From contig OY292274.1 of assembly GCA_958496175.1 (NCBI GenBank), positions 64,924,630 through 64,988,629 of the forward strand: 64,000 bases of DNA. The letters are read 5' to 3'. Position 1 is the first letter of the stretch, and every line of letters begins with the position of its first letter. Of the stretch, positions 1 through 64,000 are shown in pieces. A program made the position numbers and the translations under genes. The stretch is from Sisyra terminalis (taxonomy: Eukaryota > Arthropoda > Insecta > Neuroptera > Sisyridae). The notes under the pieces were generated by a model. That model searched no databases and had not been told where the DNA came from. It was given only the letters and a program-made list of their open reading frames with translations.

Positions 1-36
1 TCTAACAAAATTTCACGATGGGACCAAAAAAATAAT
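1..36. repeat. Right terminus of a long foldback element, cut by the window edge
   Basis: The first 32 bases match the right end of the complete foldback at 27413-28177 almost exactly, including the phrase cacgatgggaccaaaaaa. The rest of this copy lies before the window. The bases that follow (ccctaatatata) resemble the reverse complement of the flank left of 27413, so the true terminus may reach a little further. Confidence 0.75.
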
Positions 37-232
37 AACCCTAATATATATGCAAATACTTTTGTTTACAATTTACTTTTAATTTTAAGGATGATGTATC
101 TTGAATAATCCATTCAAGCAGCGTCTGTAGATCCTGATCTAGGATAGAGATTAATTTACGATATTGTAGTTGGGGAAAAATAGATGGCAGTTCTTAAAAA
201 AAACCCCGAATATTATTCCTGCTTTCCGATTG

Positions 233-1392
233 TTATAAGACCATATGTCTTATTCTTTTATATTTGTATTTTCTGTATTTGTGGAGTAGGTCATCGAGGG
301 TGTAGAACCCAAATGCTTCTAATTATTTGGCTAGGGCCACTTTTACGATTTGTGTAGAATTTCCGCGACAAAGCGAGGATATATAAATCTAGCGGTAGTA
401 TCCTTAATTCCTCATGAAGATCGTATATCTTGTATTTGGCTGGATAGTTTCCCAGGATTCTTAGTAATGTATTTTGGACTCTGCATTGTCAGATACTTGG
501 TTTTGCTTACTGAACTCCAGACTGGACATGCATATTTAAGCACTGGTCTGAACACTGATTTATAAATTATTAATTTATTGCTGGTAGACAACCTTGATTG
601 TCTATTTAGTAATGGATATAAGATGTTAGGCCGGGCCATTAATTTACTTTTATTTAATTTGATGTCTTCAGCAAAGTTGACTCTGGAATCCAGTTGCATC
701 CCCAAGTATCCAACTATTTTTGCCCATTTTATATTTTTCCCATTTACTAATTCCTTTTTATGCTTGTTAGATCTTCATCTAGAGAATAGGATAGCTTCAG
801 TTTTGTTATCATTGGTCTTTATTTTCCATTTTTTAAAAAAAAATCATTATTCTTTTTAAGGCCTTGGTTATTCTGTTGGCCACTGTATCAGCTCTCCAGG
901 AGGATGTAAAAATTGCTGTATCGTCTGCATATAGGGAAAAGAAAGTTTCGGGTGTCCGCGGGATATCATTTATATATAGAATAAATAGAATAGGTCCCAT
1001 AATGGACCCTTGAGGGACTCCAGTCTTAATTAATCTGTTATTTGACATTTCTTTTTTGATTTGCACACAAAATTGACACTTTTTGAGATAACTCCATATT
1101 ATTATTATTATGTATCTTGGGAATTTCATTTTAATTAGTTTAAATATTAGTCCCTTATGCCATAGAGTATCAAAAGTCTTTTCTATGTAAAGTAGAGCCA
1201 TTTCCGTGTGTTTATTACTATTAAAGGCGTCAGTTATATGGTCACATATTCTATAAAGCTGCATTGTTGTGGAATGCCTGGATCTGAATCCAGACTCTTC
1301 GGGCATTAGTATTTTTTCTTGCCATTGAGTAGAATTTTGATTAAATTGATTTTGGTTTAGTTTATCCACTAAAATTGGTTCGTCTAAAATTG
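233..1392 (-). pseudogene. Jockey-type LINE reverse transcriptase, 5'-truncated and frameshifted
   Basis: This is the C-terminal part of a non-LTR retrotransposon ORF2, which copies element RNA into DNA at the target site. Read on the minus strand it shows a GFRSRHST segment near 1290, the first catalytic aspartate in IEKTFDTLWHKGL near 1180, the GVPQGSIMGP block near 1000, the catalytic SLYADDTAIF near 920, then a thumb-like region with YKSVFRPVLKYACPVWSS near 520. The last readable block is YTLDDLLHKYRKYKYKR, ending in a stop at 233-235. The frame is lost in the A-run near 833-845, broken by a stop near 780, and shifted again near 410 and 300. The ORF1 and endonuclease parts are absent; the copy stops near 1392, as expected for 5' truncation. 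The active-site residues survive but the copy is dead. Family assignment rests on the YADD block and the C-terminal block; I am confident of LINE and fairly confident of Jockey. Confidence 0.9.
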
Positions 1393-2037
1393 TTACAACA
1401 CTGAAATCGAATCGATCAATCGAATTATTGAGGCGTCAGTGAAAAGTTCACGTGGCCTGACCTTAAATTAAGTGTTATCATTTACAAACGTTGGATGTTA
1501 ATGAGAGGTGATTGATCCAAATTTCGATCGAAACTTGTTTCAAATTATAGGTATACATTTCGATTTGGCTTCAAGTAGCTTTTCGAGTTCGACCTACGTA
1601 AAATTCACCGGTCCCAATTCGACTCAATATTATCATTTTAATTGTATTTAGAGAAGTGGCTAAGAGAAAAAATAAATTTAATTCACTTGATATAAAAAAA
1701 AAAAATCTCTCTTTTACTGCATGATAATGACGATGACTGCCGCTTTTTGACCACGTTTTGTAATTGAGATTTTGATTAGAAAAAAATGAACTGAACCGGT
1801 GTGGTTTTATGTAAATAACGCCATAATGCCGGTGAATGTATTCCCGTGTTGGGGTTCGGTTCGAAAAAAATTAATTCCAACTTATTTATTTGGGAAACAA
1901 ACATAGTAAATGTAGTAATGAGTTGAATGATAGATGTGGAGGTGCTTTTCTCACAGTGATTTGGCAGATTATTTATCCGTTTGGATGTAATTTAATTATC
2001 TAACTTCAGTCATTAGAATATTTTTAATTTCAGAGAA
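1393..2037. other. No gene or element recognised
   Basis: AT-rich sequence with short homopolymer runs. No open frame, tRNA or inverted repeat of note. Confidence 0.5.
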
Positions 2038-2482
2038 ACGTATTCAACAATTCCCAGTCTTTGTGTTCCAAGTTTAAAAACTTTCAAGTAAAATTGAAAT
2101 CGGTAATCTTTGAAAATGAATTTCTGCACCATCTGGTGCTAAATTTTACAAGTTTAACTCCTTGAAACTTTTGTAATAGTTTTCAATACTTGCACCGTTT
2201 ATTTTGAAAGTGAGTTAAGTTCATTTCAAGAACAATCCCTATAGTGTTATGAACATAAGTTACGTATTCAACAATTCAGAGTCTTTGTGTTCCAAGTTTA
2301 AAAACTTTCAAGTAAAATTGAAATTGGTAATCTTTGAAAATGAATTTCTGCACCATCTGGTGCTATTTTTTACAAGTTTCACTCCTTGAAACTTCTGTAC
2401 TAGTTTTCAATACTTGCACCGTTTATTTTGAAAGTGAGTTAAGTCCATTTCAAGCACAATCCCTATAGTATTATCATTTGTG
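2038..2482. repeat. Tandem duplication, 224-bp unit
   Basis: Two adjacent copies begin at 2038 and 2262, both opening with acgtattcaacaattc, and differ at only a few sites. Each ends in the left terminus of the MITE described at 2420-3455. The duplication therefore includes the MITE end and its flank. Confidence 0.85.
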
Positions 2483-3455
2483 ACCATAGAAACATAAGAT
2501 ACTAAGGAGGAGGGAATAATTGGCGTTTTTGTTAACAACTAAAATGAAATTAGTAAGGGTCTAGCAGGATCCACATGGCGAGTTGGCCTCCAAATAGGAA
2601 CCTATGTCGAAATTTATGTTAAAATATCGGCTTGATATACAAACACATTCTAGTTGTTTTTTTTTTTCTTTTGAGATCAATTATTTTGATCTTGAAAGTA
2701 ATCATCTTAAGAGTAAATATAGAAAAACAACAAAAAAAACTAATAATTATTTTTTTTATGTTTCCTTAGACTTATTATTATGAAAGTAATATATGTTTTG
2801 CTCCTATATGTGGCCTATATTTTATAGAAGTTTTGTGAAAAAAAAGTTGGTGAAACACTTCGAAAAAAAATAAAACCGAAGTATACTATTAGGCGTAAAT
2901 CACATTTCATTTTTTTTCAAGGTGTTGCACCAACTATTTTTTCACGCAATTTTTATGAGGTACAGTGCTCATGTAGAAGCATAAAATATATTTTTTTCGT
3001 GATTGTCATTTTCAGAGAACACATGAAAAAAATTATTCATTTGTTTTTTGGATTTTTTTGTATAATTTTTTTTTCTAAAAATTTCAAAAAAATATATGAT
3101 ATACTCTGTAAAATAATCTAATGCCTCGTGTTGGTTTCATTTCTTTAGTTTAATTAGTTTTTGAGATATATACCTTTGAAAAATAGCCATGCGGGGGACA
3201 TTTTTGCCCATATTTCAAGGCCAAAGAGGAATTTGGTCGCGAAAAGTGTATAAAATGTGTTTGTATATCAAGCCGATATTTTAACATAAGTTTCGACATA
3301 GGTTCCTATTTGGGGGCCAACTCGCCATGTGGATCCTGCTAGACCCTTTGTCAAAACTGAGCAGTTAAATAATTAGCATTTGTTCTAGTTACAAGAAGAA
3401 GAATCACCTTATAGACCGTCCTTGAAATTGACTTATGCCACTTTCAAAATAAACG
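2420..3455. repeat. MITE with long terminal inverted repeats, interrupted by a foldback
   Basis: The left terminus at 2420 starts cgtttattttgaaagtg and the right terminus ends cactttcaaaataaacg at 3455, forming inverted repeats of about 36 bases. Uninterrupted copies of the same element lie at 10670-10918 and, reversed, at 60189-60421. Here the interior is split at 2557-3346 by another element. No coding sequence. Confidence 0.8.
2557..3346. mobile_element. Foldback element, 790 bp, inserted in a MITE
   Basis: Outer arms of about 90 bases are inverted repeats of each other: the left starts gggtctagcaggatccacat and the right ends with its complement at 3346. Further inverted segments lie inside, around 2840-2950. 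No open frame. Comparison with the two empty MITE copies places the insertion exactly between agtaa and ttt, with no visible target duplication. Confidence 0.85.
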
Positions 3456-3661
3456 AGTCACTTAATAACCCGATTTGCCAAAGATCGGTCAAGAAATTGG
3501 TATATTTATAGTAATGTTTATTTATAAAATAAATTTATAAAAAGTAAGGTTTATTCTTTTTATGTATTTTTTAACAATGTTATCTTAGTTTTATACTGAA
3601 CAGCGAAAATTAATTTGTGTAATTTGGCTTTGAACAACATGCATTGTTATTATGTTTTAGT

Positions 3662-3704
3662 TCTCCTGAAGAAGTTGCAAATAAATACCAACGAAACGTT
3701 GAGA
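3662..3704 (+). ncRNA. Candidate small hammerhead-type ribozyme motif
   Basis: Core CTGAAGA at 3666-3672, one extra A, helix II of GTTG (3674-3677) with CAAC (3689-3692), then GAA followed by the self-complementary ACGT at 3696-3699 and a T at the expected cleavage position 3700. Helix I can form from TCTC (3662-3665) and GAGA (3701-3704). The very short palindromic stem III would work only as a dimer. Small hammerhead variants are known from Penelope-like elements; activity here is not shown. Confidence 0.5.
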
Positions 3705-4690
3705 TAATTTGAAAATTTAACGTCTTATTATTTGAGTCCAAGTTGCCAAGAACATTATTAATTATTTATAGTGATGTTTTAATGTAGTTTTATTTACTGT
3801 AGCGTATTTATATGGTGAACTAACGGACAAGATACCATAGTAATGAAGGGCATACTGTAGCAACAATGAAGCTCTCATTTCTCCCAATTTCTTTGAAATT
3901 CGAGATCAACCGATTACTAAATGTAAAAGTTTTCAGACCGATAGAAAACAAAAAACGATTCTAAATGTTCCAAATCTGATTTTATCATTTCACTTCTCTT
4001 TCAACAATAAATTCGCTAAAACCGGCCACAATACAACAAAAGCATAGTCACAACAAAAGCCTTTCTCCATATTTCAATATTGCGATCTGGAGGAAAAAAA
4101 TCGCAATTCTCAACTTTTCATTTATAAGTTCCAATCTCATCTCCGACTCGTAAATATTGCAAATATTTCTTTGAAAAAATAGATGATAAACTCAATCCAT
4201 TTTGCATACTATTCCATATTACCAACTTTCTAAACTCAATCGTTTAACGTTAAAATTTTCAACGTTAAATTTCTTATTAAAAATCGTTATCACTGCATGC
4301 ATCTAATTAATTCCGACTAATGAAGATAAAAACGATGAAAAAAAATGTCGGTTTTTATTATTTATTATAAAATATTTCATTCGAAACATAAAAAAAATCC
4401 AACTTTTTCCTCTTAGATATATTGAATGACATTCATCGCAGGGAGTCGACGAGCATTAAATACTTTTATGATTTTTTCCGAAACGAAGATATAATTCCGA
4501 TAAAACCCAATTAAAATATACCAATTCCTCAAGATTCAGACTTAATTTGGATCTTTGAAGAAAATCAATAAATTTTATATGCAACTTCTAAGATTTCAAT
4601 TTTTTTTTAGATTGGGTTTGCATGATAACTTCCGTTTAATTTCACTTAACTCAATATAGTATTCAATATTTTATAAAATAATAAACTTAT
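3705..4690. other. No gene or element recognised
   Basis: AT-rich sequence with no convincing open frame or structured repeat. Confidence 0.5.
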
Positions 4691-5145
4691 TCGCAAAGAT
4701 GGAAAATTTGATATCAAATCCTGGAAATCCAAATTTAGTAAAAAAATAATACCAAACTTTTGGGATAATAGGGACAAAAGTCAGTAAAGATGCTAAAAAA
4801 TTGTTCCTAAATTATTGAACATAATTAAGATTCACAGCACAAATTCCGAGAAAAATTATTAATTATACATAGGGATGAAATATTGTTCATAAAATATTTT
4901 TCAAGTGAAACATCGATGATAAAAAAATTGTAGTTTATAAACGATATATCGATGTTTAAAAAAATCGATTTGCATCCTTAGGTGTTCCAAAGATGGAAAA
5001 TTTGGCATCAAATCCTAGAAATCCGAACTTAATAAAAAATAAATTCCAAACTTTAATAAACCTTTGGGATAATAGGGACAACAATTAAGATTCACAGCAC
5101 AAATATATATCGATGTTTGAAAAAATCGATTTGCATCCCAAGGTT
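4691..5145. repeat. Imperfect tandem duplication
   Basis: The stretch starting caaagatggaaaatttg near 4696 recurs from 4987. Both copies run through a gggataatagggacaa phrase and a gattcacagcacaaat phrase and end in a tatcgatgttt...aaaatcgatttgcatccc block. The second copy is shortened internally (about 160 versus 290 bases). A reversed match to the terminal block occurs at 51543-51592. Confidence 0.8.
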
Positions 5146-5249
5146 TTCCTCCATATATTGCAGTGACTTTTATGAATTAATTCTTTGATGTTTTTTTTTA
5201 AATCTGACATTAGTTTACCCCAATTTTAGATATACACATAGAATATGAG

Positions 5250-6140
5250 GACAAATATTTTAATTAAAATAGCTCAATGGAATCTTATTTATAAAAATCC
5301 CGTGTTACGATGTTTGTAATGAAACTCCTCCAAAACGGATGGATCAATTTGACTGATAAGATTAATATATTTTTATTTTCTGGTTACATCATAAGATTAT
5401 AAGAACACTTTTGGTTTTTATTAGGGCTCAATAAAAAAAATTAATTTTTAAATATCCTTATCATTGAATGCTTCTATGTATTTTATTATTACTTCCTTTA
5501 TCATTTTTATAAAAATAAAACGATAACCAAATTCTAAAAGCATCTGCATATATCACCCAAAAAGATTTTCATCATTTTTTTTTTGTTGATTTTTTAACCT
5601 TTACCAAAAAGAGTAAGGGTCGTTTTAAGGATTTTAAGGACCATAAGGGTCGTTGTGTTACTCTATCTACGCCACAATTGAAATAGCGCCTTATTATAGT
5701 AAATTTTGTACCACGCAAAAGAAGTCGAGGATAATAGTTATAGTCATTATGATGCGTCATGAAAATTGGACAGATACTTACTTTTTGTAAAAGAAAGTTA
5801 ATATGGCAATTAGATAATGGGGTTGGGGGGATCTAATTAAGTAAGAAATGTAGTATCATTTTAATCAAAAATTGGTTGTTTATAAAGAAATAGGGAACAT
5901 TCCTTATACATTGACATATACCAATCGATGTTAATGCAATTCGAGTTAATTCTCTTACTTCCCCACTAAAATTATCAAAGCCATCTATTAGAAACTAACA
6001 ATCTTATATGTATATAAAAATAGCGTGTTATGGTATTTGTAATTAAACTTCTTCGAAACGGATGTTCATGAAATTTTTTATGTATCTTTGGAAAGCATGA
6101 GAATCGGACGTAAAATATATTTCATACCTCTTGGAGATTA
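5250..6140. repeat. Two related dispersed repeat pieces in otherwise plain sequence
   Basis: 5280-5370 and 6001-6110 share an order of phrases: cttat...tataaaaat, a cgtgtta-type block, then taatta/gaaactcctc and aaacggatg. This type of text (related again near 19130-19230) is common at the ends of dispersed insect repeats. Between the two pieces I see nothing, and the minus-strand frame at 5572-5760 has no recognisable content. Confidence 0.45.
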
Positions 6141-6738
6141 GGGTGTCCCTCGAAATCTTTTGCAAATTTTTCCGCACGCTTGCCTATATATCATTTGTAA
6201 TCATCGATGCCTGTGATTTGTTATGAAAAACGCCTCGCAAAAGTATTATGCAATTTTATTTATTGAATTTGTGTTAAATTAATTATTAAATTCATATTTT
6301 GTCTAAGTGTTATAAATGCGCGTCATTTTGCCATTTCATTATGCATTTGTTATGTATTACAACGCCATGCGTGTAAAATTGTGTACAATTTATTTTAATT
6401 TATAAGAAATATTTTATTTGTTTGGGTATATTAGTGAACAGGCGGTTATATAGTTGGCCGTGTGAATCATAGGGAATCATAAGAATCCTAGGGATGCATG
6501 GGATCAAAACGTCTTTAACTTTGTATTTTGATTTCAAAATTATCAAATTTTAAAAGAAAATAATACCATCATAGATGTCACGCAGATGAAGTTGCGGGTA
6601 TTAGTTAGTAAGGGATATCAAGAAAATTGAAGTATTTTTCATTTTTGTTATGGCGTTTATCAATATGTGTTCCATACGTTAAGAGCGAAATAAATTTACC
6701 TGTTAGCTAGTATGGAATGCAAATATTCGAACTTTCAT
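6141..6738. other. No gene or element recognised
   Basis: AT-rich, without a supported feature on either strand. Confidence 0.5.
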
Positions 6739-6967
6739 CTGTTTATATGAAATAACATAATAGAGCTTGAAGGCCAAAATGTTAATGAGATAATAGCAGC
6801 TTTAAATATGCAGCTCAGGAATTTGGAACCAGTTTGAGGTGTTTATTATTTGTTATCATTTGTACTTACATTTACAACTGTTTTGGAATTCATAAATTAC
6901 ACCTTTGATCTGGCCTTTATCTCGTATTTTGGCCTTCAAGCATTACTATACTATTTCATATCAACAG
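6739..6967. repeat. MITE-like inverted repeat, 229 bp
   Basis: The left arm at 6739 (ctgtttatatgaaat, then gcttgaaggccaaaat) is matched by its reverse complement ending at 6967. The arms are about 50 bases with several mismatches, enclosing about 120 bases. No clear target duplication. Confidence 0.7.
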
Positions 6968-7844
6968 TTGAGAGCAGGTAGAATTCCTCACGAGTTTGGA
7001 CTTAAATCGGGGTCCCTCATAATATTGATCATTATGGACCAAAGGTTGATCCAATGAACTTAAATATTTATCTACCTGAATTCTATCGTACAATACAAGA
7101 ACCGCTTTATCAATTTCGATAATATTTTGTTTTCAGGTACTTCTTAGTGTTTCACCAAAAAAAAAAGAGTATAAAGGTCTCAAACAAGTGTTATTTAAAC
7201 AGTAGTACCAATATTTTATTCTGGATTTTCTTTTCGTTTTAATTTAAAGATAGCTTTCTTGATTTGATAGAAATTTTGTAATTAAGTTCAATTAATATTT
7301 CTTCAGAAAAATATTTAAATATTAATTATAAAAGTAGCATTCAGAAGAAGTCAGATTAAAATAAATTGATGGATACCCTTTAATAAGATACGAATTAAAC
7401 CCTTTAATTAAATATCAATTTTTTAAAGATATCAAAAATTCAGCATATTTTAAATCAGAGGTGGCCAATCCAAATGATATTGCGGATCATTTCGGAAATG
7501 CATCCAAACTCCTCTGGCGACCATTGAAGTTATATATCTCAAATTCTCCATACTAAATTTAGATAGACTGTTTACATTTGTACCTGTGAATGTTTTTATC
7601 TATTTCCTGCATTAGTAATATACTTATGATCGTAAAAAACGTCATTTTCAACGGTCAATACAATAGCCATTAATTGTCAATACTTCATTACTATGATCCT
7701 GCAGTGATTCTTAGACGTTTAGCAAATTTTCTCAAAACTTAGTTGAAAAAGTATATCTTGAAGATAAGTTACAAATAGTACAGCAAGGGATGCTGCTAGT
7801 TGCTAAGGAAGGGGTTTTTAATGTTCCAAGAACATATTTTTAAA
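6968..7844. other. No gene; possible hAT-type end
   Basis: A phrase at 7457 (cagaggtggccaatccaaat) resembles termini of hAT-type MITEs such as the one at 36653, but no partner end is clear. The rest is unassigned. Confidence 0.35.
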
Positions 7845-8545
7845 TCCAAGAGAAATTTTAATATTTTTTCAATTTTTTGACGCAACCATCAATTTTATGA
7901 CAAAATTTTATAGGACATTTTTTGTAGAGCACATTTTTTCCTATAACTTATCTTTATTAAAATTTTTGATATTTTTCACAGGTCGTAAGTTATTTGCATT
8001 AAACTGAAAATATTCGTAATTTTATTGTTTTAAATTAATAATATTCCCCGAATTATAATATTTTTAACATTAAAAAAATATTTTTTTTATTTTGATTAAA
8101 TAACTTAGAACCTGTGAAAAATATCAAAAACTTTTACAGAGATAAGTTATAGAAAAAAAATTGCTCTACAAAAAATGTCCTATAAAATTTTCTCGTAAAA
8201 TTGATGGTTGCGTCAAAAAATTGAAAAAATATTAAAATTTCTCTTTAGTTCAACTTTGACCTCGAATAACTTTTGAAGGAATCAATATATCTAAAACTTA
8301 TAAGAGACATTTTTTGTAGATCGTTCAATTTTCTACAAGAATATACCTTGATCATTTCGAAATACTGTCACCAACGTGAGCTATAAAATTCCAAAGTGCA
8401 AGACAATATTGTTCCCATGTTATTTAAATGGAAAATCGAAATTCGCGATGCGGCATTTCTTAATATTAAGAGCTTAAACTTTCACAGGATTTTTTTTAGC
8501 ATTCCCTACAATATTTTCGATATAAATAAGAAAAAAAATTCATCA
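7845..8545. mobile_element. Long foldback element, asymmetric copy
   Basis: 7849-8247 forms a hairpin of about 400 bases around a centre near 8047; the arms contain ttgacgcaaccatcaatttt and its complement. The right side continues to about 8545 in sequence that matches the outer right arm of the complete copy at 44948-45914, but the matching left outer arm is missing here. The open frame at 8396-8695 is a by-product of this arm. Non-coding. Confidence 0.85.
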
Positions 8546-9717
8546 TTCTTTTTGAATCAGTGTAATAAATATACATACATATGTAAATTATTTATTTTAA
8601 GTTTACAATGTCAATTAATAAAGGTTTGGATATTTACTTCAATATTTATTAGACTCTTTCCATTCTCATCGTTTACGTACAAAAAAGCCATCTAACCTGT
8701 TTTTATTTTTCCAAAAGATTTAGTGTTTTTGAAAAAATGAATTAAAAAAAAAAACCTACACTTGTAGGTATTTTTCATGTGTAAATTACTTTACGAAACT
8801 AATCAAAATCCAAACAGTTATTTGGTCCATTTGGCCGTAACTTATTGATCATTGATATGAACTTTCAACTTCAATTAATCAACTCACATCGGCCAATTTT
8901 GGTCGTGTCAAGTCCAGCAACTTTCTTGAGGAAAAAAATTTTGTAATTATTTATATATTGTAATAAGTTAGCGTTAAATCAATGCCTCGCTTCTCTCAAC
9001 ACATCGTACAGAAGTTAATTATAATCGATAGATCACAATTTGTTATCGTAAACGAGTGAATTAATATGGCGACGTACCTAGGTATATAACCTTTTGGAAA
9101 TTCGAAAATTTGCATTTGAATTTTGTTGCAATGAAAAATTGGCTCAGTTTTGAATTATTGGCAACGTTTTTTCACGGGGCTTTTTGGGAGGTCAGTTTTT
9201 ATTATTTTTCTTCTTCTTTCTTCCATTTTGCCGACCATGGATGGATGGTGAGGTGGAAAGAGATGAAGGCGGAGGATTTGAGTTAAAAGCTGAAGCGAAG
9301 TGTTGTGACATGACACATTAATAATGCCTTTTTGTAACCTGTTATATCTGTCCTTTTCTCCGTATAAGTCACAATACAATGGATCAAAAATTTTTTCCGT
9401 CAAATACTTTTTATTACATTCTTTGTACCTCTCTCTGTTTCATCTTCATCCTTGTTATTTTCGTCCAAATGCGATTTGGAACTTGAAATAAATTTCAATT
9501 TATTGCTCTTTTTTATTGAGAAACTTGTTATGATTAGAGATGTGATTTGTGTGCACTTTTTGACCTTTAGCTTGAAATTTAAATGCAATTGAATTGTTTA
9601 GTGTAAAAAAGTTCCTGAAGACGATGAAGAAATCGTTAAAGCGCGGAAGAGTGGTGAGGTTGAAAAGATAATTGAAATTTTGTGAAACCTAATTGGGAAA
9701 GATTTGTTAAATTTGCT
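8546..9717. other. No gene recognised
   Basis: Small minus-strand frames at 9155-9403 and 9400-9588 are lysine- and serine-rich without recognisable motifs, and I do not support them as genes. No repeat match within the window was found. Confidence 0.45.
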
Positions 9718-9780
9718 CCTGTATGCAGTGGCGTAGCTAGGTAACCAAGGGCCCTGGGGCAAATAAAAAAATGGGGTCCA

Positions 9781-10514
9781 TTTTTAATGCCAAATTACGA
9801 AGGAGAATATCAAAAAAATTACATATTGAACATCACCAAAGCTATTTTTAACCACTTAGTAAATGTAACGATTGAAATAAATAGAAATTCGATGGAATAA
9901 CTTTGGACGATTATAGTGGGTACAGCAATATTACCTCCCCCTTAAGTAATTAGTTTTTTTAGGGCTTTTCTTCTGCAAAGGAATTTTGCATTACCCATTT
10001 TGCAGCCTAGAATTTTATCTGTTAATAGTTTTTGAACAATTTTGGGTGTTTGGCCGATCGATTAAGATTGATTAGGATTATTTGACAGCTCTTCGATTTT
10101 CTGGCATACATTTGGTACTATTTCCTCCCTTAACGTCTTATTGGTTAAATATTTTGCCATTTTTCGTTGGTATCAGTTGGAGAAATGAAAATTATCGAAT
10201 TTGAACTTAAACTCATTTGGCATTAATGAACATTTGATTTACTTAAATAAACATTAAAAAAAGTTTTTTGTAACAACTTTGCGTTGTTACCCTGTGAAGA
10301 GCATACAATACCGAATTTATATTCTTTCGAGTTTTTGGTTTTACCATTTCAATATAGATTTCGGAATAAAAAATATTTAGTAATTTTTACTAAGCTGATA
10401 AATTACTCTAACCATAAAATGTCTTTAGTACTACTTTGAACTAACTTATATGCAAATAAATGGCAATTGAATGACTATAGGTTTAAAAATGAAATTACTT
10501 TCCGGTACACCAAA
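9781..10514 (-). repeat. Mariner-like element fragment, truncated at one end
   Basis: Reverse complement of 60579-61467 at high identity. The end at 10514 reads ...ctttccggtacaccaaa followed by TA, matching a mariner-style terminal repeat. The other terminus is replaced by the orphan hAT end at 9726-9780. No transposase is readable. Confidence 0.7.
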
Positions 10515-10669
10515 TACTACTGGATTTCAAAGGGGAGTGAACTCAAGAAAAATAATTTTCCAAGGACTATGATAAAGCAAAAGTTGTTTCTAATTTAGAA
10601 GGAAGAAAAATTATAGTAATTGCAACTCAGTTAATTAGACACTTGCATACAAAAAATTGATATATGCGC

Positions 10670-10918
10670 CGTTTATTTTGAAAGTGAGTTTAGTCCATTT
10701 CAAGAACAATCCCTATAGTATTATCATTTGTAACCATAGGAACATAAGATTCTAAGGAGGAGGGAATAATTGGCGTTTTTGTTAACAACTAAAATGAAAT
10801 AAGTAATTTCTGAAAACTTAGCAAGTAAATAATTAACATACTTTGATCAAGTTACAAGAAGAATAATCACCATATAGACCGTCCTTGAAATGTACTTATG
10901 CCACTTTCAAAATAAACG
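10670..10918. repeat. MITE, intact copy, 249 bp
   Basis: Terminal inverted repeats cgtttattttgaaagtg... and ...cactttcaaaataaacg at both ends. The interior contains the uninterrupted site agtaatttctgaaaac near 10802, which is the empty counterpart of the foldback insertion at 2557. Confidence 0.8.
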
Positions 10919-10930
10919 AGTATATATGGT

Positions 10931-11642
10931 GCCAGTGGCGTAGCTAGGTAACCAAGGGCCTTAGGGCAAATTAAAAAATGGGGCCCACAGCTATGTAAAC
11001 TGATTAGGTTCTATCAAATAAAAATATGAAATATACAAAACTTTAAAAATGCTAAGCTACTTAAGCTCTTTTTTGTGCAGTGCAGGGCAGGTAATAAAAA
11101 TATTAAACAGTAACAACATAAATTACAATTAATATTTGGTGTAGGTTTGGCTAATAAAACGAAATAGAGAAGATTCAAGGGTTTATTTATATAAAGGTCA
11201 GGTCTACCAACTGACTTAATAACAATTATATTTACAATTTTTTCCTAGCTTTAGTTTTCGCAAAAGTATCAATGACTTCGTTTAAATCCAGGCTTGATGC
11301 GGTTTTGTTTTCAATTGCTATTAGCGATAAATGTCGGAGTCGAGTTTGGCCCATATTATTTCTTAAATATTTTTTTATTATTTTTAATTTGCTAAATGAC
11401 CTTTCAGCTGCTGCAGATGTGACATGAATTGTAAAGAATAATAACATTGCTGTAAATATTTTCGTTAGATCGCATTCTAGCACTCCATATTTGCTCATTA
11501 TTTCCTTACATAATTGATGAACTTCCAACTGAATTTCCAAAAGTTCAGTTCGATCGAGATTTCTGGTAAGGATTCGAGGGCCCCCTGAACTTGAGAACCC
11601 TGGGGCACTGCCCCGCCTAGCCCCTGGGTAGCTACGCCACTG
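10931..11642 (-). mobile_element. Internally deleted hAT element
   Basis: Termini cagtggcgtagcta at both ends in inverted orientation; 712 bp. It carries only the C-terminal part of a transposase on the minus strand. A sister copy of the same size and structure, reversed, is at 59464-60174. The 8 bases on its left (tatggtgc) are the complement of gcaccata, nearly the target duplication of the sister copy, so the two share an ancestral insertion site. Confidence 0.85.
11232..11540 (-). pseudogene. hAT transposase, C-terminal dimerisation domain only
   Basis: The 102-residue frame contains TSAAAERSFSKLKIIKKYLR at about residues 41-60, followed by MGQTRLRHLSLIAIEN. This is the conserved dimerisation region at the C-terminus of hAT transposases, which cut and rejoin element ends as multimers. 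The RNase H-like catalytic core and the BED zinc finger are missing, because full transposases run to some 600-700 residues. The frame reaches nearly to the element terminus upstream, so the deletion removed everything in between. The frame is still open in this copy; the sister copy at 59566 has an in-frame stop. It could at most make a dimerisation fragment, and no promoter is evident. Confidence 0.85.
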
Positions 11643-11650
11643 GCTGTATG

Positions 11651-12110
11651 CCTCTGGGTTTGTTGGGAACTAAACGAACAATAAAGGATTTGCTTATCCG
11701 TTAAACTCTTCGGAGTGCATTGTGCATTGTGAGTGACATGAGCGGTGATTTAACATAAAATTCATTTCACGTAAATTGCATAGTAGTCGTTGATTCGAGT
11801 TGGGAATAGGAAGTCGACCCCAACAGTCTTCACTTACTACTTCACTTACTTACTTACTTGTTGCATTATTAGCGTAAGTGCATCTTGTCAAGCATGGTTA
11901 CTCCTTCGGGCGCAACTTTCCTCTTGCAAATAGCCTCCAAATTACAGGTCTCAATCACATTCATATTGATATGCATTGATTACAGTCGCTGATTTAAAAA
12001 GGTTCTCAGCTACTTCATTGGAGTGGTAATCCTTTTTTTTTTTTGATTTAAAAATTTTTAATTTCGATCGGTGCATTAACTTGATAGTCATGTGTAAACA
12101 CAATGTGTAA
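11651..12110. other. No gene; short ACTT microsatellite
   Basis: 11828-11862 holds a run of actt/cacttact repeats. Nothing else is recognised. Confidence 0.5.
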
Positions 12111-12407
12111 TTAGGTTGACTTGAAAAAATCGGATACTTTGTTCTTAAGACTAATTAAAATTACTGGATTTTTACGTGATTTTTCCCAGCATTTAGCAAA
12201 GAAGATTAAAATTCGATTCTTCTTCTTTCTTTTTCTTGAATCTTTTCTATTTGGCATCCAGAAAGTAACAAAAATTGCTAACTTTGTGAAGTTATACTTC
12301 TTTGGTGGTGCTATGAAAAAATGACATGATTTTTGGGAGTGATTTGCATAGTACAAAAAAACACATGTGTGCAGTTCACACGCGGTAGAAGTGAAACCTT
12401 CAAAGAA
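12111..12407. repeat. Dispersed repeat fragment with conserved gaagttatacttc phrase
   Basis: The phrase gaagttatacttctttggtg at 12289 is followed by ggtgctatgaaa; related text occurs at 23547, 25584 (reverse), 41398 (reverse) and 62740. In the two SINE-bearing copies it lies downstream of a tRNA-like head, so this may be a headless SINE tail. The overlapping minus-strand frame is lysine-rich and not convincing as a gene. Confidence 0.4.
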
Positions 12408-13495
12408 GATGAAATTCAAGATATTGAGACGAATGTAAGATTTTATGAGTAGGATAAATGTAGGATTTATTTTACGAATTATTAACATATGTATTACATA
12501 AATTTATCCTGAATCCAAATTTGCATTTTCAATAAATAATACCAGAGCTTATGATAGTGGAAGTATGAAATAAATCCAGTGGTGGTACAGATGCAGGTAT
12601 CGTTTAATATTTGAAACTATTGTATTTGGACATCATTGGAATTACATTTTTCTCGATTGCGTGAAAATTCGTGCAGCACAGTAAAATATTATCATTTGCA
12701 TTAGAATTTTTAATTATTATCCATAAAAAATCTTCATGTCCTGAACTTTGTGGGTTTTAAATTTCATTGGAATCACAATCGTTCCCAAAAGGAGCAAATA
12801 TTATGATCGAACATATTGTTAAAAAAATTTGAACGAAATTCTTCATGAGCAACTTTATTTCGACGAAATTCTGAGTACCTAAGAAATCGGCTGTACATTC
12901 ATTTGAGTAGCACCTGAAAAACAGTTCGTAATATTATGTGATATCAGAATTAATTTTAAATTAGCTTTTATTTTATTGAAATTTCGTGATTAAGGACGAA
13001 ATATGCGATTAGAATATATTTAAGTACTAACTAGCATCATTTTCACTATTTTGCACAGTCGAATCATTATTAAACGTATAAGAACTATTATTTTTCTTAT
13101 TTAATAATGCTTTTCGGCGTGCCCGAAATTCACGAACATGATCTGTTGAACCTTTTGATGTCTTTATAGCCTTGTTTTTTTTTACTTTTTCTTGATAATC
13201 ATGACAATAATCCGTATTCATTCACGGCAAACTTGAAAATTAATTTTATTAAAATAATGAAATATTTATGCTCACAATTATAATAAGCAATTTAACACGG
13301 TTGTTATTGGTCGCTATGAAAACCATTCTCTAGTAGCGTAATACGCAGGCGCGCACAACCATAAGAAATACTAATGTTTCCTACCTCATTCTCTCTCATG
13401 TTAAATCTTATAGATTTATGTATATGTTTCTCTTTTTATTGCCGCTTTCCGTTTCCGTTTCATAAAATTTCAAGCCACAACAATACTAAACAGTT
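12408..13495. repeat. Dispersed 1.1 kb repeat, copy 1
   Basis: Matches 53413-54498 in the same orientation over its full length, from ttcaa.atattgagac to ccacaacaatactaaa, with scattered substitutions and small indels. It contains a gtaatacgcaggcgcg block and a short minus-strand frame at 13027-13221. No terminal inverted repeat found. Class unknown. Confidence 0.8.
13027..13221 (-). pseudogene. Short basic ORF inside the 1.1 kb repeat
   Basis: The 64-residue frame starts MNTDYCHDYQEKVKKNK and has a basic segment, VREFRARRKALLNKK, at about residues 29-43. The corresponding stretch in the second copy (about 54040-54235) keeps the basic segment but suffers indels in the T-run and loses the frame. 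Its presence in both copies at the same place suggests it descends from an element-encoded peptide, but I recognise no family. Confidence 0.3.
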
Positions 13496-14010
13496 TTCAC
13501 TTCAAAATTAGTAAAAATTATCCAGGTAATCCTCTTACTATAATGTTACTGATCCTTGGGAAAATGGCATAATTTTGTAGCAGATGAAAGACTTAAGACC
13601 TTAATTTAGATTTGAAGTGACTCTTAAGGTAGCACTTTATGCAATGGCTGGATAGTATTGCGGTTTAAAAATGGAAAAACCTATACCGAGGCTAAATGTA
13701 AAATAGTTTAAGGTATATGTATGATATCTAGTACATTTTTTCTTCTTACTTATCTTCTGGGAGATATTTAAGTCCAACATTGACAAAACTGACAAATAGC
13801 AAAAATTGGATATTGAATGGAAATAAAATGACAGTTGAAACCAATGACAATAATTATTATGTTGGTATTACACTCACATGTAAGTGTTTAAATTATTTGT
13901 TTTCTGTATTTGTCGCCATATATACATTTGCCTAATATATTAACATTAAAAGCAAATATTATGTTTAAAATTGTAAAATATTTTATTTATCACAAACTAC
14001 TAATAATTGA
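13496..14010 (-). repeat. Possible Helitron-family fragment
   Basis: 13775-13960 (cattgacaaaactgacaaat, later gacagttgaaaccaatgaca and tgatattaaaagcaaat-type text) matches sequence found after the Helitron-type ends at 24551, 25256, 41054 and 63849. A diverged end may be the ctag at 13726. Before it I see nothing. Confidence 0.45.
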
Positions 14011-15106
14011 TTTTCTACTATCTTAAGGCACTACAATAAATATAACTTCTCAAGCGCATGTATTAGAACATACATCGTTTTTTTTTAAATCCTTTAACCC
14101 AAAGATAATAAATATCTCTTTCTATAAATCAGGGCTGATTTTGTTAGGGAGATAAATCTTCATAATAATTACAAATGAATTAAATTCATTTGAAATTTAA
14201 TCGATTTATCGATATGAACTTAACCTATTTTTCTTCTATTTTCCTGCATCGAGTTCATCTCAGCTGGATACAGTTGCAACAATTTATTGCATTTTTAAAA
14301 TTTGCATCTCCCCACGTCTCATACAATACGGAACGTGTTCAAAACTTGTTCTGAACCTTTTTTTTATTTGTTTACTCTTTCAATTTCGATTCAATAGACA
14401 GTATACTTGTTGCAATTCGATTTATTATATTCCATCGTTAATAATTCGAACTTTTGCGATTTAAATTAATTACTAGAGAATATATGATTTGGTCGTTAAT
14501 ATTGTACATGGAGGAACTTATATGCATTTTAAATTTTCCATTGTATTAGGTATAATTGAAAGTGGACGAATTGGAGGCCAATTTGGTGCAACCCTCTTCT
14601 GGTTGGTTTATGTACCGTAGGTACATATAAACAAGTGATGGCCATTTCCGGTTATATGGCGGAAGTGAAATGAAAAGCCTACGTTTAAAAAACATGCAAT
14701 ACTTTGAATTATGCTTTAAATTGGTTGAAGATTTCAAATCAAATGTTGAGTTGAAAGCAAAAAGGAAATGCAACCGGATTATTCACGTGCTAGAAAAAGA
14801 AACATGTAGGGAAATAAATCTTAACTTAAAAATTTCCAATTTTTGCAAAATATTTTTGTGCCTTATTTTACCGAATAGAATTTAATTTTACGATTGAAAG
14901 GTTTTGAATTAAATTAGGCTTACAACCACATCCTCCCCAATGTAATTTATTGCATGCGTGTGTGGTGCGTTTCAATGATTCCCCCTTTAAAAAAAAAAAA
15001 ATAAAACCGTCTAAAAAAGAAAAGTAATTAACAGAACATATAAAATGATGCAAAATTTTCAGAAAAAAAAATTAATTTGATATAATTTGGCCATTTGGTG
15101 TTTTAT
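14011..15106. other. No gene recognised
   Basis: Frames at 14546-14773 (minus), 14670-14885 (plus) and 14868-15053 (minus) overlap one another without motifs. No repeats matched. Confidence 0.45.
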
Positions 15107-15199
15107 ATCAGTGGTTTCCCAAATTTTAGGGGTTCAGAATAGTTAAGACACCTTTACTTTAGGGATCCCTATGTATTCGTATCAAAAATAATATAATAT
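15107..15199. repeat. hAT-type MITE end, partial
   Basis: cagtggtttcccaaatttta at 15110 resembles the terminus of the complete MITE at 54755 (a second partial one is at 18586). No opposite end is visible. Confidence 0.4.
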
Positions 15200-16745
15200 A
15201 ATTCACATGAAAGAAGATCCAACTCGGAACTTCACCAAAACTTTATACAAGACCATAATTGAAACCGACTATAAAACCTCAGCTCCAATGGTTTACCAAA
15301 AATCCATAAAATAAATATGCTAATCCGACCGGCGGTAGTGGGGATTATAAACTTGCTCCTGGATATTGGTTAGCCCAAAAAATTAGTACAAGCCATCAAA
15401 TCAGGCATCATATTGAAAGAAAATTATTCATTAAAAAACAGATATGAATTTATGAATAATACTAAAAACCTAAAACTACCACAGAACATCAAAATGGCAT
15501 CACTAGATATTGTCAACTTATATACAAATTTCCCTATCGAAGGAACAATGAAAATTGTGGAATTTAATGTTATGGCATCAAAAATATATAATTATATGGT
15601 AATCAACGACTAAATGAACTTGTTAACCACCATACAACAAAACTATTTCACTTTAAATCGAAAATTTTATCACCAAAAGGAAAACTTGGCCATGGGTTCC
15701 CCTTTATCAGGACTACTAGCCGATATTTACATGAATCACTTTGTAAAGAAATAAATTATGAACAATACCTACAAAAATAAAATAATTTATTATGGAAAAT
15801 ATGTAAACGATACATTTATATTATTTAATGGAACTATCCGACAGATTGACAATATGGTTTCCGATCTGAACGAAATTAACCAGAAAATAAAATTCACTTC
15901 AGATCACAAACTAAATGGAACAATCAACTTTTTCGACACAACAATCACCAATGAAAATGGAAAGTTGTCATACAATATATACAGAAAACTAACAACAATG
16001 AACACAATTATCCATGAAACATCATTTCACCAAAACCAAACCAAAAAATGGCAGCTTACAACAGTTTACTGTATAGAGCTTTAAAGTTCCCTCTTAACAC
16101 CAAAGCTCGTGAAGAAGAATTTAAAATAATTAAACATATAGCCACTACTAACGAATACAAAAGCTCAATCGTGGACAAAATAATATCGAAATTTACTAAA
16201 AAAATCCATTCTTCCAACTCCAACAAAAGAAAACAAAAAATATATAAAATCAAAGTTCAATAATATATTTAGTTTTCCAATCGCCAACTTCCTAAAGAAA
16301 AATAACTTCAATATCGCATTTTCAATAATCAACAACATGATGAAAATTCTTTAGCCATTAGAGAACAACGAAATTACAATGAAAAATAAAACCGAAATAT
16401 ATAAAATTAGATATGGTTCCTGTGAATAATTCTACATTGGCCAAACTGGTAGATCTTTGGGAAAAAGATATCAGCAACATACATCCAAGGAATCTACTTC
16501 AACAACAACTTCCAATTTTACAAAACATCTTTATGACGAAGATCATCAATGCTTAAATTTTCGAAACAAATTTTAAGCCATTACATATTTGCTAGAAGTG
16601 ATCACATATGAATATCCTGGAAGAATATGAAATATACAAAGGACACAAACTAGATCCCAATAACATCTTAACGATAAATTATATAAAACAAACAACCTAT
16701 ATGAAATTGTTTACAACTGACAAAATTATCATTACCTGATGATGA
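15200..16745 (+). pseudogene. Penelope-like element, reverse transcriptase plus GIY-YIG endonuclease, decayed
   Basis: In order on the plus strand: a degraded block resembling LYGLPKIHK near 15285, SLDIVNLYTNFPIEGT near 15510 (first catalytic aspartate region), KYVNDTFILF near 15797 where Penelope-like elements normally have VDD, an FFDTTI block near 15930, a region with NSLLYRALKFPLNTKAREEE near 16060, and finally an endonuclease-type domain at 16394-16555 reading IYKIRYGSC, a stop, then FYIGQTGRSLGKRYQQH. The latter is the GIY-YIG signature. Several frameshifts and stops separate the blocks and the 5' end is missing. Penelope-like elements are telomerase-related retroelements; this copy cannot function, both because of the breaks and because an active-site aspartate has become asparagine. 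A Helitron follows at 16769. Confidence 0.9.
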
Positions 16746-16768
16746 ATTGAGTCACAAGATATATATTA

Positions 16769-17858
16769 CCAGTAGTTGCCCGTTGCATTCACAACTAAAG
16801 GTTTTATCTTAATAAAATGTTTAATATGAGATAATGTAGAGTTAATCAAAAATTGAAATTTTAAATTTAATAATCAAAGTGTTGTTAATATAAAAAAAAA
16901 GTTTATCTAAAATTATATTAAGAAATAAAATATAAGGTTTTTTTTTATATCATTTTAATAACAACATTTTAAATAACATCATTTCACTAAATTAGTATGA
17001 AAGTTTAATACTTATATAGAACTTATACCAAATAGGCGATTATAAATTTTGGTTAGTTTTGCAACAATCAAACTTTTTAAAATCTATTTTTTTATGATCC
17101 AATGGTTGTGATCTGGAGTAATTATATATTTGGCTGAAAAGCATTAAGGTAGCAATTTTTTGCCATATATTTCACTGTCAATTCAAATATAAAATCTTCG
17201 ATACTAACTTTTTCTCGGTATTTAGAACAATTTGAAAACCAATTATTGTTATTGAAAATAAATAAAATATTCGAATTTTCTTCCACGCTTTCCCCCTATT
17301 TTCAATAATTTTATATGTACAACGTCCAAATGTGCGAAATCGAATAGCTTTTTAGTCATGTTAACTAACATAAAGAAGGTCATTATTTTTTTTCGTTTTA
17401 CATTGTATTTTCAAATATAAGTGCACATTTTTATCGATGAAATTTGGAAAGTGTTTTCCTTATACGATGCAGATATATAATCAGAAAGGATTTTTGAAAA
17501 TTTCTCCCCTAAAAGAGTGAAAAACGGTAACAAAGTTTGTAAGGGTTAACGTTTAATAAACAATCGAAATTTCAAATTTAATAATCAATTAAAGTCCGTT
17601 AAAAGCGAAACGTTATTACTGCTTAGTATAAAACAAAGTTGATTTATTATTAGAAACAAAACTTAGGGTCTGCTTAAAAATTTAAACTCTGATAAGTAGA
17701 TATATCTGAAAAGGTTTAGTTAAGTTTATAAATGAGCATTATATTTTTTGGCTCTCACATATTGTAAACCTGAAAATCCGAAATACGTATTCACAAATAT
17801 ATTAGTTTTGAATGCGTAAGTGAGGATGCACGTCAAGATAGTCAATTTATATATAAGA
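16769..17858 (-). mobile_element. Non-autonomous Helitron, 1.09 kb
   Basis: On the minus strand it begins TCTTATATATAAATTG (from 17858) and ends CTGG at 16769, fitting the Helitron TC...CTRR rule. A hairpin (gttgtgaatgcaac) lies about a dozen bases before the end. Flanking bases are A and T, as for insertion between A and T. No Rep/helicase frame. A second copy, in the other orientation, is at 33389-34679 at roughly 90 percent identity. Confidence 0.8.
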
Positions 17859-19440
17859 TTATTTATTAATTGAAATATAGAATTTTAAAACGAAAAAAAT
17901 TCATCCTTAATATTTAAATAGGTTTTATTTTCCGAACCATATGCATTGGCGATGTTCTAAATTCTAATTGATTTTAATCCTCAACTGAAAGAAGCCTAAA
18001 TCCTTGTCAAGTTTTTCAACAATTCAAATGTCCCTTTTTTCTTCAGCCCAAATGATTTTTGAAGGATTCAAAATTCGACCCCTCACCCATCATCTATTTG
18101 GCAACATTGTACTCGAAACGACCCTCTGGTGTGTTGATATATCATTTATGCCCAAACTCGTCCACATTTCGTTCCCTTATGCATTTCTCTCTCTTTCAAA
18201 AATTGCCGACAGCTGCACCAACTATTTCTTTGCCCACTTACATGTACATTGTACGGTTCTGGTTCGTTACCTTCTGATTCTGAATTCCGGTAAAAAAACA
18301 ACCTTCTCTAATATGAACGCATTTCGTTACGATTGATCAAAATATGCCTTAATTTCGGGGAGATTATAACAACGGAAAAGATGGGAATTTTTTCCGTGAA
18401 CTTTACTGGTTAATTATTTTTTACGATCCCTTTTTCTGGTCTTGCAGATCGTACACAGTTATTATATGTGATCAAGTCGACCAAGTCGCGATCCGGAAAC
18501 TAAACGGTTTTTGCAATCTCGATCTGTTTTTTTCTTCGAACTCTGTGGAATCATTTTTTTTTTCATTCATTAGACAAAATGTAGAACAGTGATTCCTAAA
18601 CTTCAACTTCAAAAGGGTCACCAGAATTTCACATATCTATGCGATAATTGTGTGGTACTTATTAAATTTTGAATATAATAAAAAATTGAAATTCCAAATG
18701 GAATTACCTTGTACTTCTAGTAATTAGATTTTTTTTGGTAAAAAATTCTTCTTTAATTTGTTGAAGATTTTCTGTTTTTAAATGATACTTGATGATTTTT
18801 TATTGCAATTATTTTTAATTAGTTAATCAATATAAGTTGTAATCGTAAGGGGCTAATGAAAAAAAAATATACTAGAAAATTAAACTATCAACGCCAAAAA
18901 ATAATGTATTGATTAGGGTTATTCAAAAAAAAAAATATTTTTTCTTGCAAACAGGCTGAAAAGTTTTGTTTTGGCGTAAAAATTAATATTAAGGTTGTCC
19001 TTATCGCATTTTTTTTATCTACTAATATATAAAATTTCGATACATACATTTTGATTTTGAACCCAGTTTTAGGGTAAATATTTGTTTCAAGAGGCCCTTA
19101 TTCCGAATTTAAAATTTTTAAAATTTTTGTCTGTCTGTCTGTTTGTGTGTTCCGATTTAACTAAAGAACGGAACAACCGAATTTAATGAAATTTGGTATT
19201 AAGATACAACACAATTTCCCACATACTATAGGCAACTTATCATTCCAAAAAATATTAAGGGAAGGTATTCCCTAGGGATGAAAACATAAATTTTTACTTT
19301 AGACAGGTGAGTTATATATCATTGGAAAGGTAATTAAAAGTTTGAAAATAATCTGTAAAAATATTTTTAGTTGAATTGACAGAAAGCACAGTAAATTCAA
19401 TTTAAAGTTTAAAAAATTGCCTCTTGGAAATATAAACCTT
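17859..19440. other. No gene; fragments of dispersed repeats
   Basis: 18586 has a hAT-like end (cagtgattcctaaacttc). 19127-19240 has a (tctg)n run followed by ttccgatttaac...cggaacaaccga and atttggtatta, text typical of dispersed insect repeats. The plus-strand frame at 18004-18336 (110 residues) has no recognisable domain and I do not support it. Confidence 0.4.
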
Positions 19441-19459
19441 TATATATATAAGACACATA

Positions 19460-19540
19460 GTTGATGTTAATAGCGTAATCGCTTACGTATCGGACATTCT
19501 AATCCTCCTAATTATAAAGACCTGGGTTCGAGCCTTACAG
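19460..19540 (+). repeat. tRNA-derived SINE head or tRNA pseudogene
   Basis: A box-like ttaatagcgtaatcg at about 19467 and B box gggttcgagcc at 19523, spaced as in a tRNA. The acceptor stem does not pair and the body after it runs into T-rich sequence, so a functional tRNA is excluded. SINEs of this type use the internal polymerase III promoter. Confidence 0.6.
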
Positions 19541-20664
19541 TAAACTTTTTTTTATATTTTTTTTTTTACAAAATTGTTGTAAATTGACCCTTAGAGTTGC
19601 TCAATATTGAAATATTAACAAAAAAAAAAATAATAGTAGTAGTAGTAATAGTAATAAAACTTTAAGTAAATACGATTCTAAAAACGTGCATACATAAAAT
19701 CCTGTATTTATATATCCCTCTGACTGATGAAATTTTAAAATATTCGATGTATTCCCTATAAGACGTAGACATTTGATAAGAATTTTTTTTTGAAAATTCC
19801 TACCATAAAAGAGTAAAAGGGGTGACTAAGTTTGTATGAGAAAATGTCATATTCTAATTTTTATACCGTTCAAACGACTATTTCTTTAAGGAAAATGCCA
19901 TTGGATACCCAATTATTTGGGTTTTAGGGGATGAAATTTGGAAGTTAATGAAACTTTTAGAACTTCTATAGGGAAAAAAAAACTATTGAAATGCAAATTT
20001 AATTTTAGAAGACATCTCTTAAAAATTGATGTGGAAAAAAAAAACAAGTTTAAACGACCAAGCTATTTTTTTGCACCTTTTTTTTTTATTCTCGTTTTAA
20101 TATAAACGAATAAAATTTACGATCGATCAACCAAAAAAAAAAAAAGGAAAAAAAAGACGGTCTCATAAATATTCATATTGTATTACATTTATCTAATACA
20201 ATACAACGATACAATTTCGATTTATAGCCATGGCATCACGAAACTTGATCCCTATCGAAAGCGATTTCGTAAATTTTGCGTTTACAAGCCGATTTTTTCG
20301 CTACCGTTAATACAAATAGAACCTTTCTCGATTCCAATTATGCCACCAACTCCCAAATGTTGCCATATGTAATAAAAGTATTTTATATGCAAAAGTTTGA
20401 AAATTCGAAGCCAGTTTAAAAAGCGCTCGACTTCAGGTTGAACGAACTGAAGAGGACTTTTACAAGTCATCGACGGGAATTTGATCGATTTTATCTTCGA
20501 GTAAATTAAATCTGTTTGAAATTAAAAATAATCAGATCTTTAAAACCACTTTGGTCAAATCAGTAAAAACAACAAGTCGTTGAGGTCTCTGATACAAATG
20601 TATCGAAGTCTTTTTGGTCGAAAAAGAAATTGAAGAAGTTGCGGTTTTCTAATTGCCTCCATTG
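19541..20664. other. No gene; short trinucleotide repeat
   Basis: 19630-19660 is a tag/taa trinucleotide run. The frames at 20178-20372 and 20282-20470 overlap on opposite strands and carry no motif. Confidence 0.5.
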
Positions 20665-21487
20665 ACCAACATTAGGGTGTCCATTATTTCCCAAATTGAT
20701 TTTTTTACAGCGATCGCCCCCTGAATTTTTAGTTTAAGATACAAAAAAAAAAAAATATCCAATACAATTAAGCTTTTAATTTCTTGATTAAACCGTGCCG
20801 GAATCATTTTACTTTTACCATTTAAATAACATGGGATTATTTGACTTTTTACTTTTATTTTTTTTTCTCAGAAACAAACGGATAAAAAGATTTAAGGTCA
20901 AATTATTCTGACGTAAAATTTAACGCTCTACAAAAAAGGTCTCTTATGAATTTTCGATTAAATCACTCCATTAAAAGTTATTCAACATTTAACTTGTGTC
21001 TAATATAAATCTTGCAATATTTTCAACTTTTTGCTCATTTTTAAATTTTTTAACTACAAAATCATTGGAAGAGAAGATAAAAATTATTATCATTAGAGCG
21101 CCAGTGATTATTTGTGTTAATTTGAAGGCTTGAATTGAAAATTAAATAAAAAAAAATATTTTTTGACAATTAAAACAGGTGGCATAAGATCCGAATTCGC
21201 TATAGTCGTGAAATTCAATTTATCCAGGATAAATTTTCGTATTTTAATCAATATTTTGTACCTACGAAGTGAATTCCATACTAAGTAATGAGACTATCGA
21301 CAAATTTTTACCATTTCACCTGACGCCATCTATGAGAAATTTCTTAGAACTTGTAGTCAACAAATTAAATGTTGAATAAATTACATAAAACAAATTGAAC
21401 AGTGTATACAATATATAAAATATATTGCAGTCCAATTTATTAACATAAACTTGAACAGAAGTTCAAACAAAAATATTCGTGACGTAT

Positions 21488-21534
21488 TGCCCAGTTACGT
21501 ATTTCGATTGCCAAGCAATCTTCCTCAGTGGTCA
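21488..21534 (-). ncRNA. Hammerhead-like motif A, slightly degenerate
   Basis: Minus strand: TGACCA, core CTGAGGA, extra A, GATTGC paired with GCAATC, GAA, then ATACGTAA in place of the palindrome ATACGTAT. The conserved U before the cleavage position has become A, so this copy is probably inactive. Confidence 0.45.
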
Positions 21535-21614
21535 TCAAGTAGTTTGGATCACTCCGTAACTGCTTTGTGATGATTCATGTGAATCATGTGAATAGAGTGA
21601 TCCAAACTACTTGA

Positions 21615-21661
21615 TGACCACTGAAGAAGATTGCTTGGCAATCGAAATACGTATCAGGGCA
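21615..21661 (+). ncRNA. Hammerhead-like motif B
   Basis: Helix I strand TGACCA, core CTGAAGA at 21621, extra A, helix II GATTGC/GCAATC closed by TT plus one G, GAA at 21644, palindrome ATACGTAT at 21647-21654, C at the expected cleavage position 21655. The first base of the downstream helix I strand does not pair. Confidence 0.5.
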
Positions 21662-21985
21662 ATACATTACGAATATGTTTGTTTGAACTTCTGTTCAAGT
21701 TTATGTTAATAAATTGGACTGCAATATATTTTATATATTGTATACACAGGGTAACTGTTCAAAGTCAGCGAAAAAATCTTATTTTGATTATACAAATTGA
21801 ACAAATTAATTCAACTGTGTATACAATATATAAAATATATTGCAGTCCAATTTATGTAGTATAATTTAACATAATAATATACAAATTTAATATAATAACA
21901 TATAAACTTAATATAATAATATATAAAAATCATACCACCAACATAAATTTGAACTGAAGTTCAAACAAAAATATTCGTGACGTAT

Positions 21986-22032
21986 TGGCCAGATACGTAT
22001 TTCGATTGCCCAGCAATCTTCATCAGTGGTCA
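21986..22032 (-). ncRNA. Hammerhead-like motif C, canonical core
   Basis: Minus strand: TGACCA, core CTGATGA, extra A, GATTGC/GCAATC, GAA, palindrome ATACGTAT, C at the cleavage position, then TGGCCA to close helix I (five of six pairs). It keeps every core position except for the extra A. Confidence 0.55.
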
Positions 22033-22100
22033 TCAAGTAGTTTGGATCACTCCGTAACTGCTTTGTGATGATTCACCACTTGTGAATCCAAACTACTCGA

Positions 22101-22147
22101 TGACCACTGAGGAAGATTGCTTGGCAATCGAAATACGTATCTGGGCA
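22101..22147 (+). ncRNA. Hammerhead-like motif D
   Basis: TGACCA at 22101, core CTGAGGA at 22107, extra A, GATTGC/GCAATC, GAA at 22130, ATACGTAT at 22133-22140, C at 22141, then TGGGCA closing helix I with five of six pairs. Confidence 0.55.
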
Positions 22148-22673
22148 ATACGTCACGAATATTTTTGTTTGAACTTCTGTTCAAATTTATGTTGGTGGTA
22201 TGATTTTTATATATTATTATATTAAATTTGTATATTATTATGTTAAATTATACTACATAAATTGGACTGCAATATATTTTATATATTGCATACACAGTAT
22301 AACTGTTCAAAGTCAGCGAAAAGATCTTATTTTGAAATTAATTCAAGTTAAATGTTGAATAACTTTTAATGGAGTGATTTATTCGAAAGTTCATAAGAGA
22401 CCTTTTTTGTAGAGCGTTAAATTTTACGTCAGAATAATTTGATCTTAAATTTTTTCATACGTTGGTTTTTGAGAAAAAAAATTAAAAGTAAAAAGTCAAA
22501 TAATCCAATGTTATTTAAATGGTAAAAGTAACATGATCCCGGCACGGTTTAATCAAGAAATTAAGAGCTTAATTGTATTGGATAGTTTTTTTTTGTATCT
22601 TAAACTAAAAATTCAGGGGGTGATCGCTGTAAAAAAAATCAATTTGGGAAATAACGGACACCCCAACCAACAT

Positions 22674-23605
22674 GTAAGTTTTAACCTATAAATCTGAAGA
22701 AAAAGTAAACAGTAATCATGCAATTAACGACTGAAATATTGGCTTATGTAAGACGAATTTTTTTTTTCCATAAAATTTAAACACGAAAACGAAAACATTA
22801 CCGATATACAATGGCGATAGTGAAGAAATTTGATATTACAAAATGTATATAATGAATATATTTGAAAGAAGATGCAAGTTGGGATTGGATCATTTCATAT
22901 TGGTCCATGGAAACGAGATGCTGATCGCGTGCGTTTGGAATTTTGCCTAAAGGGATCAGAGAAATATTTCAAAGAGCAAATTTTCTTTCAAAAAAAAAAA
23001 AAAAATTATCGTGCTGATGATGATGATGAAGTGATTTTAGTTTTTCCAATTGTTTCGATCGCAACGATCAACACATCGGACATGTTGTTAAAGAGACAAG
23101 CGATCGAGAAAATCAAATTCAAAATGGTCGATGGGATTATTAAGTTGTCATTTCAAACACAGAAAAGTGCTTGATCATATTTCGAACACATTTCAAATTA
23201 CTGATCAGTGTGAATTTGAGTTTCAATTATGAATTTTTCATGTTTTCAAATGACCGGCCGAGCAATTGTGACGCGCAATATGAACATGAATGCCCGAGAA
23301 TTGGAATAATTGGTGATGGGATGGATGGTTTTTGTTGTACGTAAATGCTGAAGAGTAATAACATACATATGCATGTGTATGTGTGTTTTTCTTTGCTTTA
23401 CAATTTCATTTCTGACAATTCAAATATTTTCTTTTCACAGTTCCAATCATCATTGAGTTGGATTTGATTGAGAAATTATTCACTAATTTTCGTTGTAATT
23501 GCGAAACGGATTTTCTTTAATGCTTTTTTCTGTTTTCTTTTTTGAAGTTATACCTACTTCTTTAACGGCGGTATGAAACAATTATTAGACTTTTTTTTTA
23601 ACTTT
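22674..23605. other. No gene recognised
   Basis: The plus-strand frame at 22872-23174 (100 residues, with an acidic DDDDE stretch from a gat repeat) shows no family motif; it lies in sequence with no repeat match, so an orphan exon cannot be ruled out. The phrase gaagttatacctacttcttt at 23547 is a diverged SINE-tail match. Confidence 0.35.
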
Positions 23606-23609
23606 TTAA

Positions 23610-23665
23610 TTTATTTGGTAGGAATTGAACCCGTAGGGTCCCTAGCCTACATTAGTCTGACTTTA
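23610..23665 (-). repeat. tRNA-like 3' half
   Basis: Minus strand carries gggttcaattcctacc, a T-arm-like B box, after an AT-rich stretch. The A box is not convincing. Probably a SINE or tRNA relic. Confidence 0.3.
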
Positions 23666-23815
23666 CAAAATTAAAAAATATTTACATTCCTCTGACCATC
23701 GTCATGAGGGAACAATGGTGGCAAAAATCTTAACAACTATATACAAGAAAAAAATAATAAACAAGACATAAAATCTAAAACCATACAACGACTTGATAAA
23801 AATTGATTAACATTC

Positions 23816-24190
23816 TTAAAATAACAAAAAAACATTAATGTGCCCTATTTTTAGTCTCTTGTGGGGGGGGTCATTTAGTGTTCCCAAGGCCAACTGGTTT
23901 GGGTGTTCTTCCACCCTTTTTCCGTATCGAATTGTGAGCTCCTTAATGAATTGAATGACATCCTCAACGTTTAGGTCCCGCTGAATGATGTCATTCCTGA
24001 TATATCGACCAGCTCCAAGAAATGACCGAAGGATTTTACTATGGCATCTTCTGATCATTTCAATGTTGCTGGGCTTTGCCACGTTCCAGAGTTGGACCCC
24101 ATATGGCCCATGTTGGTCTGAGCACTGCCTTGTACAGCATTACCTTGGATGACAGACTTAACGGAGACTTTTTGCCTGTCATCCAGGCGA
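23816..24190 (-). pseudogene. Jockey-type LINE ORF2, extreme C-terminus
   Basis: Minus-strand translation shows VMLYKAVLRPTW near 24130, a frameshift near 24100, then VQLWNVAKPSNIEMIRRCHS, FLGAGRYIRNDIIQRDLNVE and ending with HPNQLALGTLND. This order (Y-LRP, YG-QLW, N-E--QR-SK-LR, WY-RN--IH-DL, NHPNPLA) is the conserved C-terminal domain of Jockey-clade ORF2. Everything upstream of it is missing and the frame is broken, so this is a 5'-truncated dead copy. It is a different insertion from the one at 233-1392. Confidence 0.85.
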
Positions 24191-24550
24191 TCCTACGGAA
24201 TTCTTAGACTGAATTTTTAATAAATGTTACGCCAAATGCTACAGTAGGACTTCAAGTTGGGGAAAGTTGGCCGATTTTCGGGATCGATTTGTATAGTAGT
24301 ACTAAAACCACTAAAACATTCTATATAGTCAATCAAGTCGATCGCAGCAATCGCATATTTTTTTGATTTGTCGGTAGGGGGAGCAAACCGTACTCAATCG
24401 TCCCGAACAATGCCGAACCAAAAACGAAGTTTAAAAATTACAGCCGGCTAAAAGTCACTGTTACTTGCATTTTTTATTAAGAACATAAAAAACGTCGAAC
24501 AAAATATTTTCAAATTTTTAAGTCTAAACAATATCTACATTAATACCCAA
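24191..24550. other. No gene; related to the right edge of the window
   Basis: 24285-24345 (gtactaaaaccactaaaaca...gtcgatcg) resembles 63737-63785, and both lead into a Helitron-type end, so this flank belongs to a repeat shared by the two loci. Confidence 0.4.
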
Positions 24551-25255
24551 CTAGTAATTTCCCGTGAAATATTCAGTCCCCCCCAATATTGACACAACTG
24601 ACAAATGGTAAAAATTGGCAATTGATTGAATGAAATCAAAATGACTAATGAAACCATAGCAACAATCATTCAATTCAAATTTGAGACAAGGATTGTATTT
24701 CACTCACACCTATGTGTTTACAATATTTGTTCTTTATCTTTACTGACATATATGTATTCATATTACATACGTTTGCCTATTATTATTATGAGAATTAAAA
24801 TGCATCGGAAAGAAAAATATTTTTTGGAAATTATTTAATGCAATATTTAAATTAATATTAGTAAAGTCGATTGATATATTATAGTAAATTATATTTTTCT
24901 ATATTTGAATTAAAAATCTGTTTCAATACATAGATATTGATGGGTAAAGGAAATATGCAATTACTATTGTATTAATATAATTTTTAGGAAGTATCTATCT
25001 AGGATTTTTTATACATATCTATACATGATATTTTATGGAAACAATCTACTTTTATATGCTAAATGTTTCTGATAAATATTTTTCGAATCAATGATCCATG
25101 CGGTATTGATAAAAGATTAATTCATATAATATGTAATATAAATTTTGTATTCGTAGCCAAATGTGCTTACATATTATACAGAATGTACAAACAGCCTTTT
25201 GTGGATACATATAGTATCTGTGTATAAATAACCAATTTAATCTTTTATTTGAAAA
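24551..25255 (-). mobile_element. Helitron-type repeat, second family, 3' end at 24551
   Basis: On the minus strand it ends TTCACGGGAAATTACTAG, with the short hairpin tgaatatttca just before and an A/T insertion context. The body from about 24780 to 24973 is duplicated at 40818-41025. The stretch 24975-25225 is absent from that other copy. The opposite TC end was not located. No helicase frame. Confidence 0.6.
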
Positions 25256-26000
25256 CCAGTAACTTTCCGTGAAATATTCATAGTCCAATACTGACACTAC
25301 TGGCAAATGACAAAATTTAGCGATTATATTAAATCGAAATGATAGTTGAAACTAATGACATGATAGTTCAAATTTGAGACAATAATTATTATATTTGTAT
25401 TACAACTTTATAATCTATGTCCTTATCTTTGCCGAATACATATGTATTTTTATTATGTATTTTGATATTAAAAGCAAATTATTTTTATAATTGCATCATA
25501 TATTAGTCATTACACTGATGTGCCGGCACTACCGGAAAAGGCTACGGCAGTGGATTGAAAACATTTTTTTTAACTAAAGCAAAGAAGTATAACTTCTTTT
25601 GTTGGTATTTACCGTCGCTTTATAACTATTAAAGTCTTTAGCCAATCTAGAGTCAATTAAAATCCGTAATCGAGAAATATCGAAAATTTGGTCAATTCGA
25701 AGATCGAACCTAAAACGTACCAGTTTTGGAGCGGCTTCCTAGACCACTCGGCCACCATTAGGTGCAAGTAAACATTGATGGTAGAAAAAGGGAAGGCAAG
25801 GAAAATTTGCTCCAATTGATGGTATGATTCATTGGTGGTTGATTTCAGGGAAAAAGAAAGGAAATTTAATGGGGAAGGAAAATTAATGTGGTTGACCATG
25901 TTTAACATGATAAACCGAGCAGAAAAAAGGGTTTTCTATTGATAAAAGAATGATGTAGGTACTCAAAATTTTTAACTCAAAAAAGATGAAATATTTTTCC
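25256..26000 (-). mobile_element. Second Helitron-type end with embedded SINE; duplicated at 41.05-41.8 kb
   Basis: ccag at 25256-25259 followed by taactttccgtgaaatattc is the same terminal motif as at 24551. The following 740 bases match 41054-41815 closely, including a tRNA-like head, a repeat tail, and the text up to taacatgataaacc and ttctattgataaaag. The small frame at 25657-25908 is antisense to nothing known and falls within the repeat. Confidence 0.55.
25540..25765 (-). repeat. tRNA-derived SINE, copy 1
   Basis: Minus strand: A box tggccgagtggtctagg (near 25750) and B box aggttcgatc (near 25705), 44 bases apart as in a tRNA. The A box resembles Ser/Leu tRNAs but there is no long variable arm. 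The tail downstream includes gaagttatacttctttgc. A matching copy lies at 41375-41605. Confidence 0.7.
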
Positions 26001-27224
26001 AAAATTAATAATAAGGAAAACAGAGAAAGAGAGGATATGAATATGAAGAGAAGATACATTTTAAGACTCGTATTTAAATATTTTTCGTTTTTTAAATTCA
26101 TACAATTTTATGAATCATTCTATATTTATTAGTCAGATTTTTTTCTTTATGCAACGGCAATAACTTCACAAATAAAACTAAACCTCCCCGAAAATGTATA
26201 CATTACCATTATTTAGTTGATTTTTTTTCCCTCATACACAAAACTATGATGTCATCCAGCGTCGAAGAACTGCAAAAGGAGGGCACTTGATGAATTAAAC
26301 ATCAACAGGCATCCCGAAACCGAAAATTTATATACTTGAATTGTGATTCTTTGTAAAGTTTATGGAGGTCAAAAATTGTTGGCAAAACCAAAGATTTATA
26401 TATTTAACCATTTCCAATCTCGAGAGAAAAATGCAAATCGATTTTTTTTCATTCGCCAAAAATATGGACAGTAAAAGGATTGAAATTTATGTAAATTGAA
26501 TATAAGTTATTATGTTTGTTTTTATTTATTGTTTTTAAAGTGGAATTTATTAGGTTTTTAGGTACGCGATTTTTTTTTTTTGATACTTTTTCTGCTTCGT
26601 GTTTGTTGGATTTTTTTCGCGAGAAAATTCCCGTTTTTGAAATTATTGAGCATCTAAATGTCTGTGAATTCCGGATTGCAATCAAGTTTCATGGTTATTA
26701 AAACATATTACCGGAAATCCTTACGACTTGCAACAGAGATGCCGGAGGAATTAAATGCTATACTTAATATGAAACGGTTTAAACGGTAATTAACGCAATT
26801 CATAAAAGAAAGTTATTGGAAGAAATTAAACGATTTTTACGTTTGATAAATTTTTAACAATTTACGATGCATTAGATGTTTTTTTTTTTCTCTTAATTTC
26901 TATTGTAAAATTGCTTCAAAAGTCATAAATAACTGACGAAACGTCCTACTTATTTAAATTTATTACCATAACTTTTTCTTCTTCCTACGACTTTGCCAAA
27001 TTTCTTCACGATTTACGAAATATATTTTTAAATAAACAGTACCTAATTAAAAATTTAAACTGAAAATGGGGGGAAGGGGGGCAAATGAAAAGAATCGGCT
27101 CCAAAACAAGAAAGAGAACAAAGGGACGATGAAATCGTGTTGGGAAAAGACCGGGAAAGATACTCATATCGATTTATTGATGAAATTTAATGGAGGAACC
27201 CAGAAAAAAAATTGTTTTTATTTT
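26001..27224. other. No gene recognised
   Basis: Frames at 26449-26685 (minus) and 26516-26701 (plus) overlap and are not supported. 26932 has the isolated text ctgacgaaacgtcc. Confidence 0.5.
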
Positions 27225-27412
27225 TTTTTTAAATAAGAAGACAATTCAGATTGTTTAAGATCGGTTGATTTTATTTAATATTTTTACTATTCAATTAGCT
27301 ACGTTTCGTTACGTATCGTAACTTCATCAAGCTTCTATAAACAATTAAAATAATTACAAAATATGCCAATCATACATAAATTTCAAAACTATAATAATGT
27401 ACATATTAGGAT
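27225..27412 (-). repeat. Hammerhead-bearing dispersed repeat, copy 1
   Basis: Matches 54499-54690 over about 190 bases, from aatt.ag.ttgtttaagat to catacataaatttcaaa. It contains the motif at 27294-27336 and abuts the foldback at 27413. Confidence 0.7.
27294..27336 (-). ncRNA. Hammerhead-like motif, core mutated
   Basis: Minus strand: AGAAGC, then TTGATGA where CTGATGA is expected, extra A, helix II GTTAC/GTAAC, GAA, palindrome ACGT, A at the cleavage position, then GC. The first core base is changed from C to T, so activity is unlikely. Confidence 0.45.
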
Positions 27413-28177
27413 GATTTTTTTTTTGGTCCCATCGTGAAATTTTGTTGGAAATACCAAAAAAAAAAATTCTCTGAAAGTTTGAGCTCTTAATATTAATTTT
27501 AAGTCCTCGACCATGACGTGTAAAGATTTCCCATTGAAAATACACGGAAACTGATTTTTTATTTTTAAATTTCTATATCTCAGCGACATTTCATGAGATC
27601 GCTTTTACCGAAGATGGTTTTTTCTCAGAATTAAACGCTCTACAAAAGTGCCCATTGCGACAAAGTCGTAACTGACACCGGTGAGGTAGTACGGGCCACT
27701 GAACCTGATTTTTCCATAAAATTCAAGGCATAATATCTCGTTTAATATTGATCTTCGCGATTTGGTCTACAGGAACTTTTTTGTAGGAAATCAAATTCTC
27801 TACAAGTTTTTCATTTATAATTTTTCCGTAGTTCTTGTTATTTACGAGATATATGCAAAAAAAACGCGAATTTTATGGAAAAATCAGGTTCAGTGGCCCG
27901 TACTACCTCACCGGTGTGAGTTACGACTTTGTCGCAATGGGCACTTTTGTAGAGCATTTCATTCTGAGAAAAAACCATCTTCGGTAAAGGCGATCCCATG
28001 AAATGCCGCTGAGATATAGAAATTTAAAAATAAAAAATCAGAGTTTCCATGTATTTTCAATGGGAAATCTTTACACGTCTTGGTCGCGAACTTAAAATTA
28101 ATATTAAGGGCTCAAACTTTCAGGGAATTTTTATTTTGGTATTTCTAACAAAATTTCACGATGGGACCAAAAAAAGT
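27413..28177. mobile_element. Foldback element, 765 bp
   Basis: The two halves are inverted copies over nearly the whole length, centred near 27795, with the termini reading ggtcccatcgtgaaattttg and its complement. Landmarks in both arms are gtgcccattgcgacaaagtc and accggtgaggtagtacggg (reversed on the right). The right end of another copy opens the window. Short frames (27354-27589, 27762-28001) are by-products. Confidence 0.9.
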
Positions 28178-28329
28178 AAAAAAAAATTATTGAAAAATTT
28201 CGATGCTTTCTAAAGCATATGCGCAATGAGCATACAATTTAAGGACTATGGTCATTCTTATGGGTAATATCACCTTGATCAAAAAGTTCCCGGAATTTAT
28301 TCAGAAAATTAAAAATACAAGTTTATTCA

Positions 28330-28587
28330 TCTAAATCGGCTCATGTGTATTTTAGCACACCCACAATCTGGCAGTGTTGCATTTTCGACTTTGTTTTTAA
28401 TTTAATTCGCGATTAAATCGGTCCATAATGAAAATTTAGCCACAAAAGAGAGAATCATTAGAATTAAATTATTTGAACATATTAGAATTAAATCAAGAAA
28501 AATATCGCTAATTAAATTAAAAACAAAGTCGAAAATGCAACATTGCCAGATTGTGGGTGTGCTAAAGTACACATGAGCCTCTAAATC
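28330..28587. mobile_element. MITE, 242 bp, perfect 8-bp target duplication
   Basis: tctaaatc occurs at 28330-28337 and 28580-28587. The element between starts ggctcatgtgtattttagca; its inverted copy at the other end extends about 72 bases with only a few mismatches. The 8-bp duplication points to a hAT-like mobiliser; no coding capacity. Confidence 0.85.
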
Positions 28588-28690
28588 TATATATTGTTGG
28601 TCGTAATACCTTAAAGAACCGTACGATAAAACTCATAATTTTTCCCTTATATCTTGATATATTTTTCATTATTTTTTTATTGGACCTCCA

Positions 28691-28725
28691 CTAATAATAT
28701 TTTTTCTTTTGTTTCAGGTAAGTGT
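28691..28725 (+). promoter_or_regulatory. Candidate recursive splice site (zero-length exon)
   Basis: A branch-point-like ctaataat at 28691, a pyrimidine-rich tract (ttttttcttttgtttcag) ending in AG at 28716-28717, and an immediately following GTAAGT at 28718-28723. The 3' and 5' splice sites are back to back. This is the form of ratchet points in long Drosophila introns. It would need a plus-strand gene spanning the window. Confidence 0.5.
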
Positions 28726-29391
28726 TGCATTTTGTTTTCGTAACGCCCCCGAAACGAAGTATTATGTGTATCGTAAGTGCCAACAATTGGAATTTGTTAA
28801 TTTTTCTGTCGAAAATCGATAATAATCCGATTGAAAATTTAACGGTTCAGAATTTGATAAATCGAAAGAAGCATAGTGCGAAAAGCCAAGCGAATCTTAT
28901 GCACTTTTTTTTTTTGGTATTTTGGTCCGCACTAAAACCGGTAATTCACAAACAGGTTGTGTAGTAAATGATTAATGTGTAATTATCAATTAAATTATGG
29001 CTCTTTCATTTATTAAATAAAATATATATCTGCAGAGGAGTTAAGCGCAAAGTGCGCGTTTTTAATGGGGAACGAAGCGGATAAAAGAGAATTCAATGCT
29101 CCGTATATAATACCTATGTTATTATTATTCGATGTTGTAAAGATTTCTGAGACCAAAAAAAAAATGTTTTGGTTTGTTAGTTTTCAACAATATTAATGAT
29201 AATTTCATATGGTTATGTTATTTATTGCGAAAATAATTCACTTTGACTTAATGCGACCGATTAAGAATTAAATGAAAGTTTTTTTTTTCGGAACTTAATA
29301 TAGTTACGATTAAGCCATGAAACGTTATAGTGTTAATGCTACTTAAAGAAAAATTTGGTCAAAGTATAAAATAGACAAGTACTAGAAATGG
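28726..29391. other. No gene recognised
   Basis: The plus-strand frame 28722-28964 directly overlaps the splice-like signal but shows no domain. Nothing else is supported. Confidence 0.4.
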
Positions 29392-30647
29392 GTTGGTAGA
29401 AATGCATGGGGGAAATTTTTTTCCAGTTGGTATGTTTTTGCGCCTTTACGAAATATCGTTATTTTCATCACGTGTTGACATCTACCGCCATATTTAAAAT
29501 ATTCAGAAATAAACATTCAACGTGGAAATAAAAATTAACTGAAAATATTAAAAGGAATGGATATAATTCATGATCTTGTACCCAAAAATAAAATAAAAGG
29601 CCAAAGTAAAATAATAAACAATACAGGACTACTAAAATTGATACAATTACTTCATATTTTTTAATTTTTGCGAATAACTTCAAAATTTTTGCAGACATTT
29701 CCATAGAAGTTCTCGTCTGATAATTTTTTTCTTCTTATTATTGATGAGTTTTTATGGCGAAGCCAAATCGACCAGTGAAAAATTGTCAAGCCATTTATGT
29801 AATGCTAGCAATTGGAGAAAATTTTAATGAAACCTTTTTTATTTTTAGATTTCATAGTTTTTTAAGTTTAAATACATGTTTATAAATATTTTAAGTTATA
29901 GTTGATGTACAAAATAATTAAATTTCATAAATCTTAGTACAATTATTCAAATAGTTGCTCACAAACTTTCAAGGGTAAAAGAAAGTATACCAGTATTCTT
30001 TTTTACACAAAAATTAACCAAAATAGGTTAAAATTAACGTATTAATAAATTGAATATTGACCATATGTACAGAGTCTAAATATGTAAAGCATAATTGGGA
30101 AGAAAGAAGACAATATTTTATAAAAGCATGGGTACAAGTAGTTTTTGTACATACCACTAACTCAACGTTTCATTTTCTATTCTATTTTTAATATTATAAT
30201 ATTTTAATATTTTTTCTATTTTTTTCCTTATAGCAAAGGAAGTGCAAGAGAATTTGTCGTCAATTTAATGAAAAAACATTGACTATTTACTCTTTTTTTT
30301 TCAAGGAAAAAAAATTAAACTTAGAAATGTAAATAAAGCTCACGCCTCTGACAAAACATCTTAAAAAATATCTAAAACGTTCCTTTAAATATTAAAAATT
30401 AGTAAAGCAACTTTAACTTCAACACTTCTACTAACTTTACACTTTACCCTAACTAAAAGTCTCTTAAAACTTGAAATAGTGTTTACCGCGCCATCTGCAT
30501 TTGATGCCCCAACTATTAATTTTTGGTAACCAAGTCTGCCATAAGAGCTTGACCTCTTTGGTGAAAATAATGATATTTGGTAAACGAGTAAATAAGACGC
30601 AAAAACATACCAACTTGAACAAATTTCGCCCATGCATTCCTACCAAC
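29392..30647. mobile_element. TIR-bounded repeat, 1.26 kb
   Basis: gttggtagaaatgcatggg at 29392 is mirrored by cccatgcattcctaccaac ending at 30647; the inverted termini extend about 85 bases imperfectly, through agttggtatgtttttgcg. Inside, block X (30228-30415) is followed directly by block Y (30415-30560). Both recur at 58055-58437 in the order Y then X. Minus-strand frames at 29468-29704 and 30385-30649 lie within and have no motif. Confidence 0.7.
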
Positions 30648-31140
30648 ATTTAAGGAGAATTTTTTTCGTTTTCGATAATAAAAGAAATATTTTTTGTTTC
30701 TTACAAGTACCTACCCTCATATAATTTCCCTCATCTTTAGAAACATTAGAAGATATTGAGAGAAAAAAAAAATGGTTAAGACAAAAAAGTAGTTATGATA
30801 TTCATTAGGGATGCATAGGGGTGCACTGTCGACAAAAAAGTTTGGTGGTTTTTCTTTGGTTTGGGTGGATAATAGTATAGTATTTAGTGGTAGTAGTGGT
30901 AGAGTTTTGTCATTAGATCTTTGTGGGAAGCATTTGTTGGAGTCGCGGATCAACAATCCCACAAATGTCGGATCGAATTACGGTCGAATTGCTTTGTCGT
31001 CGTCGTCGACATTCAAGGTCCTCCGGGTCTAGTCGATGAAGAGTTCCACCAAACCATTGAAACAATCGCGACATATCTCAACCACCTAACGGATCGTGGG
31101 GTGCACGATTGCAACATTTTTCAAACCGCATAGAAATCTT
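30648..31140. other. Less AT-rich island without recognised gene
   Basis: 30810-31130 is richer in G and C than its surroundings and includes a gtcgtcgtcgtcgac run. Plus-strand frames 30811-31032 and 30921-31133 overlap in different phases. The second has a passage IQGPPGLVDEEFHQTIETIA that looks protein-like, yet I recognise no family. A lone exon or a decayed insertion is possible. Confidence 0.3.
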
Positions 31141-32654
31141 GAAATTCAATAGAATATAAATGCAAAAAAAAAAGAAGAAAAAAAAAACCCACAACCAAGT
31201 GCGTGTTCTTTGGGAGTTTTATAAAGCGCGTGCTCGCAAAGATTTATGGCTGTGGGGAAAAAAGTTAACAATAAATTATATTGGATGGAGGAAAAATTTT
31301 ATTAGCGGCAAATTTATTGTTGGGTATTATTTGCATTCAAGTTTCAAGTGGATATATATATGTGGATCCCTCAAATGAAACTCGTTTAGCGAAGCGTTAT
31401 TAATTGCCAAGAGCTTTTAAGAGCTTTGGTGCTTAATCGTGTTATCTGTTTAGGTGGAATCATCAATATAAACAGAAATTATTTTCAATTATTATTGAAG
31501 TTTTTTAAGTTTTAGAGTGCCTTTCTCGTGGCTACCCTTAAATTTATTAACCAAAAACCAAAATTCTCACGATTCTATTTTGTAAATTCAAAAAATTTCC
31601 TTCACCATTCAAATCATGAAAAAAATCTCCTCATATCTCTTAACTTTTCACATTATACATCGGAAAAAATAAAATGATTTCCTTCAAAGGCCATAACGAC
31701 AATAATAATCCATTAAGAATATTCTTTTATTTGTCCAAATTCCACGAAATTGCCGTACTTGTCTGATAAAACAATAAGATTTCTTTTAGTCAAGCACTAA
31801 AATTTTGGCTTTGACTCGACTTTTGTATATGAAAAAAACCGATGATAATCATACGATAGTCTCAAAAATGAAAAACAAAATGGTTCTTATTATGTAACAT
31901 TATTTTTTACGACCACGAAAAGATGCATCTTGATGCATCTTATTTTTTTATTTTTTTTTAGTCCCTCTGTCTTTAAGATAACATTCCAAGATAAATCCTC
32001 GAAGACAAAATAAATCAGAAAAATCTTCTAGACTTCCAGTACCATATTTCTTTTACGAAATCAATTAAATTAATCTGCACCATCTGGTTAATTCAATCTT
32101 ATCATTCAATTCGCCGGATTTTTCGATAGTTAAATTTTGATATCAATTATCCTTTTTTACGATTTAATTAATGAGGCAATTTCAACGGCATTCCAATTGG
32201 GATTATAATATTAATATCTTGACACGTCCCGAGTGGCGTTTCGATTTGCCGTAAGTCGCAACCGAAAAAGAAAAAAAACGCCGAAGTGTAAGAACTTGGC
32301 GTTGGCGACATATAATAATAATAATGTAACAAGTTTTTAGTATTTTAATATGTTTATATATTAATATTATGTATGGGAGCGAGAAAATATTTTTCAATAC
32401 GTAAATAAAAATAGCGCCATAAATCTATAAATATTCCAATAAAACCTGATCGATATGTCATTCACTTGCCTCGGTGTCAGAAGACCCACATGGCCAACGG
32501 TCGGCCGATGTATAATTAAAATGATATAAAACATTTCAATACGAAAAGTGAATATTTAATTAGAATTTCCAACTAACATTGGTTTCTTTATCTAAGGTAT
32601 TTTTTTTAAAATTTCTTCATATACTTTTAACTTCAAGAATATATCCCCAAAATT
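31141..32654. other. No gene recognised
   Basis: Plain AT-rich sequence. 31921-31940 has a local agatgcatcttgatgcatct duplication. Frames at 31160-31378 and 32203-32397 are not supported. Confidence 0.5.
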
Positions 32655-32935
32655 GTTAATACAATATATAAAAAAATATATTGTGGTCTTATTTATGTAA
32701 TATAATTTACAAAAGTGAACTATGTATGCCAAGCAATCTTCATCAGTGGTCATAGCAGTTACGGAGACTAATATTACTTGATGACCATTGATGATGATAG
32801 TTGGGCAATTGAAATACGTATCTGGACAATACGTCAATAATTAATTTGTTTGAACTTTTGTTCAAATTTATATTATAAATATTTATAGTTTACTTTTGTA
32901 AATTATATTACATAAATAAGACCATAATCCATGGT
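32655..32935. repeat. Hammerhead-type foldback, diverged copy
   Basis: Related to the inner palindromes of 21395-22300: left arm with ccaagcaatcttcatcagtg at 32729, right arm with tgatgaccattgatgatgat at 32780 and ttgaacttttgttcaaattt at 32849. Arms end in an inverted tatattgtggtcttattta / ataagaccata pair. The left motif has lost its GAA-palindrome half. Confidence 0.7.
32782..32827 (+). ncRNA. Hammerhead-like motif, degenerate
   Basis: TGACCA, then TTGATGA in place of CTGATGA, a decayed helix II, GAA, intact palindrome ATACGTAT, C at the cleavage position and TGGACA. Core C lost; probably inactive. Confidence 0.35.
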
Positions 32936-33032
32936 TGTTTAAGTTATATTTAAGTCCTTGTCTTTTTACATATAGTAATTAAATTATGGGCAATAAGGAC
33001 GAAGCTTCTTGTGGAATCTTATTTATTTTATC

Positions 33033-33070
33033 GCCAACGTTTCGTCAATTATTCCTGACTTCTTCTGGGC
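33033..33070 (-). ncRNA. Hammerhead-like motif, degenerate, in a separate repeat
   Basis: Minus strand: GCC, then CAGAAGA where CTGAAGA is expected, extra A, helix II GTCA/TGAC, GAA, ACGT, T, then GGC closing helix I. One core base is changed (T to A). The arrangement is otherwise the same as at 3662 and 54571. Confidence 0.4.
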
Positions 33071-33229
33071 TCAAAATTTAAAAATTACTCCACAAATGTC
33101 ATAAAAATAAGCTGTAAAATAACCCAACTGGTAGAACAACAGACCAAGAATACAATTTGGTATTGATAAATAAAAAAAAAATTCAAAAATGTTTTTTAAA
33201 CAATTTTTTAGTTAAAAAATTAGTTCAAT

Positions 33230-35180
33230 AGTTAAACTCTATTAGTTAAATAGTTCTCGAGTAGTTTATGAGGGATACTTCTAATACCACGTCTCCAAAG
33301 TTTATCTAATAAGATTTTGTGATTCATGGTGTCGAAAGCCTTTGCTAGGTCTAGAAAAACTAAAATTTTGGGTATATTTTTGTTAATATCTTATATATAA
33401 ATTGGCTATCTTGCCGTGCGTTCGTGCAGAATGGGCTATGCGCAATTGCTCTGTTATCCCCACTTACGCATTCAAAACGTTGGTAGGGGTCAAGGTTTAT
33501 AAATCATAATGTAAATTGACTATCTTGCCGTGCGTCCGTGCAGAATGGGCTACGCGCATGCGCTGTTATCCCCACTTCAAAACGTTGCATTCAAACGCGC
33601 ATTCAAAACGTTGGTAGGGGTACTCACTCACTAATGTATTTATTTGTGTATACGTATTTCGGATTTTCAGGTTTACAATATGTGAAAACCAAAAAAAATA
33701 ATGCTCACTTATAAACTTAACTTAACCTTTTCAAAAATATCTACTAATCAGAGTTTAAATTTTTAAGCAGACCTTAAGTTTTTGTTTCTAATAATAAATC
33801 AACTTTGTTTTTTATTAAGCAGTAATAACGTTTCGCTTTTAACGGACTTTGGTTGATTATTATATTTGAAATTTCGATTGTTTATTAAACGTTATCCCTT
33901 ACAAACTTTGCTACCGTTTTTCACTCTTTTAGGGGAGAAATTTTCAAAAACCCTTTCTTATTATATATCTGCATCGTATAAGGAAAATACTTTTCAAATT
34001 TCATCGACACAAATGTGCACTTATATTTGAAAATACAATTTAAAACGAAAAAAAAATAACGACCTTCTTTATGTTAGTTAGCATGACTAAAAGGTTATTT
34101 GATTTCGGACATTTGGACGTTGTACATACAAAATTGTTGGAAATAGGTGGAAAGCGTGGAAGTAAATTCGAATATTTTATTTATTTTCAATAATAATAAT
34201 TGGTTTTCAAATTGTTCTAAATACCGAAAAAAAGTTAGTATCGAAGATTTTATATTTTAATTGACAGTGAAATATATGGCAAAAAATTGCTACCTTAATG
34301 CTTTTCAGCCGAATTTATAATTACTCCAGATCACAACCACTGGTTCATAAAATAAAATAGATTTTAAAAAGTTTGATTGTTAAAAAACGAACCAAAATTT
34401 AAAATCGCCTATTTGGTATAAGTACTACATAAGTATTAAACTTTCATACTAATTTAGTGAAATGACGTTATTTGAAATCTTATTAATATGATATAAAAAA
34501 AACGCTTATATTTTATTTCTTAATATAATTTTAGATAAACTTTTATTTATATTAACATATTAACAACACTTTGATTATTAAATTTAAAATTTCTATTGTT
34601 GATTAACTCTACATTATCTCATATTAAACATTTTATTGAGATAAAATCTTTAGTTGCGAATGCAACGGGTAACTACTAGTTATCATATATATAATAATAA
34701 GTAATTGCCATATCATCGCTAGTACCTCTGTTTTTAACGAAACCAAATTGAAAATCAGAAATTTATATTTATCACAAATTTATAGTCTATTTTAGATATC
34801 CTTCTCAAAAATTTTAGCTAAGTTAGAAATAAGCGATATAGGTCTGTAGTTTGTAGTTAAATGTTTATCTCCAGATTTATGTATAGGTATTATATCCACC
34901 TTTTTCAAAGTTGTAGGCCAAATAGCACTGTTAATACATTTGTTAAACTTATACTCCAAGATAGCACTAATATCCCTAGCGATAAGTTTCAAAACTTATG
35001 CCAATGATTTAATTTGCAGCCATTAATGTTTCAATTGCAATGCAATCTGTGGGCATAAGAAAAATACTATTGGGGTTATACTTAACATTTTTTGCTATGT
35101 TTACAGGTTCGTATACTATTTTCTTAGCTTAATCAGCGCCAATGTTACCAAAAACTTCATATGAAATTTTAATACAAGAC
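33230..35180 (-). pseudogene. CR1/Jockey-superfamily LINE reverse transcriptase, split by a Helitron
   Basis: Upstream part (34680-35180, minus): a degraded FGNIGAD-AKKI block, then SIFLMPTDCIAIETL, KFNKCINSAIWPTTLKK, VDIIPIHKSGDKH, NYRPISLISNLAKIFEK and FGFVKNRGTSDDMAIT. Downstream part (33235-33389): INKNIPKILVFLDLAKAFDT, with the first catalytic aspartate, then NHKILLDKLWRRGIR and a stop. The two parts are separated exactly by the Helitron at 33389-34679; skipping it gives an uninterrupted frame across the join. The remaining palm with the YADD motif is missing. Frameshifts occur near 34790 and 34980, and a stop near 35125. A dead 5'- and 3'-truncated copy. Confidence 0.85.
33389..34679 (+). 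mobile_element. Non-autonomous Helitron, 1.29 kb, inserted in a LINE
   Basis: Starts TCTTATATATAAATTGGCT at 33389 and ends with a gttgcgaatgcaac hairpin, then gggtaactaCTAG at 34679. The left flanking base is A and the right flanking base is T, with no duplication, as Helitrons do. Its first part holds a tandem duplication: about 33395-33480 and 33510-33600 both contain ttgccgtgcg..cgtgcagaatgggcta and ctgttatccccact. The rest matches 16769-17858 in reverse. No Rep/helicase. Confidence 0.85.
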
Positions 35181-36645
35181 TAAAACCAAATAGAGTTCTT
35201 AGGTAAATTAATCGTTGATCTATAGATCAACGTTTACAAACAAACATTTAATAAATCATTTTTTTTTCGGTTGTCTGTTTCAATAGAAGTTAATGATTAA
35301 ATTTACCGAAAAAAAATCTTATTAAACATCTCATCGTCTTGGGGCAGATGTAAAGAAAACTTTTCCAGCGCTGTTGTTACTAATTAAGAGAATATTTAAA
35401 ACAGTAATTAGATCTTGCTCAATCAAATTTAGACAATGGAAGTGTTAGAAACGTTAATAATTAGATTTATTATTTTAAAACTTTCTTCCTCGTCACCCGC
35501 TTTTTTGTTTCCGTCTTCATCTGCACTCCACTCTCCACTTGGAATTCGATTGGAAAATAGACACATTGAAATGCGATGGAAAAGTTTTTGATGGGAAAAA
35601 AAATTGGCAAGTTTTTGCCTTAGTCAATACTTTAATAGTCTTTTTTATTTGGTGTAAAACAATAGAAATTATATTTAATCATTTTTTTTTGTCGGCCAAA
35701 TTATTTTTATAATTGAAAAATGTTTCTAGGTTGAGAAAATTTTTAAAAATATTTTAAATATTTCCGATTTAATTTCATTTTTTTTGTTATTGTGATATTC
35801 CAATACCCTGAGGCTACTGTAAAATTGTAATAACCCCAAATTACACTTAAATCTTTATTAATTCTTTCAAAATTTTCGTGAATTGAAAATATTTTTTATA
35901 AATCGTTTGATCTTTTGGCGATGTTATTTTTCTGAATAAAATTTAATTAAGTTTGCAATGCGAGGAAGTCTTTGTGGATTTGAATTTATATTTAAAGCGT
36001 TACATAAAAATTTTACTTTTATTCCATTTGTGTTTTTGCGTTAAATTAGCATTTAGTTGAGACCGATTGTGGGTATGAGGCCACATTTACGTTTATTATG
36101 TAAATAAATATGGCATCTTTGCGTCAAAATGGATGTGGTATGGGGTTATTGTCTTCGGCGACGGAAATTTTTTATTATGTACCATATAATTTTTGGTTCA
36201 AACAACTTAAAGTCTTCAACAGATATACAATATAAATGGACAAAGAACGCAAATCGTGTGGGATTAGATTGGTAGAGCAGGAGAGAACACAATTGGTCAC
36301 ATAAAATTATCATTTTTTGATGGATTCCCTTTTAGAGTTTATCCGTGAGTCTTTTGAGAAAATATTTGTTTATTAAGTTCTTGAATTTTGAAAGGTTTTT
36401 TTTTTGGTTCCATCAAAAAATTGATTTAGGTGGCGTGGAAAAGCTTTCCTTATAGTTCATTTGTTTATCGGCAGATGTCAACAGTGCTTTATTTGGAGTC
36501 CATTAATTTAATCTTTGAGATTCGAGTAAATTTTTATAAATTTTTGGTTGAATTTTTTTAGATTGTTGATCCTCCCTCCCCACCTGTTCGATCATTAATT
36601 GTTCAGATACAAATTACGAAACAAATTAGCCGAGTTGGTTTAAGG
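35181..36645. other. No gene recognised
   Basis: AT-rich, no supported frame and no repeat found elsewhere in the window. Confidence 0.5.
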
Positions 36646-36652
36646 CAGCCCT

Positions 36653-36915
36653 GGCCAACCCAAATTGCACCCCGGGCCGCATTGACGACCTAAAATTTTC
36701 TAAGGGCCGCACATACAGACATCATACAAATATAATTTCATTTTTTTATCATTATAAATTTTATACTTAATTCTTTTTTTTAAATATTATAAATTTTATG
36801 AATGCAAAGGTAATCTGAAAATACAATCAGGTAATTGTAAATTCTGAAGTACCCAATTTTATAAAAAAAATATTTCTTCATACATGACCGCGGGCCGCAC
36901 GTCTGGGCTTCTCAA
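36653..36915. repeat. hAT-like MITE remnant
   Basis: Left part cagccctggccaacccaaat with gggccgcattg; right part ccgcgggccgcacgtctggg. Paired gggccgca segments near both ends of an AT-rich 260-base middle are typical of hAT MITEs. The termini are not cleanly inverted and no target duplication is certain. Confidence 0.5.
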
Positions 36916-36924
36916 ATAAATATA

Positions 36925-37392
36925 TCCGGATTTCGAACCGGAAAGTATTGTCGCTTTTTCAATATACAATTAAAACACGATTTTTTTCTACAACTATTGA
37001 TTTTAAATCAATGATATTAATAGTCTCAATAGTATCAAATCAAATGTAACGATTGAAATAAATAGAAATTCGATGGAATAACTTTGGACGATTATAGTGG
37101 GTATAGCAATATCATCCCTCCCCCCTGAATTTATTAGTTTTTTCCAGGGTTTTTCTTCTATAGAGGAGTCTAACATTACCGGGTTGCAGCATAGAATTTT
37201 CTCTGTTAACAGTTCTTGGACACTTTTGGGTATTTGGCCGATCGATTAAGATTGATTAGGATTATTTGACAGCTCTTCGGTTTTCTGGCATATATTTGGT
37301 ACCATTTCCTCCCTTAACTTCTTATTGGTTAAATATTTTGTCATTTTTCGTTGGTATCAGTTGGAGAAATGAAAATTATCGAATTTAAATTT
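36925..37392 (-). repeat. Mariner-like element fragment
   Basis: Begins with ccggaaagtattgtcgc, the diverged terminal repeat of the element at 60579-61467, then matches it (reversed) with an internal deletion near 37043, through gtaacgattgaaataaatag to ttggagaaatgaaaattatc at 37360-37380. Confidence 0.65.
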
Positions 37393-38089
37393 GAATCTTC
37401 AAAGATGGATACCCAGATGAATTTTCTTCAAGTACAGTATCCGAAATATTTAATGAAACAACTCTTTGTTAATGTATTCGAATAGAACAAAATATTTTCA
37501 ACAGATTTCCTAAACTATTACGTCATATCTTCTGTAAGGGCGGTTTTTTTAGAATGTTTATAATGTCGCAAATATGACGTCATTTGTTCGATAAGGGTTG
37601 ATAGATTGTTTAGGAACCCATATGTGGTTTGTCAGTTACACCAAAAAAAAAAAACTTTCGTTGGTAGGTTATACTCTCAACTTCATTTGTAGGGCTCAAT
37701 AAATCTGCAATTTTTATATTTAAATTTGATAATTGTCATGGAATAAGTGAATCTTTCCAGTGTCTTCTGCTGTAATAAATTTATTATTTACACTTCAAAA
37801 ATATACCATAAAGAATCATTCATAAGTAAAGGAAGGGGAAATTTTGCCTTTTATATCTCTTCATCCCTTTAAAAAGACAAAATATCCAGACAAAGTATCC
37901 CTTATAAAATTTATGGCCACTCTTCTCCATAGAATACCTAATCTATTCGCATTTTATGAATGGCCCCCAATTTGTGGTTTGACTTCGATTTGTACTATTC
38001 TCTTTAGGTATTTATGATGATTTTTGGAGTTTATGATCATTTAACCGGACCAGATGTTACAAAAAATTGCTTTGTAGGTTAGTCATTAT
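37393..38089. other. No gene recognised
   Basis: AT-rich sequence with oligo-A tracts, no supported feature. Confidence 0.5.
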
Positions 38090-38980
38090 TTAAAGGCAGG
38101 CACTTTTGGTACCTAAAATTACTATAAATTATTTAAAGATTTAAAATTTTCCATTAAAAAATTGGGTTTTTAGTCTAAAAGCTTTGGTATTTTGATGTTA
38201 TACCAAAAAAAAAATCAACTGAAAGTTAATCAACAAGTACTTTTGCAAAGCTATTTCTTCAAAATTGGCTTAATTTTAGTGTATTTCAATTGTTTTGTCA
38301 TAAAAGCTTGTTAATTGCTATAAATGAAAGTTTCATCCTCTTTACTTTTGCAAATCCAGAAATTTAGGAGTAAAGCTCAGCTTTTTTTACTTCTTTATTT
38401 TATCAATGAAGCCAATCAACAGGTGGACAGAGCTTTATTTCACTTGACCAATCTAGAAGGCATAGAATTCTTATATTATTACTTAGCCATTTGTAATCCA
38501 TATTATTTAAAGGCAGGCACATTTTGGTACCTAAAAATTACTAGAAATTATTTCAAGCTTTGAAATTTCCAATGAAAAATTGAGTTTTTAGTCTAAAAGC
38601 TTTGGTATTTTGATGTTATACCAAAAAAAAAACAACTGAAAGTCAATCAACAAGTACTTTTATTAGTTTTTCCTTAGAGAAACAATATAAAGCTCTTTCT
38701 TCAAAGTTGACTCACAAATTGGCTTAATTTTAGTGTATTTCAATTGTTTTGTCATAAAAGCTTGTTAATTGATGTTATTAAAGCTTTCATCCACTTTTAT
38801 AAATCCAGAATTTTTTTTGGTACTGAAAAAAATTGATTCAGTTGGAGTAAAGCTCAGCTTTTTTAATTTCTTTATTTACCAACGAAGCCAATCAACAGGT
38901 GAACAGAGCTTTATTTCACTTGACCAATCTAGAAGGCATCGAATTCTTACATTATTACCCAGCCATTTGTAATTCATTTG
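38090..38980. repeat. Tandem duplication, unit about 420 bp
   Basis: The unit starting atttaaaggcaggcac at 38091 recurs at 38507. Each has ctaaaagctttggtattttg, a taccaaaaaaaaa tract, gtgtatttcaattgttttgt and cttgaccaatctagaaggca. The second copy carries a short insertion near 38670. Small frames at 38324-38563 and 38769-38972 are parallel by-products of the two units. Confidence 0.85.
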
Positions 38981-40809
38981 TTTTATCAACAAAACTATAT
39001 CTTGCATAAGTTACAATAGACAGAAGATTTAAATTTTTTTTGCGGCTAAAATAACAGTTTTGGGATCGTTTGAAAAGTGGTCCATTAAACCTAATTTAGA
39101 AGATAAATTATAAGTACCTACAAACTTTTTTCGTTGAAAAAAAAATTCTAAGAAAATCAAAGATTTTTTTTTTGGTACAGAACAGATTGCATGATTATGG
39201 TATAATTTTCGAGTCTTAGGCAAAAGATGCGATTCCCACGTATTTTTTTTCGACAATAAATTGCTTGAAATTAAGTTTTTAACGATAAAAATATTTTTTT
39301 TTGCGGGGATATCCTTCAATTATATCACCTAGCCACAACAAATCAAATTCCCAGATCAGAAAAAAAGGCCTGATAAATTCAGTTCTGATATCTGAAATTC
39401 ATGTCAGAAGTAAACACAAAAAAGAAAAATGCCAAATTCCTTCAGCTTCGTCAAGAACTCAAAAGAAATGCTGCTATTCCAAGGATCTGAAACTCGTCAT
39501 AATTGTTTCATACACAAAAGCCAAGCGAATGGAAAAAAAATCTTTATTTATATATTTCTTCACAGTGACACTGTGAGAAAACATGAAAACATTTCTCGTT
39601 CTTCAAAAGTACAAATTCTTTATTTGAACGAATGTTCCCTCAAAAGATAAGACCAAATGCAGAACAAGTGGACATAAGATTTATGATTAATTTTTTTGAT
39701 TTTACCAAAAAAAAATTCACCTGAAATTTGCCTTGAAAATTGGTGAGGACTCGACGTGGACATAACACGTGCCATATTTTTACGATAGTCTTATGCTAAC
39801 TTCTTGCAAAACAGACTTGGAGTAGGTATATTTATTTTTCTTGTTAGGAAGAACATTCCAAAATGCATTTCAAATAAGACATGCAAGACATACAGACTTA
39901 TGGCTGAGACAATAGACTTCCAACACATACATACTAAACCACTAAGGCATTCATGAGCCAACAAGTGGACGACAAAACTGAAGGGGTTGAGAACTCTACA
40001 AGAAGTCAGCCAACGGACTTGTACTCTTATCATCGTTTACTTCTTCATCTTCTTTCTCCTCGTCGACAAACCACATAAATCTCGACCATAAAACTGAAAT
40101 ACTCAAATCCGCCCACACAAAAATATCTTTTAACATCCAAAATACAAGTTTTCAACTGAAGAAACTGCAACATTATAGTATAGAATGTTAACTTTAACGT
40201 TTTAATTCACTTATGGTATGCGGAAATTTCTATTTTAGACCAACATTTAAACCAATTAGATTTCTAAATGTGTGTAAAACAAGGTTCAACAATGTAGAGA
40301 TTATCTTTTATAACAGAACTGTATATTCTGTGATTTCAGCAAAAAAAAAAAAAATAGCTGTCACGTAATTGATTTAGGACCAAGTGGTTTTCACTGAAAT
40401 TCAGAGATTATGTTTTAGATCAGTTCTAGTGCTTGAAATGGTTCAAGAATCTGGAAATCGTTTGTCATTAACGTTAAGAGGTTGAAGACAAATACGACAA
40501 ATACTTATCACTTCAATAACTTCAAAGTTTAGTAAATTTTCAAGGGTGTCCTACTTACAATTCTATTTATTGTAAGGGTGGAAATTTTCTTTCTTTTTGG
40601 TGCAAAAAATATTGAGAAAGAAAAAATTATAAGAGATATTTTTTGTGTCAAAATTGGTCAATCGGTTTAGTCGAGAAATGTTTTATCAATAATGTTAGGT
40701 AAATTTTGGTTTAGACATCAGAAAGGCAAGAAATTTGTATTAAGGAAAATAGAGACATCCTGATAGCAAAGACCTTTAGAAAACCGGCAGTATAGACAAG
40801 ATACATCTT
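38981..40809. other. No gene recognised
   Basis: Frames at 39029-39319 (minus), 39301-39650 (plus) and 39791-40033 (minus) have no motif and overlap others. No match to repeats in the window. Confidence 0.45.
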
Positions 40810-41815
40810 ATATACGCTTGACTATTATTATTATGAGAATTAAAATGCGTCTGGAAGAAAGATATTTTTGAGAAATTATTCAATGCAATATTCAAAATAA
40901 TGTTAGAAAAGCCGATTGGTACAGTATGTTACCTTATATTTTTCTATATTTGATTTAAAAATCAGTTCCAATACATATCAATAGATATTGATGGGTAAAA
41001 GAAATATGCAATTACTATTGTATAAATAGTAAATTTAATCTTTTATTTGAAAACCAGTAACTTTCCGTGAAATATTCATAGTCCAACTGAATAAATAATA
41101 ATAATTGAATGAAATCGAAATGACAGTTGAAACTAATGACATGATAGTTCAAATTTGAGACAATAATTGTTATAGTTGTATTCCAGTTTACAACTTTATA
41201 TTCTTTGTCCTTGTCTTTGTCGCAACACATACGTTTGCTTATTGTGTATTTTGATATTAAAAGCAAATTCTGTCTATAATTGTATCATATATTAGTTACA
41301 AACCACAAATTATAAACCACTCATAACTGATGTGCCGGTTCAGGTACTATCGAAGATGGATACGGAAGTGGATTGAAAACATCTTTTTATTCATATCAAA
41401 GAAGTATAACTTTTTACATGCATACATAAATACAAAAACCGTTTTTTATTGTTATTTACCGTCGGTTTATAACTATTAAAGTCTTTAGCGAATCTAAGGT
41501 TACTACAAATCCGTAATCAAGAAATATCGAAAATTTGGTCGATACGAAGATCGAGCCTAAAACCTACCAGTTTTGAAGCGGCTTCCTAGACCACTGGGTC
41601 ACCAATAGGCGTTAGCAAACATTGGTGGTAGAAAAAGGAAAGGGAGATCAAGGAAAACCTTCACCAATTGATGGTATGATCCATTGGTGGTTGATTTCAG
41701 GGGAAAAGAAGCATGTGGGGAAGAAAAATTAATATAGTCGATCCTGTTTAACATGATAAACCAAACCGAAAAATGTGTTTTCTATTGATAAAAGAAGATG
41801 TTGATATTCAAAAAT
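40810..41815 (-). repeat. Duplicate of the 24.8-26 kb Helitron/SINE region
   Basis: 40818-41025 matches 24780-24973, and 41026-41810 matches 25228-25960, in the same orientation. The 251 bases at 24975-25225 have no counterpart. It contains a Helitron-type end at 41054 (ccag) and a SINE head at 41527-41605. Identity is roughly 85-90 percent by eye. Confidence 0.8.
41375..41605 (-). repeat. tRNA-derived SINE, copy 2
   Basis: Minus strand A box gacccagtggtctaggaagc and B box taggctcgatc, the latter slightly degraded relative to copy 1 at 25705. The same tail follows. Confidence 0.65.
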
Positions 41816-42695
41816 TTTATCGATTTAAATTGAGTTTAATATAAAGGTGAGCTTTTGCTGACGTATAAAAATGAAAGCTTTTTGGGTGACTGTTGAATTC
41901 AGTCCATAAAGCTCTTTTTGATATTTTGTAAAAGACTGAATGACTAGGTTTGGTTAAAGTTTTCCCGAATTTCGTGGTTTTCCAGTTGAGAATTGGTCCA
42001 TCAACCGATTCCTATAGTATTTAAAAACATTCCTTCATACTCTTATTACTTTTATCAGTGAATCATTAACCTTTAAGTGGTAATATTGACTTCAGGCCTT
42101 TCTTGATTAACTTTGCAGTGTAGTTTTTGTTTTAACTGGTAAACAGGTTCCCAAATTATGAACAATTTTTTTTTGTCCTTATATTACTTGCCAATTTTTT
42201 TGTTATATTTCTTCATTAACAGAAGTGCATATCAGAAATTTTGTATTCTTTTTGCACCTAGCTTTCATAACAGGTGGTTGCTTAAGATTTGCATAATTCC
42301 AGGCTCCATTATCTTTCTTCCGTCCATAATATGTCTTCCCTTGTTCCCTATTTTTTTATCGTAACCCATTTAAATTTCTTTACTATCACTGGCTTTTTTC
42401 GATTTGTAGACTCTATTGGTAATTCTTCAGATATATCGCTATCTGTACTTTTGTCGTATGGAACCAAGCTTCAAGATTGTACTCATTCATTGTTGAATAT
42501 TAATGGAGAAGTTATAGTAAAGACATGTTTACTGATATACTAATCAGTATAATGATTTAATCAAATACCTCATTGAAAATGAACTACTATTGTTGTAATA
42601 GACAGAATCAAAATTGACATTGTCGAATCCATTTAAGCTCTATTCATAAAAGTAAATCATTTCATTATTAATTCATACTTACTTTTGATTATATC
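41816..42695. other. No gene recognised
   Basis: Plus-strand frames 42158-42364 and 42289-42543 overlap out of phase and lack motifs. Confidence 0.45.
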
Positions 42696-43497
42696 TTAAG
42701 GGGTTAGATACAGTTAGAATTTTCAAAAAATTGATTTTTTTTATTTTCTTTTCTTAATGTACATATATTTAAGAATACATACAGAAAATTTCATATCGTT
42801 CCGGTGAATATTTTCGAAGTTACACGCAAATTTGAAAAGACGTTTTTATCCTATGTAAAGTGGTTCTCAAACTTTAAACCCGTTTTTCTCAAAATGGTAT
42901 TTTCAAAGTCGGTGACCAACATTACTCTAAAATTGCTAAACCGACTAGTCTCAAATTTTAACACGAGCTTCTGAAATATACTTTTTAGTAAATAATCGAA
43001 GATTTTTTTCACCGATAAATATATTTTTTTTATAAACAATTTAAGGCCGAAATTTTAATCAAAAATCGATTATTTTTTTTGAGAAACCGCCATTTTGTCA
43101 AAAAATTTTATTTTGCTTATTCTTTCGATTACTTACCAGATTTAACATTACTTTAACGAAATCTGTTTGGTTTTTGAAATTCAGAGGATCCAGTTCAGAG
43201 ATATAGTGGTCACCGCAAAACGTCTTTTTTGAGAGGAGCTTCCGGTGATCAGCTGTAGCTCCTTTCTAAATAAATATTTTTAGTAATACTAAGTCTTAAA
43301 ATACAGTTAAAAGGTACCATAATATGTGTACACATTTTTAGATCAATAAATTTAAAAGTTTTCTCTGAAAAAATTCTGGAAAATTCGCTTTTTTTCGGCC
43401 TTCTAACTGTATATAATCCCTTAATTTCACATCCCTAATCCTTAAAGAAAGGCAATAATGGGGGTGACAACCCTTCTAACTGTATATAACCCCTTAA
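42696..43497. mobile_element. TTAA-target MITE, 794 bp
   Basis: TTAA at 42696-42699 and 43494-43497 flank termini ggggttagatacagttagaa and its near complement (ttctaactgtatataacccc). A TTAA target is the mark of piggyBac-type elements. The right terminus occurs twice, ending at 43420 and 43493, each followed by TTAA. No transposase. Confidence 0.8.
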
Positions 43498-44947
43498 TAC
43501 AAAAGGGAGTACTAACAAGAAAATAGCAGTTTTTCACTTTAAGATGTTAACTTTAAGACTTAAAATAGCAGGATTACGTTTTGTTAAAAAAACATACTTT
43601 GTATTTTGATGTCGACTTAATTGTCGATCGTCGTATATACAGGGTTTTTTTCTCTTTCTAATGATACCAAGAAACTATTTTAGGCAAAAAGGGTCGATAG
43701 CGATTTTACACTCCAAGCCGGCGATTTTATTAAAATTATTATTGTAAACAAATTGGAGCTTTTCTTGACTAAACTTCGATCATTATCTTTCTGGCCTTAT
43801 GGACAATAGAACTTGCATTGTAGCTACCAAGATAATGGTAAAAAGAAGTTCATAATCGTAGATATACACAAGAAATGTGTCCTCATATGATTTTTTTTTC
43901 TTTTGGTTATTAAATGTAAAAAAATGGCTAAAAACAAACAATTTATAATTCACTGCTCTATTTTTTCGAGTTCTAAAAAAGAAGATAGAAATCAAGAAAT
44001 CGGATGATGCTACATTTCAAGTGTCATTTTTTTGCCAACTTATTAACAATTACTGTGTTTATTTTCGTTTTTTTTTTCACTTCACTCGAATTTCGCTTGT
44101 TGGACACAATGTGTGAATTTGACTCTTTAAGATGCGAGGTATAAGAACAAAAAAAAAGCATCGGCAAAAAGAGCCACGAAAGACGATGACTTGACAGATA
44201 TTTGAAGCAGCAAAAATCAAAATGCAAAATAAAACATGTCAATTGTACAACAATTATTCAACTCCTTTTTCTCCTCAAGTTAGAAAGGCAAAAAAAAAAC
44301 GGGTCAACTAGTTGCAAAGAAGTCTCTTGAGAGATTCACTTTAAACGAAAAAATCGGGTTAAAAGGTGATGTTTTTTTTTTTTTCTCAAATGCAACCGAT
44401 GAAAAGTTTCCTTTTTATTGAGTAATAGAAAGAAAAGAAGTTGGTGATTAAATATTTAAATATCTCTGTCGTGTAATTAGTGGGAATTCGAAAAAAAATG
44501 CTTACGATTTGGGTTAGAACTACTTGTTGTTGAAATTTTCTCGACATACAAGATTTTCGTATAAATTTCCCAAGTTATTAAATATTTAATAAATGCCATT
44601 TATCACTCATTATGTTTAGTAAACATTTTTTTTTCCCCAACGCTAATTATCATATCAGTAATTACTTTATTCTCTGCGTAATTTTATGAAAACTTGTACC
44701 AAGTTGTTTTATAAGACATAAAATAATATAAGAGCAAATTGGCGACTCGAAGGAAATGATTAGTTTGAAGATAATTTATCATTACAACTCTCCGAGAAGA
44801 AAAAAATTGAAATTTTTTTCCCCCATTTTAATATGAAAGTGTTGCTTTTCTGTTGAAAAAACTAACAGAAGTCTCTAGTGAGAAAATTAAGTTACCATTG
44901 ATTGAAGTATATACATATGTATAGCAGACTGATTCAAAAAAAAATGT
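43498..44947. other. No gene recognised
   Basis: AT-rich with long T and A tracts. Minus-strand frames at 43783-43995 and 44024-44242 are not supported. Confidence 0.5.
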
Positions 44948-45914
44948 TTTTTTTTTTCTTAATTATATCGACAATATTGTTGGGAATGACAAAAAAAATT
45001 CCTGTGAAAGTTTAAGCTCTTAATATTAGTATTAAGAGGTGCCGCATCGCAAATTTCGATTTTCCATTTAAATAACATGGGAACAATATTCTCTTGCACT
45101 TTGGAATTTTATAGCTCACGTTGATGACAATATTTCGGAATGACCAAGATATATTCTTGTAGAAAATTGAACGATCTACAAAAAAGGTCTCGAATAAGTT
45201 TTTGATATATTTCTTCCTTCAAAAGTTATTCGAGGTCCAAGTTGAACTAAAGAGAAATTTTAATATTTTTTCAATTTTTTGACGCAACCATCAATTTTAT
45301 GAGAAAATTTTATAGGACATTTTTTGTAGAGCACTTTTTTTTCTATAACTTATCTCCATAAAAGTTTTTGATATTTTTCACAGGTCCCGAGTTATTTAAT
45401 TAAAATAAAAAAAATAATTTTTATGTTAAAAATATAATAATTCAGGGAATTTTCAGTTTAATGCAAATAACTTAGGACCTGTGAAAAATATCAAAAACTT
45501 TTGTAGAGATAAGTTATAGGAAAAAAAGTGCTCTACAAAAAATGTTCTATAAAATTTTCTCATAAAATTGATGGTTGCGTCAAAAAATTGAAAAAATATT
45601 AATATGTCTCTTTAGTTCAACTTTGATCTCCAATAATTTTTAAAGGAATAAATATATCAAAAACTTGTTCGGGACCTTTTTTGTAGATCATTCAATTTTC
45701 TACAAGAATATACCTGAGTCATTCCGAAATATTGTCACCAACGTGAGCTATAAAATTCCAAAGTGCAAGAGAATATTGTTCCCATTTTATTTAAATGGAA
45801 AATCGAAATTTGCGATGCGGCACCTCTTAATATTAATATTAAGAGCTTAAACTTACAAAGAATTTTTTTTTGTCATTCCCAACAATATTTTCGTTATAAT
45901 TAAGAAAAAAAATC
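44948..45914. mobile_element. Near-perfect long palindrome (foldback), 0.97 kb
   Basis: The left half from cttaattatatcgacaatat is the inverse of the right half ending atattttcgttataattaag; the centre is near 45431 with only a short AT loop. Landmarks in both arms: ccatttaaataacatgggaa, gatctacaaaaaaggtctcg, ttgacgcaaccatcaatttt. The partial copy at 7845-8545 is the same family. The frame at 45665-45850 is a by-product. Confidence 0.9.
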
Positions 45915-46748
45915 ATTATTTTTATTTAATCATTCTAATGTATAGGTACTACGTTTTTTTATTCTTTAATGGAATTGGAATCCTTCATCTGATTGTAATC
46001 AGTTGGGATTGTGATTTTTTTACGTATAAGGCACTAGACGTGTTGATGATGAATAAATGCAACAGATGTTCGAATTGTACGCAAAGTGCAACTAAATCAA
46101 TTTGAATTTTTTTCTTCGTCTTCATCCCGCCTTGCCTTCCGATTGTCACTCATTATATTATTGTTATGGTGAGTTGGTGATGTTGATTTGAACTTGGGGC
46201 CATAACAGAAGAGACTTGTTGTCTGTGTATTCTTTTATTCACATTGAAATGTTAAAATAATAAAAGACTTGTCTTCTAATTGGTTACGTCAATAAAGTGC
46301 GTTTAACACCTTCAGTTAAAGGGGTTGCAAGTGGGTAAAAGAATTTCTTGGGTTGAAACAAAGAAACAGGTTGCCGGGCTATAAAATGTTAATAATTTTG
46401 GGTGAATTCTTTTCATTATCTGGACAAATTCAGGTCATAAAAGTCGATAAAGAAATTTTTTTTTCGAGAGGAAACTGCTTTTCCAAAGTAATCCATTAGG
46501 ACAATTTTCTTAAGACAAAGAAATAACATTACCGGGTTTCTTTGCAAAAGTCTGTGTAGTCAATATCGCCTTCTTAGGAAATGCCAGAGCCCATTGAAGA
46601 ATGATAGCGATGATGAGCAAAAGGAAAACAGGAAGACTTCCAAAAAAGAAGGGAAAAATTAAGTTAGACTATTTAAACTTGAAGATACTCATTGAAAACA
46701 GGAAAAGTTTAAAAGAACTTATCGATAAATTTGTTGTGTTGTTTCATC
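45915..46748. other. No gene recognised
   Basis: Mixed sequence without motif or repeat match. Confidence 0.5.
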
Positions 46749-47500
46749 AGTAGCTAGATAGTTTTGAGACTTTAAACCCCTTGCCAGACACCTGACACTT
46801 GTTACCTACCAAAGCCACTATGATCCAAACTTTATAGTTACCTATTGTTCCTACCTGTATTGGGAGTAATAATGCAATATTTCGATTTGTAACAAACGTG
46901 TAAAAAATACCAACTTAACTTTATAAAAATAATAAAGCGTAATTTTTGATCAAAATAAGATTGTTTCGCTGACTTTGACATTTATACTGTGTATACAATA
47001 TATAGAAAATATTGCGGTCCAATTTATGTAGTATAATTTATATATAATAATATATAAAACTCCTACCATAAACATAAATTTGAACAGAAGTTCAAACCAA
47101 AATATTCGTGACGTATTGCCCAGATACCTATTTCGATTGCCAAGCAATCTTCCTCATCAAGTAGTTTGGATCACTCCGTAACTGATTTGTGATGATTCAC
47201 TTTGGGATAATAGAAACCATTTCATCCATTGCCAAACCTTTATAATTGTGACAACCCCTTGCCAAACACCCTTAAGCATTTATTAATTGTAATTATACTT
47301 ACGTTAAAACATAAAAGCAAATTTGCTATACTTATTACTTGGGTAACTATTGGAAGATATTTCAACAGTAGCTAGATAGTTTTGAGACTTTAAACCCCTT
47401 ACCAGACACCTGTTACTTGTTACCTACCAAAGCCACTATGATCCAAACTTTCTAGTTGCCTATTGTTCTTACCTGTGTTGAGAGTGGGGATGCAATATTG
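46749..47500. repeat. Direct repeat pair around a hammerhead-type repeat fragment
   Basis: 46749-46882 and 47365-47497 are direct copies (gtagctagatagttttgaga ... cctattgttc.tacctgt). Between them, 46975-47200 is a single arm of the 21.4-22.3 kb repeat. Its hammerhead motif (minus, 47117-47160) has lost the CTGA core and has atagg instead of atacg, so it is dead. The frame at 46950-47147 is a by-product. Confidence 0.75.
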
Positions 47501-47818
47501 CTCATAAAAACATCAATATTTATAAACGATATTAGTAGATATATAGTTCATGGAACTTTGGCTATTATTATAATTTTCTTAAATGAAAGAACTGGTGTTG
47601 CAATTTTTTGCAAAATTCCTTCACATTTCTTTGTGTTAATCATTACAACTTCCTTTGAAAATTCCCTAGAGAATGATACGATCCTCGTTGGGAACTTCTT
47701 TTGTAAAAGGAAAACAAAAAGAATTGAGACTATTTTTACTTGAAATTTTTTTTCGGGAACCATAAACTTTGCACTAGAAATTGAAACTTTTCATAGTTGA
47801 AATGAACTTTAATGAAAG

Positions 47819-48022
47819 TACAATATAATCTCACTAATTCGGCACGTCCAATAATCCGGAATCCTTCACCCACACCTCCCTCGCCCCTCTATACTTGTCT
47901 TTACATTTATTCCTTCTATAAAATGCTTTATTTTATTCATTACCTACAATTTTTTCACTATAATCCAGTAATCCGAACATTCCAATAATCCGGCACTTTT
48001 AGTAGTGCCGGATTACAATGTA
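47819..48022. mobile_element. Pogo/Tigger-like MITE, 200 bp
   Basis: TA at 47819-47820 and 48021-48022 flank termini caatataatctcactaattcgg and its diverged complement. Text such as caataatccggaatcc, attccaataatccggcac and agtgccggatta is characteristic of pogo/Tigger-type ends. No coding sequence. Confidence 0.65.
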
Positions 48023-49404
48023 TTTTATTTCTGATAGTCTTTTGGATGGAATGGTCTCATAGATCATTTTTTTTACTTTAGCTAGTAATTAAGAATCAAA
48101 ATTTGAGTCAATTAATTGAGTACCTTATTATTTGTTAATATCATTTTTAATTCGAGTCATTTCTTGTTTGCATCTCAACTTGAAATTTATGACTTTAAAA
48201 CTGCAAATCTTAGTCTGGCCTGGTTGTTATTATGCAAACTATTTAACATATGCACGGGAGTGGAACAGTTTAAAAATTTGTTAACACATGTTACTCATGA
48301 ACGGCCTTTACTTAATTTGATCGCAATTCAACGAAAACTTTTCAAGAATGCTAATTTCTATTATGCGATAAAGCCATTTGAAATATTTCCGAGTGGCAAT
48401 TTCCAGAAGCTATATATCTTCTGCCTACTGTCTTCTTCCAAAATTGCCGTTAACATCATGTCGACATTTACGAATATCTTAATATGTGAGGTTGAAGTGT
48501 CAAAATCAGGACATGTAGAAGTGGAAGATGCGGAGGAAGGTTATATGATATGAAATATATAAAATTGTAGCCAAGCCAGTTCAGTGACTATCTAGAGACC
48601 AGATTGACCTCGTCGTTGAAAGGTGAGGAAGACTTGTCGTCACCACCATGTTTCTTCGGCCAATCTTCCTCGACATTATCATCTTATTATTATTTATGCA
48701 ACGAATCGAATGGAAATCAATCAACAATGTGTCTCGATTTGAACCATTTGAATACAAAAAAGACATAAACTTGTGCTTCCACTACAATGTTATTATATAT
48801 TCACAGAGTCCACTCAAAACTTTGACGTCACACCAAAGAGCCGTTATAGTAATGCGATTCATCATCCAACATTGCACAGCTAAATCGATGCAAATGTGAT
48901 TTTTTTTCTTCTCTTTAATTTAAATTCTACAAAAAAAGAAACAAACCAAAGAAATTACTGCTTAATTAGTTACATTAACTTGCGCATAATTTCGAGTTAA
49001 ATTTTTTGTTGACTTCTTTGCCTCCGACTAACATCGATATATAAATTAACGATGTGGAAGTTAATGACGTCACGTTGGTTTATTATTATGATTTGTACTG
49101 AAATCATTAGCTGTAGGTATGGAGGTATTATGAACGAGGGAATTTCGCCGACGATAATGGAGAAAAAGTAGTAAAAAGGTCTATGGTTAATTAATGGTAA
49201 AATATAGGATTGATGATTAGCTGCGTTTATGAAGACAAAAAGTGCAACTGTAAACTTTGCATTTTATTTCTTTTCATTGGAAACACTAAACAATTACAAG
49301 CATTTATTATAGATCTTTCAGCATGATTATATTATGCAAAAGGAGTCCAATTATCCTTATCACCTTCTTCTCCAGAATCTGGGCTATGTTTGTACGTTTG
49401 TAAA
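48023..49404. other. No supported gene; longest non-element frame
   Basis: A plus-strand frame of 145 codons at 48116-48553 begins at a TTG rather than an ATG and contains several methionines; it ends in an acidic VEVEDAEEGYMI. I recognise no domain and see no splice or promoter context. A short antisense pair of frames at 48581-48899 is equally unsupported. The region has no repeat match here, so it is single-copy within the window. Confidence 0.3.
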
Positions 49405-51290
49405 GTTTTAAATTTGGAAAAATCGTATTTTATTTTTTCAAGAAATTTGGTCAGTATCTATGGAAAACTGGGGGTCAGTACCTCCAAGAAGATTAAGAAC
49501 TCATGTCCTAAGACTTAAAAAGATAAAAGAAAAATTCATGTTTTGGGGTAAATTATTGTAGAATTTTAGATCCTCGATGATAATAGATTAATAAAATATT
49601 CCGAGGACTAGGATCAAAAATAATCGATTTAAACTTCATTTATTACATGCGACGTTTCGGCTCCTTTCGTTTTCTTGAGGAAGGCTCAATAGAGGAGCTG
49701 AAAATTAAATATATGCCTATGTTTTAAATTTGGAAAAATCGTATTTTATTTTTTTCAAGAAGTTTGGTGAATATCTATGGAAAAATGGGGGTCAGTACCT
49801 CCAAGAAAATTAAGAACCCCTGTCCTAAAATTTAAAATGAAAAATTAATGTTTTGGGGTCAGTCCAATTCAGTCGGTCCAGCACTGGTTGCTTAATTATT
49901 TTTTTAAATTCTGATATTTTAATATTTTAATTTTATTGTTTTTTGTTTTCCTGTGGTGGCCATATTAGTATTACTAGGCGCAGACATTTTTGCACTTTTA
50001 AGGGTTTGCGGAAACTTGATTATCTCAGGCCCTATTTGTCCTATCAAAATGAAACTAAAAGTAGTGTGTTCATAAAAATATAGGCTACAAGGTTGTAATA
50101 AGACGTTTTTACCTAAATCTAATTCTAAGGGGTGAAATTTCAGCCTAAATTTTTAGCTCTCAGTTGTAAAAACTCAAATTTTCACGAAAAGATTGTGAAG
50201 GAAGGGAAAGAGTCTACACGTTAAAACTTTTTTTACAAACAATTAGGTACTAGTTGTATTCAAAAACAAAATTTGAAGTCTGAGACTTTAAGGCTTTTTA
50301 AAATAAAAAATAACAAAATTTGAAAATTTTCAAAATTTGCAATTTTCTTAGCCCAATATCTCTGGTGGGGGACCAGATAAAAATCTGAAATATCACCCCA
50401 TTATAGTACTGTATGATAGTATTATGCACTTAAAATTTGGAGTTTGAAATTTGATTAGGAGCAAAGGTATTGCAAGCACAAAATGTCAAAATAATGCATA
50501 CTTCCAGTAGGTGAATATAATGTATTTAACCATTTAATATGTGACATATACTTGGCAAAACGGCCATTTTACACAAAACAACATATGCTCTGGGCTGACT
50601 GTTATTCATATTTTAAATTAAAAACATATACTTCTAGTTGTAACCGATTATTTTTGATCCTAGTTGTCTGAATGTTTTGGGGTAAATTTCAGGGAAAAAT
50701 ATCTTGAAATGTTTTATGTCTGAAAGCAAGGGCAAATCTTCTTTGGGGTTTATCAATTCGAACCATGAAAATGGTTATATTTAATTGAAAACCATCCCTT
50801 GTTTCATCTTCCCTTAGTTTTTGAAGAAATATATCCATTTTCATGGATCAAATTGGTAAAAACCAAAGATTTTCCCTTGCTTTCAGAAATAAAACATTTC
50901 AAGATATTTTTCTCTGAAATTTACCCCTAAACATTTGTGATTCTTAATCTTGTTGGAGGTACTGACCCCCACCAGTTTCACATGGACATCAAAATTATTA
51001 ATCAAAATTAATTAACTTTGATTAATTTAACAAGCTAGCCAAATGTAAAAAAATTCATCCCTTGATTCATGGTTCGTAAGAGCAAATTACGAAATATTCA
51101 ACTAAATGTTTTTACTTTCAAAAATAGCGCTAATCCTCCCTTAATTTTCGATTAAATATAACCATTTTAATGGATCAAATTGGGAAAAACCAAAGAAGGT
51201 TTACCCTTGCTCCCAGGACTAAAATAGGTGAACACATTTCAAGAAATTTTTCCCTGAAATTAACTCATAAACATTAATTTTTCTTTCACC
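49405..51290. repeat. Nested repeat block
   Basis: Direct repeats at 49405-49555 and 49721-49861 (tttggaaaaatcgtatttta ... gggggtcagtacctccaaga), with a reversed piece at 50942-50985. An inverted repeat pairs 50675-50790 with 50815-50935 (gtaaatttcaggg / ccctgaaattta-type arms), and a third arm lies at 51165-51280. An element bounded by inverted 20-mers is nested at 49607-50664. Confidence 0.7.
49607..50664. mobile_element. TIR-bounded insertion, 1.06 kb
   Basis: actaggatcaaaaataatcg at 49607-49626 is repeated in inverted orientation ending at 50664. Close to the left end, 49650-49690, a gcgacgtttcgg...ttgaggaaggctc stretch resembles the hammerhead-bearing ends seen elsewhere but with a poor core. 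No coding sequence. Confidence 0.6.
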
Positions 51291-51299
51291 CTTTTAAGA

Positions 51300-51535
51300 A
51301 GTAAAACTCTTAGGAGATAAAAGAACAGAAATGACTTATGAACTATTTTCGGCAATATGGGACACAGGCACCTCACCAACCGAATGGTTTAAATCTATTT
51401 TAATTCCCTTACATAAAAAAAGAATGAATACCAACTATAGAACTATAGCCCTGGCATCTTATATAAGTAAAATATTACTAAACATCATAAATGAAAGATT
51501 CGAGTCTATATTCCATTCTTAAATATCAAAGAGGC
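51300..51535 (+). pseudogene. LINE reverse transcriptase fragment
   Basis: Plus-strand translation: VKLLGDKRTEMTYELFSAIW, then GTSPTEWFKSILIPLHKKRM, NYRTIALASYISKILLNII, NERFES and a stop. The order W--G--P-EW--SI-IPLHKKG---NYRTIALISH-SKILL-II-ERL is the N-terminal finger/palm region of reverse transcriptases from RTE- or CR1-like LINEs. It is cut on both sides: nothing precedes it in frame and an unrelated repeat piece starts near 51540. It is distinct from the other LINEs in the window. Confidence 0.8.
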
Positions 51536-51539
51536 TTGA

Positions 51540-51739
51540 TTAGGAATGCAAACGATACATCGATTTTTTCAAATATCGATATATCGTTCATAAACATCCC
51601 GTAAACAGTCTTATTACTTCAATCTTTTATCGGAACTACGGGAAAACTATGTTGGAGGGTTGTCGACGTAATAGAGACCATGGAACGAAAAAGTTTTAGA
51701 AGCACTGGTGTAGATTCCGTCCAAAGAGGATCCTTATAT
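51540..51739. other. Short match to the 4.7-5.1 kb repeat, then unassigned
   Basis: 51543-51592 (aatgcaaacgatacatcgat ... atatcgatatatcgttcata) is the reversed terminal block of the repeat at 4930-4980. The remainder is unassigned. Confidence 0.5.
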
Positions 51740-51905
51740 CAAGGTTTATAAAATACACAGGTGGCCTCATGGTGGCTACGTGATGGATACGTGACGTAAC
51801 CAGAAGAAATTTGTACATATCTTCAGACTGATTCAATTTCAAAATTCTTCGTATGACGTCATTTTTTTTTCTAATGGAGCAACCTGTGTAATTTACAAAC
51901 CTTGC
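51740..51905 (-). repeat. Single unit of the 56.7-57.4 kb array, reversed
   Basis: ggtttataaaatacacaggt to cctgtgtaatttacaaacct with tatgacgtcattttt inside is the inverse of one array unit, at somewhat lower identity. Its ends are inverted repeats of each other, so the unit itself is a small foldback/MITE. Confidence 0.8.
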
Positions 51906-53412
51906 CCTTATATAACATCCTCAATCATATGAACACTCCAATATACCTCATACATCTAATGAAGCAACTATACCAGCAAAACAAAACGGTAGATGATGAT
52001 CTATTGACTATTAGTATTCGAGAAAAGCTGGTCTAACATTATTGGCCAAAAGTGTACATTATAAATAGCTTATAAATTACTCTGAAAGTTACTGAAAAAT
52101 GATCAGAAAGAAGTAGTAGTACAATAGTAGAAACAGTCTTTAATTTGTTTTAAAAAAAAATAACTCCCACATTGTCCCACATCAACACTCAACGCCAGAA
52201 AATATCCAAACCAATCAATCATTTCTGGCGCGAATTTAATCAAAAGCCAATTCTCAAAAGAAAAATAACCCTTTTTCAAATCTCTCACTTACGCCCAACT
52301 TCACTCGAATACTTTGCCCAAACGAGTCCATTGAACGACTCAACGATTAGATCTAATTCCATTCCGAATGATTAATACTCTCGACAATTATCCAATTGAA
52401 TAGAAAACTACATAGCCAAAACCCCAAAAAAAAAAAAAAATGTAATTTATATTATAAAGTATTTGTAAACGCAAAGAAATACTCAATAATTCTCTCCATT
52501 GAAAGCCACAAATAATGACACCTCAAAGAGAATCGATTTGTAAGAGAAGAATCTTTTGAATATATAAAAGTAGACAAATCTCAATGTTTCAACTTCACAA
52601 ATTACCCTTTCAATGCGTAAGTCTTTGTGAAATGGTAAAAAAAAAAACTTTGATTATTCAAATAAACCTTTCGTTATACGCAATAAATCAATCTCTGTTT
52701 CAGTAAATATGCAAAATCTGTCGTCCAATATTAGCCTGTTATTAATATAAGCGACGTGAATTTATATACAAGTTGAATAACTCGAGTGAAGTTTGTAATT
52801 TATCCTCCACAACGGTTATTTATGGACTGGAAGACTATCATTTTATGGACGATACAAAGAGAGTTTATCATCATAACAATTTCTATTATATTTGAAATAA
52901 AACTCACAAGTTTCATCGTTTTTTTTTTCTCCAATGCTTGATATTCACAGCAAAGAATGACTTCTTTTTTTTTTTTTCGATTTGTTGCGTTCAAAGTAAC
53001 TTTAAATCTCGCTTTTCCATAACGGGCAATGGTTTATTGTACCAGTATTGGTTTTTAGTTGTAGAATGGCGATAATAAAACCTGTCTCAAAAATATGGTC
53101 ACACAAGGCTCAATCAAAATGTAGATGTTTTCAGTGAAAGAAAAAAAAATCAATGTACAACTAACCTGGGTGTTACGATTTATCAGAATTTCTATTGGAA
53201 AAAAAAAAAAACTTAACAACAGGTGTCAATGATGTCAAAGACTTTAAGGCTTTAAAAAACGTAATTAACACTTCATAGATTCAAACGAGAATCGTGGCTA
53301 ATTGGAAGGTTCATTATAGTGTTAATAATCAATAAGCAATCAATCGATGATTCGATATTATTCTCAAAAATAAAGAAATATTCATCATATTTTTTCAATG
53401 AGACAATAAAAA
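51906..53412. other. No gene recognised
   Basis: No supported frame. Overlapping frames on opposite strands at 52103-52375 and 53273-53507 carry no motif. Confidence 0.5.
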
Positions 53413-54498
53413 ATATGAACTTCAATATATTGAGACAAATGCAAGATTTTATGAGTAGGATAATTGTAGGATTTATTATACGATCTGTTAACATATACAT
53501 TACATAAATTTATCCTAAATCCAAATTTGCATTTTCGGTTAAATGATACGAGAGCTTATGATAATGGAAGTATGAAATAAATCCAGTGGTGGTAAAGTTG
53601 CAGGTATCGTTTCAAATTTGAAACTATTATATTTGGACATCCTAGGAATTACATTTTTTTCGATTGCATGAAAATACGTGCAGCACAGTAAAATATTATC
53701 ATTTGCATTAGAATTTTTAATTATTATCCATAAAAGATCTTCATGTTCTGAACGTTGTGGGTTTTAAATTTCGTTGGAATCACAATCGTTCACAAAAGGA
53801 ACACATATTATGACCGAACATATTATTAAAAAATTTTTAACGAAATTCTTCATGGGCAACTTTATTTCGACGGAATTGTAAGTACCTAAGGAATTGGTTG
53901 TACATTCATTTGAGTAGCACCTGAAAAACAGTTCGTAATATTATGTGATATCAGAATTAATTTTAAATTAGCTTTTATTTTATTGAAATTTCGTGATTAC
54001 GGACGAAATATGCGATTAGAAAATATTTAAGTACTAATTAGCATCATTTTCACTATTTTACCCAGTCGAATCATTATTAAATGTATAAGAACTTATTTTT
54101 CTTATATAATAATGCTTTTCGGCGTGCCCGAAATTCACGAACACGATCTGTTGAACCTTTTGACGTCTTTATAGCTTTGTTTTCTTTATTTTTTTTTTTT
54201 TTGATAATCATGACAATAATCCGTATTTATTTATGGCAAACTTGAAAATTAATTTTATTAAAATAATGAAATGTTTATGCTCACAATTATAATAAGCAAT
54301 TTAACACGATTGTTATTGGTCGCTATGAAAACCATTATCAATTAGCGTAATACGCAGGCGCGTACAACCATAAGAAATACTAATGTTTTCTACCTCATTC
54401 TCTCTCATGTTAAATCTTATAGATTTATGTATATGTTTCTCTTTTTATTGTCGTTTTTCGTTTCATAAAATTTCAAGCCACAACAATACTAAATAGTT
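53413..54498. repeat. Dispersed 1.1 kb repeat, copy 2
   Basis: Collinear with 12408-13495. It retains the gcgtaatacgcaggcgcg block near 54345 and the short basic frame remnant near 54130. The right boundary joins the hammerhead-bearing repeat directly. Confidence 0.8.
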
Positions 54499-54720
54499 GT
54501 TTAAATAAGAGAAAAATTCAGGTTGTTTAAGATCTTTAATTTTTTAATTTTTTAATATTTTATCATTTCAAAAAGCAACGTTTCGTTACGTAATCGTAAC
54601 TTCCTCAGGCTTCTATAACAAATTAAATTAATTACAAAATATGTCAATCATACATAAATTTCAAAATTATAATAATATATATATAATATAGATCATATAT
54701 AAATATAAATACCACTAGAT
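54499..54720 (-). repeat. Hammerhead-bearing dispersed repeat, copy 2
   Basis: Matches 27225-27400. It contains the best-preserved short-stem motif of this type (54571-54614) and ends in a TA-rich microsatellite. Confidence 0.7.
54571..54614 (-). ncRNA. Candidate small hammerhead-type ribozyme motif, well preserved
   Basis: Minus strand: helix I AGAAGC (54614-54609), core CTGAGGA, extra A, helix II GTTAC/GTAAC with a six-base loop, GAA, palindrome ACGT, T at the expected cleavage position, then GCTTTT completing helix I with all six pairs (one G-U). All invariant core bases are present apart from the extra A. Confidence 0.6.
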
Positions 54721-54746
54721 CTCATATACTATAAAATTATGTTTTA

Positions 54747-55089
54747 GTCTAGTCCAGAGTTCCCCAAACTTTTTTGTGTCGTAGACCCCTTGCCATGTTT
54801 TTTCGTGTTGGGTAGACCCCCTACCTACCTGATATTGATTTCCTGTAAATTTCTAACTGCAGTGAAGTTTAGTATTAAAACCTTAAAAACATAGGTACTT
54901 TTATAAATAATGTATATGTCTTGATATTATAAGATAGTATGATGTAAGTAAATAGGTACTATCAGTGTATGTGTTGAGATCCACTATCGTGGACCCCCAT
55001 TTTCATTTCATGAACCCCCAAATTTTTTTTTCGCTGACGTAGACCCCTAGGGGTCGATATAGACCACTTTGGGAATCACTGGTCTAGTC
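54747..55089. mobile_element. hAT MITE, 327 bp, perfect 8-bp target duplication
   Basis: gtctagtc at 54747-54754 and 55082-55089. Termini cagagttccccaaacttttt and (reversed) cagtgattcccaaagtggtc are the standard hAT-type ends, with gtagacccc blocks on both sides. No coding capacity. Confidence 0.9.
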
Positions 55090-56725
55090 AAAGCAATATT
55101 ACTGCTGGAAACTGAAAAGAATAATAATTAAAAATTTTACTTTCGTAAAAATATCGAGGTGTCGTCGTAAATTTCCATCTGTGATGCAGCTTACCTGTCA
55201 GGATGGCCTGGAAATGCTTTTTACACTTCCTCATCCCATTATAGTTAAATAGAGCAATATGTCACTAATATTTTAGATACTTATGGTGGACCTTTAAACC
55301 CCACTCTACCCTATTTAATTTTTTTATTATGTCATAGAAAATTTTGGAAAACCGGAAATTTGTATTAAAGGAAAAATTGAACACCCGGGTCTATAATCAG
55401 GTGTAGGATTTCCTCTTGAGTATTGAATGCCTAAAATAATAACTCAAAAGTTCAACTATGGTTTATGGTATTATACATGTAAATTGTTTATGTTCTGTGG
55501 TTAAATAGTATGAAAGTGATAAAAAGAGTTAAATTTTGCTAATTTGATGAAATAAGAGGAGACTTAGGGACGCTTTTTACTGGAAATTTTTGAAATGAGG
55601 GAATAGTGGTATGAGTGGTGAAAATTTTATCATTTAGTTTGTAATAGGGAAGCAAGGGGGTTGTAAAAAGTAGTAAAATTTGTTTTTGTTGTTTATAAAG
55701 ATCTTCTAGATATGAAAAGTGTTTAGTTAGACAATAGGATACTGATATGATTTCAGAGCTTTTCGTGAGATTTAGAAAAGAGAAAGAAAGTTGTGGTGGT
55801 TTCAATTTTTTAAATCTAAACAAAACCGGAAACTAAAATCAAATCAATCGACAAATTCACTTGAAGAATAAAAATTCCAACGATTGTCAAATAAAGCCCC
55901 CCTATTGTGACGTCACCGGACAGGTGTGTGTACTTAATTTTTCCGATGCACCGCACCCTCGATAATTTATATATTTATAAATATTTTTTGTTAACCAACC
56001 AACGCCCAATACAATTTGAATATAAAACGAATTCAAACCGTCTTTTTTTCTTCCCAATACAAATAAATTCTAGTATTTATTTATTAATAGGACCCATTTA
56101 TTTAAATTGCTATTTATCTCCACAACAACAACGAAATCAAATTGAAAATTTATCGTTGTTGGGTTGTCAGCAAGTTTGAACATACATTTTTGTTGAAAAA
56201 TCTTCAAGACAGAAGCCTCTTTTGGATTAAGAGTATGTAACATGATCCTGTTGGCTGTTCAACGAAACTTATCGAGACATTCGATCGAATTGAAAAATGG
56301 TATTTAAATCATAAAACTCATCGTAAAATATAAGCTTGATCTTTGGAAAATTGATGTCGAAGAGGTTGGTAATGAGAGGGAATCGGGAGGGAATGAGGGA
56401 AATTATCTCATCTGATCAATATGTTAATGAAACAAACTTGTCTTGTACGGAAATTTGTAATGGAAACAAGCTAATGAGATATCCTTGTTTGGAACGTTTC
56501 ACAATCGGGCGCAGTTTAGTTGATAAAATTTTGAAAAGATTTACAGATATGCAAATATAAATCACATATGCATATCGACTTGTCCAATTATACGACATAT
56601 GCTTGTCATTTTGAATGATTTTTGTTGGAAAAAATGCAGAGAGGACAATTACAAGCAATTGGAATTTCAGTTGGTAAACCTGTATTCCTGTCTGAATGTA
56701 GTTACTGTCAGGGGAGGCTAGCTCC
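55090..56725. other. No gene recognised
   Basis: Frames at 55539-55823 (minus), 55907-56179 (plus) and 56336-56560 (plus) lack motifs. A CRE-like tgacgtca is at 55908. Confidence 0.4.
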
Positions 56726-57350
56726 CAAGGTTTGTAAATTACACAGGTTGCTCCATTAGAAAAAAAAAATTACGTCATACGAAGAATTTTGAAATTGAAT
56801 CAGTCTGAAGATATGTACGAATTTCTTCTCCATGCGTCACGTGGCACATGAGACCACCTGTGTATTTTACAAACCTAGGCTAGCTCCAGGGTTTGTAAAT
56901 TACACAGGTTGTCCCATTAGAAAAAAAATGACGTCATACGAAGAATTTTGAAATTTGAATTAGTCTGAAGATATGTACGAATTTCTTCTCCATGCGTCAC
57001 GTGGCACATGAGGCCACCTGTGTATTTTATAAACCTTGGCTAGTTCCCAAGGTTTGTAAACTACACAGGTTGCCCCATTAGAACAAAAAAATGACGTCAT
57101 ACGAAGAATTTTGAAATAGTCTGAAGATATGTACGAATTTCTTCTCCATGCGTCACGTGGCACATGAGGCCACCTGTGTATTTTATAAACCTTGGCTAGC
57201 TCCCAAGGTTTGTAAATTACACAGGTTGCCCCATTAGAACAAAAAAATGACGTCATACGAAGAATTTTGAAATAGTCTGAAGATATGTACAAATTTCTTC
57301 TCCATGCGTCACGTGGCACATGAGGCCCCCTGTGTATTTTATAAACCTTG
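56726..57350. repeat. Tandem array of four 156-161 bp units
   Basis: Units start near 56727, 56888, 57049 and 57205. Each begins aggtttgtaaa.tacacaggtt, ends cacctgtgtattttataaac-like text (an inverted repeat of the start), and is joined by ggctagctccc. Every unit has cacgtg (in gcgtcacgtggcaca) and three of four have tgacgtca. The 119-residue minus frame at 56960-57319 arises because the last unit lengths are near multiples of three; it is not a gene. Confidence 0.9.
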
Positions 57351-58054
57351 GGCTAGCTCAATATTAATTTTATGTTCCTCCAAATGGCTATCTTCCGGGC
57401 GTCATTTACGGAGGACGCTAGTCTAGCATAGCCGATAATAACGATAACTACTTTTAACCAATTTTAGAATTTTATGCGCCAGATTCAAATTTCATTTATT
57501 CCTGAAATATTTGAAATATTCTACCGAAAATTTGATTAATAATTAAATTGTATTTATAAAAATTGAAATATAAAATATAACATTATTTCACATTGTAAAA
57601 TTTAATTAAAGTTAATTACAGACATGCTAAAGTATATTTACTTAATGGCGTTAGTTTAGAGATAACATTTGAATCCTGGAAGTTGTTCTTTTCTATCGCT
57701 ATGAATTGTGACTGCCTAGAAAAATCGTCGAATTCTTGCTGAAACAAATTTATTTTACTTAAAAAAATAGATTCAAAGTTTGAATTTAAATCATATTTTT
57801 GCCCCATAAGAAAGTGGGTGTTAACTAGTAAATAAGTACATACCTTCGTAATGAATTTGGGCAGTCGAAAAGTGTATTTGATGTTGATCTTTTGACAAAA
57901 TGCACACAACACTGCCATTAAATGTGAAATACGTAATCCATGATGGATATTGAAAAGAAGACCGCAATTCTAAATACTCAAATTCGGCACTCCCTAGTTA
58001 GCGGCGTCAGTCTTATTTTAAAGTTAGCCAAAAAACTTTCACCCCCCTAGTTTC
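57351..58054. other. No gene recognised
   Basis: The minus-strand frame 57616-57918 (100 residues) has no recognisable domain. No repeat match. Confidence 0.4.
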
Positions 58055-58437
58055 TTTACTACCAACTTCAACACTTCTACCAACTTGACACTTTACCCTA
58101 GCTAAAAATCCCTTAAAACTTGAAATATTGCTTACCGCGCCATCTGCATTTGACGCCCCAACTATTAATTTTTGGGAACCAAATCAGCCATAAGAGCTTG
58201 ACCCTCATGATTACTATAACCACAGATATAAAACAGGAGACGGATTTTTTTCCTATAGTAAAGGAAGTGCAAGAGAATTTGTCGTCAATTTAAAGAAAAA
58301 ACATTGACTATTTACTCTTTTTTTTAAGAAAAAAAAAATAAACTTAGAAATGTAAATAAAGCTCACGCCTCTAACAAAACATCTTAAAAAATATCTAAAA
58401 CGTTCCTTTAAATATTAAAAATTGGTAAAGCAAACAA
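58055..58437. repeat. Blocks Y and X, in permuted order relative to 30.2-30.6 kb
   Basis: 58055-58210 matches block Y (30415-30560) and 58250-58437 matches block X (30228-30415). The orientation is the same but the order is reversed, with about 40 unique bases at the junction. No terminal repeats are seen here. Confidence 0.75.
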
Positions 58438-59220
58438 GCCGAAAGGGATACAAACAATTTTAAGGATTCAAGCACTATTCAAACATTGGAAACCAAACGG
58501 TCAAACCTGTCTTCAAAAAAGACACCTGAAAATTTATTTTTTTTCTTCTTCAAAAATCAACACAATTTCTTCATAAGATTTATACGTAAAGTATTGATTT
58601 ACAATCAAGATTAGGCAACATATTATTTTCTCGATTGAAATTTCTTTTTTCTCTCTCTCTCGATTAAATCAACTTGAAAATTTTTGAAGATAAATTAAAA
58701 AAAGAGAAATATGTTGGACTCAAGTTTCAAAGAAACGCATTTGAAAAATGGATTAGAAAAAAATTGATATTGAACGCCGGAAATGATATCATATGAATAT
58801 CACTTGTTTATAATGTTGAGAGCAACATGTGTTTGCCACACGTTTCACTCTTGTATATATAAATTTATATTTACATTCATATAGTAAACTTTATAGGCTT
58901 TAAACTTGTTTCAATTAAAATCACAATTAAATTCACTCAACTTCAACATTTGTCGCCCTTTAAATTTGTTCAAAAATGTTACTTATAACTTTATACAGAA
59001 GCCAGAAATCAAATCAAATCAAGTGCGATTCCGTCATATACAAAATTTTAAATTTAGGAAGCACTAAAAAAGTGCATTTTTTTTAGAAGTTAAATCAGAA
59101 ACTTGTAACGGAAGGATTTGGTTGATTTAATCAATGAAAAGGAAGAATTAAAAGGGGACAGCCTTACTATTCTCTTTTCTGTTTTTTTTTGCGTAGATAA
59201 GTTATTCCCTATAACATCTT
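58438..59220. other. No gene recognised
   Basis: AT-rich, no supported feature. Confidence 0.5.
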
Positions 59221-59424
59221 TTATCTCTGGTGAGATTCTTTAAATCGGGATAATCCATTCAAGTTTAAATTTTTTATCTGACTTCTTTCTTTTTTCTTGC
59301 AACCTTCCAGTTTATCGTCTCCTCGGAGAATTTTCCCTACCCAGTTAGCATTCCTTCTTGTCACCAAATCGACGAACTTTCTTCCTTCGTTTAGATCAAA
59401 GTTGGCCAACTCTAATGATCTCAC
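59221..59424 (-). pseudogene. Possible LINE ORF2 C-terminal fragment
   Basis: Minus-strand frame with VTRRNANWVGKILRGD at about residues 20-35, followed by lysine-rich text. The pattern R-R-A-WIGHILR is found near the C-terminus of RTE- and R2-like ORF2 proteins. Only this short motif supports the call and the flanks are unrelated, so it may be chance. Confidence 0.35.
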
Positions 59425-59455
59425 GGGTCACTTTAAAAATTCATCATAATTCCGT

Positions 59456-60182
59456 GCACCACACAGTGGCGTAGCTACCTGGGGGCTAGGCGGGGCAGTA
59501 CCCCGGAGCCCTCAAGCTCAGGGGGCCCTCGAATCCTTCCCAGAAATCTCGATCGAACTGAACTTTTGGAAATTCAGTTGGAAGTTCACCAATTATTTAA
59601 GGAAATAATGAGCAAATATGGAGTGCTAGAATGCGACCTAACGGAAGTATTTACAGCAATGTTATTATTCTTTACAATTCCTGTCACTTCTGCAGCAGCT
59701 AAAAGGTCATTTAGCAAATTAAAAATAATAAAAAAATATCTCAGAAATAATATGTGCCAAACTTGACTCCGATATTTATCGCTAATAGCAATTGAAAACA
59801 AAACCGCATCAAGCCTGGATTTAAACGAAGTCATTGATACTTTTGCGAAAACTAAAGCTATGAAAAAATTGTAAATATATTTGTTATTGAGTCAGTTGGT
59901 AGGCCCGACCTTTATATAATAAACCCTTGAATCTTTTCTATTTCGTTTTATTAGTCAAACCTACACCAAGTATTAATTGTAATTTATATTGTTATTGTTT
60001 AATATTTTTATTACCTGCCCTGCTATGCACAAAAAAGAGCTTAAGTAGCTTAGCATTTTTAAAGTATTTGTATATTTCATATTTTTATTTGATAAAACCT
60101 AATCAGTTTACATAGCAGTGGGGTCCCATTTTTTAATTTGCCCCAGGGCCCTTGGTTACCTAGCTACGCCACTGGCACCACA
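59456..60182 (+). mobile_element. Internally deleted hAT element, 711 bp, perfect 8-bp target duplication
   Basis: gcaccaca at 59456-59463 and 60175-60182 flank inverted termini cagtggcgtagcta. The same element, reversed, is at 10931-11642. It encodes only a transposase C-terminus. Confidence 0.95.
59566..59872 (+). pseudogene. hAT transposase C-terminal dimerisation domain, with stop
   Basis: The frame reads VTSAAAKRSFSKLKIIKKYL, then NNMCQT and a TGA at 59764, after which the same frame continues LRYLSLIAIENKTASSLDLN to a stop at 59872. In the sister copy at 11232 the codon at the stop position is CGA; a C-to-T change at a CpG explains the stop. The catalytic core and BED finger are absent, so the fragment never encoded an active enzyme in this form. 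It sits just inside the left terminal repeat of its element. Confidence 0.85.
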
Positions 60183-60188
60183 TATACT

Positions 60189-60421
60189 CGTTTATTTTGA
60201 AAGTGGCGTAAGTCCATTTCATTGATTCTTATTCTTTTAACTAGATCAAAGTATGTTAATTATTTACCTGCTAAGTTTTCAGAAATTACTGATTTCATTG
60301 TAGTTGTTAACAAAAACTCCAATTATTCCCTCCTCCTTACTATCTTATGTTCCTATGGTTACAAATGATAATACCATAGGGATTGTTCTTGAAATGGACT
60401 TAACTCACTTTCATAATAAAC
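60189..60421. repeat. MITE, third copy (reversed)
   Basis: cgtttattttgaaagtgg at 60189 and tcactttcataataaacag at the other end; interior matches 10670-10918 reversed. It contains the second empty site for the foldback insertion seen at 2557. Confidence 0.8.
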
Positions 60422-60578
60422 AGCGCATGTATCAATTTTTTTGTATGCAAGTGTCTAATTAACTGGGTTACAATTACTATAATTTTTCTTCCTTCCAAAT
60501 TAGAAACAACTTTTGCTTTATCATAGTCCTTGGAAACTTATTTTTCTTGAGTTCACTCCCCTTTGAAATCCAGTAGTA

Positions 60579-61467
60579 TTTGGTGTACCGGAAAGTAATT
60601 TCATTTTTAAAACTATAGTCATTCAATTGCCATTTATTTGCATATAAGTTATTTCAAAGTGGTACTAAAGACATTTTATGATTAGAGTAATTTATCAACT
60701 TAGTAAAAATTACTAAATATTTATTATTCCGAAATCAATATTGAAATGGTAAGACCAAAAACCCAAAGGAACACAAATTCGGTATTGTATGCTCTTCAAG
60801 CTTCACAGGGTATCACCGCAAAGTTGTTACATACATTTTTTTTAATGTTTATTTAAGTACATCAAATGTTCATTAATGCCAAATGAGTTTAAGTTCAAAT
60901 TCGATAATTTTCATTGCTCCAACTGGTACCAACGAAGAATGACAAAATATTTAACCAATAAGAAGTTAAGGGAGGAAATAGTACCAAATGTATGCCAGAA
61001 AATCGAAGAGCTGTCAAATAATCCTAATCAATCGTAATTGATCGGCCAAATACCCAAAAGTGTTCAAAAACTATTAACAGATAAAATTCTATGCTGCAAA
61101 ATGGGTAATGCTAGACTCCTCTGCAGAATAAAAGCCCTGGAATAAACTAATTAATTAAGGGGGGGATGGTATTGCTGTACCCACTATAATCGTCCAAAGT
61201 TATTTCATCGGATTTCTATTTATTTCAATCGTTACATTTACTAAGTGGTTAAAAAGTAGCTTCAGTGATGTTCAAAATGTAATTTTTGATATTTTCTTTA
61301 GTAATCAATGGATTTTTACTAATATGGCATCAAAAATTTGCATACTAGATGCCAAAACGTTGATACTATTAAGCCTGGTTATATTATTAATTTAAAATCA
61401 AAAGTTGTAACAAAATTTTGTGTTTTAGTTGTACATTAAAAAAACGTAATTACTTTCCGGTACCCAA
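60579..61467. mobile_element. Mariner-like element, 889 bp, no transposase
   Basis: Flanked by TA at 60577-60578 and 61468-61469. Left end tttggtgtaccggaaagtaa; right end, reversed, ttgggtaccggaaagtaatt. The shape of the ends and the TA target fit mariner elements. A phrase such as LREEIVPNVCQKIEELSNN can be read near 60980 and is also conserved in the fragments at 9781 and 36925, but followed by a stop at the same place in each. I recognise no transposase motif in it. Confidence 0.7.
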
Positions 61468-62932
61468 TACCTGTACCTTTTCTGGTTCTCAAATAACTTT
61501 TTTATTAGTTTCTCTATATAAAGCAAACTATCATATCCTGGTACCTAAACAATGACGACTTAATTTGAAGTTAGATAAAAATAATTTCAAAATTTATTGA
61601 TCTGAAATCAAGTTTGCAAATTGGCTAATAATTAAGCCCGAAAAAGATTCAGGATTTGCACGATTTTATCGACCTGATTCATTTACAATTAATGCTAATT
61701 CATGTGATTCATACCAATAGTCTTGCAATGATCGTAAAGATTGAAAGGGCGGTCCCGAGCCTTGATATAATTTAACTGGTTTTCCATTCATAGATGCCGC
61801 GCGCGGTGATTTATCGTTCAAAAGTGTAATATTTCGATGTTGCAAATTCTTTGGTGTTTAATCCACAAAAATTCATGCTATATCAAATATGAGCAATGAT
61901 TTTTTTTCGTCAGTAGGTACCGTTAGAAGCAATGCGTGCTTCCATTGTACTGTGGTACATTATGAGTTCTTGTCGATGAGGAATAGAGGATATATATGTT
62001 GGCATTGTAAAGTAAAATCACGTCACCACCCACAGAGCAACAATTTATCTAATACGTACATTATAATGGCATTTGCCTATAGTCCATATCCGGCAAATAA
62101 TAATAAATAAAATGTGTGGCAAGAAAACAATTCACAGATGCCGATAACACATGTCTTGTACTATTACTACTATTATTATGATTATGATGTCATCAACTTG
62201 GCTATCTTGCCATTGCCATTTGTCAACACAGCTGCCGTCTTGGCCCGGTCGAAGTCGACTTCAATGGCATTTCATTTCAATTGCATTGAAGACGAAGAGC
62301 TATAACTTGGACCGTTTATTTGTAATCCAACAAAGATGGGATGTGAGTGGAAAAAGTGATTGAGGAACTTGGCGAGAGGAAAAATTGTCTTGTAATTGAT
62401 GTTCATAGATCGGGGATGTTGTCGTGCGATGATTTGTCCGAGTTTATTAATCTGAACTTGGGCTATTTATATCTCTGTTGTGGTAACTTGAGACGGATTG
62501 TTGCGTTTTCTATATGAATAATGTTAGATAAATATAGATGAGTTAATTGAAGCGATTTCGATCAATTGGCCGAAGGAATTTTGGTCTAGCTCTTGGGGAA
62601 ATTGGTTGGGCAGAGGATGATTCAATATGGTAAACTAGCTGATATTTGAGGCATTTACTTGGAAGTGATTTTTTTCTGCAGGGTGTTCATATTTATCTTC
62701 GATGAAAATTCCCTGATTTTCCAGACTAAAATTTTTAAAGTTATACTTCTTTAGTTTTTAATAAAATGTGACATCTTTGCTACAGTAGGAAGTTGCTTGC
62801 ATCTGTGGAAATTTTAAAGCGATTCACTAAGTCGTTATAAAGTTATTTCAATTTAAAAATACTATGATTTTACACGTCTTATGGAGATTCAGTGATTAAA
62901 TTGTCTATACATAGATACTGTATGTACCTCTT
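61468..62932. other. No gene recognised
   Basis: Single-copy within the window. Frames at 61889-62110 and 62114-62363 overlap out of phase without motifs. A tat/tac/atg triplet run is at 62160-62190. Confidence 0.4.
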
Positions 62933-62994
62933 TGGTGTACCGGAAAAAAAAAACTGTTTTTAAACCAATAGTTATTCAATTGTCATTTATCTGC
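62933..62994. repeat. Mariner-like terminal fragment
   Basis: ctttggtgtaccggaaaaaa through caatagttattcaattgtca matches the left 65 bases of the element at 60579. It is cut at 62995 by the next element. Confidence 0.6.
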
Positions 62995-63736
62995 TTAAGG
63001 GGGGAAGCTGGTCTAGAGCGTGAAAAAATGGGCATAATTTATGAATTTTTTGTGATTCAAAGAAAAAGATCAATCGAAAATCTGTGAGTGAGGTTTTATA
63101 ATTTAGGTTTTAATATAAAAATACAAATTTTTTCGTGTCAATTACATCCAAAATGGCGGCTGTCCAGCATTTCTTCGGAGGCGCCTCATTTTTTAAACGG
63201 ATCCATGGCCGAAGATGTAACCGCCTTAATTTTGGTCCTGGAACAAAATCCTGAAAATTTTTAGTTTCTATATGACAACAGCAAGAGACGTACGTAGGAT
63301 TTTTTCTATATTTTGTTTTTCCGCGAAATGGTGCACGTTTGAACAAAACATTAAAATTTTTACTATAAAAAAACGACAAAATTGTTGATTAAAAAAAAAC
63401 TATGCAATATTAAAAAAAAATCCTACGTACGTATCCGGAGAAAGGTATTTCGAATGTACTGTCAAAATTTCGTATAGATCGGTGAAGATTTGCTCGAGTT
63501 ATGTCTTCGGCCAGTTCAAAAAAAGTGATTTCGAGAAAAACGCGTTTAAAGTTTTAAGTATGATAATATAAAATCATATTAAATGCGTATATACCTTTAA
63601 TCTGCGAAAGTTTGGGCATTTAGACATTTTTGCCGGCATCCATCCTTTGGTATGTTATTTTTAAGACCCTAAAGTACCTTTTAAGACAAAAAAAAAATCG
63701 GTTTCTTCAAAATTCTAGACCAACTTCCCCTCTTAA
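62995..63736. mobile_element. TTAA-target MITE, 734 bp
   Basis: TTAA at 62995-62998 and 63733-63736. Termini ggggggaagctggtctaga and its near complement tctagaccaacttcccctc. Same target class as 42696-43497 but different sequence. The minus frame at 63110-63379 inside has no transposase motif. Confidence 0.8.
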
Positions 63737-64000
63737 GTACTAAAACGACTAAGACCACTAAAACACTCTATTAAGTCGATCATCTCGAAGTTTAAAAGTC
63801 ACTGTTTTGAAATATTACAATCTAAACAATATTCATATTAATACACAACTAGTAATTTCCCGTGAAATATTCACCGCTCAGTACTGACACAACTGATAAA
63901 TGGTAAAAATGGGGAATTGATTGAATGAAATAAAAATGACTATTGAAACCAGAGAAGAGAAACTTATATAGAACTTCAATTCATATAGAACACAAAGACA
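63737..64000 (-). mobile_element. Helitron-type 3' end and flank, cut by the window edge
   Basis: ctag at 63849-63852 followed by taatttcccgtgaaatattc repeats the terminal motif at 24551. The text after it (ctgacacaactgataaatgg, aattgattgaatgaaat) matches 24591-24650. Confidence 0.65.

What the first reader, a model, noticed from the sequence alone, without database searches (positions are those of the whole stretch)
3662..54614. Small hammerhead-ribozyme-like motifs recur in several unrelated repeat families
At least ten sites share the order helix I, CTGANGA, one extra A, helix II, GAA, a self-complementary stem (ACGT or ATACGTAT), and an H base at the cleavage position. The best are 54571-54614 (-), 21986-22032 (-), 22101-22147 (+), 21615-21661 (+) and 3662-3704 (+). 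Helix I and helix II sequences differ between families yet keep pairing, which points to selection or to independent capture of a working RNA. Seen directly: the motifs and pairings. Known: small hammerhead variants acting as dimers occur with Penelope-like elements, and this window also has one. Inference: these were active in non-autonomous retroelements.
Basis: partly seen in the sequence, partly recalled or inferred. Interest (0 to 1): 0.8.

Follow-up and report, generated by a model that had tools for sequence, protein, structure and literature searches.

The report
Penelope retroelement ends carrying hammerhead ribozymes
The small hammerhead-like RNA motifs are real and belong to the ends of several families of Penelope-like retroelements, whose copies in this genome record how the elements spliced and inserted themselves.

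Summary
The motifs are real. The window holds five strict sites; 60 shuffled windows together held one. The genome holds 3,813 exact matches against 0 for the reversed pattern. Helices I and II covary between families. Rfam's models miss those tested. They are not independent captures: they sit in pseudo-LTRs of Penelope-like elements (PLEs). Family G lies 20 nt after a decayed GIY-YIG PLE ORF. In 38 sampled same-family pairs, all head-to-head, 34 carry the ~30-nt PLE 'tail' on exactly one arm, and 24 have flanking repeats of 9 nt or more. Ribozyme, tail and inverted pLTRs are known for PLEs. Two things I did not find in print: in six families a GT-AG intron ends 4-5 nt before the ribozyme, with spliced and unspliced copies coexisting; and the two arms share splice state in 34 of 35 typed pairs, though arm lengths often differ. 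This fits one sense RNA copied twice per insertion, from two start sites; two RNAs from one source are not excluded. Self-cleavage is untested, and copy ends show no exact pile-up at the cleavage site.

The parts
3608..3768 (+). Family C PLE pLTR copy, unspliced type (intron end TTTTAG then TTCTC), no tail; hammerhead at 3659-3707
15207..16735 (+). Decayed, 5'-truncated PLE ORF: reverse transcriptase and remnant of the EN region
   Evidence: 65-82% identity to open stretches of the L085 PLE by tblastn; a 109-aa part has 150 scored genomic matches; 5' limit judged by eye against L085
16736..16744 (+). CTGATGATG, start of a family-H hammerhead just after the PLE ORF end; the rest is decayed
   Evidence: read by eye against family H at C1:2528144/2528227 and L085:3738
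21402..21791 (.). Family G inverted-pLTR insertion: hammerhead on - (21528) and + (21621), tail on the right arm only, 12-nt flanking repeat ACAAATTGAACA at 21390-21401 and 21792-21803
   Evidence: tail read by eye
21814..22334 (.). Second family G insertion: hammerhead on - (22026) and + (22107), tail on the right only, 12-nt flanking repeat AAATTAATTCAA on both sides
   Evidence: the flanking repeat was read by eye, whose script returned a tail-to-tail match of the same length instead
26920..26945 (+). Partial hammerhead, 3' half only, B-like
   Evidence: CM match E 0.0049; sequence
27223..27336 (-). Family D pLTR copy, unspliced type, core mutated (TTGATGA)
32727..32871 (.). Family G inverted fragment, degenerate hammerhead at 32791 (+)
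32970..33072 (-). Family B pLTR copy, spliced type, core CAGAAGA
47036..47200 (.). Family G inverted fragment, degenerate hammerhead at 47157 (-)
49565..49661 (-). Family E pLTR arm, decayed; a short E match lies at 50635-50678 (+)
54497..54628 (-). Family D pLTR copy, unspliced type (TTATAG then AAGC); best-scoring hammerhead of the window at 54570-54615

Best explanation
The motifs are minimal, helix-III-poor type I hammerhead ribozymes in the pseudo-LTRs of several Penelope-like retroelement families. In families A-F the hammerhead opens a module of about 105 nt plus an optional ~30-nt tail, taken to hold the two reverse-transcription start sites, with an ATG-GAY in the tail of four families. 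In families G and H the hammerhead follows the end of the PLE ORF. In families A-F a spliceosomal intron ends 4-5 nt before the ribozyme, so the whole ribozyme lies in the 3' exon. Inferred cycle: sense RNA from the pLTR, spliced or not, is bound by the PLE protein. Both target strands are cut and each primes a cDNA, one from the inner and one from the outer start site, on an RNA of the same splice state and most simply the same molecule. The two 5'-truncated cDNAs are joined head to head between flanking repeats. Shown: anatomy, covariation, introns, one-tail rule, concordance. Inferred: same RNA, self-cleavage as dimer or with the protein, and the ribozyme's role.
For: 3,813 genomic matches against 0 for the reversed control. 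Covariation: 93.1% of cells paired, 26 double-change cells against 8.7 shuffled, 0 of 500 shuffles reach these. 38 same-family -/+ adjacencies against one -- and no other order. Exactly one tail in 34 of 38 (permutation mean 21.9, 0 of 20,000 reach it). Flanking repeat of 9 nt or more in 24 of 38, against about 3% for mismatched flanks. Splice state concordant in 34 of 35 typed pairs (permutation mean 21.1, 0 of 20,000). GT-AG introns in families A-F. Family G hammerhead lies 20 nt after the stop of a decayed ORF with a GIY-YIG piece. The PLE RT of L085 is nearest to telomerase among solved structures.
Against: No direct link between a PLE ORF and families A-F was found; there the case rests on tail, inverted pairs, flanking repeats and ATG-GAY tails, and D and E tails have no ATG. 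For H both linked hammerheads are decayed. No copy ends pile up exactly at the predicted cleavage site, so use of cleaved RNA as template is unsupported. GIY-YIG matches are below Pfam's cut-off. Four of 38 pairs break the one-tail rule. Splice state could be partly a subfamily marker, and two RNAs from one source would also be concordant. Mates are nearest relatives in only 16 of 76 comparisons. Rfam's hammerhead models do not match.
Confidence: 0.8

Rival explanations
1. The conserved fold is a protein-binding or priming structure of the PLE RNA, and the hammerhead core is kept for binding rather than self-cleavage.
For: No inspected copy ends exactly at the cut site. In the anole PLE, cleavage needs the protein and is dispensable for insertion in vitro (PMC11167929, section part read).
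Against: The invariant letters are the hammerhead core letters, an H follows the helix III palindrome (in A1 only with a six-base helix III), and helix III is self-complementary, with G-U pairs in A1, in the families read.
Confidence: 0.2
2. The two arms of a pair come from two different RNA molecules of the same source locus, with a fixed strand-to-start-site assignment, not from one RNA.
For: Gives the same concordance and one-tail rule. Arm lengths are often unequal, and arms are rarely nearest relatives (16 of 76).
Against: Needs two extra rules. Mates share rare variants more than re-paired arms do (45 against 25.5, p 0.0008), but 12 of the 45 come from one pair and one source locus would explain it too. 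In vitro, start-site use did not differ between strands (PMC11167929).
Confidence: 0.35
3. The inverted pairs arise by snap-back self-priming of one cDNA, in the manner proposed for rotifer PLEs.
For: Head-to-head palindromes; self-priming is discussed in PMC3846280 (passages seen).
Against: Snap-back copies one arm from the other and predicts equal tail state; 34 of 38 pairs differ. Arm lengths often differ widely.
Confidence: 0.05
4. They are DNA-transposon fold-back elements or MITEs that happen to carry the motif.
For: Inverted arms.
Against: Precise intron loss between copies, variable 5' truncation with a constant 3' end, PLE tail, PLE ORF in family G.
Confidence: 0.02
5. Chance matches in AT-rich repeats.
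For: Short motif.
Against: Shuffles, reversed control, covariation.
Confidence: 0.01

Closest known systems
[quoted passage not shown] Luense et al. 2017: neither held, known here through passages of citing papers PMC7761336, PMC7229834, PMC6155905)
   Same: Minimal type I core, little or no helix III, in PLE pseudo-LTRs, thousands of dispersed motifs in many metazoan genomes, proposed dimer action.
   Different: Here the ribozyme directly follows a 3' splice site in six families and a PLE ORF end in two. Whether the extra A/T after CTGANGA was described I could not check.
Poseidon of Anolis carolinensis, PAc (PMC11167929)
   Same: Hammerhead near the ORF start, two adjacent RT start sites that define the tail, extension of both target strands.
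   Different: That work used one element in vitro; here 38 sampled genomic pairs show, in 34, one start site per arm and, in 34 of 35 typed, the same splice state on both arms.
Adineta vaga Penelope elements (PMC3846280)
   Different: That paper's passages lean to self-priming on an antisense template, and say an unspliced sense one cannot be excluded. Spliced copies here indicate that sense, spliced RNA was copied.
Metazoan retrozymes (PMC7229834)
   Same: Type I hammerheads in short repeats.
   Different: Retrozymes are tandem repeats, mostly with fuller hammerheads; here inverted pairs.

Membership tests
PLE-type small hammerhead ribozyme | CUGANGA and GAA core in type I order between helix I and II | tested here: met
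PLE-type small hammerhead ribozyme | Helix I and II kept by compensatory change | tested here: met
   3 of 4 helix I pairs and 4 of 5 helix II pairs change on both sides among 8 family sequences; G left out of that count
PLE-type small hammerhead ribozyme | Short self-complementary helix III and H before the cut | tested here: met
   ACGT, ATACGTAT, ACGCGT, and ACGTGT by G-U pairs in A1; sub-family A1 needs the six-base reading to have H
PLE-type small hammerhead ribozyme | Self-cleavage at the predicted site | not testable with these tools
   bench assay needed; genomic ends give no support
Rfam hammerhead families | Match at or above gathering score | tested here: not met
   (0 matches in the window and in 20 motif-bearing loci); no hammerhead even at E up to 10
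Penelope-like element pLTR | Linked ORF with telomerase-like RT and GIY-YIG EN (families G and H) | tested here: met
   ORFs are decayed or interrupted and GIY-YIG scores lie below Pfam's cut-off
Penelope-like element pLTR | Linked ORF with RT and GIY-YIG EN (families A-F) | tested here: inconclusive
   no linked ORF in the held stretches; ATG-GAY in tails of A, B, C, F only
Penelope-like element pLTR | Head-to-head inverted pLTRs | tested here: met
   38 of 39 adjacent same-family site pairs
Penelope-like element pLTR | ~30-nt tail on one of the inverted pLTRs | tested here: met
   34 of 38
Penelope-like element pLTR | Target site duplication of variable length | tested here: met
   24 of 38 with 9 nt or more; both window G insertions 12 nt (second one by eye)
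Metazoan retrozyme | Tandem direct repeats of ~150-450 bp | tested here: not met
   1 of 39 adjacent same-family pairs is in the same direction
DNA-transposon MITE | Fixed terminal inverted repeats, no RNA stage | tested here: not met
   spliced copies and 5' truncation

The most novel reading that the evidence does not exclude
A Penelope-like insertion is made from a single RNA copied twice: two reverse transcriptases of a dimer start ~30 nt apart on the same spliced or unspliced sense RNA, each primed by one target strand, and the two cDNAs meet head to head. The hammerhead marks the 5' edge of the module that does this, and the intron ends right at that edge so that splicing always hands over an intact ribozyme to the template.
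Probability: 0.4. Interest if true: 0.78.

Novelty: new variant of a known kind. Interest (0 to 1): 0.6.

Why it matters
How Penelope-like elements insert is still an open question in the papers seen: sense or antisense template, one RNA or two, why inverted pLTRs, why an optional tail. Spliced and unspliced copies in one genome serve as natural labels of the template RNA. They point to sense, spliced templates, and the arms of a pair carry the same label. The join between a 3' splice site and a ribozyme, seen in six families with different introns, suggests a functional unit that can be tested. There is also an annotation gap: Rfam's models matched none of these motifs in the window or in 20 further loci.

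Tried and rejected
Chance was rejected by shuffles and a reversed-pattern control. MITE or fold-back DNA transposons were rejected because copies lose introns precisely. Retrozyme tandem repeats were rejected because pairs are inverted. Snap-back self-priming was rejected because tails differ between arms. The miRNA-family hits, all below gathering scores, are taken as inverted-repeat effects (not tested further).

Tried without result. Palindromes centred on the cleavage site, family A only: no exact one; one place with 2 mismatches, not centred on the cut. Copies whose arm starts downstream of the core: 20 of 174 found, 17 read; none starts exactly at the cut, five start 2-6 nt downstream and one 2 nt upstream by BLAST ends, which are not base-exact; I draw nothing from this loose cluster. 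Tail against longer arm: 13 to 7, 18 undecided, p 0.26. Mate as nearest relative: 16 of 76. The small trees give 6, 9, 2 and 3 minimal changes of splice state in A, B, C and E; they rest on ~100 nt and I did not test support. My first symmetry measures of palindromes span the centre and should not be read as arm length; one search replaces them. A homologue search with the window PLE piece found nothing; with L085 it found 918 proteins.

Dropped before counts. types families A-F only, 125 of the 151 sites; G, H and unassigned sites are left out. Three of 38 pairs with an untyped arm are left out of the splice count. The one discordant pair (10366296/10366649) has only a 6-nt flank match and may be two insertions. 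The site 8673706 was lumped with family C though its helix II differs. Families with the extra T have no flanks read apart from H. The stretches cover all 100 places printed of its 3,813, so all 38 pairs come from 0.4-10.4 Mb of contig C1.

Papers. Passages: PMC11167929 (part 2 of its main section also read), PMC3846280, PMC7229834, PMC6155905, PMC7761336, PMC10085705, PMC11620745, PMC12910113. Others only in search listings. Cervera 2014, Luense 2017, Craig 2021 and Arkhipova 2017 were asked for and are not held (in one search the identifier was my own guess). Arkhipova 2003 on introns in PLEs was seen only as a reference entry; that the Drosophila virilis Penelope has an intron is recalled.
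Full report
What was checked. The five best sites of the finding are present as described. A strict definition (CTGANGA, one extra base, helix II of 4 bp or more, GAAA, palindrome of 4 or more, H) gives 5 sites in the window and one in total in 60 dinucleotide shuffles. The window lies in a genome of 376.6 Mb in 11 contigs. The pattern CTGANGAAG, 14-24 bases, CGAAACGT matches 1,904 times forward and 1,909 times reverse, and the reversed control not once. With C, G or T in place of the extra A there are 224 more matches (control 2), mostly T among the places listed. In the sampled loci 143 of 151 sites, decayed and chance ones included, are best read with one extra base. Rfam finds no hammerhead in the window at any threshold tried, and nothing at gathering score in 20 motif-bearing loci.

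Families and covariation. At least eight families with different helix I and II sequences are present, A to H, with further ones of the extra-T type. Eight representatives (two A sub-families, B, C, D, E, F, H) give 93.1% paired cells, 26 cells changed on both sides against 8.7 in shuffles, and a covariation score of 0.972 against 0.202, with 0 of 500 shuffles reaching these three; the number of pairs with a change on both sides (7) is reached by 61 of 500 and that of further pair types by 2. Slid controls give 28-52% paired. G was left out because MAFFT misplaced its longer helix III. Single-strand folding gives helix I and II with an open core for B, C and D; A1, E, F, G and H fold partly otherwise. 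A covariance model from these eight finds four sites in the window below E 1e-7.

What carries them. I fetched stretches around the 100 places printed, about 305 kb with the window after merging. Copies of families A-F share a fixed 3' end about 105 nt after the core and are truncated at variable 5' points. Among 125 typed sites of families A-F there are 38 adjacent same-family pairs in -/+ order, one in -- order and none otherwise; 49 sites are unpaired. In a pair two copies stand head to head with their 3' ends outward. In 34 of 38 pairs exactly one arm carries about 30 nt more (18 left, 16 right), in 3 none and in 1 both. [quoted passage not shown] Flanks of 24 of 38 pairs share an exact repeat of 9 nt or more, against about 3% when flanks are mismatched, so such a pair is one insertion. 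The two family G insertions in the window (21402-21791 and 21814-22334) each have a 12-nt flanking repeat and a tail on the right only (the tails and the second repeat read by eye).

Link to PLEs. The window holds a decayed PLE, about 15207-16735. Its ORF end is followed at 16736 by CTGATGATG, the start of the family H hammerhead, the rest being decayed. A related copy, L085, has RT and an EN region with a GIY-YIG motif and again CTGATGA at 3738, behind an apparent insertion that separates it from the ORF. The L085 RT matches RVT_1 and is nearest to telomerase reverse transcriptase among solved structures; 918 homologous proteins were found, and the few listed ones that bear an organism's name are insect proteins. 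For family G a longer copy at C1:8519820-8521000 (-) shows an inverted pLTR arm, a decayed, frameshifted ORF with a GIY-YIG piece (E 0.0011, under Pfam's cut-off), in another frame an open end ...HHKAVTE and stop, and the hammerhead 20 nt later. For A, B, C and F the tail contains ATG-GAY, reading MDTTNLS, MD, MDESNQ and MDEIQND; D and E tails have no ATG. A direct ORF link for A-F was not found in the stretches held.

Introns. In A-F each family has two upstream contexts. One ends in a T-rich stretch and TAG or CAG, 4-5 nt before the core; the other has a different sequence. The second context is found in the first as an upstream exon followed by GT: introns of 61-63 nt (A, 6 copies), about 162-166 (B), 120-121 (C, 3 copies), 203 (D, 1 copy), 70-71 (E, 3 copies) and 81 (F, 1 copy). 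In B, 6 of the 10 copies with an exon found have GTTAGT at the junction; the others are decayed or misaligned there. So spliced and unspliced copies coexist, and spliced sense RNA has served as template. The whole minimal ribozyme, helix I included, lies in the 3' exon.

Same label on both arms. Of 35 pairs with both arms typed, 34 agree in splice state (18 unspliced, 16 spliced). Permutation within families gives a mean of 21.1 and a maximum of 32 in 20,000. The exception has no convincing flanking repeat. Among the 24 pairs with a flanking repeat of 9 nt or more, 23 have exactly one tail and all 21 typed ones agree. The arms often differ in 5' length and in many pairs together fill the insert, so they look like two separate cDNAs. 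Mates share rare variants more than re-paired arms (45 against 25.5, p 0.0008, with 12 of the 45 from one pair), but they are nearest relatives in only 16 of 76 comparisons.

Mechanism. The simplest reading is that one RNA is copied twice, once from each start site, each time primed by one target strand, and the cDNAs are then joined head to head. A dimeric PLE protein was predicted, and extension of both strands was seen, for the anole element (PMC11167929). Two RNAs from one source with a fixed assignment of start sites remain possible. The suggestion in PMC3846280 of self-priming on an antisense template does not fit tails on one arm only or spliced copies. The ribozyme's role is inferred: its downstream product would start about 70 nt upstream of the nearer start site, and cleavage would cut the template, so it may act late or only with the protein. 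I saw no sign in copy ends that cleaved RNA is used, though only family A was searched genome-wide.

Novelty. Hammerheads, tails, inverted pLTRs and introns in PLEs are each known or cited as known. The adjacency of the 3' splice site and ribozyme, the same splice state on both arms, and the one-start-site-per-arm count were not seen in the passages read. Searches were made, in a library that lacks the two key hammerhead papers; only asked for hammerhead, Penelope, splice site and intron together (one paper, a review). I therefore rate it a new variant of a known kind.

Noticed in passing
window 13388-13500 and 54400-54510: By eye the two regions are copies of one repeat; the family D pLTR copy at 54497-54628 appears to lie in the second only, so 13.49 kb may be its empty site.
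   Followed up: no
window 412-1435 (-): Non-LTR retrotransposon-like reverse transcriptase (RVT_1, E 8e-21 for 836-1435); the neighbouring open stretch 415-774 has no Pfam match.
   Followed up: partly
window 11235-11669 (-) and 59437-59763 (+): Two related copies of a hAT transposase C-terminal dimerisation piece (PF05699), in opposite directions.
   Followed up: partly
window 56960-57352 (-): The translation repeats a unit of about 55 aa, and the DNA gives a sub-threshold miRNA-family hit at 57008-57236.
   Followed up: no
G000 C1:8601353/8601619 and 10040184/10040336: Two inverted pairs whose arm-to-arm similarity continues well beyond the element ends, as if a larger palindrome had formed after insertion.
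   Followed up: no
G000, one search list: A further family CTGAAGATGCGACCCGGAGAGGTTGCGAAACGT with the extra base T recurs in the list, several times as close -/+ neighbours; flanks not read.
   Followed up: no
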